From the NCBI GenBank assembly GCA_025965975.1, contig JAOPVX010000248.1, positions 1 to 48,725 of the forward strand: DNA of 48,725 nucleotides. The letters run 5' to 3'. Below, one piece after another: positions 1 to 48,725 of this stretch (positions are counted from its first letter, which is position 1; every line of letters starts with the position of its first letter). The DNA comes from Mycobacterium sp. GTDB lineage: Bacteria > Actinomycetota > Actinomycetes > Mycobacteriales > Mycobacteriaceae. The translations under genes and the position numbers were made by a program. Under the pieces are notes generated by a model. That model had not been told where the DNA came from. It ran no database searches and saw nothing but the letters and a program-made list of their open reading frames with translations.

Positions 1-156
1 CAGCCGGTTCCGGCGGCGGTAGCGACCGCCGAACCGGTCGCGAGCGAACCATCCGAGGAGGGCGAGGCGTCGACCGCCGCCCCATCCGCAGCAGATCGGG
101 CGCCCGCCGAGGGCGCCCCCGCGATTCCGCAAGAGCAAGACCAAGAGCAGGAGTAG
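1..156 (+). CDS. rpsB: 30S ribosomal protein S2, C-terminal end (partial)
   Basis: The window opens inside a reading frame that ends at TAG 154-156, three bases before the tsf start. The 51 residues seen are a low-complexity Ala/Pro/Glu/Gln tail ending QEQDQEQE. Mycobacterial S2 proteins carry such a disordered acidic C-terminal extension beyond the conserved fold, and rpsB directly precedes tsf in bacteria generally. The identification rests on this context; none of the conserved S2 core is in the window. The very short gap to tsf indicates co-transcription. Confidence 0.85.
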   Translation, partial: QPVPAAVATAEPVASEPSEEGEASTAAPSAADRAPAEGAPAIPQEQDQEQE

Positions 157-159
157 CAG

Positions 160-963
160 ATGGCCGATTTCACCGCCCAGGATGTCCAGGGCCTCCGCCG
201 GGCAACTGGCGCCGGCATGTTGGACGCCAAGAAGGCCCTGGAGGAAAACGGGGGCGACTTCGAAGCCGCCAGCAAATGGTTGCGCGAGCAGGGCCTGGCC
301 GGTGCCGGCAAGCGCAGCGATCGCGAAAACACCCAGGGCGCGGTGGCGATCACGCGGGACGGCAACGTCGCCGCGATGGTCGAGCTCAAATCAGAGACCG
401 ACTTCGTGGCCAAGTCGCCCGACTTCGTGAACCTCACCGACGAGCTGGCCGCGCTGGTGGCGGCCAAGGGCGAGGACGCGGCCAAGGAGCGCTCGGACGC
501 CATCGACGAGCTCAAGGTCACCCTCAAGGAGAACATCGAGCTCGGGCGGGTCGTCCGGTTCGAGGCGGCCGACGGCAACATCCTCGACACCTACCTGCAC
601 GTGCAGAGCGACCGCGGCGTGAACGGCGTCCTGGTCGAGATCGCAGGCGGCACGCAGGAGCTGGCTCACGACCTCGCCGTCCACATCGCCTTCGGCAAGC
701 CCGAGTACCTCCGCCGGGAGGACGTGCCGGCCGACAAGGTCGAGGCCGAGCGGGCCACGCTGGAGGCGACGGCCAAGAACGAGGGCAAGCCCGAGCAGGC
801 GCTGACCAAGATCGTCGAGGGCCGCGTGACCGGCTTCTACAAGGACGTCGTGCTGCTCGATCAGCCGTCGGTGTCTGACAACAAGAAGACCGTCAAGGCG
901 CTGCTCGACGCTGCCGGTGTGACCGTCACCCGATTCGTCCGCTTCGAGGTCGGCCAGGCCTGA
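160..963 (+). CDS. tsf: Elongation factor Ts
   Basis: EF-Ts is the nucleotide exchange factor that releases GDP from EF-Tu in the cytoplasm. The 267-residue product starts with the UBA-like N-terminal domain (LRRATGAGMLDAKKALEE, about residues 12-29), followed by the family signature ETDFVAKSPDF (about 78-88) that contacts EF-Tu, and then the core dimerisation region. Length fits high-GC Gram-positive EF-Ts. The ATG lies three bases after the rpsB stop, so the two are one transcript. The last codons (EVGQA-stop) lie inside a 27-bp sequence that recurs at 2799-2825 before the amidase gene, suggesting that the downstream neighbour has been displaced by an insertion. Confidence 0.97.
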   Translation: MADFTAQDVQGLRRATGAGMLDAKKALEENGGDFEAASKWLREQGLAGAGKRSDRENTQGAVAITRDGNVAAMVELKSETDFVAKSPDFVNLTDELAALVAAKGEDAAKERSDAIDELKVTLKENIELGRVVRFEAADGNILDTYLHVQSDRGVNGVLVEIAGGTQELAHDLAVHIAFGKPEYLRREDVPADKVEAERATLEATAKNEGKPEQALTKIVEGRVTGFYKDVVLLDQPSVSDNKKTVKALLDAAGVTVTRFVRFEVGQA

Positions 964-974
964 ACAGCGACGGT
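948..974 (+). repeat. 27-bp direct repeat, left copy (3' end of tsf)
   Basis: This segment covers the last codons and stop of tsf plus 11 bases. It matches 2799-2825 at 26 of 27 positions (one C/G difference at 954 versus 2805), and similarity stops abruptly on both sides. The two copies bracket about 1.8 kb that carries a decayed FAD oxidoreductase. Confidence 0.8.
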
Positions 975-1269
975 GTGAAGGCGCGGCGTCTTCAGGCTTG
1001 TTTGCCATGTGTCGTGGCTGCCGAAGCCGGCTGTCGGTGCATTGTCAACGGTTTGGTGCCGCTCTCTCGGGTCGATCCATGGCCGGGGAGCAGCGAATTT
1101 GCTTGCCGGTCAATCGATTCGGTGGTGAACGGTGGGGCACCGCAGTTCCCGGCAGGGGCAGTGGGAACCGGTTGCGTTCCGCCTCCCGCTACCGAGCAAC
1201 TCTGTGGTGACCTGCCGCGTCTTTGCGCGATTCCTTAACGCAAGCTGGCAAGACGCTGCAAACTCTTGG
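975..1269. other. Non-coding stretch downstream of tsf
   Basis: No convincing gene is visible here. Short open frames exist on both strands but none resembles a known family. Base composition is somewhat less GC-biased than in tsf, in keeping with the non-native insert that carries the following pseudogene. No strong hairpin followed by T residues is apparent. Confidence 0.5.
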
Positions 1270-2671
1270 ATGAGCAGGCTCGGCCCGGTGGGCGAGGCGC
1301 CGCGCGTCGGTGAGCATGCAGTTGTACTGGGAGCCAGCATCGGCGGTCTATTGGCTGCGCGGGTACGTGGCAGATTTCTATGACCGAGTCGGCGTGGTGG
1401 ACCGCGATTTGCTACCAGAATCCCCCGCTAACCGGCGCGGGGTTCCGCAAGGCCATCACGTCCATAATTTGTTTGGACGTGGTTCCCAGATCCTTGGCGA
1501 ACTTTTCCCCGGAATCCTTGACGAGCTCGTTGCAGCCGGAGTGCCCGTCCACGACTACCAAGATGTTTCGCGCTGGCCCGTAACGCTGGGCGGACACCGA
1601 CTCGTGGCCACAGGCCGACTCAAGAACCATCCGCCAGTCTACTTTCCGAGCAGACCTCTATTGGAGTGTCAGGTGCGGCGACGGACGTGCGAAGCTGCCA
1701 ACATCACAATGCTCGAGGGGCATGACGTTGTCACACTGACGTCGACCGCAATGCGACCGGGTAATCGGCGTCAAAGTAAGCGCCCGCGACGGGGGAATCG
1801 AACGAGAGCTGAAATCTGATCTCGTCGTTGACGCAATGGGCCGAGGTGCCCGCACACCCGCCTTCCTGGACAGCCTCGGATACGGGCGCCCCGCCGAAGA
1901 TCATGTTGACGTACGTCTCGTCTACACCAGCCAGGTGTTGCGGATCGCACCAGGGACCGTCAGCGAAACTGCTGTTCTCGTGGGTCCCGTCGCGGGCCGA
2001 CCCACCGGGTTGGCGTTCTTCCGCAACGAGCACGACACCTGGATGCTGACACTGATAGGGATGGCGGGTTGTGCGCCGCCGGGCGAGCGAGCCGAGATGA
2101 TTCAGTTCGCTGAAGGATTGATTCCGACTCACCTGATAGCAGCCCTGCGTACCGAGGAGCCGCTCACCGAAGTGTCTCGCTACCGTTACCCTGCCAGCCG
2201 GTGGCGACGCCATGACAAGATGCGCCGATTCCCCGCCGGCCTGCTGGCTTTTGGCGATGCATTTGCAGTTTCAATCCGATCTATGGCCAAGGAATGACAG
2301 TGGCCGCTCTACAGGCGATCGCACTCAAGCGTTGTCTACGCCATGGACAGGATCGATTGGCACAGCGCTATTTCCGCGCTGCCTCGAAACCGATAAAAGT
2401 GGCTTGGCAATTCGCGGCCGGTGGTGATTTAGCGCTGCCCGAAGTCGAAGGACCTAGGCCTGCGTCGATACATATCACCAACTGGTATGTCGACAAGCTA
2501 CTGGCCGCAGCTGAATCCGACGCCGTTGTTTTCAAACAACTGTCGAAGGTCAGCGCCCTGGTCGACCCGCCAATTCGACTGATGCGCCCGGCGATGATGC
2601 TTCGAGCCGTCAACGCCGGCCGTCAGCGCGAACGGCGCACCGGAAACCAATCAGGCTCTCCGACCATTTAG
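1270..2671 (+). pseudogene. FAD-dependent oxidoreductase/monooxygenase-like pseudogene (three frameshifts)
   Basis: Four consecutive pieces in changing frames add up to one protein. From ATG 1270 the first frame encodes the FAD-binding start (HAVVLGASIGGLLAARV). Near 1363 the frame shifts and continues as VADFYDRVGVVDRDLLP through about 1750. It shifts again (DRVIGV ... LVVDAMGRGARTPAFL) up to about 2257. The last shift lies inside the signature GDAF/CSFNPIYGQGM, after which MTVAALQAIALKRCL continues to TAG at 2671. The dinucleotide-binding GxSxGG motif and the GD-x-NPIYGQGM motif belong to the group of FAD-dependent, PHBH-like oxidoreductases common in mycobacteria. With three indels it cannot make a full enzyme. 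It lies between tsf and the amidase and is bracketed by a 27-bp repeat. Confidence 0.85.
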
Positions 2672-2798
2672 AGGACCACTTAGAGGACGTGTTGAACTTC
2701 GGCGCTTTTCCTACTGGATGTTCCCGTCCGCTGTCGACACGCTGAAGGCCGGCAAGGCCGGGGACAAGACTGTGGAGCAAGCGATGGCTGATCGTTGC

Positions 2799-2825
2799 GG
2801 TCGGGCAGGCCTGAACAGCGACGGT
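2799..2825 (+). repeat. 27-bp direct repeat, right copy (upstream of the amidase)
   Basis: Second copy of the tsf-end sequence (26/27 identity with 948-974). Downstream of this copy the sequence runs straight into the amidase leader and start codon, as expected if tsf and the amidase were once adjacent with a gap of about 40 bp. Confidence 0.8.
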
Positions 2826-2840
2826 ACGAATTGGTACCGT
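2821..2840. promoter_or_regulatory. 20-bp inverted repeat immediately upstream of the amidase
   Basis: Arms ACGGTAC (2821-2827) and GTACCGT (2834-2840) are perfect complements around a 6-bp centre that is itself nearly symmetric (9 of 10 base pairs match overall). It ends six bases before the ATG at 2847. The position and dyad symmetry suggest an operator, or a small hairpin covering the ribosome binding region; the binding protein is unknown. Confidence 0.4.
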
Positions 2841-2846
2841 CACTGC

Positions 2847-4253
2847 ATGACACGGATTCACGCCTTCGGCGACGATGCCCTTGGCGACCTTGATGCTGTC
2901 GGTCTCGTCGACGCAATGCGGGCCGGAACGGTGTCGGCGGGTGAGCTCGTCGAGGCGGCCATCGCCCGCACCAAGGCGGTCAACCCGACACTGAATGGTC
3001 TCGCGTTCGAGGCATTCGACCGTGCGCGGGCCCGCACCTCGTCACGGCGGCCGTATGGCGGCTACTTCGACGGTGTGCCGTCGTTCATCAAGGACAACGT
3101 TGCCGTCGAGGGCATGCCGACGATGCAGGGCACCGACGCGTGGGACCCGCGCCTCATGCTCGCCGATGGCGAGTTCGCCCGGATGTTCCTGGCCACCGGA
3201 CTCGTGGCACTGGGCAAGACGCAAATGTCGGAGTTCGGCTTCAGCGGCTCGGCCGAGCACCCGCGGATCGGGCCGGTCCGCAACCCGTGGAACCCGGAGC
3301 ACACCGCGGGTGCGTCGTCATCGGGATCGGGCGCCTTCGTGGCCGCCGGCGTGGTGCCCATCGCGCACGCCAACGACGGCGGCGGGTCGATCCGCATTCC
3401 CGCGGCGTGCAACGGCCTCGTCGGTCTGAAGCCGTCACGTGCGCGACTGCCGCTGGACAAAGAGACCGCCCGGATGCCGCTTCACCTCGTCGCCAACGGA
3501 GTACTGACGCGCTCGGTGCGTGACACCGCGGCGTTCTTGCGGGAATCCGAGCGGGTGTACCGCAACCCCAAACTCCCTGCAATCGGCGACATCACCCATC
3601 CCGGCGCGCGGCGCTTGCGGATCGCGGTGTGCACCAAATCGATTCTTCGCGAAGCCAGCCCGGAAGTGCGCGAGCTGACGTTGAAGTCGGCCGCGTTGCT
3701 GGAGGAACTCGGTCACCGGGTCACCGAGATCGACAATCCGGTGGCGCCCCGTTTCAAGGACGACTTCCTCGTCTACTGGTCGTTCCTGGCCTTCGCGGTC
3801 GTGCGGGGCGGACGGCGCATGTTCGGCCCAAGCTTCGACCGCGCCCGATTGGACAGCCTGACGCTCGGGCTGGACCGCAATGCCGCCCGCAGCCTGCACA
3901 AGGTCCCGCTGGCCGTTGCGCGGCTGTCGGCGTCGCACCGGATCACCGCGCGGATAGCGGGCACCTACGACGCCGTGCTCATGCCGACGCTGGCCGAGGT
4001 CACACCTCGCATCGGCCATCTGGACCCCACCGCCGGTTACGAGCAGGTCATGGATCGGCTCATCGATTGGGTCGGATTCACCCCGCTGCAGAACGCAACC
4101 GGTGATCCGGCGATTTCGTTGCCACTCGGCGAATCCGCGAGTGGCCTGCCGGTCGGCATGATGCTCTCGACGGTCGTGGGCCAGGAGGCCCGACTGATCG
4201 AGCTGGCCTACGAACTCGAAGACGCGCGACCCTGGGCACGCATTCAGTCATGA
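2847..4253 (+). CDS. amiC: Amidase (amidase-signature family, AmiC type)
   Basis: This 468-residue enzyme of the amidase-signature family hydrolyses amides to carboxylate and ammonia with a Ser-cisSer-Lys triad. Visible features are the catalytic lysine region FIKDNVAVEGMPTMQGTDAW (about residues 76-95), the serine-rich loop TAGASSSGSGAF, the family stretch DGGGSIRIPAACNGLVGLKPSR, and the C-terminal FTPLQNATGDPAISLPL motif. M. tuberculosis AmiC (Rv2888c) follows tsf in the same way. The ATG at 2847 was preferred over an upstream in-frame ATG at 2718 because the family begins MTR(I/V)HAF and the extra codons run through the repeat and palindrome. The stop overlaps the next start as ATGA, so the methyltransferase is translationally coupled. 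The natural substrate is unknown. Confidence 0.88.
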   Translation: MTRIHAFGDDALGDLDAVGLVDAMRAGTVSAGELVEAAIARTKAVNPTLNGLAFEAFDRARARTSSRRPYGGYFDGVPSFIKDNVAVEGMPTMQGTDAWDPRLMLADGEFARMFLATGLVALGKTQMSEFGFSGSAEHPRIGPVRNPWNPEHTAGASSSGSGAFVAAGVVPIAHANDGGGSIRIPAACNGLVGLKPSRARLPLDKETARMPLHLVANGVLTRSVRDTAAFLRESERVYRNPKLPAIGDITHPGARRLRIAVCTKSILREASPEVRELTLKSAALLEELGHRVTEIDNPVAPRFKDDFLVYWSFLAFAVVRGGRRMFGPSFDRARLDSLTLGLDRNAARSLHKVPLAVARLSASHRITARIAGTYDAVLMPTLAEVTPRIGHLDPTAGYEQVMDRLIDWVGFTPLQNATGDPAISLPLGESASGLPVGMMLSTVVGQEARLIELAYELEDARPWARIQS

Positions 4254-5014
4254 CCCGTGCCTACGTTATGGACCCGCATTTCGCCGAGGAGCGAAAGCGG
4301 TTGTCCGGCATGGAGTCACTGTGGGATCCGGGCTCGCAGGCGCTGCTCGGTGAACTCGGAATCGGGAGCGGATGGCGCTGCCTCGAAGTCGGTGCAGGCG
4401 GCGGATCGATGGTGCAGTGGATGGCTGACCAGGGCGCCAGTGTAGTGGCGATCGACATCGACACCCGGTTCGTTGAGTCGCTCGCCTCGGATGCGATCGA
4501 AGTGCGTCGCGTCGACCTGCGCACCGACACATTGCCCCAGAACGAATTCGATCTCGTGCACGCTCGACTTGTGCTCGAACACCTCGCGGACCGCCGCCAG
4601 ATCCTCGACCGCCTGGTCGCGACGCTCCGGCCCGGCGGATGGATCCTGATCGAGGACTACGACTGGAGTTGCTTCGGATTCGAGGACGAAACCCCGGGAT
4701 TCGGAGATATCGCCGACGTGATCCTGGGTTTCATGGCGAAGGCCGGATTCGAGCGCGACTATGGGCGTCGGGTGGTCAGCGACATCGACGCTGCCGGCCT
4801 CACTGACATTCGCGGTGAGGGTCGTGCCAGGCTGATCGACTCGACATCGCCGGGCTTCGATTTCTTTCGGTTGTCCTTCGAAAGCCTTCGCGGCGCCATC
4901 GTGGACGACGGACTGCTGTCGGCCGAGGAAGCCGACGCCGCGTCAGCCGGATTCAGTCAGAACGTCCGGTTGCTCACGCCGATGATGATGGCGGGAATCG
5001 GCCGCCGCAGCTGA
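4250..5014 (+). CDS. Class I SAM-dependent methyltransferase
   Basis: The 254-residue product has the Rossmann-fold methyltransferase layout: motif I LEVGAGGGSM (about residues 45-54), an acidic residue ending strand 2 (VVAIDIDTRFV), the post-II region DLVHARLVLEHL, and motif LRPGGWILIEDYDW. These residues bind S-adenosylmethionine; the acceptor substrate cannot be read from sequence. The start overlaps the amidase stop by four bases, so the two are likely made together. The gene ends at 5014 and the next gene starts 89 bases later. Confidence 0.85.
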   Translation: MTRAYVMDPHFAEERKRLSGMESLWDPGSQALLGELGIGSGWRCLEVGAGGGSMVQWMADQGASVVAIDIDTRFVESLASDAIEVRRVDLRTDTLPQNEFDLVHARLVLEHLADRRQILDRLVATLRPGGWILIEDYDWSCFGFEDETPGFGDIADVILGFMAKAGFERDYGRRVVSDIDAAGLTDIRGEGRARLIDSTSPGFDFFRLSFESLRGAIVDDGLLSAEEADAASAGFSQNVRLLTPMMMAGIGRRS

Positions 5015-5103
5015 TCCGACAACGAAATCCGTCGCGGAGGCGCAATAGCACCGTAACCGAAGGGCGTCTGAGTTAACGCAGCCGACATTCCGCGCGGCGG
5101 TGG

Positions 5104-6309
5104 GTGAAACTTTCCGACCCGACCATCCCTTTTGTGGAGACCAATCAGGTCAGCGATGTGCCCACACCCGTTCGATCACCGGCGATCGCGGCCGCCTCCG
5201 GGAACACCTTCGTGTGCCTGGTCCGGTTCGCGCTGGCCAACATCCGCCGTCGCCCCGAACGGTTCGTGCTGTCCGTGCTTGGCATCGCGCTCGCGATCGC
5301 CTGCGTCGCTGTCGTTCGCACGATCTCGGCGAGTTTCGCGATCACCGGCGCCGATTCGGTGACCGATGTGCTCGGCGGCGCTGCGCTGTGGGCGGTGCCT
5401 GCCGCCGGCGTGCACTACGACACCAACGCCCAGGCGCTTGTCGCCGACGGCGCCGCCCCGAACATCACCGTTCCTGCCGGCTGGACCGCGACCCGCACCT
5501 TGTCCGGAATGACCGACATCAACGGCACTGAGGTGTCGCTGCGGGGTGGCGACGAAATCGCCGGTGGTCAAGCCACTTTGGGATCCGAATTGGCTAGGCG
5601 GCTCGACCTGCACCCGGATGATCGCATCGTCGTCGGCGGGCAGAGACTCGTCGTGAGCGTCGCAGGCAGCGGCCAGTCGATCACCGTGGCCACGCCGCTT
5701 GCCCGGTCGGTCGTCGGCGACAACGGCTGGTGGACGATCTTCGCACCTCCCGGCGACGAGAAGCGCCGCGACCTGGCGCAGATCTTCGGCCCTACGGTCG
5801 GCCTCGAGTCGACGTCGGACCCGTCGATCAAGCCGGATCCCAACGGAGGCGGCCTGATCTACGACACCGTCGGCGGCTCCGGTCCGCTGACGTTCGAGCA
5901 GAAGTTCTCCGCGCTGTTCTCCGGGAAGGTGACCAGCTCGACGCTCGGCCTCATCTCGACCATCGGCCTCGGTCTCGGTTTCGTGATCGCGGTGTCGTCG
6001 TTCCTGGCCGCGGTGGCCGAGCGGCGGCGCGAATTCGGCATCATGTCCAGCATCGGACTGGCCGACGAGGTGCTCTACTTCTTCCTCGTCGAGTCGGGGA
6101 TCGTCTTCCTCACCGCTTACCTGCTCGGCGTGATCGGCGCGGGAGCCGCTGTGGCGCTGGTGATTCCCGGCATCGCCACGCCGACCGCGTGGCTGCAGGC
6201 CGCAGGCATGGTCGCCGCGTTCCTTCCCGCGATGGCGATTGTCGGCGCGCTGATCCCGGTGCACCGGCTGCTGCAACAACGACCCGTTTCGCTGCTGGGA
6301 GACCGCTGA
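5104..6309 (+). CDS. ABC transporter permease (FtsX/MacB type), large subunit
   Basis: This 401-residue membrane protein starts at GTG. It has one N-terminal membrane segment (about residues 45-68, FVLSVLGIALAIACVAVV), a large extracytoplasmic MacB-like domain, and three C-terminal membrane segments from about residue 280 (GLISTIGLGLGFVIAVSSFL, then YFFLVESGIVFLTAYLLGV, then the last helix). The cytoplasmic motif RRREFGIMSSIGL after the second helix is the coupling region of FtsX-domain permeases. Together with the small permease (6405-6971) and ATPase (6974-7696) it forms a putative exporter of lipophilic or peptide substrates. Its stop TGA (6307-6309) is the first base triplet of a triple tandem repeat. 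Confidence 0.85.
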   Translation: MKLSDPTIPFVETNQVSDVPTPVRSPAIAAASGNTFVCLVRFALANIRRRPERFVLSVLGIALAIACVAVVRTISASFAITGADSVTDVLGGAALWAVPAAGVHYDTNAQALVADGAAPNITVPAGWTATRTLSGMTDINGTEVSLRGGDEIAGGQATLGSELARRLDLHPDDRIVVGGQRLVVSVAGSGQSITVATPLARSVVGDNGWWTIFAPPGDEKRRDLAQIFGPTVGLESTSDPSIKPDPNGGGLIYDTVGGSGPLTFEQKFSALFSGKVTSSTLGLISTIGLGLGFVIAVSSFLAAVAERRREFGIMSSIGLADEVLYFFLVESGIVFLTAYLLGVIGAGAAVALVIPGIATPTAWLQAAGMVAAFLPAMAIVGALIPVHRLLQQRPVSLLGDR

Positions 6310-6402
6310 TGAGTGCTTGCGCGAAGAACAGGGGGCGCTGATGAGTGCTTGCGCGAAGAACAGAGGGCGCTGATGAGTGCTTGCGCGAAGAACAGAGGGC
6401 GC
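6307..6402 (+). repeat. Three tandem 32-bp MIRU-like repeats at a stop/start junction
   Basis: Three head-to-tail units of 32 bp (6307-6338, 6339-6370, 6371-6402) begin with TGATGAGTGCTTGCGCGAAG. Units 2 and 3 are identical; unit 1 differs by one base (G for A near its end). Each unit starts with a TGA stop that overlaps an ATG (TGATG), and each ATG opens a ten-codon frame MSACAKNRGR that ends at the TGA of the next unit. The last TGATG is the start of the second permease at 6405. Mycobacterial interspersed repetitive units are known to sit in operons at such stop/start overlaps with small frames linked end to end; this one resembles them in design but is shorter. It is a probable variable-number locus. 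Confidence 0.85.
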
Positions 6403-6404
6403 TG

Positions 6405-6971
6405 ATGCTGCGCAAGGGGTTGTCCTACGGGTGGCTGGCCGCGCGGCGGCGGATCCGCGAGATGGTGCTGCCTGTCGTCACGACGGCCACGGGTGCGTTC
6501 CTGGTGGTGATCGTGTTCGGCATGTCCGACGGAATCCGCGCGCAGTCAGCGTCGCTGGGCCACGCCGACGAGATCGGCCGCGCCGTCGTGCTGATCGCGG
6601 TGACCGTTCTGCTGGTGGGTGTGGTCGAGGTCGCGGTGGCGACCACCCGCACCGTCGCCCACCGCACGCGCGAACTGGGGGTGCTCGGCGCCAATGGCGT
6701 GCCGCGCACACCCGTGGTGGCCGCGTTGCTGGTCGAGCCGGTGATCGCGGCGGTGCTTGGCGCGGTGCTCGGCGCGCTGCTGGCCGCCGTGAGCGGGATC
6801 GTGCTCGGCGCAGTCGGTTTGGTGGCGACTGGAGTGTCGGTCGAGGGGTTGATGCTCGGCGCGGCGATCTCGATCGGCGTCAGCATCGTCGCGGCGCTGG
6901 CCACCAGCATCGTGCCCACCTGGAACGCCGCCTCGCGACCGCCGATCCGTTCCCTGACCGCAGGAGGTTAG
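6405..6971 (+). CDS. ABC transporter permease (FtsX type), small subunit
   Basis: This 188-residue protein is almost entirely membrane-embedded, starting MLRKGLSYGWLAARRR, with hydrophobic segments at about residues 22-42, 58-80, 100-130 and 145-170. It contains the FtsX-like loop AHRTRELGVLGANGVPRTPVV, equivalent to the ATPase-contact loop of the larger partner, but lacks a large outer domain. ATG 6405 was chosen because it is the start delivered by the TGATG relay of the tandem repeats and because upstream in-frame codons lie inside those repeats. The ATPase starts two bases after the stop. It is probably the heterologous second permease of the exporter. Confidence 0.8.
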   Translation: MLRKGLSYGWLAARRRIREMVLPVVTTATGAFLVVIVFGMSDGIRAQSASLGHADEIGRAVVLIAVTVLLVGVVEVAVATTRTVAHRTRELGVLGANGVPRTPVVAALLVEPVIAAVLGAVLGALLAAVSGIVLGAVGLVATGVSVEGLMLGAAISIGVSIVAALATSIVPTWNAASRPPIRSLTAGG

Positions 6972-6973
6972 AG

Positions 6974-7696
6974 ATGACCGCCATCGACGAAACAGCAGAC
7001 ACGACGATCCAAGCCGATGACCCGACACCGGTCATCGAGATCTCCGATGTGTGGAAGCTGCACAAGCTTGGCGATGAGGTGGTCCGTGCACTGGTCGCCG
7101 CCGAATTGCAGGTGATGCCGGGTGAATTCGTCTGCTTGATGGGGCCAAGCGGCAGTGGCAAGTCGACGCTGCTCAACATCATCGGTGGCCTCGACCGGCC
7201 GACCAAGGGGACGGTCAAGCTCGCGGGCCGCGACACGTCGCTGCTGAGCGAGAGCCAATTCGCGGCGTTGCGCCACGACACCATCGGGTTCATCTTCCAG
7301 AGCTACAACCTGATTCCGTTCCTGTCGGCGGTGGAGAACGTCGAGCTGCCGCTGATGTTCGAGCCATATGACCGCAAGTCGCTTCGCAAGAGGGCGATGG
7401 AGCTGCTCGAGCTGGTCGGCCTCGGGCATCGCGTCCATCATCAGCCCACGAAGATGTCGGGGGGCGAGCAGCAGCGCACCGCCGTCGCGCGGTCGCTGAT
7501 CAGCAGCCCGACGCTGGTCCTCGCCGACGAGCCGACGGCCAATCTCGACCACCGTACCGGGGAGACGGTGGTGCGCATGTTGCGTGACCTGTGTTCCACC
7601 CTTGGCGTCACCGTTGTCGCCAGCACGCACGACCCCACGGTGGCCGACGAAGCGAGCCGTGTCGTCCGAATGAAAGACGGACAAATCGTCAACTGA
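6974..7696 (+). CDS. ABC transporter ATPase (LolD/MacB type)
   Basis: The 240-residue ATPase carries Walker A GPSGSGKST (about residues 57-65), Q-loop FIFQSYNL, signature SGGEQQRTAVARSL, Walker B LVLADEPTANLD and switch histidine STHDP. The MacB/LolD-like features (YNLIPFLSAVENVELPL) match FtsX-type permeases and lipoprotein or small-molecule export systems. A strong AGGAGG (6962-6967) precedes the ATG at 6974, which rules out the long upstream extension. It energises the two permeases just upstream. Adjacency to an amine transporter and oxidase downstream does not by itself reveal its cargo. Confidence 0.9.
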   Translation: MTAIDETADTTIQADDPTPVIEISDVWKLHKLGDEVVRALVAAELQVMPGEFVCLMGPSGSGKSTLLNIIGGLDRPTKGTVKLAGRDTSLLSESQFAALRHDTIGFIFQSYNLIPFLSAVENVELPLMFEPYDRKSLRKRAMELLELVGLGHRVHHQPTKMSGGEQQRTAVARSLISSPTLVLADEPTANLDHRTGETVVRMLRDLCSTLGVTVVASTHDPTVADEASRVVRMKDGQIVN

Positions 7697-7734
7697 CCCG
7701 GATCCAGTGGGATCCAAAAGATCTGGGAGTACAC

Positions 7735-9234
7735 ATGACCCAAGAACTCGAGGCAGCTGCACCGTCTCAACGCGACGCGCTCATGACCACCGAGCTCGTT
7801 CCCGAGCAAGTTCTGCCGAAAGTGCTTGGCACGTTCGGTCTGACCGCGACCTACGTGTTCATCATCTGCTGGATCACCGGGTCGTCTGTGATGGCGGCCG
7901 GTGGCTGGACTGCGATCCCGATGTGGGTTCTTGGCATCATCACCTTCCTGGTGCCCGCGGCCCTGGCGGTGCTGGAGCTGGGCAGTTTGTGGCCCGGACA
8001 GGGCGGCGTCTACATCTGGACCTTCCGGACCATGGGGGAGCGATGGTCGTTCCTCGGCGGATACCTGTCCTGGGTTCCCGTCGTGCTGAATACCGCATCC
8101 TCTCCTGCGATCGTCTTACAGTTCCTGCTCCTGGCGTTTCATGCGGAGCTAGGGCTCACGATGAGTATCATCGTGCAGCTGGTAATCCTGTGGGCCGTGG
8201 TGGCCTTGGCGCTGGCGAAGCTGGCTGCCAACCAACGGATCATGAACGTCACGTTCGTGGTCTACTGCGTCCTGACCCTGACCATCTTCATCTGCGGTGT
8301 CATCTACGCCGCTGGCCATGGATCGGCAACGCCGTTCAGTGCGCACGACGCGTTGATTCCCAACTTCGCAGGCGCCGGCTTCCTCTACGGCACCGTTCTG
8401 CTCTACCTGGTCGGCGTCGAGACGCCGTTCAACATGGGTGCGGAATTCCTGTCGGTCAAGCGCAGTGCCGTCAAAATGATCGGCCTGGGATCGATCGCGC
8501 TGATCGCGATTTACCTGTTGAGCACCCTCGGCACGATGATGGTGCTGCCGGGTGACCAGATCAATGCTGTCACCGGCGTGATCGGGAACCTCGAGGTGTC
8601 CGGCTTCCCCGGCCTGATGGAGGTCGCCGCGGTTCTCATGGCCGTCATCTTCTTCGTTGCGATGACGACCTACCAGGTGGCGTACTCGCGGTTGATCTTC
8701 GTATCCGGACTGGAGCGCCATCTGCCGCGTATCTTCACTCACCTCAACCCTCGCACCCGCAACCCCGTCACCGCGGTGCTCATCCAGGGCGTGCTCTCGT
8801 CGCTGCTGGTGATCGGGCTGTACTCGCAGAGCAGCATGGCCAATGTGACGATCTACCTGCAGGGCGGTCTGAGCGTCGTGTGGTTGCTCTCCGGATTCTT
8901 CTTCTTCATCCCGCTGTTGATCGCGCGAAAGAAGTATGCGGATCGCTATGCCGGCGAGGACTTCTGGAGGATTCCCGGCGGCATGCCCGCGGTCTACGCC
9001 GTTGCCGCGGTCGGCATCGTCGCGACGTGCGCGGGTGTCTACTACTCGTTCGCGGCACCGTGGATCAAGGTCCCGACTTCCACCTGGATGACCTGGGTCG
9101 GCAGCATCGCGGTCGGCATGTTCGTGCTCGGTGCCATCGTCTACTTCTTCGGCCGCCGGTCGGCGGCCAAGGTCAGCAAGGAAGACGCACTGGCACATCT
9201 GGCAGTACTCGAGTTGAAGGAAGAGGCCAAATGA
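7735..9234 (+). CDS. APC-family amino acid/amine permease
   Basis: This 499-residue integral membrane protein has about 12 hydrophobic segments starting near residue 32 (LGTFGLTATYVFIICWITGSS). The stretch ELGSLWPGQGGVYIWTFRTMG is characteristic of the APC amino acid-polyamine-organocation superfamily, and FWRIPGGMPAVYAVA near the end is typical of the AAT/glutamate-GABA subgroup. ATG 7735 is used; an upstream in-frame GTG would add residues from within the ATPase gene. The stop overlaps the copper amine oxidase start (ATGA), so transporter and oxidase are made together; uptake of a primary amine for oxidation is the natural inference. Confidence 0.88.
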   Translation: MTQELEAAAPSQRDALMTTELVPEQVLPKVLGTFGLTATYVFIICWITGSSVMAAGGWTAIPMWVLGIITFLVPAALAVLELGSLWPGQGGVYIWTFRTMGERWSFLGGYLSWVPVVLNTASSPAIVLQFLLLAFHAELGLTMSIIVQLVILWAVVALALAKLAANQRIMNVTFVVYCVLTLTIFICGVIYAAGHGSATPFSAHDALIPNFAGAGFLYGTVLLYLVGVETPFNMGAEFLSVKRSAVKMIGLGSIALIAIYLLSTLGTMMVLPGDQINAVTGVIGNLEVSGFPGLMEVAAVLMAVIFFVAMTTYQVAYSRLIFVSGLERHLPRIFTHLNPRTRNPVTAVLIQGVLSSLLVIGLYSQSSMANVTIYLQGGLSVVWLLSGFFFFIPLLIARKKYADRYAGEDFWRIPGGMPAVYAVAAVGIVATCAGVYYSFAAPWIKVPTSTWMTWVGSIAVGMFVLGAIVYFFGRRSAAKVSKEDALAHLAVLELKEEAK

Positions 9235-11207
9235 CGATGGAAAGCACCGTGCCAAGCACGGAGGCGACGGACGACACCACTCGGTATCCGCTTGATCCAC
9301 TGACCGGAGCGGAGATCGAAACCGCGGCCGCGGTGATCAGCGATTCGGAGTATTGCACTCCGACATTGAAATTCGTGATGATCCAGTTGGCGGAACCGAA
9401 CAAGACCCCGGAGCTGACGTTCGATGGCGCGGTGGAAGTACCGCGTCGGGCGTTCGTCTCGATGTACGACGGCGCGGCCAAATTGATCTACGAGGCCGTC
9501 GTCGACCTCAGCGCGCGCGTCATCGACTCCTGGAAGGCGGTGCCCGGCCGCTTCCCGTCCTACCTCGTCGAGCACATGACCGGCGTGGAAGAGGTGGTGC
9601 GGGCAGATCCACGCTGGCAGGAGGCGATGCGTAAGCGCGGTGTCATCGATTTCGACCTGGCGATGATCGATCCCTGGCCCGCAGGCTATTACGGCAGCCA
9701 GGATCACTACGACAACTCGCCGCTGATCTGTCGCCCGTTGACGTTCATGCGTGCCGCGCCCTCCGAGCACGGCTACGCGCGTCCTGTCGAGGGTCTGATC
9801 GTCACGTTCGACCTCGACGCGATGAAGGTGATCGACATCGAGGACCACGGGTTGGTGCCGCTGCCGCCGACCTCGGGCAACTACGCCGAGAAGTTCATGT
9901 TCGACGAGAACAACCGGCCGGCGTTCACCAAGTTCCGTGACGACGTCAAGGCCATCGAGATCACCCAGCCCGATGGGCCCAGCTTCACCGTCGACGGCTG
10001 GAAGGTGCAGTGGCAGAAGTGGTCGATGCGAGTGGGCTTCAACCCACGCGAAGGCATCACCCTGCACGAGATCACCTATACCGATCGCGGCACGACCCGG
10101 CCCATCGTCTACCGGGCGTCGCTGTCGGAAATGGTTGTGCCGTACGGCGATACCCAGCCGACGCACTGGAACAAGAATGTCTTCGACATGGGCGAAGTCG
10201 GAATGGGCTTTTCTGCCAACCCGTTGACGCTTGGCTGTGACTGCCTTGGCGAGATCTTCTACTTCGACGGCACGGTCAACGACTCCTCGGGCAACGCGGT
10301 CACGATCCCGAACGCGATCTGCATGCATGAGGAGGATTACGGAATCTCGTGGAAGCACACCGATTTCCGGACCGGTGAGGTGGAGGTGCGGCGGGCCCGA
10401 CGGCTGGTGATCTCGATGATCTGCACCGTCGGCAACTACGAGTACGGATTCTTCTGGTACTTCTACAACGACGCGTCGATGGAGGTGGAGGTCAAGCTCT
10501 CCGGGGTGCTCACCACCGGGGCGGTGGCGGACGGTGAGGAGCCGCGATGGGGAAAGTTGGTCGCGCCCAACATCTACGGCCCAAATCACCAGCACTTCTT
10601 CAGCTTCCGGCTCGACATGAGCGTCGACGGTGCGGGCAACAGCGTGTATGAGGTCGACTCGCTTCCCGAACCCGATCCGGAGCTCAACCCACACCACAAT
10701 GCGTGGATCACCCGCGACACCTTGGTGGCCTCTGAGGCCGATGGGGCGCGGGACTGGGACTGGTCGAAGGGCCGCTACTGGAAGATCGCCAACCCGTCCA
10801 AGCGCAACGAGCTCGGTAGCCCGGTGGCGTACAAGCTGACGCCGAAGGACATGGTGCCGGTGATGGTGCAGGAGGGTTCGCACATCTATGACCGCGCGCG
10901 GTTCGTGCAGCACAACCTGTGGGTGACCAAGTACCACCCTGACGAAAAGTTCGCGGCGGGGGACTACATGTACCAGTCGTCCGACATTCAGGGCCTGCCG
11001 GAGTTCATCGCGGACGATGCGCCGTTGGAGAACACCGACGTGGTGCTCTGGTACACCCTGGGCGCCCATCACGTGGTGCGCCCCGAGGACTGGCCGGTGA
11101 TGCCGTGTGCCTACACGGGGTTCCACCTCAAGCCAGTGGGCTTCTTCGACGGCAACCCGGCGCTGGACGTCCCGCCCTCACCACCGGCGGCCTGCCACCA
11201 CCACTGA
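9231..11207 (+). CDS. Copper-containing primary-amine oxidase
   Basis: The 658-residue enzyme oxidises primary amines to aldehydes, releasing ammonia and hydrogen peroxide. The TPQ cofactor precursor is Tyr403 in VGNYEYGF. Copper ligands are the H-x-H pair His453/His455 (NHQHFFSFRLD) and a third histidine near residue 614 (GAHHVVRPEDWP). The catalytic base is Asp319 (VFDMGEVG), followed by the conserved LGCDCLGEI. Length and motif order match bacterial oxidases such as those acting on phenylethylamine, histamine or tyramine; which amine is used here is unknown. It is coupled to the permease by an ATGA overlap. No signal peptide is visible, so a cytoplasmic location is likely. The product ends with a Pro-rich and His-rich tail. 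Confidence 0.95.
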   Translation: MTMESTVPSTEATDDTTRYPLDPLTGAEIETAAAVISDSEYCTPTLKFVMIQLAEPNKTPELTFDGAVEVPRRAFVSMYDGAAKLIYEAVVDLSARVIDSWKAVPGRFPSYLVEHMTGVEEVVRADPRWQEAMRKRGVIDFDLAMIDPWPAGYYGSQDHYDNSPLICRPLTFMRAAPSEHGYARPVEGLIVTFDLDAMKVIDIEDHGLVPLPPTSGNYAEKFMFDENNRPAFTKFRDDVKAIEITQPDGPSFTVDGWKVQWQKWSMRVGFNPREGITLHEITYTDRGTTRPIVYRASLSEMVVPYGDTQPTHWNKNVFDMGEVGMGFSANPLTLGCDCLGEIFYFDGTVNDSSGNAVTIPNAICMHEEDYGISWKHTDFRTGEVEVRRARRLVISMICTVGNYEYGFFWYFYNDASMEVEVKLSGVLTTGAVADGEEPRWGKLVAPNIYGPNHQHFFSFRLDMSVDGAGNSVYEVDSLPEPDPELNPHHNAWITRDTLVASEADGARDWDWSKGRYWKIANPSKRNELGSPVAYKLTPKDMVPVMVQEGSHIYDRARFVQHNLWVTKYHPDEKFAAGDYMYQSSDIQGLPEFIADDAPLENTDVVLWYTLGAHHVVRPEDWPVMPCAYTGFHLKPVGFFDGNPALDVPPSPPAACHHH

Positions 11208-11222
11208 CCCGCCGCGATCTGT

Positions 11223-11253
11223 GCAGTTGGGAGCGCTCAGAGCGGTTAACTGC
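11223..11253. terminator. Possible bidirectional terminator hairpin
   Basis: Outer arms GCAGTT (11223-11228) and AACTGC (11248-11253) pair, with an inner partial match CGCT/AGCG. It lies between the convergent amine oxidase and marR genes. There is no T tract, as is usual in mycobacteria, so the call rests on position and symmetry. Confidence 0.4.
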
Positions 11254-11260
11254 CCACAAA

Positions 11261-11692
11261 TCACACCAAGTCGGAGCCGAGCGCGGCCAGGATGCGCTTG
11301 AACTCGTGTCGCTCGTCGTCGGTCAGGTTGGCCATTAGCTTGCGTTCGGCTGCGCGCACACCGGTGTCCGTGCGCTCGAGCAGCTCCATGCCCGCACGCG
11401 TGAGCTGAGCGGGCAACGATCGGCCCGACGACACGCTTGGCGGCCGGGTGACGAGCCCGCGATCCTCGAGCCCCCGCAGCACCATGTTCATTGCTTGCGG
11501 TGAGACGTTGAGGGCGCGGGCCAGATCGGCGTTGGAGCGCCCAGGAAACTTCGACAGCACCCGCATGCAGAGGTATTGCGGGAACGCGACCGCCAGCGGG
11601 TCGAGGACCGTCAACGTGACTTCCGCTCGCAACGTATTCGCCACCCGGGTCAACAGGTAGCCCAGCGGCTGATCCTCGAACGACTCGTCCAT
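11261..11692 (-). CDS. MarR-family repressor (Rv2887-like)
   Basis: The 143-residue winged-helix regulator begins MDESFEDQPLGYLLTRV; a second ATG three codons upstream (11701) is also possible. The HTH lies around NADLARALNVSPQAMNMVLRGLEDRG, followed by the wing region RPPSVSSGRSLPAQLT, a stretch well conserved in M. tuberculosis Rv2887. Rv2887 is reported to repress the methyltransferase gene Rv0560c and its loss gives drug resistance by drug N-methylation. Here the regulator is directly divergent from a methyltransferase of that type, with two palindromes in the shared 45-bp gap, one overlapping its own start, so repression of both genes is likely. Rv2887 also lies near amiC and pyrH in M. 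tuberculosis. Confidence 0.85.
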   Translation of the reverse strand: MDESFEDQPLGYLLTRVANTLRAEVTLTVLDPLAVAFPQYLCMRVLSKFPGRSNADLARALNVSPQAMNMVLRGLEDRGLVTRPPSVSSGRSLPAQLTRAGMELLERTDTGVRAAERKLMANLTDDERHEFKRILAALGSDLV

Positions 11693-11708
11693 ATCAAGCA
11701 TCTTGACA
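11692..11708. promoter_or_regulatory. MarR-type operator 1 (overlaps the marR start)
   Basis: TATCAAG-N3-CTTGACA: arms match at 6 of 7 positions. It shares its left half-site TATCAA with operator 2. It covers the first codon(s) of the MarR gene, a position suited to autorepression. Its centre is 19 bp from that of operator 2. Confidence 0.6.
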
Positions 11709-11710
11709 TA

Positions 11711-11727
11711 TATCAACGTGGTTGATA
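11711..11727. promoter_or_regulatory. MarR-type operator 2 (perfect palindrome before the methyltransferase)
   Basis: TATCAAC-GTG-GTTGATA is a perfect 7+3+7 palindrome ending 10 bases before the methyltransferase ATG at 11738. Size and spacing are typical of MarR-dimer sites, and it is one of two such sites in the intergenic gap. Confidence 0.7.
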
Positions 11728-11728
11728 A

Positions 11729-12421
<693 letters not shown>

Positions 12422-12435
12422 TCCGCCACGGGGGT

Positions 12436-12465
12436 CCCCATAGCGGCTATCCGGCCGCTATGGGG
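12436..12465. terminator. Terminator-type hairpin after the methyltransferase gene
   Basis: Perfect 11-bp arms CCCCATAGCGG (12436-12446) and CCGCTATGGGG (12455-12465) enclose an 8-base loop. No T tract follows, typical of high-GC actinobacteria. It separates the methyltransferase from the pyrH operon. Confidence 0.75.
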
Positions 12466-12534
12466 CAGGATTAGGGGTGCCGTCCAGGTCACGCGCCGGG
12501 TGGCGATCTCATGCGAGGACCCCGAAGGAGTCGG

Positions 12535-13293
12535 ATGGCGGAGACCACCAGCCCCAACGGCGCCGAAGCATCACCTGCCCCAATCCGGCCGTACTACTCC
12601 CGCGTGCTGCTCAAGCTCGGTGGCGAGATGTTCGGCGGCGGCGAAGTGGGCCTGGACCCCGACGTGGTGCACCAGGTGGCGCGTCAGATCGCCGAAGTGG
12701 TCCGCAGCGGTGTGCAGGTTGCCGTCGTCATCGGCGGCGGCAACTTCTTCCGCGGCGCCCAGCTGCAGCAGCGCGGCATGGAGCGGACCCGCAGCGACTA
12801 CATGGGCATGCTCGGCACCGTGATGAACAGCCTTGCGCTGCAAGACTTCCTGGAAAAGGAAGGCATCGCGACCCGGGTGCAAACCGCGATCACCATGGGT
12901 CAGGTCGCCGAACCCTACATACCGCTGAGGGCGCGCAGGCATCTGGAGAAGGGCCGGGTGGTGATCTTCGGGGCCGGCATGGGACTGCCGTACTTCTCCA
13001 CCGACACCACCGCTGCGCAGCGCGCGCTGGAGATCGGCGCCGAGGTGGTGCTGATGGCCAAGGCCGTCGACGGCGTCTTCACCGCGGACCCGCGAGAACA
13101 CCCGGACGCAGAGCTGCTCACCGCGATCACCCACCGGGAGGTCATCGACCGCGGACTGCGGGTCGCTGACGCCACCGCGTTTAGCCTGTGCATGGACAAC
13201 GGCATGCCGATCCTGGTGTTCAACCTGCTCATCGACGGCAATATTGCGCGGGCGGTGGCGGGTGAGAAGATCGGAACACTGGTCACCACCTAA
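12535..13293 (+). CDS. pyrH: Uridylate kinase (UMP kinase)
   Basis: PyrH phosphorylates UMP to UDP with ATP in pyrimidine nucleotide synthesis; the active form is a hexamer. The 252-residue sequence shows the phosphate-binding [11 protein letters not shown] (about residues 23-33), [16 protein letters not shown], the [20 protein letters not shown] region, and [18 protein letters not shown], all conserved in actinobacterial PyrH. AAGGAG at 12525-12530 lies before ATG 12535; an in-frame ATG at 12511 would add eight residues, so the start is not certain. Recycling factor frr follows as in most bacteria. Confidence 0.95.
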
Positions 13294-13337
13294 CGGGATG
13301 GATGTCGGGGCGAGCGCTAGCGACGGGAGAATTCACC

Positions 13338-13895
13338 GTGATCGACGAAACCCTCTTCGACGCCGAAGAGAAGATGGAGAAGGCGGTGTCGGTGGCGCGC
13401 GACGACCTGTCGTCCATCCGCACCGGTCGCGCCAACCCCGGAATGTTCACACGCATCAACATCGACTACTACGGCGCGATGACCCCGATCACGCAGCTGT
13501 CGTCCATCAACGTCCCAGAGGCGCGCTTGGTCGTCATCAAGCCCTATGAGTCCACCCAGTTGCGCAACATCGAGGATGCGATCCGCAACTCTGACCTCGG
13601 CGTCAACCCCACCAACGACGGCAACGTCATTCGCATCGCCATTCCGCAGCTGACCGAGGAGCGCAGGCGCGATCTGGTCAAGCAGGCCAAGGCGAAGGGT
13701 GAGGACGCGCGGGTCTCGGTGCGCAGCATCCGTCGCAAGGCGATGGAGGAGTTGCATCGCATCCGCAAGGACGGCGAGGCCGGCGAGGACGAGGTCAGTC
13801 GCGCCGAAAAGGACCTCGACAAGACCACTCACACCTACACCAACCAGATCGACGAGCTGGTCAAGCACAAAGAAGGCGAACTGCTGGAGGTCTAG
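13338..13895 (+). CDS. frr: Ribosome recycling factor
   Basis: The 185-residue factor acts with EF-G to split the post-termination ribosome. The helical-domain signature [16 protein letters not shown] and the conserved [27 protein letters not shown] are present; length equals that of mycobacterial RRF. GTG 13338 ([14 protein letters not shown]) with GGGAGA seven bases upstream was chosen over an upstream in-frame ATG at 13302, because family members begin MIDE. Its stop overlaps the cdsA GTG by one base (TAGTG), giving tight coupling. Confidence 0.96.
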
Positions 13896-14779
13896 TGGCC
13901 GATCAGCAAGCAGGTCCCGTGGCAGACACCGACGCCGGCCCTACGGAGCCGACGAAGAAGCAATCCCGGGCCGGTCGCAATCTGCCCGCCGCCATCGCCG
14001 TCGGTGCCGCGCTCGGGTTCAGCGTCATCGCGATCTTGGTTTTTGTCCCATATGTGTGGATCGGCGTCGTCGCGGTCGCGATGGTCGTCGCTACCCACGA
14101 AGTGGTGCGCAGGCTGCGCGCTGCGGGTTACGCCATACCCGTGGTGCCATTGCTCCTCGGCGGCCAGGCGATGATCTGGTTGACCTGGCCGCTCGGGGCG
14201 GCCGGAGCGCTCGGTGCGTTCGGCGGCACCGTCCTTGTGTGCATGATCTGGCGGCTACTCTCGGGCGGCCTGAAGGACGCGCCCGTCAACTACCTGCGCG
14301 ATGTCTCGGCGACAGTCTTCCTGGCCGCCTGGATTCCGCTGTTCGGCGCGTTTGGTGTGCTGCTGGTCTATCCCGACGACGGGGGATGGCGGGTGCTCTG
14401 CCTGATGCTCGGTGTCGTCTTCTCCGACATCGGCGGCTACACGGCGGGCGTGTTGTTCGGTAAGCACCCAATGGTTCCTGCCATCAGCCCGAAGAAGTCG
14501 TGGGAGGGTCTGTGCGGGTCGTTGGTCCTCGGCATCACAGCCTCGGTGCTGGCGGTCACCTTCCTGTTAGACAAACCGGCGTGGGTGGGCGTCCCGCTTG
14601 GCCTGATGCTGGTGATCACCGGAACGCTCGGGGACCTGGTGGAGTCCCAGGTCAAGCGTGACCTGGGGATCAAGGACATGGGCACACTGCTACCCGGGCA
14701 CGGGGGACTGATGGACAGAATCGACTCGGTGCTGCCCTCGGCCGTCGCGACCTGGATCGTCCTGTCGCTGCTGGCGTGA
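13895..14779 (+). CDS. cdsA: Phosphatidate cytidylyltransferase (CDP-diglyceride synthase)
   Basis: CdsA makes CDP-diacylglycerol from phosphatidate and CTP in the cytoplasmic membrane, feeding all phospholipid synthesis. The 294-residue protein has a charged N-terminal tail (about 1-30), then eight or so membrane helices. The family signature is complete: GDLVESQVKRDLGIKDMGTLLPGHGGLMDRIDS (about residues 248-280), as is the upstream SPKKSWEG motif. It starts at a GTG overlapping the frr stop. The same gene order pyrH-frr-cdsA occurs in M. tuberculosis. Confidence 0.95.
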   Translation: MADQQAGPVADTDAGPTEPTKKQSRAGRNLPAAIAVGAALGFSVIAILVFVPYVWIGVVAVAMVVATHEVVRRLRAAGYAIPVVPLLLGGQAMIWLTWPLGAAGALGAFGGTVLVCMIWRLLSGGLKDAPVNYLRDVSATVFLAAWIPLFGAFGVLLVYPDDGGWRVLCLMLGVVFSDIGGYTAGVLFGKHPMVPAISPKKSWEGLCGSLVLGITASVLAVTFLLDKPAWVGVPLGLMLVITGTLGDLVESQVKRDLGIKDMGTLLPGHGGLMDRIDSVLPSAVATWIVLSLLA

Positions 14780-14814
14780 CACTCCGGCGTTCGCCTGGGG
14801 GCAGCTCCCGCTTG

Positions 14815-14977
14815 CGGGGACACGCCGCCGCCGGGCCAGCCCGAACCGGAACACCAGCACCGCCATCGGCGACATCGCTGAAACATCAAGCGCGCCACTG
14901 GGATACCCGAGCGCGTAAAAGAACGTCAGATTCGACACGGTACGCAGCGGCATCGGGGGCAGAGCCCTGCTGACCAT
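14815..14977 (-). pseudogene. N-terminal fragment of a DMT/EamA-type transporter
   Basis: On the minus strand from ATG 14977 the sequence MPLRTVSNLTFFYALGYPSGALDVSAMSPMAVLVFRFGLA reads like the first two helices of a drug/metabolite (EamA) transporter. After about residue 53 (RRRRVPASG) similarity ends, and the frame runs on as antisense of cdsA. No second part of such a gene is present, so this is a truncated remnant in the cdsA-rlmN gap. The rest of that gap holds only the rlmN leader. Confidence 0.5.
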
Positions 14978-15046
14978 AGTTGCGACCAACGTCGGCCGTC
15001 GCCATTCAATGTCCGCCCGCCCGGGATGGGATACTGACAGCGAACC

Positions 15047-16171
15047 ATGCCCACCCCCCTGCCCCTGGTTTTCGACCCTCCGCGCCGCGCGATGCCGCCG
15101 CGGCATTTCGCCGACCTCGACGAGGCCGGGCGCGCCGCGGCCGTCACGGACCTGGGACTGCCCGCATTCCGGGGCAAGCAACTGGCCAATCAGTACTACG
15201 GGCGGCTGATCGCGGATCCGCACCTGATGACCGATCTGCCGGCCGCAGTGCGCGACCAGGTCGCCGACGCGTTGTTCCCGCACCTGCTCGACGCGGTGCG
15301 CGAGATCGAGTGCGACGCCGGCGAGACGCGAAAGATGCTGTGGCGGGCGGTCGACGGCACAGCGTTCGAGTCGGTGCTGATGCGCTACCCGCAGCGCAAC
15401 ACAGTCTGCATCTCGTCGCAGGCGGGCTGCGGCATGGCGTGCCCGTTCTGCGCGACGGGGCAGGGCGGGCTGACCCGCAACCTGTCCACGGCGGAGATCC
15501 TCGAACAGGTCCGCGCCGCAGCGGTGGAATTGCGTGACCGCGACGGCGCTGGATCGGCGCACCCGGGCGCCAGGGCGCGGCTGTCCAACATCGTGTTCAT
15601 GGGCATGGGGGAGCCGCTGGCCAACTACAACCGCGTGCTGGCGGCCGTGCAGCGCATCACCGCGGCGCCGCCACAGGGGTTCGGCATCTCGGCGCGATCG
15701 GTGACCGTGTCGACGGTGGGGCTGGCCCCAGCGATCCGCAGGCTGGCCGACGAACGCCTCGGCGTCACGCTGGCGCTGTCGCTGCACGCGCCAGACGACG
15801 AGCTGCGCGACACGCTCGTCCCCGTCAACAATCGGTGGAAGGTCTCCGAAGCCCTTGACGCGGCACGGTATTACGCCGATGTGACCGGGCGACGGGTGTC
15901 GATCGAATATGCGTTGATCCGCGACATCAACGATCAGCCTTGGCGCGCCGACCTGTTGGGCAAGCGGCTGCACGGTGCGCTCGGAGCGCTGGTGCACGTC
16001 AACGTCATCCCGTTGAATCCGACGCCCGGCAGCCAGTGGGACGCCAGCCCGAAGGCGGCCGAGCGCGAGTTCGTCAAACGTGTGCGCGAGCGCGGCGTGT
16101 CATGCACGGTGCGTGATACCCGTGGCCGCGAAATCGCGGCGGCCTGTGGGCAATTGGCGGCCGAGGGCTGA
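15047..16171 (+). CDS. rlmN: 23S rRNA (adenine-2503-C2)-methyltransferase / tRNA m2A37 methyltransferase
   Basis: RlmN is a radical-SAM enzyme that methylates C2 of A2503 in 23S rRNA and A37 in some tRNAs. The 374-residue protein has the [4Fe-4S] ligands Cys128-x3-Cys132-x2-Cys135 ([15 protein letters not shown]), the [14 protein letters not shown] motif, and [14 protein letters not shown]. The C-terminal cysteines at about 350 (SCTVRDTRG) and in the last residues (AACGQL) fit the methyl-carrying and resolving roles. M. tuberculosis has this locus in the same place after cdsA. Confidence 0.94.
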
Positions 16172-16259
16172 CAGCGCATAGCGGAGCTCTATGCCCAGCA
16201 GTTGATGCCTGGTCCCCATCGTGGAACCGTGGCCGTTGTCGCTTGCTCGGCGGACAACT

Positions 16260-16682
16260 TCAGATGTGTGGTTCCGCAGCGCCGGCCGGCGAGTTGACGA
16301 ACCACACGTTCTCCTCACGGAGATGACGGCTGCGCCACCCGTCGGGCGTGCGCACGAGTTCGTGGTGGTAATAGCCGCCGCAACAGCTCAGTTCCGTCGT
16401 CCCCGGCAATTGCATCGGGTTGTAGAACATCGCCCGCACTTTCGCGGTGTCGCCGTCGATTTCGCTTTCGATGTTCGTGATGTAGTGCATGGACATCGGA
16501 ATCGCGATGAACGCCTGGCGCAGCCAGTCGGCGACCTCGTCGCGCGAACCCGCGATCACACCCGCCGACGAGTAATCGATGTAGGCGTCGTCGGTGAACA
16601 CCGAGCGATACAGCTCGGTGTCCTTGGTGTCGACGGCGCGGGCGTATCTGTACAGCAGAGCAGCGATCTGGAGCTCGTCCAT
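16260..16682 (-). CDS. SnoaL-like (NTF2-fold) protein
   Basis: This 140-residue protein has the NTF2/SnoaL pattern: N-terminal helix ELQIAALLYRYARAVDTKD, then VFTDDAYIDYSSAGVIAGSRDEVADWL and strands MHYITNIESEIDGDTAKVRAMFYNP. The fold serves as small-molecule isomerase, hydratase or dioxygenase subunit; the exact reaction is not evident. Its ATG overlaps the aldehyde dehydrogenase stop as ATGA, so the pair is one operon read from operator copy (a) at 18177. A role on the same substrate as the dehydrogenase is inferred. Confidence 0.75.
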   Translation of the reverse strand: MDELQIAALLYRYARAVDTKDTELYRSVFTDDAYIDYSSAGVIAGSRDEVADWLRQAFIAIPMSMHYITNIESEIDGDTAKVRAMFYNPMQLPGTTELSCCGGYYHHELVRTPDGWRSRHLREENVWFVNSPAGAAEPHI

Positions 16683-18166
16683 CAGTCGGGCATGCCGATC
16701 GTCTTGGCCTCCAGGTATTCCTTGTAGCCTTCTTCGCCATTGCGATAGCCGAGGCCGCTCTGCTTGGTGCCGCCGAACGGACTGGTGATTCCGAAGTGGC
16801 TCTTGCTGTTGATGGTGACGTTGCCGGTGCGTATCCGCTTGGCCACCTCGAGTGCCCGGCCGACGTCGGCGCTGCTGACCTCGCCGGACAACCCGTAGAT
16901 GGTGTTGTTGGCGATCCCGATGGCCTCGTCGTCGGAGTCATACGGCGTGACGGTCAGCACGGGGCCGAAGATCTCCTCCTGTGCGACCTGCGAATCGGGA
17001 TCGACGTCGGCCAACAACGTCGGCTGCACGTAGTAGCCCGTCGGCAGGCTCTCTGGGATACCCCCGCCCGTGACCAGCCGGGCTCCCGAGTCGATGCCGC
17101 TGTTGATCAGGCCGAGGACCTTCTGCCGCTGGGTCTCGCTGATCTGCGGGCCCTGCATGTTGCCCGGAGTCCACGGGTCGCCGACCGGGAAGCCTTCCAT
17201 GCTTGCCTTGAGGATGGCCAACCCTTCCTCATAGCGGCTGCGGGGCAACAGGATTCGGCTCGGCAGGATGCAACTCTGGCCCGACATCACGCACGCCATC
17301 ATCGCCGCCATCGGTAAGGCCGAGTTGAAGTCGGCGTCGTCGAGCACGATGTGGGCGGACTTGCCGCCCAACTCCAGCAGCGTCTTCTTGACCGTCGACG
17401 CGCCTGCGGCCAGGATCGCCCGGCCGGTCGCCGTCGACCCGGTGAACGTGATCATGTCCACCCTCGGGTCGGCCGACAGCGCGGCGCCGACCTCGTTGGC
17501 GTTGGACACCACCACGTTGAACACCCCGGCCGGGATGTCGGTCTCCTCCGCGACGATCCGGCCCAGCTCGCTGCCCGACCACGGAGTGAGTTGCGCGGGT
17601 TTGAGCACCACGGTGTTGCCGGCCATCAGCGCGGGCACGGTCTCAGCGACGTTGAGGTAGAACGGGACATTCCACGGTGTGATCGCACCGACCACACCGA
17701 CCGGCTCGTAGTGGACCTTGCGTCGTGCCGGGCCGAGCGGCGTTTCGTGCAAACCGGTGTCGACGAGGTACTCGAACGCCCGGCCGTGCTCGGCCCAGTG
17801 CCTGACTTCCCCAATGGGGCTTTCGATCTGACTGCCAGACACGGTAACCGGGCAGCCGACCTCGGTGATCAGGACGCGGCGCAGCCGCTCCTTGTCTTTC
17901 TCGAGTGCCGCATGGAGCTGGGTGAGGCAGTGGTAGCGGAACTCGAGGTCGCGCGACCAATCGCCTGCGTCGAATGCGCGGCGGGCCGCGCCAACAGCGC
18001 GCTCCATGTCGGCGACGGTGCCGTCGGTGGCCCGCCCGGCCACTTCCTCACTGGCCGGATGAATCACATCGAATGTCGCGCCGCTGTTGGTGAACTGCAA
18101 TTCGCCGTCGATGAGCATCCGCTCGTCACCCGCCAGCACGCCCGCGTCAGTCTGCACTCCCGTCAT
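16682..18166 (-). CDS. Aldehyde dehydrogenase family protein
   Basis: This 494-residue NAD(P)-dependent dehydrogenase has the catalytic cysteine at about residue 299 (MSGQSCILPSR), the general-base glutamate in TLLELGGKSAHIV, cofactor loop FTGSTATGRAI, and PWNVPFYLNVAETVPALMAGNTVVLKPAQLTPW. ATG 18166 is the start: it lies exactly 36 nt from the outer edge of operator (a), matching the spacing of other genes with this element, and no ribosome binding site precedes it, so the mRNA is probably leaderless. A TTG at 18175 is less likely. It is cotranscribed with the SnoaL gene and adjoins the TetR gene; likely oxidises an aldehyde made in the regulon's pathway. Confidence 0.9.
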   Translation of the reverse strand: MTGVQTDAGVLAGDERMLIDGELQFTNSGATFDVIHPASEEVAGRATDGTVADMERAVGAARRAFDAGDWSRDLEFRYHCLTQLHAALEKDKERLRRVLITEVGCPVTVSGSQIESPIGEVRHWAEHGRAFEYLVDTGLHETPLGPARRKVHYEPVGVVGAITPWNVPFYLNVAETVPALMAGNTVVLKPAQLTPWSGSELGRIVAEETDIPAGVFNVVVSNANEVGAALSADPRVDMITFTGSTATGRAILAAGASTVKKTLLELGGKSAHIVLDDADFNSALPMAAMMACVMSGQSCILPSRILLPRSRYEEGLAILKASMEGFPVGDPWTPGNMQGPQISETQRQKVLGLINSGIDSGARLVTGGGIPESLPTGYYVQPTLLADVDPDSQVAQEEIFGPVLTVTPYDSDDEAIGIANNTIYGLSGEVSSADVGRALEVAKRIRTGNVTINSKSHFGITSPFGGTKQSGLGYRNGEEGYKEYLEAKTIGMPD

Positions 18167-18176
18167 AGGAGACAAC

Positions 18177-18202
18177 TTTACAAATTGTCGCCGAAGTGTC
18201 AG
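18177..18202. promoter_or_regulatory. Regulon operator copy (a), upstream of aldehyde dehydrogenase
   Basis: TTTACA (18177-18182), 13 bp, GTGTCAG (18196-18202). It overlaps the stop codon of the TetR gene. Read toward the dehydrogenase, the distal half-site CTGACA is 36 nt from the ATG, in -35 position for a leaderless transcript. Confidence 0.75.
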
Positions 18203-18756
18203 CCGTTTTGTTTGATCCCAGCGGCATGACGGAGCTGCGCCAGGAACTGGTCGTCATCGTCGCTGCGGACGATGTAATGCGACACCGCAACGCGAATCGC
18301 GGTCGCGGCCTTGACGGCTCCGTTGGGTCCTGGCATCAGCTTCAGCAAGCGTGCCCGCATGACGGGAATGATTCTGCCCAGTTGGGCGATCACGACCTCG
18401 GGTTCGATGTCGACCAGTCGCACGCCCGAGTACGACTGCTGGTACTCGACGATGAACCGCAACGCGGCGTCGAGTTTTTCCGTCCCACGCAGGCCCGCCG
18501 TCGCCCGGCTGATACCCGTATCGAACATCTCGCGCTCGTAGACGCCGAACGCGTCGAGCAGTTCCCCTTTCGAGGCGAACCAGCGGTACAGCGTCGGACG
18601 GGAGACGCCGGCTTGCAGCGCTACTTCCGAGAGGCTCAGTTTCGTCTGACCACTGCAAGCGAGCACATCCGCGGTGGCGACCAAAATCCGGTGCCTCGTC
18701 GACGTGTCTTCGGCGAGGTCGGGGGCGTCGCGCCCTGCAGTTAGTGGTCCGTTCAC
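18199..18756 (-). CDS. TetR-family regulator 1 (paralog of the protein at 24531-25076)
   Basis: The 185-residue TetR regulator has its HTH at about residues 39-60 (KLSLSEVALQAG, SRPTLYRWF). This HTH is identical over 23 residues to that of TetR 2, and the ligand domains also align (DAALRFIVEYQQSYSGVRLVDIEPEVV versus DAALRVIVEYQQSYPGLRMVDIEPAQV). The GTG start is at 18756. It lies downstream of the decayed kinase gene and upstream of operator (a). Identical recognition helices imply the same DNA site, for which the eight-copy palindrome is the obvious candidate; this is inference. Confidence 0.88.
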   Translation of the reverse strand: MNGPLTAGRDAPDLAEDTSTRHRILVATADVLACSGQTKLSLSEVALQAGVSRPTLYRWFASKGELLDAFGVYEREMFDTGISRATAGLRGTEKLDAALRFIVEYQQSYSGVRLVDIEPEVVIAQLGRIIPVMRARLLKLMPGPNGAVKAATAIRVAVSHYIVRSDDDDQFLAQLRHAAGIKQNG

Positions 18757-18766
18757 TTCCTTGGCC

Positions 18767-19889
18767 TCAATCGTTGCGTTCTGATGATGGTAATTGCTGG
18801 GACCCCCGGTTACGGCAGCGGCACGGCCCGGCGTCGGTCACAGCGACTTCCTCAGTAGCCACGGTGTCGAGGTCATCGAGCGCGACCACCGCGCGCCGAA
18901 GGCCTTCCAACGCGATGCCTTCGTCTTGCATGCCACCCATACCCGCGGTGATCAGCGCCGCGACGTAGGGGTAAAGGGCGCCCTGCCGGTAGCGATCCCA
19001 CAGGTCGTCGCGATCTAGCTCGGGGCCGCCCGCGGCGACCAGCGCCCCGCGGTAGCCGTCGAGCAGGTCACGTTCACTGGCCTGGCGGTCGTCGGTCGTC
19101 ATGCAGGTGACCAGCGTGTAGGCCAGCTCGCGGCTCGGGTGGCCGCGCCGCACGGCCTGCCAGTCGAGCAGTCCCGCGCCACCGTTACGGAAGTAAACGT
19201 TTCCAGGATGCGCGTCACCGTGCATCACCGTGTGTGGCGGTGCATCGATGAATCGCGCCACCGCGCGGTAGTTCTCGTCGATGAAGCGGCCGTTCTCGAC
19301 GGGGATATCGGTGCGTTCAGCGAGCCGGCCCGCGGACGTTTTCAGCAGAGGCCCGGTCAGCAATGAGGCGCTGTCGGCCGACGCCGTGTACAGCCAGCCG
19401 GGCACGCGGCCCCAGAACGTTGCGTGAAGCCGGGCGAGAAGCTCGACGATCAAGCCGGTCTTGTCCTTCCAGCGGATGCAGGGTGTCGGGGAATTCGCAG
19501 CTATCGACCGCGAGATCCTCAAGCACGAGCACGAAGCGGCCGGTCAACGGATCGAAGGCCGACCCGTACGCCTTGGGCAGGCCGGTCAGTTCGGCCGCGA
19601 GCCGGCCGTAGAAGCGGGTCTCGGTCTCAGCGAGACGGCCCAACTCGCCCATCATGCGGGTCGCGGCGGTTTCGGCGGCCATCTACACGAAGACTGATTG
19701 CGGGACACCACCACCGGTGAGTGCCAGCCGGGCTCGCGACGACGTTCCCGCATCGCCGCTCATCACGGACACCGACGTCACCGTGCGTCCGATGATCTGT
19801 GAGAGCGCCCTAGCGTCGAGGTCGCCGATTGTGCGGGGCAGCGATCGAACGCGGCCGACGATCGCGTCAAGTGGCGATACGTTGGACAC
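18767..19889 (-). pseudogene. APH-family phosphotransferase pseudogene (nonsense codon plus frameshift)
   Basis: On the minus strand the N-terminal part (LDARALSQIIGRTVTSVSV ... RARLALTGGGVPQSVFV) runs into TAG at 19683-19685, where the family has Lys (AAG to TAG), and continues in the same frame MAAETAATRMMGELGRLAETETRFYG. Around 19465-19480 the frame changes (EFPDTLHPL then TGLIVELLARLHATFWG) and goes on through the catalytic VMHGDAHPGN and LLDWQ motifs to 18767. The intact form would be a phosphotransferase of the aminoglycoside/choline kinase fold, like the genes at 22424 and 23272. One substitution and one indel make it a true pseudogene candidate. GTG 19889 is the likely original start. 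Confidence 0.85.
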
Positions 19890-19938
19890 CGCGGCCCAGA
19901 TGCGACGCCAGGCCGACGATCGGCGCAACCCGATTCAT
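19867..19938 (-). CDS. Leaderless mini-ORF (23 aa) from operator (b)
   Basis: ATG 19938 on the minus strand is exactly 35 nt from the outer edge of operator (b). The frame reads MNRVAPIVGLASHLGRGVQR and three more residues to TGA, overlapping the start of the APH pseudogene. It may be a translated leader, or the displaced true start of the kinase gene. No similarity is recognised. Confidence 0.35.
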   Translation of the reverse strand: MNRVAPIVGLASHLGRGVQRIAT

Positions 19939-19947
19939 CTCGCCATG

Positions 19948-19973
19948 TTTACAAAATTGCGGTGAGTTGTAAA
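19948..19973. promoter_or_regulatory. Regulon operator copy (b), between APH pseudogene and CaiB
   Basis: TTTACA (19948-19953), 13 bp, TTGTAAA (19967-19973). This is the most symmetric copy: TTTACA and TGTAAA are perfect inverted half-sites. It lies between divergent genes, 35 nt from an ATG on the minus strand and 17 bp before CaiB. Confidence 0.75.
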
Positions 19974-19989
19974 GCTCCTGCGAGAAGGG

Positions 19990-21165
19990 ATGACGATGGC
20001 AGGACCGATGGAGGGCATCACGGTCGTTGAACTTGGCGTCTGGGTCGCCGGGCCGGCGGCAGGCGGGATACTGGCCGACTGGGGCGCGGACGTCATCAAG
20101 ATCGAGCCGCCGACCGGCGATCCGGCGCGCATGTTCGGCACGATGCTCGGGATCGAAGACGGCCAGAGCCCGCCGTTCGAGATGGACAACCGTGGCAAGC
20201 GCAGCATCGTGGCGGACCTGACGACCGATCCCGGATGCGCGACAGCGATCGAATTGCTCAGCGGCGCAGATATTTTTCTCACCAACGTGCGCCCCGCCGC
20301 TTTGCGGCGGATCGGCCTTGACTTCGATACCGTGGCCGCAGCCAATCCGGGGCTGGTGTACGGGTTGATCACCGGATACGGCGACAGCGGACCCGACGCC
20401 GACCGCGCGGCTTACGACGTCGCCGCGTTCTGGGCCAGGGCGGGATTGGCGCACTTGCTGACCCGACCAGGTGACACGCCTCCGTTTCAGCGCGGCGGCA
20501 TGGGTGATCACTCGGCGGGCATGACCCTCGCGGCCGCGGTTTGTGCGGCCCTGGTTGCGCGAACGCGAACCGGGAAGGGACAGTTGGTAAGCACCTCGCT
20601 GTACCGGCAGGGCGCCTACACCATCAGCTTCGACCTGAACACCTTCCTGATGACCGGGCATTCCATCGCGATCGGCCAGCGCGAGACGATGGGCAATCCG
20701 TGCATGAACAACTATATGGCCGGCGACCGGCGGCGGTTCTGGATCGTCGGCCTGCAGGGTGATCGTCACTGGCCTGCGCTGTGTCGGGCTGTTCGGCGGC
20801 CCGAATGGCTTACCGATGCGCGCTTCGCCACCGGGCGGTCGCGTGCCGCAAACGCCGTCGAGCTCATCGGTGAGCTCGACGAGATCTTCGCCGCCAGGCC
20901 ACTCGACGAATGGGCCAAAGTCTTTGCGGGCGAACCGGATTTCTTCTGGTCACCGATCAACTCCGTCGAAGATGTGGTGGCCGACGAGCAGTTCCACGCG
21001 GCAGGCGGCGTCGTCTACGTACCCCGCGATGCCTCAAGCGTGCCGATGGTGGCGACGCCTGCGGACTTTCACGGCACGCCGTGGGAGCCGCGGTCGGCCG
21101 CACCCGGGCTCGGCGAGCACACCGACGACATCCTTGCCGAGTTGAAGACGCGTCGAAGCTCGTAA
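19990..21165 (+). CDS. CaiB/BaiF-type CoA transferase (class III)
   Basis: The 391-residue class III CoA transferase moves CoA between carboxylic acids. It shows the N-terminal GITVVELGVWVAGPAAGGILADWGADVIKIEPP, the substrate loop FEMDNRGKRSIVADL, and the conserved aspartate in GGMGDHSAGM (about residue 176), which is the position of the catalytic Asp in the family. ATG 19990 has AGAAGGG just upstream, so unlike several neighbours it uses a normal ribosome binding site; ATG 19996 is an alternative. Operator (b) lies 17 bp before the start. A role in activating an acid for beta-oxidation with the nearby acyl-CoA dehydrogenases is inferred. Confidence 0.9.
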   Translation: MTMAGPMEGITVVELGVWVAGPAAGGILADWGADVIKIEPPTGDPARMFGTMLGIEDGQSPPFEMDNRGKRSIVADLTTDPGCATAIELLSGADIFLTNVRPAALRRIGLDFDTVAAANPGLVYGLITGYGDSGPDADRAAYDVAAFWARAGLAHLLTRPGDTPPFQRGGMGDHSAGMTLAAAVCAALVARTRTGKGQLVSTSLYRQGAYTISFDLNTFLMTGHSIAIGQRETMGNPCMNNYMAGDRRRFWIVGLQGDRHWPALCRAVRRPEWLTDARFATGRSRAANAVELIGELDEIFAARPLDEWAKVFAGEPDFFWSPINSVEDVVADEQFHAAGGVVYVPRDASSVPMVATPADFHGTPWEPRSAAPGLGEHTDDILAELKTRRSS

Positions 21166-21172
21166 ACCGACA

Positions 21173-21198
21173 TTTACAGATTGCAGCGAAACTGTCAC
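21173..21198. promoter_or_regulatory. Regulon operator copy (c)
   Basis: TTTACA (21173-21178), 13 bp, CTGTCAC (21192-21198), followed by GCT. ATG 21208 starts exactly 35 nt after the first base. It drives the leader frame, the DUF-type pseudogene and the APH gene. Confidence 0.8.
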
Positions 21199-21207
21199 GC
21201 TGTCCGA

Positions 21208-21300
21208 ATGAGCGTGGAGGTGACGACGCGAACCCGCCCGGATGTCGACCCGGCTGGCCGCGACTGCTACGCCGGCGCCAGCCCGAAGACGGGTAGGTAG
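21208..21300 (+). CDS. Leaderless 30-residue leader ORF
   Basis: ATG 21208 sits 35 nt from the edge of operator (c) with no room for a ribosome binding site, so translation would be leaderless. The frame codes for 30 residues (starting MSVEVTTRTRPDVDPAG) and ends at TAG 21298-21300, five bases before the next ATG. It may be a coupled leader peptide, or the cut-off N-terminus of another gene. No family is recognised. Confidence 0.4.
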   Translation: MSVEVTTRTRPDVDPAGRDCYAGASPKTGR

Positions 21301-21305
21301 ACACC

Positions 21306-22427
21306 ATGGGTTACTCCGCCGCAGACGAGTCGTTCACCCACCACCTTCCGCGTCCGTTCGACGAGGTGCACCATCCCGACAACACCTGGTCGGACCGGTG
21401 TTACTTCTTCGCCGCCTCACCCGACGGCAGCCTCTTGCTGGCGTCGGGTTACGGCAACAATCCCAACACCAAGACGGGCCTCGGGTACGTCAAGGTGACC
21501 TTCGCTGACGGTCGGCATTACGACTTGATGGCCGGTCGGCCGGTGACCGGCGACGATCGCGCCGACGTTGGCGCAGGCCCGATGCGGTGGACGTGCGTCG
21601 AACCGCTGAAGCGCTGGAAGCTCGAGATCGCCCCGAATGACTCCGGGATCGCCTGGGAGCTCTACTACGAACCCACCGCGCCGATGTGGGAACTGCTGCC
21701 GCTCAACGTGCAAGGCAGGGACGGCAGGCTGATCGCCGACATGTATCACATGAAGGAGCCCGGCAAGTGGACCGGCTGGGTCGAGATCGCGGGCGAGCGA
21801 ATCTCGGTCGACGGCTTCCATGGCGGGCGCGACCGCACGTTCGGGGTGCGCGTCGCCGACGAGATCGACTTCTGGCTGTGGCTGGACGCCGGTTTCGAGA
21901 ATCGCGCGATTGAGGCGTGGATCGTCGAAACCTCGGCGGGTGAAGTCACGTACGTCGACGGCGGGATCACAACGACGGCACGTTGTCCAGGCGCTTCGTG
22001 AAGATCGAACACGACGTCGAGTTCGACGGCGACCGCAAGCGGCCGTCTCGTGCTGTGCTCGCCTTCACCGACGAGGACGGCCAGACGTACCGCGTCACCG
22101 CCGAGTCAACATGTCAACGCCTACTACGGGCTGCCGATGTCGAAATGCAACTACGAGGATCTCGGCGGGGGCGCGTACTTCATCCAGTACCGCTGGGATG
22201 CCAATGACCGCGACGAGCTGGTGGAGACGGAGGACAAGTCGATGGCGATCGACCAGCTGATGCGCTTCGACTTCGACGGCCAAATCGGCTGGGGCGTCTT
22301 CGAAATACTGATGGGTGGCGGCGCATATCCCCGGTATCCGAACTGGCGCCCGATGGACATGTCGAGGTTCAAACAGGACACCTCACCGGCCGACCGGCCG
22401 CCCGCGGAAAGCGCGGTCCGGCAATGA
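21306..22427 (+). pseudogene. DUF7065/DUF7064-type protein, frameshifted
   Basis: Three frames together encode one protein of about 373 residues starting MGYSAADESFTHHLPRPFDEVHHPDNTW. The first frame runs to about 21975 (YVDGG), the second continues HNDGTLSRRFVKIEHDVEFDGDRKRPS to about 22112, and the third resumes HVNAYYGLPMSKCNYEDLGGG to TGA 22427. The pattern (DRCYFFAASPDGS, NNPNTKTGLGY, VDGFHGGRDRTFGVR) is that of a mycobacterial protein of unknown function that I associate, from memory, with DUF7065/DUF7064. Two single-base shifts break it, unless they are assembly errors. The end overlaps the APH start (ATGA). Confidence 0.7.
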
Positions 22428-23488
22428 GTGTGGCCGAACAACTCAGGGCTTGGTTGCCGACGCAGCTGCCCAACGCCAAGGACGTCCGAATCGAAGGGCT
22501 AGACCGCATCGAGTTCGGGCACTCGGCGGAAATGATGGCGTTGACCATTGTCGCCGCCGAGGACCGTCAAGACGTGGTTGTGAGACTGCGTCCTCACCCG
22601 CCTGCGCTGCTCGAACCCTATGACCTGAAGCGCCAATTCGACATCCTGCGCGCGCTCGAACACACGCCGGCACGAGCACTGCGCGCGTTGTGGCCGGAGG
22701 ACTCCGGCGAGGTGTTGGGTCGCCCGTTCTTCGTGATGGAGCGAGTCGGCGGAACCGTCTACGAAATGGAAACTCCCGACGCGGCACCCCGGCACATCCG
22801 ATGCATGTGCGAAAGCATGGCAGAACAGCTCGCGGCCATCCACACCGTCGACCTACCCGCAACGGGTCTGCACGCGCTGGGCGACGGGAGCAATCACCTC
22901 GACCGCGTGATCGACCACTGGGCGGACGAAATGCATCGCGTCCAACGCGGAACGCTTCCCGCGCTGGAGCGCCTGCTGCAGGGATTGAAGGAGACCAAGC
23001 CGCAACCGTGCCCCAACATCGCCCTGGTCCACGGCGACGCTAAACCGGGCAACTTCGCGTTCGTCGGCGACGAAGTCAGCGCGGTATTCGACTGGGAGAT
23101 GACCGATGTCGGCGATCCACTCACCGATATCGGCTGGATGGAGCTGTTGTGGATGCAGCCGGTCGGGATCACCAGCCACGACGCCCCCTCCGTCGACGAA
23201 TTCATCGATCGCTATGAGGCGTTGAGCGGAATCAAGACCCAGAACCGACGGTGGTACCGCGCCATGAACGCCTACAAGATGGCGGTCATCTGCCTGATCG
23301 GCGCGATGCTGTTCGACGAAGGCGCCTCCGATGACATGAAGCTGGTGGTCGCCGCCGGCGGCACCCACCTCCTGACCCAGGTTGGCTTGGCCGAACTGGG
23401 CATCGAACAACAACTCGAATCAGGGCAGGTGGCCATTCGCGAGCAGCGCATCGCCGAGGTGCAATCCCGGGTCGCTGCACCGCACTGA
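22424..23488 (+). CDS. APH-family phosphotransferase
   Basis: The 354-residue protein has the aminoglycoside phosphotransferase/choline kinase fold: catalytic loop VHGDAKPGNFAF (about residues 202-213), metal-binding aspartate in VFDWEMTDVGDP, and the N-lobe FVMERVGGTVYEME. Relatives in mycobacterial lipid-catabolic clusters are annotated only as phosphotransferases or acyl-CoA dehydrogenase-associated kinases, so the substrate is open and antibiotic resistance should not be assumed. It is coupled to the upstream DUF-type gene by ATGA and lies on the transcript from operator (c). It converges with, and its 3' end is overlapped by, the minus-strand APH gene. Confidence 0.85.
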   Translation: MSVAEQLRAWLPTQLPNAKDVRIEGLDRIEFGHSAEMMALTIVAAEDRQDVVVRLRPHPPALLEPYDLKRQFDILRALEHTPARALRALWPEDSGEVLGRPFFVMERVGGTVYEMETPDAAPRHIRCMCESMAEQLAAIHTVDLPATGLHALGDGSNHLDRVIDHWADEMHRVQRGTLPALERLLQGLKETKPQPCPNIALVHGDAKPGNFAFVGDEVSAVFDWEMTDVGDPLTDIGWMELLWMQPVGITSHDAPSVDEFIDRYEALSGIKTQNRRWYRAMNAYKMAVICLIGAMLFDEGASDDMKLVVAAGGTHLLTQVGLAELGIEQQLESGQVAIREQRIAEVQSRVAAPH

Positions 23489-24534
23489 TCGGCTAGGCGC
23501 GCCTCGAGGAGGCCAACCGCGTCGAGGTCGTCGATGGCCTGCGTCGTGCTGATCATCGCGGCGCGCGAGACGTCGATCGGTTGCCGCCGTGACCCCATCG
23601 CGGCGGTCGATGCCGCGGCGATCCACGAGTACACCGAGAACAGCCGGTACTGCTCGCTGGCGGTTCGCTCGTCGAGCAAGACACCGTGTGCGGCCAGTGC
23701 GCGGCGGTACCGAGCGATCAAAGACGCCTCCTCGGCGCGCCGGGCCTCGACGGGGAGCGAATTGCACAGAAAGTAGGCGACGTCGCGCATCCCGGGGCCG
23801 CGGCCTGCGACGGCCCAGTCGTAGAACCCGGTGCGGCCAGCGTCGACGAACAGATTGCCGCTGTGAGTGTCGCCGTGGATGAGCGTGCACTCACCCTCGC
23901 TGAACAACCCGATCACGTCAAGGGATCGCATCGCGTACAGCTCGCCGAGACGCCGGAACACCGATGGCATGTCCTGGGCGAACTGGTCCAAAGCCGAGAC
24001 GATGAACTGCGCTCGACGGTTGGCCATTCCGGAGTCCACGGGCTTGCGTTTCATCCCCGACGGTGTGGGCAACCAGGCCAGGTCGCTCCCCCAAAAGGCC
24101 GCGTGCAGTGTCGCGAGCTCGTCCATCAGGGACACTGCGACGGCCCGAATGTCGTCGTCCGATGGGCCGGGGAAGACGCATCCGGCCGCTTCGAGGTCCT
24201 CCAGCACCATCATGAACGAGCCGTCGTCACCGTCGAAGTCGGCGTGGTACACCTGCGGCACCCGGACGGGCAGCTCCTTACCCACGTTCGCGTACAGGCG
24301 CGCCTCGGCGACGCCAAGACCGATCTGTCGCAAGAACTTTCGCTGCTCCTCGGTGAACGGCTGCAGCTTGACGAACACCGTGGCGGGCAGGTCGGAGGCG
24401 CCGGTCAGGCGCACGCGAGCCCGGCCCGTGGTGCCGGAATGGGCGTCGAGTACCTCGACGCCAGTCACCGGGCGGCCGAGGACTTCACCGAACCAGTCCG
24501 GCGTGAGCTCCTCTGTCCGGAACGGGATGCTCAC
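23272..24534 (-). CDS. APH-family phosphotransferase 2, with C-terminal run-on
   Basis: From GTG 24534, whose GTGA overlaps the TetR 2 stop, the frame gives 420 residues. The kinase-like core is complete: RARVRLTGASDLPATVFVKLQPF, MVLEDLEAAGCVFPG, catalytic CTLIHGDTHSGNLFV, FYDWAVAGRGPGMRDVAYFL. The recognisable domain ends near IDDLDAVGLLEARLADQ; the last 70 or so residues are low-complexity, lie antisense to the end of the plus-strand APH gene, and end at 23272. The native stop has probably been lost. It is a homolog of the kinase pseudogene at 18767, and both adjoin a TetR paralog, which points to duplication of a TetR-kinase pair. Confidence 0.8.
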   Translation of the reverse strand: MSIPFRTEELTPDWFGEVLGRPVTGVEVLDAHSGTTGRARVRLTGASDLPATVFVKLQPFTEEQRKFLRQIGLGVAEARLYANVGKELPVRVPQVYHADFDGDDGSFMMVLEDLEAAGCVFPGPSDDDIRAVAVSLMDELATLHAAFWGSDLAWLPTPSGMKRKPVDSGMANRRAQFIVSALDQFAQDMPSVFRRLGELYAMRSLDVIGLFSEGECTLIHGDTHSGNLFVDAGRTGFYDWAVAGRGPGMRDVAYFLCNSLPVEARRAEEASLIARYRRALAAHGVLLDERTASEQYRLFSVYSWIAAASTAAMGSRRQPIDVSRAAMISTTQAIDDLDAVGLLEARLADQCGAATRDCTSAMRCSRMATCPDSSCCSMPSSAKPTWVRRWVPPAATTSFMSSEAPSSNSIAPIRQMTAIL

Positions 24535-25076
24535 GATGTCCTCCCGCGGGCACGGACCCCCGCCGCGTGCCGGAGCTGGGCGAGGAAGTCGTCGGCGTCG
24601 TCGCTGCACACCAGGTAGTGCGATATCGCAACGCGCACCGCCGTTGCGACAGCCAAGTCGGCATCCTGGTCCGTGGTGAATCGCGCGAGACGTTCGCGCA
24701 TGAGTGGAATGACGCGGGAAAGTCGCCTGATGACCTGCGCGGGCTCGATGTCGACCATGCGCAGTCCTGGATACGACTGCTGGTATTCCACGATGACGCG
24801 TAAAGCCGCATCGAGCCTCTCGCTTTGCGGCACGCCTGCGGTCGCCTCGGCCACCGCGTGCTCGTAAAACCGTCGCTCCCAGACCACGAAGGCATCGAGC
24901 AGATCCCTCTTCGAGTCGAACCAGCGATAGAGCGTCGGCCGCGACACCCCCGCCTGCAGCGCCACCTCGGAAAGGCTGAGCTTGGTCATCCCGTTGCGCC
25001 CGAGCACCTCCGCGGTAGCGGCCAGAATTCGCTGCCGAGTCGAGTTGTCTTCGTCCACGGGTGACGGGCGCACCAT
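24531..25076 (-). CDS. TetR-family regulator 2 (paralog of the protein at 18199-18756)
   Basis: The 181-residue TetR protein has its HTH at about residues 32-53 (KLSLSEVALQAG, SRPTLYRWF), identical to that of TetR 1, with a related ligand domain (YQQSYPGLRMVDIEPAQVIRRLSRVIPLMRERL). It starts MVRP at ATG 25076; GTG 25073, the second codon, lies exactly 35 nt from operator (d) and could be the true leaderless start. It is divergent from the P450 gene across operator (d), the classic arrangement of an autoregulated TetR repressor, and coupled to a kinase gene downstream. It is the best candidate for the regulator of the eight-copy palindrome. Confidence 0.9.
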   Translation of the reverse strand: MVRPSPVDEDNSTRQRILAATAEVLGRNGMTKLSLSEVALQAGVSRPTLYRWFDSKRDLLDAFVVWERRFYEHAVAEATAGVPQSERLDAALRVIVEYQQSYPGLRMVDIEPAQVIRRLSRVIPLMRERLARFTTDQDADLAVATAVRVAISHYLVCSDDADDFLAQLRHAAGVRARGRTS

Positions 25077-25082
25077 GACAGC

Positions 25083-25108
25083 TTTACAAATTTTCGCCGA
25101 AGTGTCAC
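25083..25108. promoter_or_regulatory. Regulon operator copy (d), TetR 2 / P450 divergent promoter
   Basis: TTTACA (25083-25088), 13 bp, GTGTCAC (25102-25108), followed by GCT. The P450 GTG (25118) is 35 nt from the first base; on the other strand a GTG (25073) is 35 nt from the last base. The element thus fits promoters in both directions. Confidence 0.85.
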
Positions 25109-25117
25109 GCTGAATCG

Positions 25118-26374
25118 GTGACTGTAGCCAGCTCGCCGCAGGTCCGGGAGTACAGCGCGCTCGACCTTTCGACACGCCGGTTCTGGAGCCAGCCGTTTGA
25201 GGTGCGGGACGAGACCTTCGCGGCGCTGCGCGCCGCCGACGGCCTGAGCTGGCACCATCCGCTGCCGACGATGTTCCCGATGGAGGAGCCCGGTTTCTGG
25301 GCGCTGACCCGGCGGGCCGACATCGCCTACGTCAGCCAGCATCCCGAGTTGTTCACGTCCGCTCGCGGAATCGCGTTGGATCCGATGCCATTCGAGGTTC
25401 AGAAGATCGCCACGTTCTTCCTGGCGATGGATCCACCGCAACACACCACCTACCGGCGGCTGATCAGTTCGGCGTTCACCCCGCGCAATGTGCACCGCAT
25501 CGAAGAGCAGATTCAGAAGAACGCGGTGGCCGTCGTCGATGATCTGGTCGGCGCCGGCGACGTGGACTTCGTTGCGGCGTGCTCGTCGCGACTTCCGATG
25601 CTGACCATCACCGAAATGCTCGGTGTTGCACCGTCGGAGCGCGAAGCCGTCGCCAAGGCCGCCGAGAAGCTGTTCTCCATGAGCGATGACGAATACTCAT
25701 CACTGGAAGAACGGGCGCAGAACACCATCAACGAGATGATGTTGTTGTCCAACACGGGCATCGAACTTGCCAAATACCGTCGCAGCCACCCCGGCGATGA
25801 CCTGATGAGCAGCATCGTCAACGCCGAAGTCGACGGTCACCGGCTGACGGACGAAGAGATCGGCGCGTTTCTGATCCTGCTGTCGTCGGCGGGCAACGAC
25901 ACCACGAAGCAGACGACGTCTCACGCGATGTTGGCATTGGCGAACAACCCGGCCCAACGGGACTGGCTGGCGCAGGACGTCGAGAGCCGGATCGGGCCGG
26001 CGATCGAGGAGTTCGTCCGGTGGTCCTCGCCGGTGCTGCAATTCGCGCGCTTCGTCACCGAGGACACCGAGATCGCGGGCCAGCAGATCAAGGCGGGTGA
26101 CAAGCTCGGCCTGTTCTACTGCTCAGCCAACCGCGACGAGACCGTCTACGACGAACCCCATGCGTTCAACCTGCAACGCTCGCCGAACCCGCATCTGGGT
26201 TTCGGCGGGGGCGGGCCGCATTTCTGTCTGGGCAACCAGCTCGCCAAAGCCGAGCTGCGAACCCTGTTCAGGGAGTTGCTGACTCGGCTGCAGCCGATCG
26301 AGTTCGGCGAGCCGGACCTGCTGCTGAGCAACTTCGTTCACGGAATCAAACGCCTTCCGGCCCACATCCGGTAG
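25118..26374 (+). CDS. Cytochrome P450
   Basis: The 418-residue soluble bacterial P450 is a haem monooxygenase that uses electrons from a ferredoxin. Features are the I-helix oxygen-binding motif LSSAGNDTTKQ (about residues 254-264), the K-helix E-x-x-R in EEFVRWSSPV, and the haem loop FGGGGPHFCLGNQLAKAE with axial Cys at about 370. The pattern LAMDPPQHTTYRRLISSAFTPR is shared with mycobacterial P450s acting on sterol or lipid-like substrates, but the substrate cannot be assigned. GTG 25118 is 35 nt from operator (d), so the mRNA is probably leaderless. A 3Fe-4S ferredoxin follows 19 bp downstream as likely redox partner. Confidence 0.95.
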   Translation: MTVASSPQVREYSALDLSTRRFWSQPFEVRDETFAALRAADGLSWHHPLPTMFPMEEPGFWALTRRADIAYVSQHPELFTSARGIALDPMPFEVQKIATFFLAMDPPQHTTYRRLISSAFTPRNVHRIEEQIQKNAVAVVDDLVGAGDVDFVAACSSRLPMLTITEMLGVAPSEREAVAKAAEKLFSMSDDEYSSLEERAQNTINEMMLLSNTGIELAKYRRSHPGDDLMSSIVNAEVDGHRLTDEEIGAFLILLSSAGNDTTKQTTSHAMLALANNPAQRDWLAQDVESRIGPAIEEFVRWSSPVLQFARFVTEDTEIAGQQIKAGDKLGLFYCSANRDETVYDEPHAFNLQRSPNPHLGFGGGGPHFCLGNQLAKAELRTLFRELLTRLQPIEFGEPDLLLSNFVHGIKRLPAHIR

Positions 26375-26393
26375 CGATACCTCAGGAGTGAGG

Positions 26394-26585
26394 ATGCGGG
26401 TCGAAGTCGATCTCGACAAATGCACAGGGCACGGGATTTGCGAATCGATCGCCGCCGACGTCTTCGAGGTGCAGGACGACGGCACCGTGCTGATCCGTGA
26501 GAACGAACGGCCGGATGCCGACCACGAGCGGATGCAGCAGGCCGTAACGCAATGCCCCGCTGCGGCTTTGCGGCTAAGCGACTGA
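26394..26585 (+). CDS. [3Fe-4S] ferredoxin, P450 redox partner
   Basis: This 63-residue ferredoxin begins MRVEVDLDKCTGHGICES and has the C-x2-H-x2-C ... CP ligand set (CTGHGIC and QCPAAAL). The histidine in place of a fourth cysteine is seen in many mycobacterial P450-linked [3Fe-4S] ferredoxins. ATG 26394 has AGGAG at 26384-26388; an in-frame GTG two codons upstream is less likely. It is encoded right after the P450 and followed by a hairpin. Confidence 0.93.
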   Translation: MRVEVDLDKCTGHGICESIAADVFEVQDDGTVLIRENERPDADHERMQQAVTQCPAAALRLSD

Positions 26586-26598
26586 CAGGTCGCCGAGA

Positions 26599-26646
26599 GT
26601 ACGGTTGTTCGCGGGGTTACTCGGGTTCTGTGTACAACAACCGTAC
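26599..26646. terminator. Inverted repeat between convergent ferredoxin and thioesterase genes
   Basis: Perfect 11-bp arms GTACGGTTGTT (26599-26609) and AACAACCGTAC (26636-26646) surround a 26-base loop. It lies between convergent genes with no T tract; it could be a bidirectional terminator or a remnant insertion end. Confidence 0.55.
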
Positions 26647-26648
26647 GC

Positions 26649-27462
26649 TCAGCGCGCGGGGCGCGGCCGGACCAGCACCGACTACTGGATGGCGCCGACG
26701 GCGCCGCTCTCGTCGAACAGCGTGCCGATCGTCGTGCCGATACCGTCGGGCCCGTAATTGGTCTCCGCGCGGATGCCGATCCATTCGCCGTCGGGCACGC
26801 GGTGCACGTGCACCACGAGGTCGGTGTTGAGGAACGTCCACTTGCGGATGTCCAGCTTCGTGCCGATGCCGTTGGCGTCGTCGGCGACCGCGAACAACCG
26901 CTCCAGCGGAGTCATCGTCTCGCCCTTGACGAGATCAACCTCCGGCTTGATCCACGACTCGCCCTGGCCCTCGCTCATTGGCTTGGTCAGCCACCGCCAG
27001 TCCAGACTGCACATAGTTGCGGTCCCAGTCCTTCTTCATGTCGCGGCTCTTGGCCTCTGCGACCGGGCGCAGCGGCTCCGCAGGCGCGTGCACGACTTCT
27101 GCGGTGTCAACTTTGTGCAGCCGCCACCCGCTCGCCTTCGCGACCGGACGGGGCGATCCGTCGGGGCCGACCGCGAGCATCTCGGCGCTCACCAACTCGA
27201 TCTGGTTGCCCGAGCGTTCGAGTTGAGACCGAACCCAGAGTTCACCGTCGGCAGGTACGGGTCCCAACAGGTCGACCATCACGCGGCTCAGGCGAGTGTC
27301 ATCGCGCGCCGCGCAGCGCTCCAATCCCCGCACCAGCAGCGAGGACACCGGCGCCGCATGCTGAATCGCCGCCGACCAGGTGCTGCGGACCATGTCGGTT
27401 GCCGTGAACTTCTCGCCTTGGGGATCGGCGTCGTCGATCAGTTCGTAATAGGAGTCAGACAT
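26649..27462 (-). pseudogene. Acyl-CoA thioesterase-like (TesB-fold) pseudogene
   Basis: The N-terminal part from 27462 (MSDSYYELIDDADPQGEKFTATDMVRSTW ... GSPRPVAKASGWRL ... MKKDWDRNYVQS) shifts frame near 27005 and continues SLDWRWLTKPMSEGQGESWIKPEVDLVKGE ... FLNTDLVVHVHRVPDGEWIGIRAETNYGPDGIGT. A TAG at 26682-26684 replaces what looks like a Gln codon; the original end, SVLVRPRPAR then TGA, lies at 26649. The hot-dog-fold layout (DLVVHVHR, WIGIRAETNYGPDG) is that of mycobacterial TesB-type thioesterases. One frameshift and one nonsense change indicate decay. An intact enzyme would release acids from CoA in the same pathway. Confidence 0.8.
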
Positions 27463-27480
27463 TTCACTTTCCCGTCGACG

Positions 27481-28293
27481 TCAGGGCCGGCCGGCGCCGG
27501 GTACGTCGACCGTCACCGCATCGAGGCGGGACAGTTTCGTGCCGATGAGCCGCTGTGGATAGGCGTCGGTGCTCGAGAGCAGGAACAGAGTGCGCCGCGC
27601 CGGCCCGCCCAGCGCGCAAGCGATCGCGGTCCGGTCGCCCATGTCGATGCGGTCCGTGACCATGGCGCCCTCGAGGATTCGCTCGAACTGGTTAGCCAGT
27701 GTCATCGAAGCCCAGACGCCGCCTTCGGCGTCGAGCGCGATGCCGTCGGGCGGTCCGTCGAGCCCCTCCGCGAAAATCCGCCTGTCCGAGAGCGACCCGT
27801 CCTCGCCGACGGCGAACGCGGTCAACCGCCGCCCCACCGACTCGGCGACGATCAGCGTCCTGCCGTCGGGCGTGATGACCATTCCGTTGGGGAAGTCGAG
27901 ATCCTCGGCGACAACGGTGAATGCCTCATCGGGGTCGAGCCGCACGATGACGCCGCCCTCGCGCGCCTGCGAGCCGACATAGGCGCGCCCGACGTCGTCG
28001 ACGACCATGTCCCCAAGGTTCGCCGGCGCGACGTCGGACAAATCGGCGACGGTCGTGACGATATCGCCGTCGTAGCGCAGCACCTGCCGGCTCTCGGTGG
28101 AGGCGATCAGCAGCGACCCGTCGCGGCGGAAGCCGAGACCGGACGGGGCATGGCCCGCCAGCGGCAGCGTGGTCATGGCTCCCTGCAGGTTGACGGTGTG
28201 TACCGCCTCGCCAAGCATGTCGGAGAACCACAGCAGTCCCTCGAACCACCGGGGCCCCTCGCCGAAGCAGAAACCTTTGGCCAGCGGCGTCAG
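27481..28293 (-). CDS. SMP-30/gluconolactonase-family protein (unusual start)
   Basis: The six-bladed beta-propeller of the SMP-30/gluconolactonase family hydrolyses lactones with a metal ion. Visible are FCFGEGPRWFEGLLWFSDMLGEAVHTV, RYDGDIVTTVADLSDVAPANLGDMVVD, EDLDFPNGMVITPDGRTLIVAES and PDGIALDAEGGVWAS. The domain begins right after TPLAKGF. A CTG codon at 28293 lies exactly 35 nt from operator (e), where neighbouring genes have their leaderless start; no ATG/GTG/TTG lies between the operator and the domain. Either CTG is used, the start was mutated, or translation begins at in-frame GTG 28314 or TTG 28350 inside or beyond the operator. About 270 residues from CTG. A lactone intermediate is implied for the pathway. 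Confidence 0.8.
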   Translation of the reverse strand: MTPLAKGFCFGEGPRWFEGLLWFSDMLGEAVHTVNLQGAMTTLPLAGHAPSGLGFRRDGSLLIASTESRQVLRYDGDIVTTVADLSDVAPANLGDMVVDDVGRAYVGSQAREGGVIVRLDPDEAFTVVAEDLDFPNGMVITPDGRTLIVAESVGRRLTAFAVGEDGSLSDRRIFAEGLDGPPDGIALDAEGGVWASMTLANQFERILEGAMVTDRIDMGDRTAIACALGGPARRTLFLLSSTDAYPQRLIGTKLSRLDAVTVDVPGAGRP

Positions 28294-28302
28294 CGCCGCA
28301 CC

Positions 28303-28328
28303 TTTACAAAACACGCCATAAGTGTCAC
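28303..28328. promoter_or_regulatory. Regulon operator copy (e), SMP-30 / hydrolase remnant
   Basis: TTTACA (28303-28308), 13 bp, GTGTCAC (28322-28328). A GTG at 28338 is 35 nt away on the plus strand and a CTG at 28293 is 35 nt away on the minus strand. Confidence 0.8.
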
Positions 28329-28337
28329 GTTCGCTAG

Positions 28338-28796
28338 GTGCCACTGTCAACTACCGGCGGCCCGTCGTGAACATGAAGCGCTATCACCGCAGCACCAGCC
28401 GGGTGCTCGACGATCGCCCGACGCCGTCGAAGGACGGAGTTCGACGCGACTCCCGGATTCGACGGGCCGGCCGTCACGTTGATGTGGCAGCACCACCTTG
28501 CAAGCGAACTGGTCCCGGTCGGCGCCGTTCCGGCCCGCGCCGATGACTTGGCCGGTGTCGCAAGCGCCTTGATCACGTGCTCAGAGCTCGACCCGCTTCG
28601 CGACGAAGCGGTCGACTGCGCACTGCGGCTCATGTGGGCCGGCGGGGCGACCGAGCTGCACGTCTTCCCCGGCACCTGCCACGGCTTCGACTCGCTGCTT
28701 CCGGAGTGGGAGACAAGCCAGCGACTATTTGATCTTCAGGGCACGGCGTTGAGGCGGGCGCTGCATGAGTCTCAACTGGAGCCCCCACGGATGTAA
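28338..28796 (+). pseudogene. Alpha/beta-hydrolase (HSL-type) remnant
   Basis: Only the C-terminal part of an HSL-type alpha/beta hydrolase survives. RVLDDRPTPS in one frame (about 28397-28430) passes into another that encodes ASELVPVGAVPARADDLAGVASALITCSELDPLRDEAV and the catalytic-His region HVFPGTCHGFDSLLPEWE to TAA 28796. The ALITCSELDPLRDEA motif carries the catalytic Asp, but the GDSAGG nucleophile part is missing. The GTG at 28338, 35 nt from operator (e), opens only a 10-codon frame ending at TGA 28370. A large deletion plus a frameshift have destroyed the gene while leaving its promoter. Confidence 0.75.
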
Positions 28797-28848
28797 CGCT
28801 ATGGCGTGATTTCGGCAGATTTCCCGCCACCACGTTACAAACGACGGC

Positions 28849-29268
28849 TTAGGCTGCGAGCTCTCGCGCGATGGCCGCGTGGTAGGCGTCAATATTGGCA
28901 GGGTCGACCGTCCGGAAAAAGGCGTCCGGCATCGGAGCATGTTTGTACGCCTCGATCGTCATCGTGCGGGTGAACAATGTGCCGCCTTCACCGGGCCGCG
29001 TGAAGTGGTACGAAACGGTGATTCGGCCCTCGAGGCCGCCACTGCCGTCGCGGTCATGGCCAAGGCGGCCGACTGAATTGAACACCCACAGCGCGGGGCG
29101 CATCGCGATGGCGAGGTGCCAGGTGAAGATGCGGTCGGAGTCCGCACCCGCCTCCGTCCAGGTGTCACCGACCCTCAACGGCAGATCCTTGGGCAGTTCG
29201 CCGACGTGCCCACTACCGGGGTAGGTCTTGGTCCACTTGGCCGGGTTGGTCACGAAGTCGCAGATCAC
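28849..29268 (-). CDS. SRPBCC-family protein, N-terminus uncertain
   Basis: From GTG 29268 the frame codes 139 residues of START/Bet v1-like (SRPBCC) character: VICDFVTNPAKWTKTYPGSGHVGELP, RIFTWHLAIAMRPALWVFNSVGRLG, GRITVSYHFTRPGEGGTLFTRTMTIEA. Such proteins bind or cyclise hydrophobic ligands. The open frame continues upstream without a stop to a GTA codon at 29346, exactly 35 nt from operator (f); a mutated start codon there would explain the missing N-terminus. The fold's usual first strand is mostly absent if GTG 29268 is used. The function in the pathway is unknown. Confidence 0.6.
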   Translation of the reverse strand: MICDFVTNPAKWTKTYPGSGHVGELPKDLPLRVGDTWTEAGADSDRIFTWHLAIAMRPALWVFNSVGRLGHDRDGSGGLEGRITVSYHFTRPGEGGTLFTRTMTIEAYKHAPMPDAFFRTVDPANIDAYHAAIARELAA

Positions 29269-29355
29269 CTCCGGTGATTGGCTGAAATGCCGTTTCCGAA
29301 CTTGTGGAGACGATGCCCAACGTGGCGCCCTTTTCTGCTCGCGTACCGCCCTTAC

Positions 29356-29381
29356 TTTACAGATTGTTGGAAAAGTGTCAC
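29356..29381. promoter_or_regulatory. Regulon operator copy (f), upstream of acyl-CoA dehydrogenase
   Basis: TTTACA (29356-29361), 13 bp, GTGTCAC (29375-29381). GTG 29392 follows 36 nt after the first base. On the minus strand a GTA lies 35 nt from the other edge in frame with the SRPBCC gene. Confidence 0.8.
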
Positions 29382-29391
29382 GGTGTCTTTC

Positions 29392-30558
29392 GTGGATTTC
29401 TCCCGTGTCGAGCTATCGGACGACGACCAGGCGTTCCAGGGCGACCTCCGTGCGTTTCTGAAGACGGTCGTGACGGACGAAGTCATCGCTCGAGATCGTC
29501 AGACGGGTGAAAACTTCGACGAGGGTGTGCATCGTGCGCTTGGCGCGCAAGGCTATCTGGCCGCCGACTGGAAGCTGGAAGCCGACGGTGGCTTCAGCCC
29601 GCTGCGGCGGCGCATCTGGGAACTGGAGATCGGCCGGGTTCACACGCCATGGTTCCACTGGGGCACAACGGCCATGGTCGCCAAGACCGTTGATCAGTTC
29701 GGCTCGCCCGAGCTCAAGCAAGAGCTGCTGCCGCGGGTGTTGTCGGGCCACTTCCGGCTGTGTCTTGGCTACACCGAGCCCGACGGCGGCTCGGATATCG
29801 CGACGTGCAAGACGCGTGCGGTGCGCGACGGCGGCTGCTGGATCATCGACGGCGCCAAAATGTTCACCTCCAACGCGCACAACGCCCAGTACGTCTTCCT
29901 GGTCACCAACACCGATCCGGAGGCGCCGAAACACCAGAGCCTGACGATGTTTCTCGTCCCGCTGGATACACCGGGTGTCGACATCCAACCCCTGCGCACC
30001 GTGGACGGCGACCGCACCAACGTCACCTACTACAGCGACGTGCGCGTCGACGACAAATACCGGGTCGGCGAGGTCAACGGCGGCTGGACGGTGCTGCGTG
30101 AGGCGCTCAACGACGAGCACGGCACGGTCGAGCGCGACGCACACGGCCTGCAGAAGCTCGCGGTCATGACCGAACACCTCCTGCTGTTGGCCGAGGCGGT
30201 CGACAGAATCGCGGCGACGGCCCGGCTCGACGACGATTCGGTGAAATACCGATTGGGCCGCGGTGTCGCGAAGATGGAAGCCGCGATGAGTACGCCGGAG
30301 ATGTTCGGTCGCGTCGCGATCGCGCAGACCATGCGCGACGTGTCGCCGGATCTGATGGACCTTCTTGGCGCCGCATCCGGCCTGCCGATCGGTACCGAAG
30401 GGGCCGCCGACGACGGGGGAGCCGAGTACATTTTCCGGTTGGCGGGACCCACCGGCATCTACGGCGGCACCCTGGAAGTATTCCGCAACATGATCGCCCA
30501 GCACGCGCTCGGACTCGGGCGTGCGAACTACTCGCCGCCGGTGACGCAGAAGCCCTAG
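29392..30558 (+). CDS. Acyl-CoA dehydrogenase
   Basis: This FAD enzyme introduces a double bond next to the CoA thioester. The 388 residues show FAD/substrate loops LCLGYTEPDGGSDIATCKTRAVRDGGCWIIDGAKMFTSNAHNAQYV, RTVDGDRTNVTYYSDVRVDDKYRVGEVNGGW, and the C-terminal GIYGGTLEVFRNMIAQHALGL. GTG 29392 is chosen because it is 36 nt from operator (f), the spacing seen elsewhere; GTG 29383 (VSFVDFS) is an alternative that would better match the usual MSFVDF start of relatives. It resembles FadE-type enzymes acting on bulky acyl chains. It ends in a 4-bp tail-to-tail overlap with the LLM gene on the other strand. Confidence 0.9.
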   Translation: MDFSRVELSDDDQAFQGDLRAFLKTVVTDEVIARDRQTGENFDEGVHRALGAQGYLAADWKLEADGGFSPLRRRIWELEIGRVHTPWFHWGTTAMVAKTVDQFGSPELKQELLPRVLSGHFRLCLGYTEPDGGSDIATCKTRAVRDGGCWIIDGAKMFTSNAHNAQYVFLVTNTDPEAPKHQSLTMFLVPLDTPGVDIQPLRTVDGDRTNVTYYSDVRVDDKYRVGEVNGGWTVLREALNDEHGTVERDAHGLQKLAVMTEHLLLLAEAVDRIAATARLDDDSVKYRLGRGVAKMEAAMSTPEMFGRVAIAQTMRDVSPDLMDLLGAASGLPIGTEGAADDGGAEYIFRLAGPTGIYGGTLEVFRNMIAQHALGLGRANYSPPVTQKP

Positions 30559-31487
30559 AGCTGCGAGATGACCTGCGACGCCAAAAGGTCGAGCGTCTCG
30601 TCGGATCCGCGGTCGTGGGTGAACAATACGATCTGGCCAAAACCGAGCTCGCGCAGCTCGTTCAGCCGATCGACGATGGCTGGCGGTGTGCCGATCAGGC
30701 CGCCCTCCTTGAGTCCGAATGCCGGTACTCCGAAACGCTTCTCGGCGAGTGAGCGAACCGCAGGCAGCGACGCGTCATCTCCAGCCAGCGCCATCACCGC
30801 CTCGACCGAAAGCACGATGGATGACGGATCGCGGCCGATTTCGTCGCAAATGGACCGCAGCACCGACACCTTGTGCTCGAGTTCACCAAGCGCGTAGGTG
30901 GGCACGTTCCAGACGTCGGCGTACCTGGCCACGAGCGGGAGCGTGTACTTCTCGCCGACGCCGCCCACGACGATCGGCGGCCGCGGCTGCTGCACCGGCC
31001 CAGGCGTGACCGGCATGTCTCTGACGGTGAAATGCTTGCCGGTGAAATCGATTACCTCATTCGAGATCGCTTGATGCAGGATCTCCAGGGTCTCGCCCAG
31101 CCGTTCGGAGCGCTCACGAAACGTGCCCCATGGCAGACCCATCCGGTCGTGCTCGTCCTCAATCGAACCACTACCGATGCCGAGCCGAAGCCGACCCGCC
31201 GAGATCTGGTCGAGTGTCGTGGCCATCTTGGCGAGCACGGCCGGATGACGAAATTGGTTGCACAACACCATATGTCCGACCTGGATGCGCTCGGTACGGC
31301 TGAGGAGCGCGGTGGCCAACGTCCAGGCCTCCATGGAGGGATAGTCGGGTGCTCCCGGCCCATAGAGGTGGTCGTACAGCCACAGCGAATCGATGCCGAG
31401 CTGGTCGCAACGCTGCGCGCGGTGCAGGATCTGGTCGTAGGTGAAGCCCATCTGAGGCAGATAGACGCCGATCTCCGGCTTGCTCAT
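30555..31487 (-). CDS. LLM-class F420-dependent oxidoreductase
   Basis: The 310-residue luciferase-like (TIM-barrel) protein begins SKPEIGVYLPQMGFTYDQILHRAQRCDQLGIDSLWLYDHLYG. Other family marks are QVGHMVLCNQFRHPAVLAKMATTLDQISAGRLRLGIGSGS and RPPIVVGGVGEKYTLPLVARYADVWN. In mycobacteria such enzymes mostly use coenzyme F420 to reduce or oxidise ketones, alcohols or enones. Its ATG overlaps the stop of the MaoC-like gene (ATGA), so they form an operon. Confidence 0.88.
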   Translation of the reverse strand: MSKPEIGVYLPQMGFTYDQILHRAQRCDQLGIDSLWLYDHLYGPGAPDYPSMEAWTLATALLSRTERIQVGHMVLCNQFRHPAVLAKMATTLDQISAGRLRLGIGSGSIEDEHDRMGLPWGTFRERSERLGETLEILHQAISNEVIDFTGKHFTVRDMPVTPGPVQQPRPPIVVGGVGEKYTLPLVARYADVWNVPTYALGELEHKVSVLRSICDEIGRDPSSIVLSVEAVMALAGDDASLPAVRSLAEKRFGVPAFGLKEGGLIGTPPAIVDRLNELRELGFGQIVLFTHDRGSDETLDLLASQVISQL

Positions 31488-32320
31488 GACCGCAGTTCCA
31501 ATCTTCCGTTGGTGATGGTGGTCGTGCCGTTGGCGGTCGCCTCGAAAGCAAACGAGTTCTCGTTGATGCCAAAGGCGTCAACCGTCAACTCGGAGTCCAA
31601 CGGGGTCGGTGACGCGAACCGCACCGCTACCCGCCGAACCCTGGCCGGGTCGTCGACGCCGAGCAGGTCGAGCAGGAGGTGAGTGGCGATCGCCATCGTG
31701 CACAGTCCGTGCGTGAACACGAAGTCGAAACCCGCTGCCCGCGCCACCTCGATGTCGAAGTGGTGCGCCGACCAATCGCCCGACACCTCCCCGTAGCGAC
31801 GTGCCACGTCCTTGTCGATGCGCTGGCTGACGGACCCGAGGCGGCGGACCCGCGCATCTTCTGGGAACCGGTGGCCGGTGGGCATCACCCCCAGGTCCGC
31901 GACGCCGTGCAGACCGAGCAACACCATCGTCCACCACTGCTCGACGGCGACCGCGCCATCGGCGCCGACCTGCTCGAACTGCACCACGATCCGGGTGCCG
32001 GCCCGAGACCTGCCCACCGCCGAGATCCACGACGACGTATCCAGTCGCTCACCGGGGACGACCGGCCGGTGCAACACGATGTCGTGCTCGCCATGCACCC
32101 CGCCGCGAACGCGCTGCCACACCGCTTCTGGCACGTCGGCCCTGGCAGCCTCCTGCGGGGTGAATACCAGGATCACCGGAAACACGGCAGGCACAGCAAG
32201 CCCGTCCAGCACTGCCGCGGTCTGATCACCGGTGGCCGCGGCGTAGGCCGCGATGTCCTCGGGTGCGAGGCGGCCGCGGAACGGGCCATGCCGGACGGCT
32301 GTCACCGCCAAATCGCTCAT
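31484..32320 (-). CDS. MaoC-like (hot-dog) enoyl-CoA hydratase/dehydratase
   Basis: The 278-residue protein from ATG 32320 (MSDLAVTAVRHGPFRGRLAPEDIAAYAAATGD) has a double hot-dog layout: an N-terminal FAS1-type dehydratase half (VPAVFPVILVFTP, GGVHGEHDIVLHRPVVPGERL) and a C-terminal MaoC half with SQRIDKDVARRYGEVSGDWSAHHFDIEVARAAGFDFVFTHGLCTM. The D-x5-H motif (SGDWSAHHFD) marks the hydratase active site. It would add water to an enoyl-CoA after acyl-CoA dehydrogenase action. It is operonic with the LLM gene. Confidence 0.85.
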   Translation of the reverse strand: MSDLAVTAVRHGPFRGRLAPEDIAAYAAATGDQTAAVLDGLAVPAVFPVILVFTPQEAARADVPEAVWQRVRGGVHGEHDIVLHRPVVPGERLDTSSWISAVGRSRAGTRIVVQFEQVGADGAVAVEQWWTMVLLGLHGVADLGVMPTGHRFPEDARVRRLGSVSQRIDKDVARRYGEVSGDWSAHHFDIEVARAAGFDFVFTHGLCTMAIATHLLLDLLGVDDPARVRRVAVRFASPTPLDSELTVDAFGINENSFAFEATANGTTTITNGRLELRS

Positions 32321-32381
32321 GCCCGGTGACCCCTTCTGCGGCGCGAACCCTGTACATTCCGTGATTCGCATGGTAACGACA

Positions 32382-32398
32382 TTCTCAGAAATCGAGAA
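32382..32398. promoter_or_regulatory. Short inverted repeat in a divergent promoter region
   Basis: TTCTC (32382-32386) and GAGAA (32394-32398) around 7 bp, between the divergent MaoC-like and LLM genes. It is unrelated in sequence to the eight-copy operator. The arms are short, so this is only a possible operator. Confidence 0.25.
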
Positions 32399-32423
32399 GA
32401 CTGTTCTGAAGCGGAGCACTTTG

Positions 32424-33341
32424 ATGAAGTTCACGTTCACTCACCCGATGCATAGCCATCCGTACAACCCGGAGCTGGTCACCGGGTCGGGTATCGCGAC
32501 GGTGGCGGCCGCCGCGGAAGCCGCCGGCTTCAACGGATTCGGGTTCACCGATCACCCTGCACCCACTCAACGGTGGCTCCAGGCAGGTGGACACGACGCG
32601 GTGGACCCATTCGTGGCCATGGGATTCGCGGCCGCACGGACGACGACGCTGCGGCTGATTCCCAACGTCGTGGTGCTGCCCTACCGGAACCCGTTCGTGG
32701 TGGCCAAGGCCGGTGCGACGCTGGACCTGCTCTCGGGCGGGCGGTTCACGCTTGCGGTCGGCGTTGGCTACCTCAAGCGCGAGTTCGCCGCCCTTGGTGT
32801 GGACTTCGACGAGCGCGCGCAGTTGTTCGAGGAAGCGCTTGAGGTCATCCGGGCGATCTGGACGACCGACGACTTTACCTATGAGGGCCGGCAATTCAGC
32901 GCCAATGGCATCACCGCGCACCCGCGGCCGGTGAGCAAGCCACATCCACCCATCTGGATCGGCGGCAACACCGTCGCAGCGCGCCAGCGGGTAACGAAGT
33001 ACGGTGACGGCTGGTGCCCGTTCCCTGCGCCCGCCGTCCTCGCTGCGACCGCGGGCACGGCGGCGATGGACTCGGACGGTCTGGCCGATGGTGTCGACGA
33101 TCTGCGACGCCGATTCGACGCCGCCGGTCGGGACTTCTCGGACATCGACGTGACCTTCACCAACGCCGACGGCGGCAACCCCGCACATGACGACTTCAAC
33201 GCCGACGCCTACCTGACGGGCCTGGAAAAGCTTGCGGCGGTGGGGGTGACGTGGGTGCAGGTGGGGTTGCCGGGTGACGGCCTTTCGCACGTGCTTGACA
33301 CCATCGAGCGCTTCGGCACGTCGGTCATCAAGGCAACTTGA
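32424..33341 (+). CDS. LLM-class F420-dependent oxidoreductase
   Basis: The 305-residue LLM enzyme begins MKFTFTHPMHSHPYNPELVTGSGIATVAAAAEAAGFNGFGFTDHPAPTQRWL. The core GATLDLLSGGRFTLAVGVGYLKREFAALGVDFDERAQLFEEALEVIRAIW and HPRPVSKPHPPIWIGGNTVAARQRVTKYGDGWCPFP is typical of the F420-binding group. ATG 32424 gives the family-typical N-terminus; an in-frame ATG at 32370 would extend it into the promoter region. It is divergent from the MaoC-like gene. Confidence 0.88.
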   Translation: MKFTFTHPMHSHPYNPELVTGSGIATVAAAAEAAGFNGFGFTDHPAPTQRWLQAGGHDAVDPFVAMGFAAARTTTLRLIPNVVVLPYRNPFVVAKAGATLDLLSGGRFTLAVGVGYLKREFAALGVDFDERAQLFEEALEVIRAIWTTDDFTYEGRQFSANGITAHPRPVSKPHPPIWIGGNTVAARQRVTKYGDGWCPFPAPAVLAATAGTAAMDSDGLADGVDDLRRRFDAAGRDFSDIDVTFTNADGGNPAHDDFNADAYLTGLEKLAAVGVTWVQVGLPGDGLSHVLDTIERFGTSVIKAT

Positions 33342-33347
33342 GCGCCA

Positions 33348-33584
33348 TCAGATCCAGCGCTCTTCGAGCAGCGCGCGAGCGTCGATGCCGTAACGTTCGG
33401 CCGCGGTTTCGGCGTGCCGCAGGAAGCTGGAGTACACCCCGGCATGGCCAAGGGTGAGTGTTTCGCGATCGACACGCACGGGCCGGTCCTGCAGCGGGCG
33501 GACGATGTCGTCGGCGGCGCCTTCCAGCGCATGCAGGTCGCAGCCGTGGTTCCAGCCAAGTCGGTCGGCGGCGGCGATGAACAC
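33348..33584 (-). pseudogene. C-terminal fragment of a 4-hydroxy-2-oxovalerate aldolase-like gene
   Basis: The 78-residue frame ([30 protein letters not shown] ... [39 protein letters not shown]) matches the C-terminal communication domain of DmpG/HsaF-type aldolases, whose hallmark is the [16 protein letters not shown] stretch. The TIM-barrel catalytic half is absent; just upstream is the end of the acyl-CoA dehydrogenase. The usual ending after LLEE (GRRxxxGGQEDM) is also missing. It is a remnant of a meta-cleavage-type pathway, cut at both ends. Confidence 0.7.
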
Positions 33585-33597
33585 CTCGCTGACGACG

Positions 33598-35430
33598 TCA
33601 GAATGCGGCCTCGGGCAGATTCATGATCTCGTCGTCGAGGTTCTCGATGATGCCGCGCAGTCCGCGCAGATTCGGCAGCATGTTGGCGGCGAAGAACGCC
33701 GCGGACGCGATCTTGCCTGTGTAGAAGGCCTCGTCGGCCTTCGAGGGATTGGCGGAAAGCGCGGCTTGAGCCACGTTGGCCTGCACGAGCAGCCGCCAGC
33801 CGATCAGCAGATCCCCGACGGCGAGGAGGAACCGAACCGAGGCGAGGCCGACTTTGTAGATCTCCTCAGGTCTTTCAGCCGCCGACATGAGGTATCCCGT
33901 CAACGTGGCCGTCATCGCCTTGACGTCTCCAAGCGCGGTCCGCAGTTGGTCGGCCTGAGTTTTCAGCGCCGCGTCGCAGGTGTCGATGCTTCGGCTGATT
34001 TGTGCCGCCACGTGTGCCAGCGCCTCGCCACGGTCACGAACGACCTTGCGGAAGAACAGGTCCAGCGCCTGGATCGCGGTGGTGCCCTCGTACAGCGAGT
34101 CGATCTTGGCGTCGCGGATGTACTGCTCGATCGGATAATCCTGCAGGAAGCCCGAACCGCCGAAGGTCTGCAGCGACTCGGTCAGGAGTTCGTAGGCGCG
34201 TTCGGAGCCCACTCCCTTGACGAGCGGCAGCAGCAGGTCGCCGACGCGGTGCGCCATCTCGGGGCTAGCGCCCGAAACCTGTTGAGCGACATCGTCGTTC
34301 TGGTGCGCGGCGGCATACATGTACAGTGCACGCAGACCCTCGGCGTAGGCCTTCTGCGTCATCAAGGCACGCCGCACATCCGGGTGGTGGATGATCGTCA
34401 CCCGCGGCGCCGCCTTGTCGGTCATCTGGGTCAGATCAGCGCCCTGTACCCGTTCTTTCGCGAACGCCAACGCGTTGAGGTAGCCGGTGGACAAGGTGCC
34501 GGTCGCCTTGACGCCGATCGTCATGCGCGCATTTTCGATGACGGTGAACATCTGCGCGATGCCCTTGTGGACATCGCCCACCAGATACCCGACAGCGGGG
34601 ATGCCGTGCGCGCCGAACGTCAATTCGCATGTGGGGGAGGACTTCAGGCCCATCTTGTGTTCCAGGCCGGTCGCGAAGACGCCATTTCGGCGGCCGAGTT
34701 CGAGTGTGTCAGGATCGAAGAGGTACTTCGGCACGTAGAACAGGCTCAGACCCTTGGTGCCGGGAGACGCCCCAACGGGTCGGGCCAGCACCAGGTGGAA
34801 GATGTTCTCGGCGGTATCGCCGACATCGCCGCCGGAGATGAACCGCTTCACGCCGTCGATGTGCCACGTTCCGTCGGGTTGCGCAATGGCCTTGGCGCGG
34901 CCCGCGCCGACATCAGAGCCCGCATCCGGCTCGGTCAACACCATCGTTGCCGCCCAGCCCCGCTCCAAGGCCATTGCCGCCCAACGCTTCTGTTGTTCGT
35001 TGCCCTCGACGTAGAGTGCGTTGGCCATCGCGGGCCCAAGGGCATACCAGAAGGCGGCCGACGGGTTGGCGCACACCAGCATCTCTTGGATCGCCCACGT
35101 CAGCGGCGCGGGCGCAGCAACCCCGCCGATCTCCTCGGCGATGCCGATGCGCCACCATTCGGCGTCCTTCACCGCCTGCACCGACTTGGCCAATTCGCCG
35201 GGCACGCTGATGGTGTGACGATCCGGGTCGAACACCGGCGGGTGGCGGTCGGCTACGGCGAACGACTCGGCCACCGGACCCTCCGCCAGCCGGGCGACCT
35301 CGTCGAGCATCGTGCGCACCGTATCGACATCGAGATCGCCGTAGCCGCCCGAAGCGAAAACGTCGCCGAGGTTCAACACCTCGAACAAGTTGAACTCGAT
35401 GTCACGGACATTGGTGATGTAGTGCCCCAA
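33598..35430 (-). CDS. Acyl-CoA dehydrogenase, FadE5-like (long type)
   Basis: The 610-residue long-form acyl-CoA dehydrogenase is very like M. tuberculosis FadE5 in length and pattern: [14 protein letters not shown] at the start, [66 protein letters not shown], and the catalytic-base region [21 protein letters not shown] with Glu. TTG 35430 gives [10 protein letters not shown], matching the usual MGHY or MSHY start, and has GGAGG upstream; GTG 35445 is an alternative. FadE5 oxidises short- to medium-chain acyl-CoAs. Its upstream region has its own palindrome (35508-35529), not the eight-copy operator. Confidence 0.9.
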
Positions 35431-35485
35431 CGCATTTCCCTCCACCTAGCAAACTGGAGCAAGTGTGGCGGAGCAGGGAAAACGT

Positions 35486-35529
35486 ACGCAACCGTAACCA
35501 CGCCCAACCTACGGTGACGCAACCGTAGG
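35486..35529. promoter_or_regulatory. Repeat/palindrome operator region upstream of the FadE5-like gene
   Basis: A perfect palindrome CCTACGGT-N6-ACCGTAGG occupies 35508-35529. The 11-mer ACGCAACCGTA occurs twice in direct orientation (35486-35496 and 35517-35527), the second inside the palindrome. Two spaced half-palindromic sites 31 bp apart before a divergent gene suggest a regulator different from the TetR pair. Confidence 0.5.
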
Positions 35530-35589
35530 GTGCGAGGTCGCGACCATATGTGACTCGCGTCACACCCCGCAGCGGCAGTCTGGCGCTCG

Positions 35590-36267
35590 TCAGGAAGGGG
35601 GCAGCTCTGCGAGTACCTCGGCACGGGCCGCGTCGAAGCTGAAATATCCCTTGATCGGCAGGAATTCTGGCGGCGGGTCCTGATAGCTCCACGCCACATC
35701 GCCGACGACGGTATCGCCGACCACCGCCGCCCAATACGTCGCGTAGCCCTTGTAGTTGCAGTAGCTGCTGGTCTCGGTGCGCCGCAACATGTCCGTGCGG
35801 ACAACCGAAGGATCGACGTAGAGCCGAGGTTCCAGCGCAGTTTCGAACACGATCACCGTGTCCATGGTGTCCACGAGTGTCGCACCGGCGACGTTGACCC
35901 GCAGCCCGCGCTTCGTCGGGCGGCAGTCGACGCGGTGATACGGATTCGGTGGGTAGTGGACGAGCCGGCGCCCTTCCTCCAGCCAGGTGTCGACCGCGTC
36001 CCATGGCACATGGACATATCCCGGTGCCTCCGGTTCGGGGTCGTGGGGAAGCTCACCGACGTCGTCGGCCGGGAATGCGTAGCTCAGTGGGCGATCGCGG
36101 CGGTGCACCATCAGCGCCCGCTCGGTGTCGATGACCGTCTGGCCGTCGCGGATGGCCTTAACGCGTCGTGGATGCGGCTCGACGAAGACGAGATCGTCAG
36201 GCAACGGGGATGAGAACCAGCCTGCGGGGTCCTTGCTGAGCGGACCACGCCCCGCGACAAGACTCAT
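35590..36267 (-). CDS. DUF427 domain protein (two DUF427 halves)
   Basis: The 225-residue protein from ATG 36267 (MSLVAGRGPLSKDPAGWF) contains two DUF427-like halves: PRRVKAIRDGQTVIDTERALMVHRRDRPLSYAFPADDV and RGLRVNVAGATLVDTMDTVIVFETALEPRLYVDPSVVRTDML ... TSSYCNYKGYATYW ... DVAWSYQDPPPEFLPIKGYFSFD. The biochemical role of DUF427 is not established. Upstream, a leaderless mini-ORF (36264-36284) ends in an ATGA overlap with this start, and operator (g) is 36 nt from that mini-ORF, which places the gene in the regulon. The frame is open upstream to 36348 but those codons lie in the operator. Confidence 0.85.
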   Translation of the reverse strand: MSLVAGRGPLSKDPAGWFSSPLPDDLVFVEPHPRRVKAIRDGQTVIDTERALMVHRRDRPLSYAFPADDVGELPHDPEPEAPGYVHVPWDAVDTWLEEGRRLVHYPPNPYHRVDCRPTKRGLRVNVAGATLVDTMDTVIVFETALEPRLYVDPSVVRTDMLRRTETSSYCNYKGYATYWAAVVGDTVVGDVAWSYQDPPPEFLPIKGYFSFDAARAEVLAELPPS

Positions 36268-36284
36268 TTCGAGGCTCCGATCAT
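36264..36284 (-). CDS. Leaderless mini-ORF (6 aa) coupled to the DUF427 gene
   Basis: ATG 36284 lies 36 nt from the outer edge of operator (g). The frame MIGASK ends at TGA 36264-36266, overlapping the DUF427 ATG as ATGA. It would let ribosomes loaded on a leaderless mRNA pass to the DUF427 start. Confidence 0.4.
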   Translation of the reverse strand: MIGASK

Positions 36285-36294
36285 CGTCTCCAGC

Positions 36295-36320
36295 TTTACA
36301 AACTTTGTGCGACATGTCAC
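36295..36320. promoter_or_regulatory. Regulon operator copy (g), DUF427 side
   Basis: TTTACA (36295-36300), 13 bp, ATGTCAC (36314-36320). It sits exactly 60 bp from copy (h), between the divergent DUF427 and 36427 genes. Confidence 0.75.
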
Positions 36321-36354
36321 GAGGGGTGCCGAGTCGATCCGGCCACAATTGACC

Positions 36355-36380
36355 TTTACAGATCAGCGCAAAAGTGTCAC
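36355..36380. promoter_or_regulatory. Regulon operator copy (h), plus-strand side
   Basis: TTTACA (36355-36360), 13 bp, GTGTCAC (36374-36380), followed by GCT as in copies (c) and (d). ATG 36390 is 35 nt from the first base. Confidence 0.8.
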
Positions 36381-36389
36381 GCTCTTGTT

Positions 36390-36419
36390 ATGCCCGCTGT
36401 TGGACGACATCGTGGATAG
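36390..36419 (+). CDS. Leaderless mini-ORF (9 aa) before the 36427 gene
   Basis: ATG 36390 lies 35 nt from the edge of operator (h). The frame MPAVGRHRG ends at TAG 36417-36419, seven bases before the next ATG. It is likely a leader that brings ribosomes to the downstream start. Confidence 0.4.
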   Translation: MPAVGRHRG

Positions 36420-36426
36420 GACACCC

Positions 36427-37023
36427 ATGGCAACCCGATCTTTCACCGCCGATGACAAGACCGCTGCGGGTATCCGCCCGGTCGATCGCCCGCAAGCCGG
36501 TGGGGCCGCCATTCATCGCTATCAACTCACTGTCGTCGCCGGCAGCACGGCCGATGTCGTGCAGTCGGCCGGGGGCTGGTTGTGCGACCGCGCGAGGGCC
36601 GGCTGGGACGTCAATGTCTTCCTGGATGTCTTCGTGGCCGATTCCTCCGATCAGCTGTCGTTGACCATCCTCGGTGCCACGACGCTGCCCCTTGATGGCG
36701 ACTTCTCTGCTGTGATGCGAGAAATGTCGCCGGGCGGGGCACTTGCCGTCAGCGCCGATCTGCTGAGCACTGACTCGCGCGTTCGCAGCGGCGTCGTCAA
36801 TGCGCTCAAACGCGGTCTCGCCGACGTCACGGTATGGGGTAAGCACTGGCCGGCCGAACTCGGTCGGCAGGCCGATTCGGTCCAGCACCGGGTGAGCTCG
36901 GCCGCACGGGCCTTCAAATTGCACGCCCTTGCCGCCGCCGATGTTGCGCCGGATGCGGTCACGCCGACCGAGACGCTTTTCCGGATCGGAACGGGATCAC
37001 TGCGGCCGCTGCACTCCGTCTGA
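36427..37023 (+). CDS. Hypothetical protein of the operator regulon
   Basis: The 198-residue product (MATRSFTADDKTAAGIRPVDRPQAGG...) is not one I recognise. It has no signal peptide or membrane helix; the middle (AGGWLCDRARAGWDVNVFLDVFVADSSDQLSLTILGATTLPL) reads as a mixed alpha/beta soluble domain and the C-terminal third (VWGKHWPAELGRQADSVQHRVSSAARAFKLHAL) as helical. It is preceded by operator (h) and a 9-codon mini-ORF, so it belongs to the same regulon and is divergent from DUF427. Codon usage looks normal for the genome, which supports a real gene. Confidence 0.7.
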   Translation: MATRSFTADDKTAAGIRPVDRPQAGGAAIHRYQLTVVAGSTADVVQSAGGWLCDRARAGWDVNVFLDVFVADSSDQLSLTILGATTLPLDGDFSAVMREMSPGGALAVSADLLSTDSRVRSGVVNALKRGLADVTVWGKHWPAELGRQADSVQHRVSSAARAFKLHALAAADVAPDAVTPTETLFRIGTGSLRPLHSV

Positions 37024-37034
37024 TACGGGGATCG

Positions 37035-37289
37035 TTACCTGATCCAGCCGCGACGACGCAGCCACCAGTCACGCGCAACCGCGATGACGATCAGCACGGC
37101 GAACGCGATGAGGAACCAGTCCTCGACGTGGCCGACATGGTTACCGTGCATCATCAGCAGCAGGAAACCGGCTGACAGTAGCCCGCCGATGTGGATCACC
37201 CGGTAGTTCTCCTGCGACCAGCCCCACTGCGCGGACGGCACATCTTCGACGTCGACGCCGGTGTGACGTTGGACCTCGGTGCTGGCCAC
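37035..37289 (-). CDS. DUF2631 small membrane protein (Rv2876-like)
   Basis: The 84-residue protein has an N-terminal soluble stretch ([21 protein letters not shown]) and two hydrophobic segments ([15 protein letters not shown] and [15 protein letters not shown]) separated by the conserved [10 protein letters not shown], ending [10 protein letters not shown]. This is the layout of the DUF2631 family; M. tuberculosis Rv2876, also between rlmN and dxr, looks like the ortholog. Function unknown. It marks the return to the conserved mycobacterial gene order after the accessory region. Confidence 0.8.
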
Positions 37290-37412
37290 GGTTGCTCCTC
37301 ACGATCGGGCTGGCATCTGCAGACATTCTGGCACAGCTCTACTACGGGGTGCCGTGTCATCCGATGTTGTGGGCGGGTAGGTCACGGCGCCGCAAATCGT
37401 GCATTGATGCCG

Positions 37413-37425
37413 CGCGAATTTCGCG
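37413..37425. promoter_or_regulatory. 13-bp palindrome before an LLM gene
   Basis: CGCGAATTTCGCG is a perfect odd-length palindrome 12 bases before ATG 37438. It may be an operator or just high-GC coincidence. Confidence 0.25.
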
Positions 37426-37437
37426 ATAAGAAGCAGG

Positions 37438-38313
37438 ATGCACTTTTGGTCTGGCACCGCGTTCATGAAAACGACGGATGCCGTCGCGGTGGCACGGATG
37501 TTCGATGAGGCAGGCTACGACGGGATCGTGACGTCCGATCACATGGTCTACCCGCGTGAGCTCTCATCGCCGTACCCCGACTCGCCGACCGGCAAGCCGA
37601 TGTGGTCACCCGACACAGCGTGGCCGGACCCGTGGGTGCTCACCGGGGCGATGGCGGCGGTGACGAAGCGGCTGCGGTTCTCCAATGCCGTCTACATCGC
37701 ACCGGCGCGCCCGCTGCTCGAGGCGGCCAAGCAAGTCGCAACCGCATCTGTCGTCTCTGCAGGGCGGGTGTCGCTTGCAGTCGGCGTCGGATGGATGCGC
37801 GAGGAATACGAGCTCATGGGCCAGGTGTTCGACAACCGTGGCAAGCGACTCAACGAGATGATCCCCGCGCTGCGCGCGCTGTGGCGCGGCGGCTGGGTGT
37901 CATGGAGCGGGCAGTACTACCAGGTGCCCGAGTTGATGATCGAACCCCATCCCGACGAGCCGGTGCCAATCCTGTGCGGCGGCGAGTCCGACGCAGCGCT
38001 GCGCCGCGCGGCAAGCCTGTGCGACGGCTGGGTTGGGTACGCGTACGCGTGCGACGAAGCGGTCTCCTACGTGCAGAAACTGAAGGACCTGCGGCGGGAG
38101 TACGGGCGTGAGGGCCAGCCGTTCGAGATCCTGTTGGCGCTACTGGAACCACCGACGCCCGATCTGTACAAGCGAGCCGAGGACATCGGCATCACCGCGG
38201 TGATGAGCAGTCCATGGGCCGGGATGGAGGACATGGGGTCGGGCGACGTCGAACGCTTCCGCGAACCCATCGAACGATTCGCCGAAAAAATCATTGACAA
38301 GGTGCGGCGATGA
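37438..38313 (+). CDS. LLM-class F420-dependent oxidoreductase
   Basis: The 291-residue luciferase-like protein starts MHFWSGTAFMKTTDAVAVARMFDEAGYDGIVTSDHMVYP. It shows QVATASVVSAGRVSLAVGVGWMREEYELMGQVFDNRGKRLNEMIPALRALW and VPILCGGESDAALRRAASLCDGWVGYAY. It is probably F420-dependent; substrate unknown. It overlaps the polysaccharide-deacetylase-like gene by ATGA, so the two act together. It is not preceded by the eight-copy operator. Confidence 0.87.
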   Translation: MHFWSGTAFMKTTDAVAVARMFDEAGYDGIVTSDHMVYPRELSSPYPDSPTGKPMWSPDTAWPDPWVLTGAMAAVTKRLRFSNAVYIAPARPLLEAAKQVATASVVSAGRVSLAVGVGWMREEYELMGQVFDNRGKRLNEMIPALRALWRGGWVSWSGQYYQVPELMIEPHPDEPVPILCGGESDAALRRAASLCDGWVGYAYACDEAVSYVQKLKDLRREYGREGQPFEILLALLEPPTPDLYKRAEDIGITAVMSSPWAGMEDMGSGDVERFREPIERFAEKIIDKVRR

Positions 38314-39230
38314 GCCTCGGGTCCGCCAACGACTATCCGCGTGAAATGGTCGGTTACGGGCCCAACCCGCCTCACCCGCAGTGGCCCGGCGGCGCGAACA
38401 TCGCCGTGCAGTTCGTCCTCAACTACGAGGAGGGCGCGGAAAACAATGTGCTGCACGGCGATGCGGCGTCGGAGACATTCCTCTCCGAAATTGTTGGTGC
38501 GCAGGCGTTCCCGAACCGGCACATGAGCATCGAATCGCTATACGAATACGGATCGCGGGCCGGGCTGTGGCGGGTGTTGCGGGTCTTCGACCGCCGCGGG
38601 CTGCCGCTGACGATCTTCGGCGTGGCCATGGCGCTCGCGCGCAATCCGCAGGCGGTCGCGGCGTTCCTGGAGCGGGGCGACGAGATCGCCTGCCACGGCT
38701 TGCGTTGGGTGAGCTACCAACTCGTCGAGCCCGAGGTCGAGCGCAGCCATCTAGCCGAGGCGGTGCGGCTGATGACCGAGCTCACCGGCGAGGCGCCGCT
38801 CGGGTGGTACACCGGCCGCGACTCGCCGCAGACCCGCCGACTCGTGGTCGAACACGGCGGCTTCCTGTACGACTCCGATTCATACGCCGACGACCTGCCG
38901 TACTGGACGGCCGTGGACGGCACCGACCACCTGGTGGTGCCCTACACGCTGGACACCAACGACATGCGGTTCGCGATCGCGGGCGGATTCGGAAGTGGCG
39001 ACGAGTTCTTCGTGCATCTGCGCGATGCGTTCGACGTGCTCTACGCCGAGGGCGCGGCGGGCTCGCCGAAGATGCTCTCGATCGGGCTGCACTGCCGGCT
39101 GGTCGGCCGGCCTGCGCGCGTCGCCGCACTTGAACGCTTCCTCGACCACATGCAGGCCCACGACAAGGTATGGATCGCCCGCCGCATCGACATCGCGCGA
39201 CACTGGATTTCGCACTTCCCGCCCGGTTAG
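38310..39230 (+). CDS. Polysaccharide deacetylase/PuuE allantoinase-like hydrolase
   Basis: The 306-residue carbohydrate-esterase-4 fold protein begins SLGSANDYPREMVGYGPNPPHPQWPGGANIAVQFVLNYEEGAE, the hallmark of PuuE-type allantoinases and related amidohydrolases rather than of cell-wall deacetylases. Further marks are EIACHGLRWVSYQ (metal His) and GWYTGRDSPQTRRLVVEHGGFLYDSDSYADDLPYW. No signal peptide is present, in line with a cytoplasmic role on a cyclic amide or ureide. It is coupled to the LLM gene, suggesting consecutive steps. Confidence 0.85.
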   Translation: MSLGSANDYPREMVGYGPNPPHPQWPGGANIAVQFVLNYEEGAENNVLHGDAASETFLSEIVGAQAFPNRHMSIESLYEYGSRAGLWRVLRVFDRRGLPLTIFGVAMALARNPQAVAAFLERGDEIACHGLRWVSYQLVEPEVERSHLAEAVRLMTELTGEAPLGWYTGRDSPQTRRLVVEHGGFLYDSDSYADDLPYWTAVDGTDHLVVPYTLDTNDMRFAIAGGFGSGDEFFVHLRDAFDVLYAEGAAGSPKMLSIGLHCRLVGRPARVAALERFLDHMQAHDKVWIARRIDIARHWISHFPPG

Positions 39231-39248
39231 CCGGATATCGTTGGCTTC

Positions 39249-39659
39249 GTGGCTGATTCGTCAGACGAAGCGATCCAAAAACTGATTGAGTGCCTCTACG
39301 GGGCGATGGACAACCATGACACGTCGACATTCGACGCGTTGGTGTCGCCACGGGTAGTCGTAGAGGTCGGTAGTTCGGCGCCGATCGGGTTGGACGAGTG
39401 GCGAGCCAACCTGCAGGCGTTATATCAGGGTTTTCCGGATGGCCGACACGTGATCGAGGAGCTCCTCGTGACCGGTTCGCACGGCGTCTCGCGATGGCGT
39501 TTCGTCGGAACCCACACCGGCGAGTTTGAGGGCAGGGCTCCTACCGGCAAGAAGGTGTCCGTCGGAGTGATTCACATCGACAGATTCCAGGGCGACACGG
39601 TCGTGGCGCACCGCGGCCAGATGGACATGCATGGGCTGTTGGCGCAGCTAGACGATTAG
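39249..39659 (+). CDS. SnoaL-like ester-cyclase family protein
   Basis: The 136-residue protein from GTG 39249 has the NTF2-fold sequence SDEAIQKLIECLYGAMDNHDTSTFDALVSPRVVVEVG ... GLDEWRANLQALYQGFPDGRHVIEELLVTGSHGVSRWRFVGTHTGEFEGRAPTGKKVSVGVIHIDRF. This matches the SnoaL/ester-cyclase group. Catalytic role unknown. It follows the deacetylase by 18 bp and is likely in the same transcript. Confidence 0.8.
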   Translation: MADSSDEAIQKLIECLYGAMDNHDTSTFDALVSPRVVVEVGSSAPIGLDEWRANLQALYQGFPDGRHVIEELLVTGSHGVSRWRFVGTHTGEFEGRAPTGKKVSVGVIHIDRFQGDTVVAHRGQMDMHGLLAQLDD

Positions 39660-39699
39660 TGGCGGCTGGGTCCGCTGACCAACACACCGATCAGGAGCC

Positions 39700-40506
39700 A
39701 TGATGCCCAACTTCGATACCCCCCAGCCCATTACCGCGGTCGTGGAGATCGCCGCCGGGTCCATCCGGCTTGTGGCCAGTGATCGCGACGACACGGTCGC
39801 CGAGGTCCGGCCCCGCGACGAGTCCCGGCGGCCCCACGACGTCAAGGCGGCCGAACAGGCCCGCGTCGACTTCACCAACGGCACGCTTGCCGTGACGAGC
39901 AAGCGAGGATTCGCGTTTCCGCGCAGGGCAGCGGTGATCGTCGATATCTCGCTGCCGGAAGGCTCCCGCCTGGATGTGTCGGTATCGTCGGCGCACGTCC
40001 GCGCGGACGGGCGGTACTGCGAATGCAAGCTGGCGTCGGCCAGCGGTGACTTCTCGGTGGCATCGGTGGCGGGAAACATCAAGGCCGACACGGCTTCTGG
40101 CGCAGTGAGCGTTGACGTCGTCAAGGGCGCCGCCGCGATTTGCGCCGCCTCCGGTGACGCCACGATCGGCGACCTCGACGGAGACGTGAAATTCCGTGCC
40201 GCGAGCGGCTCGCTGACGATCATGCGCCTGCAGGGCAATGTCAACGCGCAGACCGCTTCTGGCGAGGTCACCGTCGCGACGGCCGTCAACGGCAGCGTGT
40301 CCGCGCAGACCAGCAGCGGCGAGGTTGTGGTCGGCAGCGGAAGGCACTGCGGCCCAGCTTGATTTGCGGACGGGGTCCGGCGATGTTCGCACTCGCTGAC
40401 ACCGTCGGACGGTCCGGCAGAGGGCGACCAGACACTCGTCGTGCATGCGCGGACCGGATCCGGTGACGTCGCCGTGCAGCGCGCGAACGCAGAAGCGATG
40501 TCCTAA
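39700..40506 (+). pseudogene. DUF4097-like beta-repeat protein, C-terminus frameshifted
   Basis: The intact part (39700 to about 40340) encodes repeating short beta strands with ASG/TASG turns (CKLASASGDFSVASVAGNIKADTASGAVSVDVVKG...), typical of DUF4097-type right-handed repeat proteins. The ending is split: after VVVGS the frame shifts to EGTAAQLDLRTGSGDVRTR and, near 40400, shifts again to LTPSDGPAEGDQTLVVHARTGSGDVAVQRANAEAMS ending at TAA 40506. The two small shifts truncate the protein by about 50 residues; the repeat core could still fold. Function unknown. Confidence 0.75.
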
Positions 40507-40545
40507 CGCCGGCGGATCAACGCCACCGCGGTGCGTAGGCGATCG

Positions 40546-41003
40546 TCACGTGCCGCCGGCGGGATCCGGGTCGAACCGGAACACGTTGAGCTGGCCGGCC
40601 AGCGCCGCGAACTCATCAGGGGCGCCGTCGCGCACCAGACCCGCGCGTTTGGCGAACCCGACGCCGACCGGCACCTTGACCGCGACCGCCCGCAGCACCG
40701 GACGTGATTGGACCGCGTCCAGTTCGACGATCTTGACGTGCCGCGACTTGCGGCCGCGCGAAAGCGTGCCCGCACCGGCCGCGCGCGCGTTCGACGACCA
40801 GTCTGCCCCTGGATAACCGGCAACGACATAGAGACCGCCGTCGTGCTCGAACGGCGTCATCGGGGTGCGCTGCGGGGCTGACCGGACTTTCTGCCCGGCA
40901 CCGTAAGCACCATCGTGGGCCCGGTCGGGACACCCAATCTCTGGACCGCCATCATGGCCTTGCTCATCGGCTTGAGCCATCGTGGTGGACGGAATTCTGA
41001 CAT
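40546..41003 (-). pseudogene. Deazaflavin (F420)-dependent nitroreductase-family pseudogene
   Basis: The start at ATG 41003 (SEFRPPRWLKPMSKAMMAVQRLGVPTGPTMVLTVPGRKSGQPRS) is preceded by GGGAGA. Near 40865 the frame shifts and the rest (TPMTPFEHDGGLYVVAGYPGADWSSNARAAGAGTLSRGRKSRHVKIVELD ... FAALAGQLNVFRF) continues in another frame to 40546. The PGRKSGQPRSTPMTP motif and GADWSSNARAA are those of the Ddn/Rv3547-like F420-binding family. One frameshift in the first third makes it non-functional if real. Confidence 0.8.
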
Positions 41004-41015
41004 GGCTTGTCTCCC

Positions 41016-41858
41016 TTAGTGGTTAGTGAACAGCTCGCGATGGGCGGCAACGCTTTCGGCGACGGTCTCGGCGGGCCTGCCGAGGATCTTCTCCACCTCG
41101 TGGGTGACCAGTGCCGGCTTGGAAACCGTCGCCTCCAGAAACGCGATGTAGGCGTCGGCGAACTCGGGCGAGAAGCCAAGCCCGACAAAGCGCTGGCGCA
41201 CCAGCTCCGCAGGAACCTCCTGGTAGCGCAACGGTCGAGAGAGGGCGGCGCCGATGACCTCCACCATCTCCGTGTTGGTGAATGCCTGCGGTCCCGTCAG
41301 CGCAATCTTGCGGCCAACGAGCTCGTCGGTGAGCAGTGCCATTGCCGCAACGGCGGAGATGTCGCCCTCGACGATCGGTGCCGTCGATGCCGTCGCATAC
41401 GGGCCGTTGACCACATCGCCGGCCTGGATCTGCGGCGCCCACATGCCAAAGAAGTTGGTGATGAACACGGTTGGGCGCAGGCTTACCCACTCCAGGCCGG
41501 AGTCGACGGCCAGCTGCTCCACCTCCTTGTTGCGGTCGCCGCGCAAACGCGACGGCTGGCGCGAGAAGTCGTCGTCGGCGTTGATCGCCGACAGCGCAAC
41601 CAGGCGCGTGACACCAACCCGGCGCGCCCGAGCGACCAGCGGTTCGAGTTCGTCGCCGAGTGCGCGGGAGTTGAGGAATACCGCCGAGGCGCCGCGCACA
41701 CCCTCCGCCGCGGTGCCAACCACCTTGACGCCGGCCGGAAAGCGTGCGGTGTCCGGCGCTCGGGTGACGGCACGGACCTCGACGCCGGCTGTTGCGAGTT
41801 GTGTGACCAGTGGGCGCCCGACGTTGCCGGTTGCACCCGTGACGAGAATTGCGTTCAT
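41016..41858 (-). CDS. NmrA-type NAD(P)-binding protein
   Basis: The 280-residue atypical short-chain dehydrogenase starts MNAILVTGATGNVGRPLVTQLATAGVEVRAVTR with the G-x2-G-x2-G dinucleotide motif. It continues NKEVEQLAVDSGLEWVSLRPTVFITNFFGMW and ends near ETVAESVAAHRELF, the NmrA/Rv-type layout with a Rossmann domain but no Tyr-x3-Lys catalytic pair, so it may be a redox sensor or an enzyme such as a quinone reductase. It is divergent from an ECF-type sigma factor gene across a perfect palindrome. NmrA/epimerase-like genes are known partners of ECF41-type sigma factors. Confidence 0.87.
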   Translation of the reverse strand: MNAILVTGATGNVGRPLVTQLATAGVEVRAVTRAPDTARFPAGVKVVGTAAEGVRGASAVFLNSRALGDELEPLVARARRVGVTRLVALSAINADDDFSRQPSRLRGDRNKEVEQLAVDSGLEWVSLRPTVFITNFFGMWAPQIQAGDVVNGPYATASTAPIVEGDISAVAAMALLTDELVGRKIALTGPQAFTNTEMVEVIGAALSRPLRYQEVPAELVRQRFVGLGFSPEFADAYIAFLEATVSKPALVTHEVEKILGRPAETVAESVAAHRELFTNH

Positions 41859-41886
41859 GAAGACAAGGACGACCCCGCGCCCGCAA

Positions 41887-41912
41887 AAGTTACACACCGG
41901 GACCTGTAACTT
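41887..41912. promoter_or_regulatory. Palindrome between NmrA and sigma-factor genes
   Basis: AAGTTACA (41887-41894), 10 bp, TGTAACTT (41905-41912): perfect 8-bp arms. It lies 28 bp from both starts in a divergent promoter. It is similar in size to the eight-copy operator but different in sequence and spacing. Confidence 0.6.
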
Positions 41913-41939
41913 AACGCTGCGCCGATTCGTCACCACTGC

Positions 41940-42800
41940 ATGAGAGATTCACCGTCGGTCGAAACGGCATGGCGCAGCCATCGGCCCTACCTGGTGAACC
42001 TCGCCTATCAGATGCTCGGCGACGTCGGGGAGGCAGAAGACGTCGCGCAGGAGGCATTCCTTCGGCTTTCGCGCACCACACAGATCGACGACGTCCGCGC
42101 CTGGCTGACGGTCGTCGCCGGGCGGCTCTGCCTGGACCAGCGACGATCGGCCCGGATTCGGCATGAACAGCCCGACGAATCCGGTGTCCTCGACATCGCC
42201 CCGTCTGATGAACCCGATCCGGCCGACCGGGTCACCCTCGACGACGAGGTGCGCACCGCGCTGCTGCAGGTGTTGCGGCGGCTGAGCCCTGGCGAACGGG
42301 TCGCGTTCGTGCTTCACGACGTCTTCCAGTTGCCGTTCGACGAGATAGCCGAGGCCGTCGGCAGGCCCGTCGGCACCTGCCGCCAACTCGCCCGCCGCGC
42401 GCGGGCGAAGTTCTCCGACGCTGCGATCGGAAAGCCGCCGCCCGCCGATATCAGCGACGCCGAACACCAGGAGGTCACCGAGAAGTTCATCACCGCATGT
42501 GCCAACGGCGATCTTGCGGAGTTGACCGCCGTGCTCGATCCCGCGGTGTGGGGCGTCGGCACCATCCTCGGCGACCCCGCACCGCCACCACAGGTCAACC
42601 ACGGGCCGACCGACGTGGCCACCAACCTGCTGCGCTACCTCGGCCACGGCGCCACCCTGGTCAGCGGGCCGGTCGGCGAGCCGGTACTGCTGGCGTTCGC
42701 CGACCGACAACTCTTCGCGGTTCTGGTGCTTACGGTGCGCGAGAACGTGATCCTCAAGATCGAGGCGACGGTCGATCCGTCCGCGGCGGGGCGTCGCTGA
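41940..42800 (+). CDS. ECF sigma factor with SnoaL-like C-terminal domain (SigI/SigJ type)
   Basis: The 286-residue sigma factor has region 2 ([27 protein letters not shown], about residues 16-42), region 4 ([48 protein letters not shown], about 114-160) and a C-terminal NTF2/SnoaL-like extension of about 110 residues ([25 protein letters not shown] ... [27 protein letters not shown]). This architecture is that of the ECF41/ECF56-like group, including M. tuberculosis SigI and SigJ, where the extension modulates activity instead of an anti-sigma factor. The divergent NmrA gene and palindrome support a self-contained regulatory unit. The DGGGK motif typical of ECF41 is not evident. Confidence 0.87.
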
Positions 42801-42858
42801 TAATGCGTCACTTTCTTCTCGCGGGCACGCGGCTGCGGCCCGCGACACCGCGACGCGG

Positions 42859-42864
42859 CACAAT
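42859..42864 (+). promoter_or_regulatory. Possible -10 element for leaderless dxr
   Basis: CACAAT is six bases before the dxr GTG, with no ribosome binding site between, in keeping with a leaderless start. Only one hexamer is recognisable, so the call is weak. Confidence 0.25.
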
Positions 42865-42870
42865 GGGTCG

Positions 42871-44031
42871 GTGAGCGAAAGGCTGCGCGTGCTGGTACTC
42901 GGCAGCACCGGCTCGATCGGCACCCAGGCGCTGGAGGTCATCGCCGCCAACCCGGACCGCTTCCAGGTCGTCGGGCTGGCGGCCGGTGGCGGCAACCCCG
43001 AACTGCTGGCCCAGCAGGCCGCCGCGGCAGGCGTGACGAATATCGCCGTCGCCGACGACGCCGCGGCCGCGCAGGTCGGCGGGGTCACCTACGCCGGGGC
43101 GGACGCCGTCACCCGGCTCGTCGAAAACACCGAGGCCGACGTGGTGCTCAACGCCCTTGTCGGCGCGCTGGGGCTGAAACCCACACTGGCAGCCCTTGCC
43201 ACCGGCGCCCGGCTCGCCCTGGCCAACAAGGAATCGCTGGTCGCGGGCGGCCCGCTGGTGCTCAAGGCCGCCAAGCCGGGCCAGATCGTGCCCGTCGACT
43301 CCGAGCACTCCGCGATGGCGCAATGCCTGCGCGGCGGCACTCCCGACGAAGTGGCCAAGATCGTGCTGACCGCGTCGGGCGGGCCGTTCCGCGGCTGGCC
43401 GGCCCAACGGCTCGAGGACGTCACACCCGAGCAGGCCGGTGCACACCCCACCTGGTCAATGGGCCCGATGAACACGCTGAACTCGGCGTCGCTGGTCAAC
43501 AAGGGTCTCGAGCTGATCGAAACCCACCTGCTGTTCGGCATCGGATACGACCGCATCGAGGTCGTCGTTCACCCGCAGTCAATCGTGCACTCCATGGTCA
43601 CCTTCACCGACGGCTCGACCCTGGCCCAGGCCAGCCCGCCCGACATGAAGCTGCCCATCGCGTTGGCGCTGGGCTGGCCGGCCCGGGTCCCCCAAGCGGC
43701 CATGGCCTGCGACTTCACTACCGCCTCGACGTGGCAGTTCGAGCCACTCGACGCCGAGGTGTTCGGAGCGGTGGAGCTGGCACGCGAAGCGGGCAGCAAG
43801 GGCGGCTGCCTGACCGCGGTCTACAACGCCGCCAACGAAGAGGCCGCGGCGGCCTTCCTCGCGGGCCGCATCCGGTTCCCGGCCATCGTGCGAACGATCG
43901 CCGAGGTCCTGCGCGCTGCCGACCAGTGGGCCGCCGAACCCGCTACCGTGGAAGACGTACTCGATGCGCAACACTGGGCCCGCGACCGGGCAAAGGGCGC
44001 AGTATCCCGGGAGGTCGTCACCACCAAATGA
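42871..44031 (+). CDS. dxr: 1-deoxy-D-xylulose 5-phosphate reductoisomerase
   Basis: Dxr makes 2-C-methyl-D-erythritol 4-phosphate from DXP with NADPH, the committed step of the MEP isoprenoid pathway. The 386 residues show the NADPH motif [16 protein letters not shown], the metal/substrate motifs [54 protein letters not shown] and [13 protein letters not shown] 42871 matches mycobacterial Dxr. Its stop overlaps the Rip1 start (ATGATG region), and ispG of the same pathway follows, so this is one operon. Confidence 0.96.
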
Positions 44032-45269
44032 TGATGTGGATCATCGGCGTCGCGTTCTTCGCGCTCTGCATCCTGGTGTCGGTGGCGCTGCACGAATGCG
44101 GGCACATGTGGGCGGCGCGCGCGACCGGGATGAAGGTACGCCGCTACTTCGTCGGCTTCGGACCCACCTTGTGGTCGACGCGGCGGCCCAACAGGCTCGG
44201 CTACACCGAATACGGCGTCAAGGCCGTCCCGCTTGGCGGCTTCTGTGACATCGCCGGCATGACCGCGATCGACGAAATTGCGCCAGAGGACCAGCCCTAC
44301 GCGATGTACCGGCAGAAGACCTGGAAGCGGGCGGCCGTGCTGTTCGCCGGGCCGGCCATGAACTTCGTCATCGGTTTGGCGCTGATCTACGGGATGGCGC
44401 TGACCTGGGGACTTCCGAACCTGCATCCGCAGCCTGCCGCGTATGTCAGCGAAACCTCTTGTGTCGCACCTGAAGTCAGCAAAGGCCAGATGGGCCGGTG
44501 CACGGGAACAGGTCCGGCCGCTGCGGCAGGCATCAAGGCCGGCGACATCATCGTCAAGGTCGGCGACACCGACGTGCACAATCCTGACCAGATGGTCGCC
44601 GCGGTGCGCACGCTGACCGGGCCGACGCAGTTCGTCATAAAAAGAACCCAGGGCGCGACGACGAAAGAATTTTCCACCGTCGTCGACGTCACCCGGACCC
44701 AGCGCTGGACCACCAAGACGGCCGGGGTCCCGACCACCGTCGGCGCGATCGGAATCGCTGCCGCCGAGTTCGGCCCCGTCCGATATGCGCAGTACAACCC
44801 GTTGACGGCGATACCGGGCACCGTTGCGTTCACCGGTGACCTCGCCGTGGAACTGGGCAAGTCGCTGGCCAAGATCCCCACCAAGGTCGGCGCACTCGTG
44901 CATTCCATCGGCGGCGGCACACGCGATCCGGAGACACCGATCAGCGTCGTCGGGGCGTCGATCATCGGCGGCGACGCGTTCGAACACGGATACTTCATGG
45001 CGTTCTGGTTCTTCCTGGCCCAACTGAACTTCGTGCTCGGCGCGATCAACCTGGTACCGCTGCTGCCGTTCGACGGCGGCCACATCGCGATTGCGTTGTT
45101 CGAGAAGATCCGCAATATGATTCGGAAGGCGCGTGGCATGGTCGCCGCGGCGCCGGTGAACTACCTCAAGCTCATGCCGGCCACCTACGTCATCTTGGTC
45201 GTGGTGATCGGCTACATGGCGCTCACGGTCACCGCCGACGTCGTCAACCCGATCAGACCGTTCCAATAG
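44028..45269 (+). CDS. rip1: Site-2 protease Rip1 (RseP-type intramembrane metalloprotease)
   Basis: The 413-residue membrane zinc protease cleaves anti-sigma factors within the membrane; M. tuberculosis Rip1 controls several sigma pathways and cell-envelope functions. The zinc motif HECGH is at residues 22-26 in the first helix, and the third ligand lies in the C-terminal [17 protein letters not shown] domain occupies the centre ([28 protein letters not shown]). The ATG at 44028 overlaps the dxr stop; ATG 44031 and 44034 follow directly and could also serve. It sits between dxr and ispG exactly as in M. tuberculosis. Confidence 0.95.
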
Positions 45270-45278
45270 GAGACACCG

Positions 45279-46448
45279 ATGACCACCGGCCCCACCATCG
45301 GGCTAGGTATGCCGGCACCCCCGGCACCCACACTCGCCCCGCGGCGCAAAACCCGCCAGCTCATGGTCGGCGACGTCGGCATCGGCAGCGACCACCCCGT
45401 CGCGGTGCAATCGATGACAACCACCAAGACGCATGACGTCAATGCGACGCTGCAGCAGATCGCCGAACTGACCGCCACCGGCTGCGACATCGTCCGGGTC
45501 GCCTGCCCGCGGCAGGAGGACGCCGACGCGCTGCCCGAGATCGCCAAACACAGCCAGATCCCCGTGATCGCCGACATCCACTTCCAGCCCAAATACATCT
45601 TCGCCGCGATCGACGCCGGCTGCGCCGCGGTGCGCGTAAACCCCGGCAACATCAAGGAATTCGACGGCCGGGTCGCCGAGGTGGCCAAGGCGGCCGGTGC
45701 GGCGGGCATCCCGATCCGGATCGGCGTCAACGCCGGATCGCTCGACAAACGGTTCATGGCCAAGTACGGAAAGGCCACCCCCGAGGCATTGGTGGAAAGT
45801 GCACTGTGGGAGGCGTCGCTGTTCGAGGACCACGGCTTCGGCGACATCAAGATCAGCGTCAAGCACAACGACCCGGTGATCATGGTCGCCGCCTACGAGC
45901 AGCTGGCGGCCAAGTGCGATTACCCGCTGCACCTCGGCGTCACCGAGGCCGGCCCCGCATTCCAGGGCACCATCAAGTCCGCCGTCGCCTTCGGAGCCTT
46001 GCTGTCGCGGGGGATCGGCGACACCATCCGCGTCTCGCTGTCGGCGCCGCCGATCGAAGAGGTCAAGGTCGGCAACCAGATCCTTGAGTCGCTGAACCTG
46101 CGGCCACGCGGACTCGAGATCGTGTCCTGCCCGTCGTGCGGTCGTGCGCAGGTCGACGTCTACACGCTGGCCAACGCGGTCACCGCAGGACTGGACGGGC
46201 TCGACTTCCCGCTTCGCGTCGCGGTGATGGGCTGCGTCGTCAACGGTCCAGGTGAGGCACGGGAGGCCGACCTCGGCGTCGCATCAGGAAACGGCAAGGG
46301 CCAAATCTTCGTCAAGGGCGAGGTCATCAAGACCGTGCCCGAGGCGCAGATCGTAGAGACACTGATCGAAGAGGCGATGCGGCTGGCCTCCGAACAGCGC
46401 GGCGACGAAACATCTGCAAGCGGTTCGCCGATTGTGACCGTAAGCTGA
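45279..46448 (+). CDS. ispG: 4-hydroxy-3-methylbut-2-en-1-yl diphosphate synthase
   Basis: IspG (GcpE) is a [4Fe-4S] reductive enzyme of the MEP pathway. The 389-residue protein has the TIM-barrel part ([66 protein letters not shown]) and the cluster-binding C-terminal part with cysteines in [12 protein letters not shown] and [19 protein letters not shown] precedes the ATG. Operonic with dxr and rip1. Confidence 0.96.
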
Positions 46449-46503
46449 GCATGACCCTGTGAGCGGGGTCACCACCGCCCGGGATCGGTCAGAAAGAGTC
46501 TCC

Positions 46504-47358
46504 ATGTCGGCTCCGCCGCTTTTTCGTCTCGTCGACGAGCGACGGGTGTCGGTGGTGCGTGACGCGGCGGCGGTTCGCCTGGTGTTCGACGAGGATCCCG
46601 TCGGTTCGTGCATGGTGGCTTCGCGAGTCGCCGAGCACGGCATCGAGCCGTCCGCGATCGGCGGAGAGCTGTGGACGCGGCGGCGGGCCAGCGACTCGCT
46701 GTGCTACGCAGGCGCGAACCTGATCCCACTGCGCGGCGACCTCGCCGATCTAAACGCGTTCGCGGACAAGGCGATGAGCACCGCGCGGCGCTGTTCGTCG
46801 TTGGTGGGCCGCGCCGAATTCGTGCTGCCGATGTGGCGGCGCCTCGAGCACAGCTGGGGCCCGGCGCGCGACGTGCGTGAGCATCAGCCGCTGATGGCGT
46901 TGAACACGCCGCCCCAATCCCCGATCGACCCGGCCGTGCGCCGGGTACGCGTCGACGAACTCGACGCATACCTGGTGGCGGCCATCGACATGTTCATCGG
47001 CGAGGTCGGAATCGATCCGCGAGTCGGCGACGGCGGGCGTGGCTACCGGCGGCGGGTCGCGGGGCTGATAGCCGCGGGCCGGGCGTGGGCCCGCTTCGAG
47101 CGCGGCCAGGTGGTCTTCAAGGCCGAGGTCGGATCTCAGTCGCCGTCGGTCGGGCAGATCCAGGGCGTATGGGTGCATCCCGACTGGCGCGGCAACGGCC
47201 TTGGCACCGCGGGCACCGCGACGCTGGCGTCGGCGGTGGTGCGCAGCGGCCGCATCGCCAGCCTGTACGTCAACGATTTCAACGCCGTCGCCCGCGCCAC
47301 CTACGCGCGCATCGGTTTCACCAAGGTCGGAACGTTCGCGACGGTGCTGCTGGATTAG
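46504..47358 (+). CDS. GNAT-family acetyltransferase (Rv2867c-like)
   Basis: The 284-residue protein has an N-terminal domain (RLVDERRVSVVRDAAAVRLVFDEDPVGSCMVASRV) and a C-terminal GNAT domain with the acetyl-CoA loop VWVHPDWRGNGLGTAGTATL and the last strands IASLYVNDFNAVARATYARIGFTKVG. M. tuberculosis Rv2867c, which follows ispG, has the same layout. ATG 46504 has AAAGAG upstream; GTG 46459 would add 15 residues. Acceptor unknown. Confidence 0.9.
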   Translation: MSAPPLFRLVDERRVSVVRDAAAVRLVFDEDPVGSCMVASRVAEHGIEPSAIGGELWTRRRASDSLCYAGANLIPLRGDLADLNAFADKAMSTARRCSSLVGRAEFVLPMWRRLEHSWGPARDVREHQPLMALNTPPQSPIDPAVRRVRVDELDAYLVAAIDMFIGEVGIDPRVGDGGRGYRRRVAGLIAAGRAWARFERGQVVFKAEVGSQSPSVGQIQGVWVHPDWRGNGLGTAGTATLASAVVRSGRIASLYVNDFNAVARATYARIGFTKVGTFATVLLD

Positions 47359-47482
47359 CTCGCCCATTCGGCGGACCGACATCCTTCGTTTTCAAGTGGG
47401 TACATTTTCGCCCGATTCCCGCGCCCGTTGCTGTCGATCGACCCCTCCGGCGGCCTGAACCGTCAACCTGGGTAAGTGCCCA
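47359..47482. other. Short non-coding gap
   Basis: No gene, RNA or clear hairpin is visible between the GNAT gene and the DUF1501 remnant. It may hold decayed upstream parts of that remnant. Confidence 0.5.
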
Positions 47483-47934
47483 AACCCGTTGTCCACCAAG
47501 CTGAATGTCGTCAGCAAATGCATCAAGGCCGGAGTGCCGACCCGGATGTATATGGTGGCGCTCGGCGGCTTCGACACCCACGCCGATGAGCGCGGTACCC
47601 AAGAGGACCTCCTTAAAGTCGTTGACGAGGCCCTCACCTCCTTCCTTCGGGACAGGAGCAGCGACAACTACGGCAAGAACGTCGTCGTGCTGATGTATTC
47701 GTAATTCGGGCGGCGCGTCGCATCACAGGGCACCGACCACGGGACCGCAGGGCCCGTGGTCATCGCGGGGTTCCCGTAAAGGGCGGCTTCTATGGCGAGG
47801 AGCCGAGCCTGACCGATCCCGACGACGGCGATCTGAAGGGCAGCACGGAATTCCGGGACATCTACTGCGAGGTGCTGGCCACCGATCCGAAGCCCGCGGT
47901 GGGTCCCCGACGCCGTGACATCGGCTTCCTGTAG
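47483..47934 (+). pseudogene. DUF1501-family protein, C-terminal remnant
   Basis: The frame NPLSTKLNVVSKCIKAGVPTRMYMVALGGFDTHADERGTQEDLL ... NVVVLMYS is the C-terminal third of a DUF1501 protein (sulfatase-like fold, often exported by Tat). TAA at 47702-47704 replaces the Glu of the conserved YSEFGRR; FGRRVASQGTDHGTAGPVVIAGF follows in frame, then a shift near 47775 leads to KGGFYGEEPSLTDPDDGDLKGSTEFRDIY ... DIGFL and TAG 47934. The first two-thirds of the gene are missing. One nonsense change, one indel and truncation mark it as a relic. Confidence 0.8.
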
Positions 47935-47979
47935 TCGGTTGTCGTCGCATGCCGTCGGGCTTCCTGTAGTCGCTTGTCG
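47923..47979 (+). repeat. 22-bp tandem-spaced direct repeat
   Basis: A 22-mer starting GGCTTCCTGTAGTCG (47923-47944) recurs at 47958-47979 with one mismatch. The first copy is the end of the DUF1501 remnant (stop codon included); the second follows 35 bp later. It records a small local duplication. Confidence 0.7.
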
Positions 47980-48021
47980 GAATTCGCGCAGTCTCCTGCG
48001 CGGGGTGGTTACGCTCGCGTC

Positions 48022-48684
48022 ATGACCGACGTTGACCGCAGAGTCGCACGCCGCGAAATCGCCGACACGCTCGTCCGCGCGCTCGAACGGCGCCACGAGA
48101 TCCTCGACGTCATTGTGGAAGCCGAGGATTACGACGCCGCCGTCGAGGCGATCGCCACGACGCTTGGCACGTCGCTCGTCGGTGCCGAAGCCGTGCTCCG
48201 GCTGTCCTTCGACCGGCTCACCAAGGTGTCGCGGCGCAGGATCGCCGAAGAACTCGAGGATCTGAACACCCAGCTCAGCTTCACCATGGGCGAGAAGCCG
48301 GCGAGTGCGGGACACAACCTGGTGCTGCGGCCGTTCGCGGCCGGCAAGGACCGCGACATCTTCGCCGCGCGCACCGACGATGTCCGTGCGGCGGGGGACG
48401 GCTCGGGGGCGCCCGCCGGTGACCTCGACGACGAGATTCGCGCCGCCATCGGCCGAGTCAACGCCGAAGAAGCGGCGTGGCTGGTGGCCATCGCCGGATC
48501 GGAAAAGATCGGCATGGTGTTCGGCGAGCTGGCCGGCGGCGAGGTCAACGTCCGGATTTGGATACACCCCGGCTACCGCAAGCAGGGCTACGGCACCGCC
48601 GTGCTGCGCAAGTCGCGTTCGGAGATGGCCGCATACTTCCCGGCGGTGCCGCTGGTGGTGCGCGCCCCGGCCGCCGGGTCCTGA
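48022..48684 (+). CDS. GNAT domain protein with GyrA-like coiled-coil N-terminus
   Basis: The N-terminal 90 residues (RREIADTLVRALERRHEILDVIVEAEDYDAAVEAIATTL ... GAEAVLRLSFDRLTKVSRRRIAEELEDLNTQLSF) look like the coiled-coil dimerisation arm of DNA gyrase subunit A (compare its EAQAEAILxLxLxRLTxLE region). After a linker rich in Gly/Ala/Asp comes a short GNAT domain (AEEAAWLVAIAGSEKIGMVFGEL, VNVRIWIHPGYRKQGYGTAVLRKSR) with the acetyl-CoA loop. ATG 48022 was taken over an upstream in-frame start at 47974 that lies in the repeat. Function unknown; 220 residues. Confidence 0.75.
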   Translation: MTDVDRRVARREIADTLVRALERRHEILDVIVEAEDYDAAVEAIATTLGTSLVGAEAVLRLSFDRLTKVSRRRIAEELEDLNTQLSFTMGEKPASAGHNLVLRPFAAGKDRDIFAARTDDVRAAGDGSGAPAGDLDDEIRAAIGRVNAEEAAWLVAIAGSEKIGMVFGELAGGEVNVRIWIHPGYRKQGYGTAVLRKSRSEMAAYFPAVPLVVRAPAAGS

Positions 48685-48725
48685 CCGGCATTCGTCGAAA
48701 TCAACGTTCTGCAGGCCTGCACTCG

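Follow-up and report, generated by a model that had tools for sequence, protein, structure and literature searches.

A recurrent operator-like element and TetR paralogues mark a predicted catabolic regulon in Mycobacterium

The window (the whole stretch of DNA analyzed, 48,725 nucleotides of contig JAOPVX010000248.1 from Mycobacterium sp.) contains eight copies of a short element, each placed beside a gene, as the original prediction had it. Copy 1 (18177..18202, plus strand) lies 10 bp from the likely ATG (18166) of an aldehyde dehydrogenase gene (16682..18166, minus; Rv0768-like, but under the cut-off of that family), downstream of which a SnoaL-like protein is encoded (16260..16682, minus). 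Copy 2 (19948..19973, without assigned strand) is situated between the gene for a CaiB-type CoA transferase (19990..21165, plus; ATG at 19990) and the divergent genes for the kinase APHa (18767..19522, minus; this frame holds the C-terminal part only) and, following it, TetR1 (18199..18756, minus). Copy 3 (21173..21198, plus) precedes the genes for an Rv3169-family protein (21306..22427, plus; NF053593) and the kinase APHb (22424..23488, plus). The former consists of two frames (21306-22001 and 22050-22427); at the corresponding position, the relative L069 has a single frame of 377 residues. Copy 4 (25083..25108, plus) separates the gene for TetR2 (24531..25076, minus; ATG at 25076, gap of 6) from the divergent one for a CYP268-type cytochrome P450 (25118..26374, plus; GTG at 25118, gap of 9), whose best PDB match is CYP268A2 (6bld, E 2.4e-126). 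Downstream of TetR2 lies APHc, an EcKL/APH-type kinase (23272..24609, minus); the P450 gene is followed by that of a single-cluster ferredoxin (26388..26585, plus).

Copy 5 (28303..28328, plus) precedes the gene for an SMP-30/gluconolactonase-type lactonase (27481..28302, minus; start codon uncertain), beyond which an acyl-CoA thioesterase is encoded in two overlapping frames (26682..27462, minus). Copy 6 (29356..29381, plus) is located between hyp139 (28849..29268, minus; no Pfam match) and an acyl-CoA dehydrogenase gene (29383..30558, plus; GTG at 29383 or 29392). The best PDB matches of this dehydrogenase are 6wy9/6wy8 and 4x28, which we take to be steroid-type enzymes. Copy 7 (36295..36320, plus) precedes a DUF427 gene (35590..36267, minus; ATG at 36267, gap of 27) and copy 8 (36355..36380, plus) precedes hyp238 (36385..37023, plus; no Pfam match), the start of which is uncertain (TTG at 36385 to ATG at 36427).

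All eight coordinates of the original prediction were right. Its constant parts, TTTACA and TGTCAC, were found as exact hexamers in the six copies at 21173, 25083, 28303, 29356, 36295, and 36355, but not in the other two: the copy at 18177 ends in TGTCAG, and that at 19948 is the palindrome TTTACA-N14-TGTAAA, so that the TTTACA arm occurs twice in it. The fixed spacing held as well, except that 14 bp separate the hexamers (the 13 bp noted plus the variable base). The claim that the window has no further copy proved correct, as matches with zero to two mismatches were precisely the eight sites and every TTTACA word in the window (eight on the plus strand, one on the minus strand) was part of a copy. 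When up to three mismatches were allowed, the 17 matches obtained did not differ significantly from the shuffle mean of 12.3, since 11 of 100 shuffles reached that number. Third-order Markov shuffles of the window contained copies in 0 of 200 cases, compared with the eight real sites. The genome-wide motif search that had been proposed was run with the hexamer pattern and yielded a single additional exact-hexamer copy in the 7.44-Mb genome (C260:6125); a further TGTAAA-type copy with at most one mismatch was not found in the whole genome. At up to three mismatches, 41 genomic matches were obtained vs 54 with the reversed control; thus, weak genomic sites carry no meaning. As a spacing control, a pattern one base longer recovered none of the eight window sites in the genome scan at up to two mismatches.

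The architecture of the element was derived from relatives, for which the best 80 of 334 TetR relatives were taken, giving 73 distinct Mycobacterium loci; the fast-growing environmental species M. vanbaalenii and M. aurum are both represented among these records. At these 73 loci, hexamers spaced by N14 occurred 172 times and by N15 twice, and none of the other 11 spacings tested was found; with at most one hexamer mismatch, there were 210 copies, compared with 0 for the reversed control. The same loci contained 40 TGTAAA-ending sites, and no GTGACA-N14-TGTCAC copy was found among them. Approximately three bases on either side of the 26 bp originally noted are also conserved, resulting in an element of ∼32 bp with the consensus AGC-TTTACAAA-N9-AAGTGTCAC-GCT (from the relatives' copies). 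C precedes TTTACA in 97% of 200 asymmetric segments, the flanking bases having lain outside the search pattern. The element is, thus, an imperfect inverted repeat of 32 bp, the arms of which, AGCTTTACAAA and AGCGTGACACTT, are unlike each other, with the hexamers 20 bp apart from centre to centre. The earlier description as a palindrome of TetR-operator size was correct as to the inverted repeat, but 26 bp is too short, and ∼32 bp exceeds an ordinary TetR operator. Shuffles, the reversed control, and the fixed spacing together rule out chance or a low-complexity repeat as the origin of the copies.

At the 73 loci (best 80 of 334), the site was found at the heads of operons, that is, at 54 of 54 homologues of CYP268, 56 of 57 of SMP-30, and 62 of 64 of TetR2, the last of which predicts self-regulation from the position of the site. 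It was also present at homologues of CaiB (55/65), aldehyde dehydrogenase (48/57), hyp139 (6/6), the Rv3169-family protein (5/6), and hyp238 (3/3). Downstream genes seldom had one (SnoaL 0/62, thioesterase 0/56, ferredoxin 6/50). The low numbers at the same loci for DUF427 (2/5) and LLM2 (0/3) count against the regulon reading; those for APHa and the alpha/beta hydrolase (zero in both cases) are uninformative because the query sequences were truncated. The orientation of the element in relatives is constant for a given gene: its TGTCAC side faces CYP268 (66 sites), and its TTTACA side faces aldehyde dehydrogenase (49) and SMP-30 (47). TGTAAA-ending copies adjoin CaiB at 45 sites. Sites in relatives also adjoin a second P450, alcohol dehydrogenases, and an FMO-like monooxygenase. 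Proximity to a start codon was of little use as a test (255 of 259 sites vs 917 of 1295 random positions) because random positions in GC-rich genomes frequently pass.

Both TetR1 (185 residues) and TetR2 (181 residues) contain one TetR_N stretch (PF00440), scoring above cut-off. They are paralogues, 61% identical, and share an identical recognition helix. A structure model of TetR2 (pLDDT 85.6) has nine helices in an all-helical TetR fold, and the 50 Foldseek matches listed for it were all regulators, mostly named TetR family. The NCBIfam model of KstR was far from being reached (TetR2 29.7 and TetR1 22.9 bits, cut-off 280), and the same applied to those of FasR (30.9 and 29.1 bits for the two TetRs, cut-off 330) and of the mycofactocin regulator MftR (TIGR03968; 31.2 and 25.9 bits, cut-off 224.9). 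Directly before the gene for TetR3, a further paralogue (49–56% identical to TetR1), an N14 copy is present at all four loci, and the bases around the arms of these sites are altered (ATGTCACACT in 4/4, TTTACAT in 3/4). Two remoter TetRs (37–39%) with a similar recognition helix lack any copy in their vicinity, which counts against the operator reading. A search of plasmids with TetR1 returned distant matches only, in seven records.

Among 61 genomes, the motif and the TetR were present in an identical set of 29. CYP268 (at least 74% identity) occurred in only 14 of these and was absent from 15, which rules out that the motif is tied to the P450 alone. Motif and TetR recur in most of the sampled Mycobacterium genomes: according to the per-genome table, 82 of 108 had the motif, all 82 with a TetR match. 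The match was only partial in G111, which kept its sites; it appeared at a looser cut-off (E 4.3e-66), covered model positions 58–177, and lacked the DNA-binding part. Five genomes (G080, G087, G094, G102, and G108) contained a TetR of this group (62–77% to TetR1) with no copy within up to 4 kb, G079 contained the TetR plus an exact-hexamer copy, and G066 the TetR plus only a two-mismatch copy. The reversed control gave two matches in the 61 genomes and four in the 108. The genomes counted are not independent, and co-occurrence does not fully separate the regulator from its cluster.

Based on these patterns of sequence and placement, we predict with high confidence that the element serves a TetR-family repressor (here TetR1/TetR2) as the operator shared by a regulon, TetR2 being a likely cognate regulator. 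A TetR-controlled catabolic regulon with a common operator, as originally proposed, is well supported by the spacing, the dyad, the placement at operon heads, copies that follow the genes, and the co-occurrence in 29 of 61 genomes.

When viewed from its TGTCAC side, the element also looks like a −35/−10 pair (GTGACA-N16-TAAA), and its copies stand directly ahead of start codons. Nevertheless, it is highly improbable that it is a sigma-factor promoter (GTGACA as −35, TAAA after TG as −10) and no operator, as TGTAAA-ending copies exist, the dyad-related flanks are conserved, and the TetR co-occurs; first genes lie on both sides of the element, each kind on its own side, on which ground a plain sigma promoter was rejected. 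That the operator belongs to another regulator inherited with the cluster, and that the TetRs control something else, appears quite unlikely. It would account for the five genomes holding a TetR without a nearby copy and for the retention of sites in G111 with only a partial TetR match, and cluster inheritance could explain part of the linkage. It is at odds with the TetR match in every motif genome, the site at nearly all TetR2 homologues, the absence of CYP268 from half of the smaller set of motif genomes, and the fact that a diverged paralogue, TetR3, has a diverged copy.

The presence of two paralogues raises the question of whether TetR1 and TetR2 split the sites, or whether a heterodimer reads the two unlike arms, which differ consistently (TTTACA vs GTGACA) with no symmetric GTGACA counterpart at the loci searched. 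Such an arrangement is unlikely, as genomes with a single TetR match (e.g., G004, G018, and G024) bear the same asymmetric sites and the recognition helices of both proteins are identical.

No description of this operator or regulon was found in the open-access literature searched. The cholesterol regulons of KstR and KstR2 in mycobacteria, as presented in PMC3068626, are alike in comprising TetR repressors, short operator-to-start distances, and lipid-catabolic, often divergent operons. The KstR2 operator given there, however, is the 14-bp sequence AnCAAGnnCTTGnT, from which the ∼32-bp consensus with hexamers 20 bp apart differs; a KstR2-type site was therefore rejected, in line with the original prediction (PMC3068626). 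The TetR2 model matches KstR structures as well as that of Rv0078/EthR2 (6c31) of M. tuberculosis, to which sequence identity is 13–16% and whose target genes are different. According to the description in PMC6016246, EthR2 operator DNA begins with TTTACAAG, exceeds tetO in length, and binds two dimers, whereas the operator measures 21 bp and its right half and spacing are unlike those of the present element. Mce3R, the operator of which is likewise reported as asymmetric (PMC11667970), is the protein that TetR2 matches best among PDB sequences (9b7y). It is one chain of 406 residues with two TetR units, whereas TetR1 and TetR2 are single-unit proteins; a Mce3R-like double TetR was ruled out by their length and single TetR_N stretch.

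The match of APHb to Rv3168, which we take to be of APH type (PDB 3ats), is distant (60 bits). The Rv3167c-Rv3168-Rv3169 genes of M. tuberculosis are comparable in gene content, as a TetR adjoins genes for an APH-type kinase and an Rv3169-family protein; a palindrome is reported for Rv3167c in the same source (PMC5340868). APHb is related to the kinase domain of ACAD11 (8v3v, E 4.3e-21; 9o56 and 3dxp match better) and carries the motifs HGDAKPGN and DWE, that is, the HxDxxxxN loop and DxD/E, making it a putative 4-hydroxyacyl-CoA kinase. The combination of kinase and acyl-CoA dehydrogenase is shared with the lva operon and with ACAD10/ACAD11 in 4-hydroxy acid catabolism, as described in PMC12440821, from which the present system differs in that its dehydrogenase is closest to the PDB entries named above.

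The element very probably marks a gene set jointly induced for the catabolism of a lipid- or terpene-like compound; the assignment of a cyclic or branched substrate of terpenoid- or steroid-like nature is far less secure than that of the regulon itself. In the absence of ligand, the repressor would cover promoter and start region and thereby shut these operons, including its own, probably binding as two dimers because the arms stand two helical turns apart. An intermediate of the pathway would then release it from the operator. The substrate could be hydroxylated by the P450 with its ferredoxin and oxidized by the aldehyde dehydrogenase (in relatives, also by alcohol dehydrogenases). A lactone might be formed by the FMO-like monooxygenase of relatives and opened by the SMP-30 lactonase, after which CaiB would transfer CoA, the ACAD11-like kinase would phosphorylate the hydroxyacyl-CoA, and acyl-CoA dehydrogenation would be a further step. 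It is a rather speculative idea that one genus-wide mycobacterial regulon, governed by a TetR that recognizes the two unequal arms of a 32-bp operator, encodes this pathway completely, that is, from hydroxylation of a cyclic terpenoid- or steroid-like compound via lactone, hydroxy acid, and CoA ester to a product readied for beta-oxidation by kinase and acyl-CoA dehydrogenase, and that bacteria would in this way have an equivalent of the ACAD10/11 route for ring catabolism. The pairing of kinase and dehydrogenase renders the notion of a lactone/4-hydroxyacyl-CoA route directly testable in bacteria.

A candidate regulator–operator pair and a defined gene list are, thus, available for a widespread mycobacterial set that includes CYP268, the Rv3169 family, APH-like kinases, and DUF427. 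In 20 further stretches, hand-picked around sites from the 61-genome scan and, therefore, not a random sample, the site was on the start side of a window-gene homologue in 12 (two of them weak, 27–30%), and eight had no such homologue on that side. The operator could also be used to find more members of the regulon by genome scanning, as illustrated by separate acyl-CoA dehydrogenase, aldehyde dehydrogenase-SnoaL, and hyp238 genes, which bear copies at other loci.

A direct scan recovered the motif, TTTACA-N14-TGTCAC, at all eight positions of the original prediction (18177, 19948, 21173, 25083, 28303, 29356, 36295 and 36355). Both arms are exact in six of these copies, but the copy at 18177 ends in TGTCAG and that at 19948 in TGTAAA. 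Every TTTACA word in the window, eight on the plus strand and one on the minus strand, is part of a motif copy, and none of 200 third-order shuffles of the window contained one. The window is an entire contig (C176, 48,725 bases) of a 7.44-Mb genome assembled in 449 contigs; outside it, the genome-wide scan found only one more exact-hexamer copy, at C260:6125 (L188:6125-6150). This copy sits within the long form of a SnoaL_4-domain frame; because it precedes the domain start and adjoins the gene for ribosomal protein S16 (rpsP), it may mark the start of the SnoaL_4-domain gene. A motif copy in another genome, G013 (L178), likewise adjoins rpsP. When up to three mismatches were allowed, the own genome yielded 41 matches versus 54 for the reversed motif used as control; weaker sites are therefore untrustworthy.

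The anatomy of the element was derived from 73 distinct loci (1.33 Mb) representing the best 80 of 334 TetR relatives, and the titles of these loci all name Mycobacterium, Mycolicibacterium or Mycobacteriaceae. When up to one hexamer mismatch was tolerated, the loci contained 210 motif copies versus none of the reversed control. Exact hexamers were separated by 14 bp in 172 copies and by 15 bp in two, and never by 8-13 or 16-20 bp. The second arm was TGTCAC (172) or TGTAAA (40 sites); the form GTGACA-N14-TGTCAC was looked for in the 73 loci and not found. Among 200 asymmetric segments, TTTACA was preceded by C in 97% and followed by two A residues (91% and 93%), position 19 was A in 86%, and TGTCAC was followed by G, C and T in 76, 88 and 75%, respectively. 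The arms thus read AGCTTTACAAA and, on the opposite strand, AGCGTGACACTT. Because the flanking bases, which lie outside the search pattern, are conserved as well, the full element measures about 32 bp. Its hexamers are 20 bp apart centre to centre, that is, two helical turns, which suggests that each element could accommodate two TetR dimers, by analogy with Rv0078, for which two dimers on a 21-bp operator are described (PMC6016246).

The candidate regulators TetR1 (18199..18756, minus strand) and TetR2 (24531..25076, minus strand) are 61% identical and share the recognition helix AGVSRPTLYRWF. A search of 61 genomes at a cut-off of E 1e-30 placed TetR relatives solely in the genus of the window (29/61 genomes, 1/22 genera), and the 29 genomes with the motif (at most one mismatch) were the identical 29; neither was present in eight further genomes of the genus and 24 from the rest of the order. 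On these data and the titles of the 73 loci, the window is assigned to Mycobacterium sensu lato. The reversed control matched once each in two genomes. CYP268, at 74% identity or more, was encoded in only 14 of the 29 motif genomes, so that the motif tracks TetR and not the P450, and a tie to the P450 alone was rejected. When sampling of the genus was extended from the first 37 to 108 genomes and the TetR cut-off was set to E 1e-70, TetR was present in 88, the motif in 82 and reversed-control matches in four. Every one of the 82 motif genomes had a TetR match, that of G111 being partial (E 4.3e-66, model positions 58-177 only, DNA-binding part missing). A strict coupling of the two is challenged mainly by TetR genomes without the motif. 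Seven lacked it by the search pattern; inspection of these revealed one exact-hexamer copy and one copy with two mismatches. In the remaining five (L196, L197, L198, L199 and L200), no copy lay within the stretch fetched, at most 4 kb around TetR. Four of the five also lacked homologues of the window genes there, and the fifth carried distant CaiB- and P450-like genes.

Within the 73 loci, a site lay near the start of nearly all homologues of CYP268 (54/54), the SMP-30 lactonase (56/57) and TetR2 (62/64), and of most homologues of ALDH (48/57), CaiB (55/65) and the Rv3169 family (5/6); the same held for hyp139 (6/6), hyp238 (3/3) and ACAD (2/2), while DUF427 had 2/5 and LLM2 0/3. Genes located behind other genes seldom had a site. 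The counts were 0/62 for SnoaL, 0/56 and 0/57 for the two thioesterase parts, 6/50 for ferredoxin, 0/6 for APHb, 0/5 for APHc and 4/70 for TetR1, the last being low because TetR1 comes after APHa. The values for APHa (0/59) and the alpha/beta hydrolase (0/15) are uninformative, truncated window frames having served as queries. By the neighbour rule, 241 of 259 sites adjoined a window-gene homologue, and motif orientation was constant per gene: CYP268 lay on the TGTCAC side at 66 sites, and the TTTACA side faced ALDH at 49 sites and SMP-30 at 47. In the window, the gap between site and plausible start is 10 bp for ALDH, 16 bp for CaiB, 6 bp for TetR2, 9 bp for CYP268, 1 or 10 bp for ACAD, 27 bp for DUF427 and 4-46 bp for hyp238; start codons of Rv3169, SMP-30 and hyp139 are ambiguous or more distant.

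Twenty stretches around further motif sites were picked by hand and are a non-random sample. In 12 of them, the site was on the start side of a window-gene homologue: ACAD (G020), ALDH-SnoaL (G012), DUF427 (G008), APHa (G006), the third paralogue TetR3 (G022) and hyp238 (G028, G027, G033, G012 and, together with SMP-30, G004); two cases, G020 and G016, are weak (27-30%). The same test gave no such homologue in eight (L172, L173, L176, L178, L180, L181, L185 and L188), where neighbours included a short-chain dehydrogenase (L176) and rpsP (L188 and L178).

TetR3 is 49-56% identical to TetR1, and an N14 copy lies directly ahead of its gene at all four loci (L175, L189, L190 and L191). These copies contain ATGTCACACT in 4/4 and TTTACAT in 3/4, in contrast to main-family copies, which usually have GTGTCACGCT and TTTACAA; an exact TTTACAT-N12-ATGTAAA copy is also present at three TetR3 loci. 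A paralogue altered together with its operator is expected if TetR and motif form a regulator-operator pair, and TetR3 with its variant possibly governs a second, related regulon. Two TetRs at 37-39% identity had no copy nearby, despite a similar helix. In L175, TetR3 adjoins a predicted metal-dependent hydrolase.

The predicted regulon would work like other TetR catabolic regulons. Neither TetR1 nor TetR2 scored above the family cut-offs of KstR, FasR and MftR; the structure model of TetR2 (pLDDT 85.6) matches KstR, FasR and Rv0078 among others. In agreement with the original prediction, the motif differs from the published KstR2 site (PMC3068626). Searches of one open-access library, which lacks most subscription papers, found no description of the operator or regulon; the logos of a survey covering 30 mycobacterial TetR regulators (PMC4482099) are not part of its text, and a match to one of them is possible.

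A second P450 (<40% identity to CYP268) was encoded within 3.5 kb at 52 of the 57 loci with SMP-30 (among L066-L138). On the far side of the SMP-30 site in L069, it is accompanied by genes for a zinc alcohol dehydrogenase, a short-chain dehydrogenase, an FMO-like flavin monooxygenase and a NIPSNAP-like protein (below its cut-off); no P450/alcohol dehydrogenase/FMO-like group of this type was seen among the window frames. The window P450 is CYP268-like (match 6bld), and the window ACAD is closest to 6wy9/6wy8 (Tcur3483) and 4x28, which are steroid-type enzymes. SMP-30 matches gluconolactonase- and lactonase-type proteins, and APHb, with catalytic motifs present, the kinase domain of ACAD11. ACAD10/11 and LvaA/LvaC reportedly act via phosphorylation of 4-hydroxyacyl-CoA en route to beta-oxidation (PMC12440821; PMC11342911). 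The gene set fits a putative route in which a lactone would be opened to a hydroxy acid, converted to its CoA ester, phosphorylated and dehydrogenated.

Several window frames are broken or run on, namely APHa (18767-19946), Rv3169 family (21306-22427), APHc (23272-24609) and thioesterase (26682-27462), all of which are single frames in L069; either draft-assembly errors or decay would account for this. Genes for an amidase, an amino acid permease and a copper amine oxidase (2718-11207) form an amine-catabolic neighbourhood without the motif. At 28479-28796, only the C-terminal part of an alpha/beta hydrolase is encoded (profile 154-208 of 210), and G004 (L187) contains a matching frame of 308 residues.
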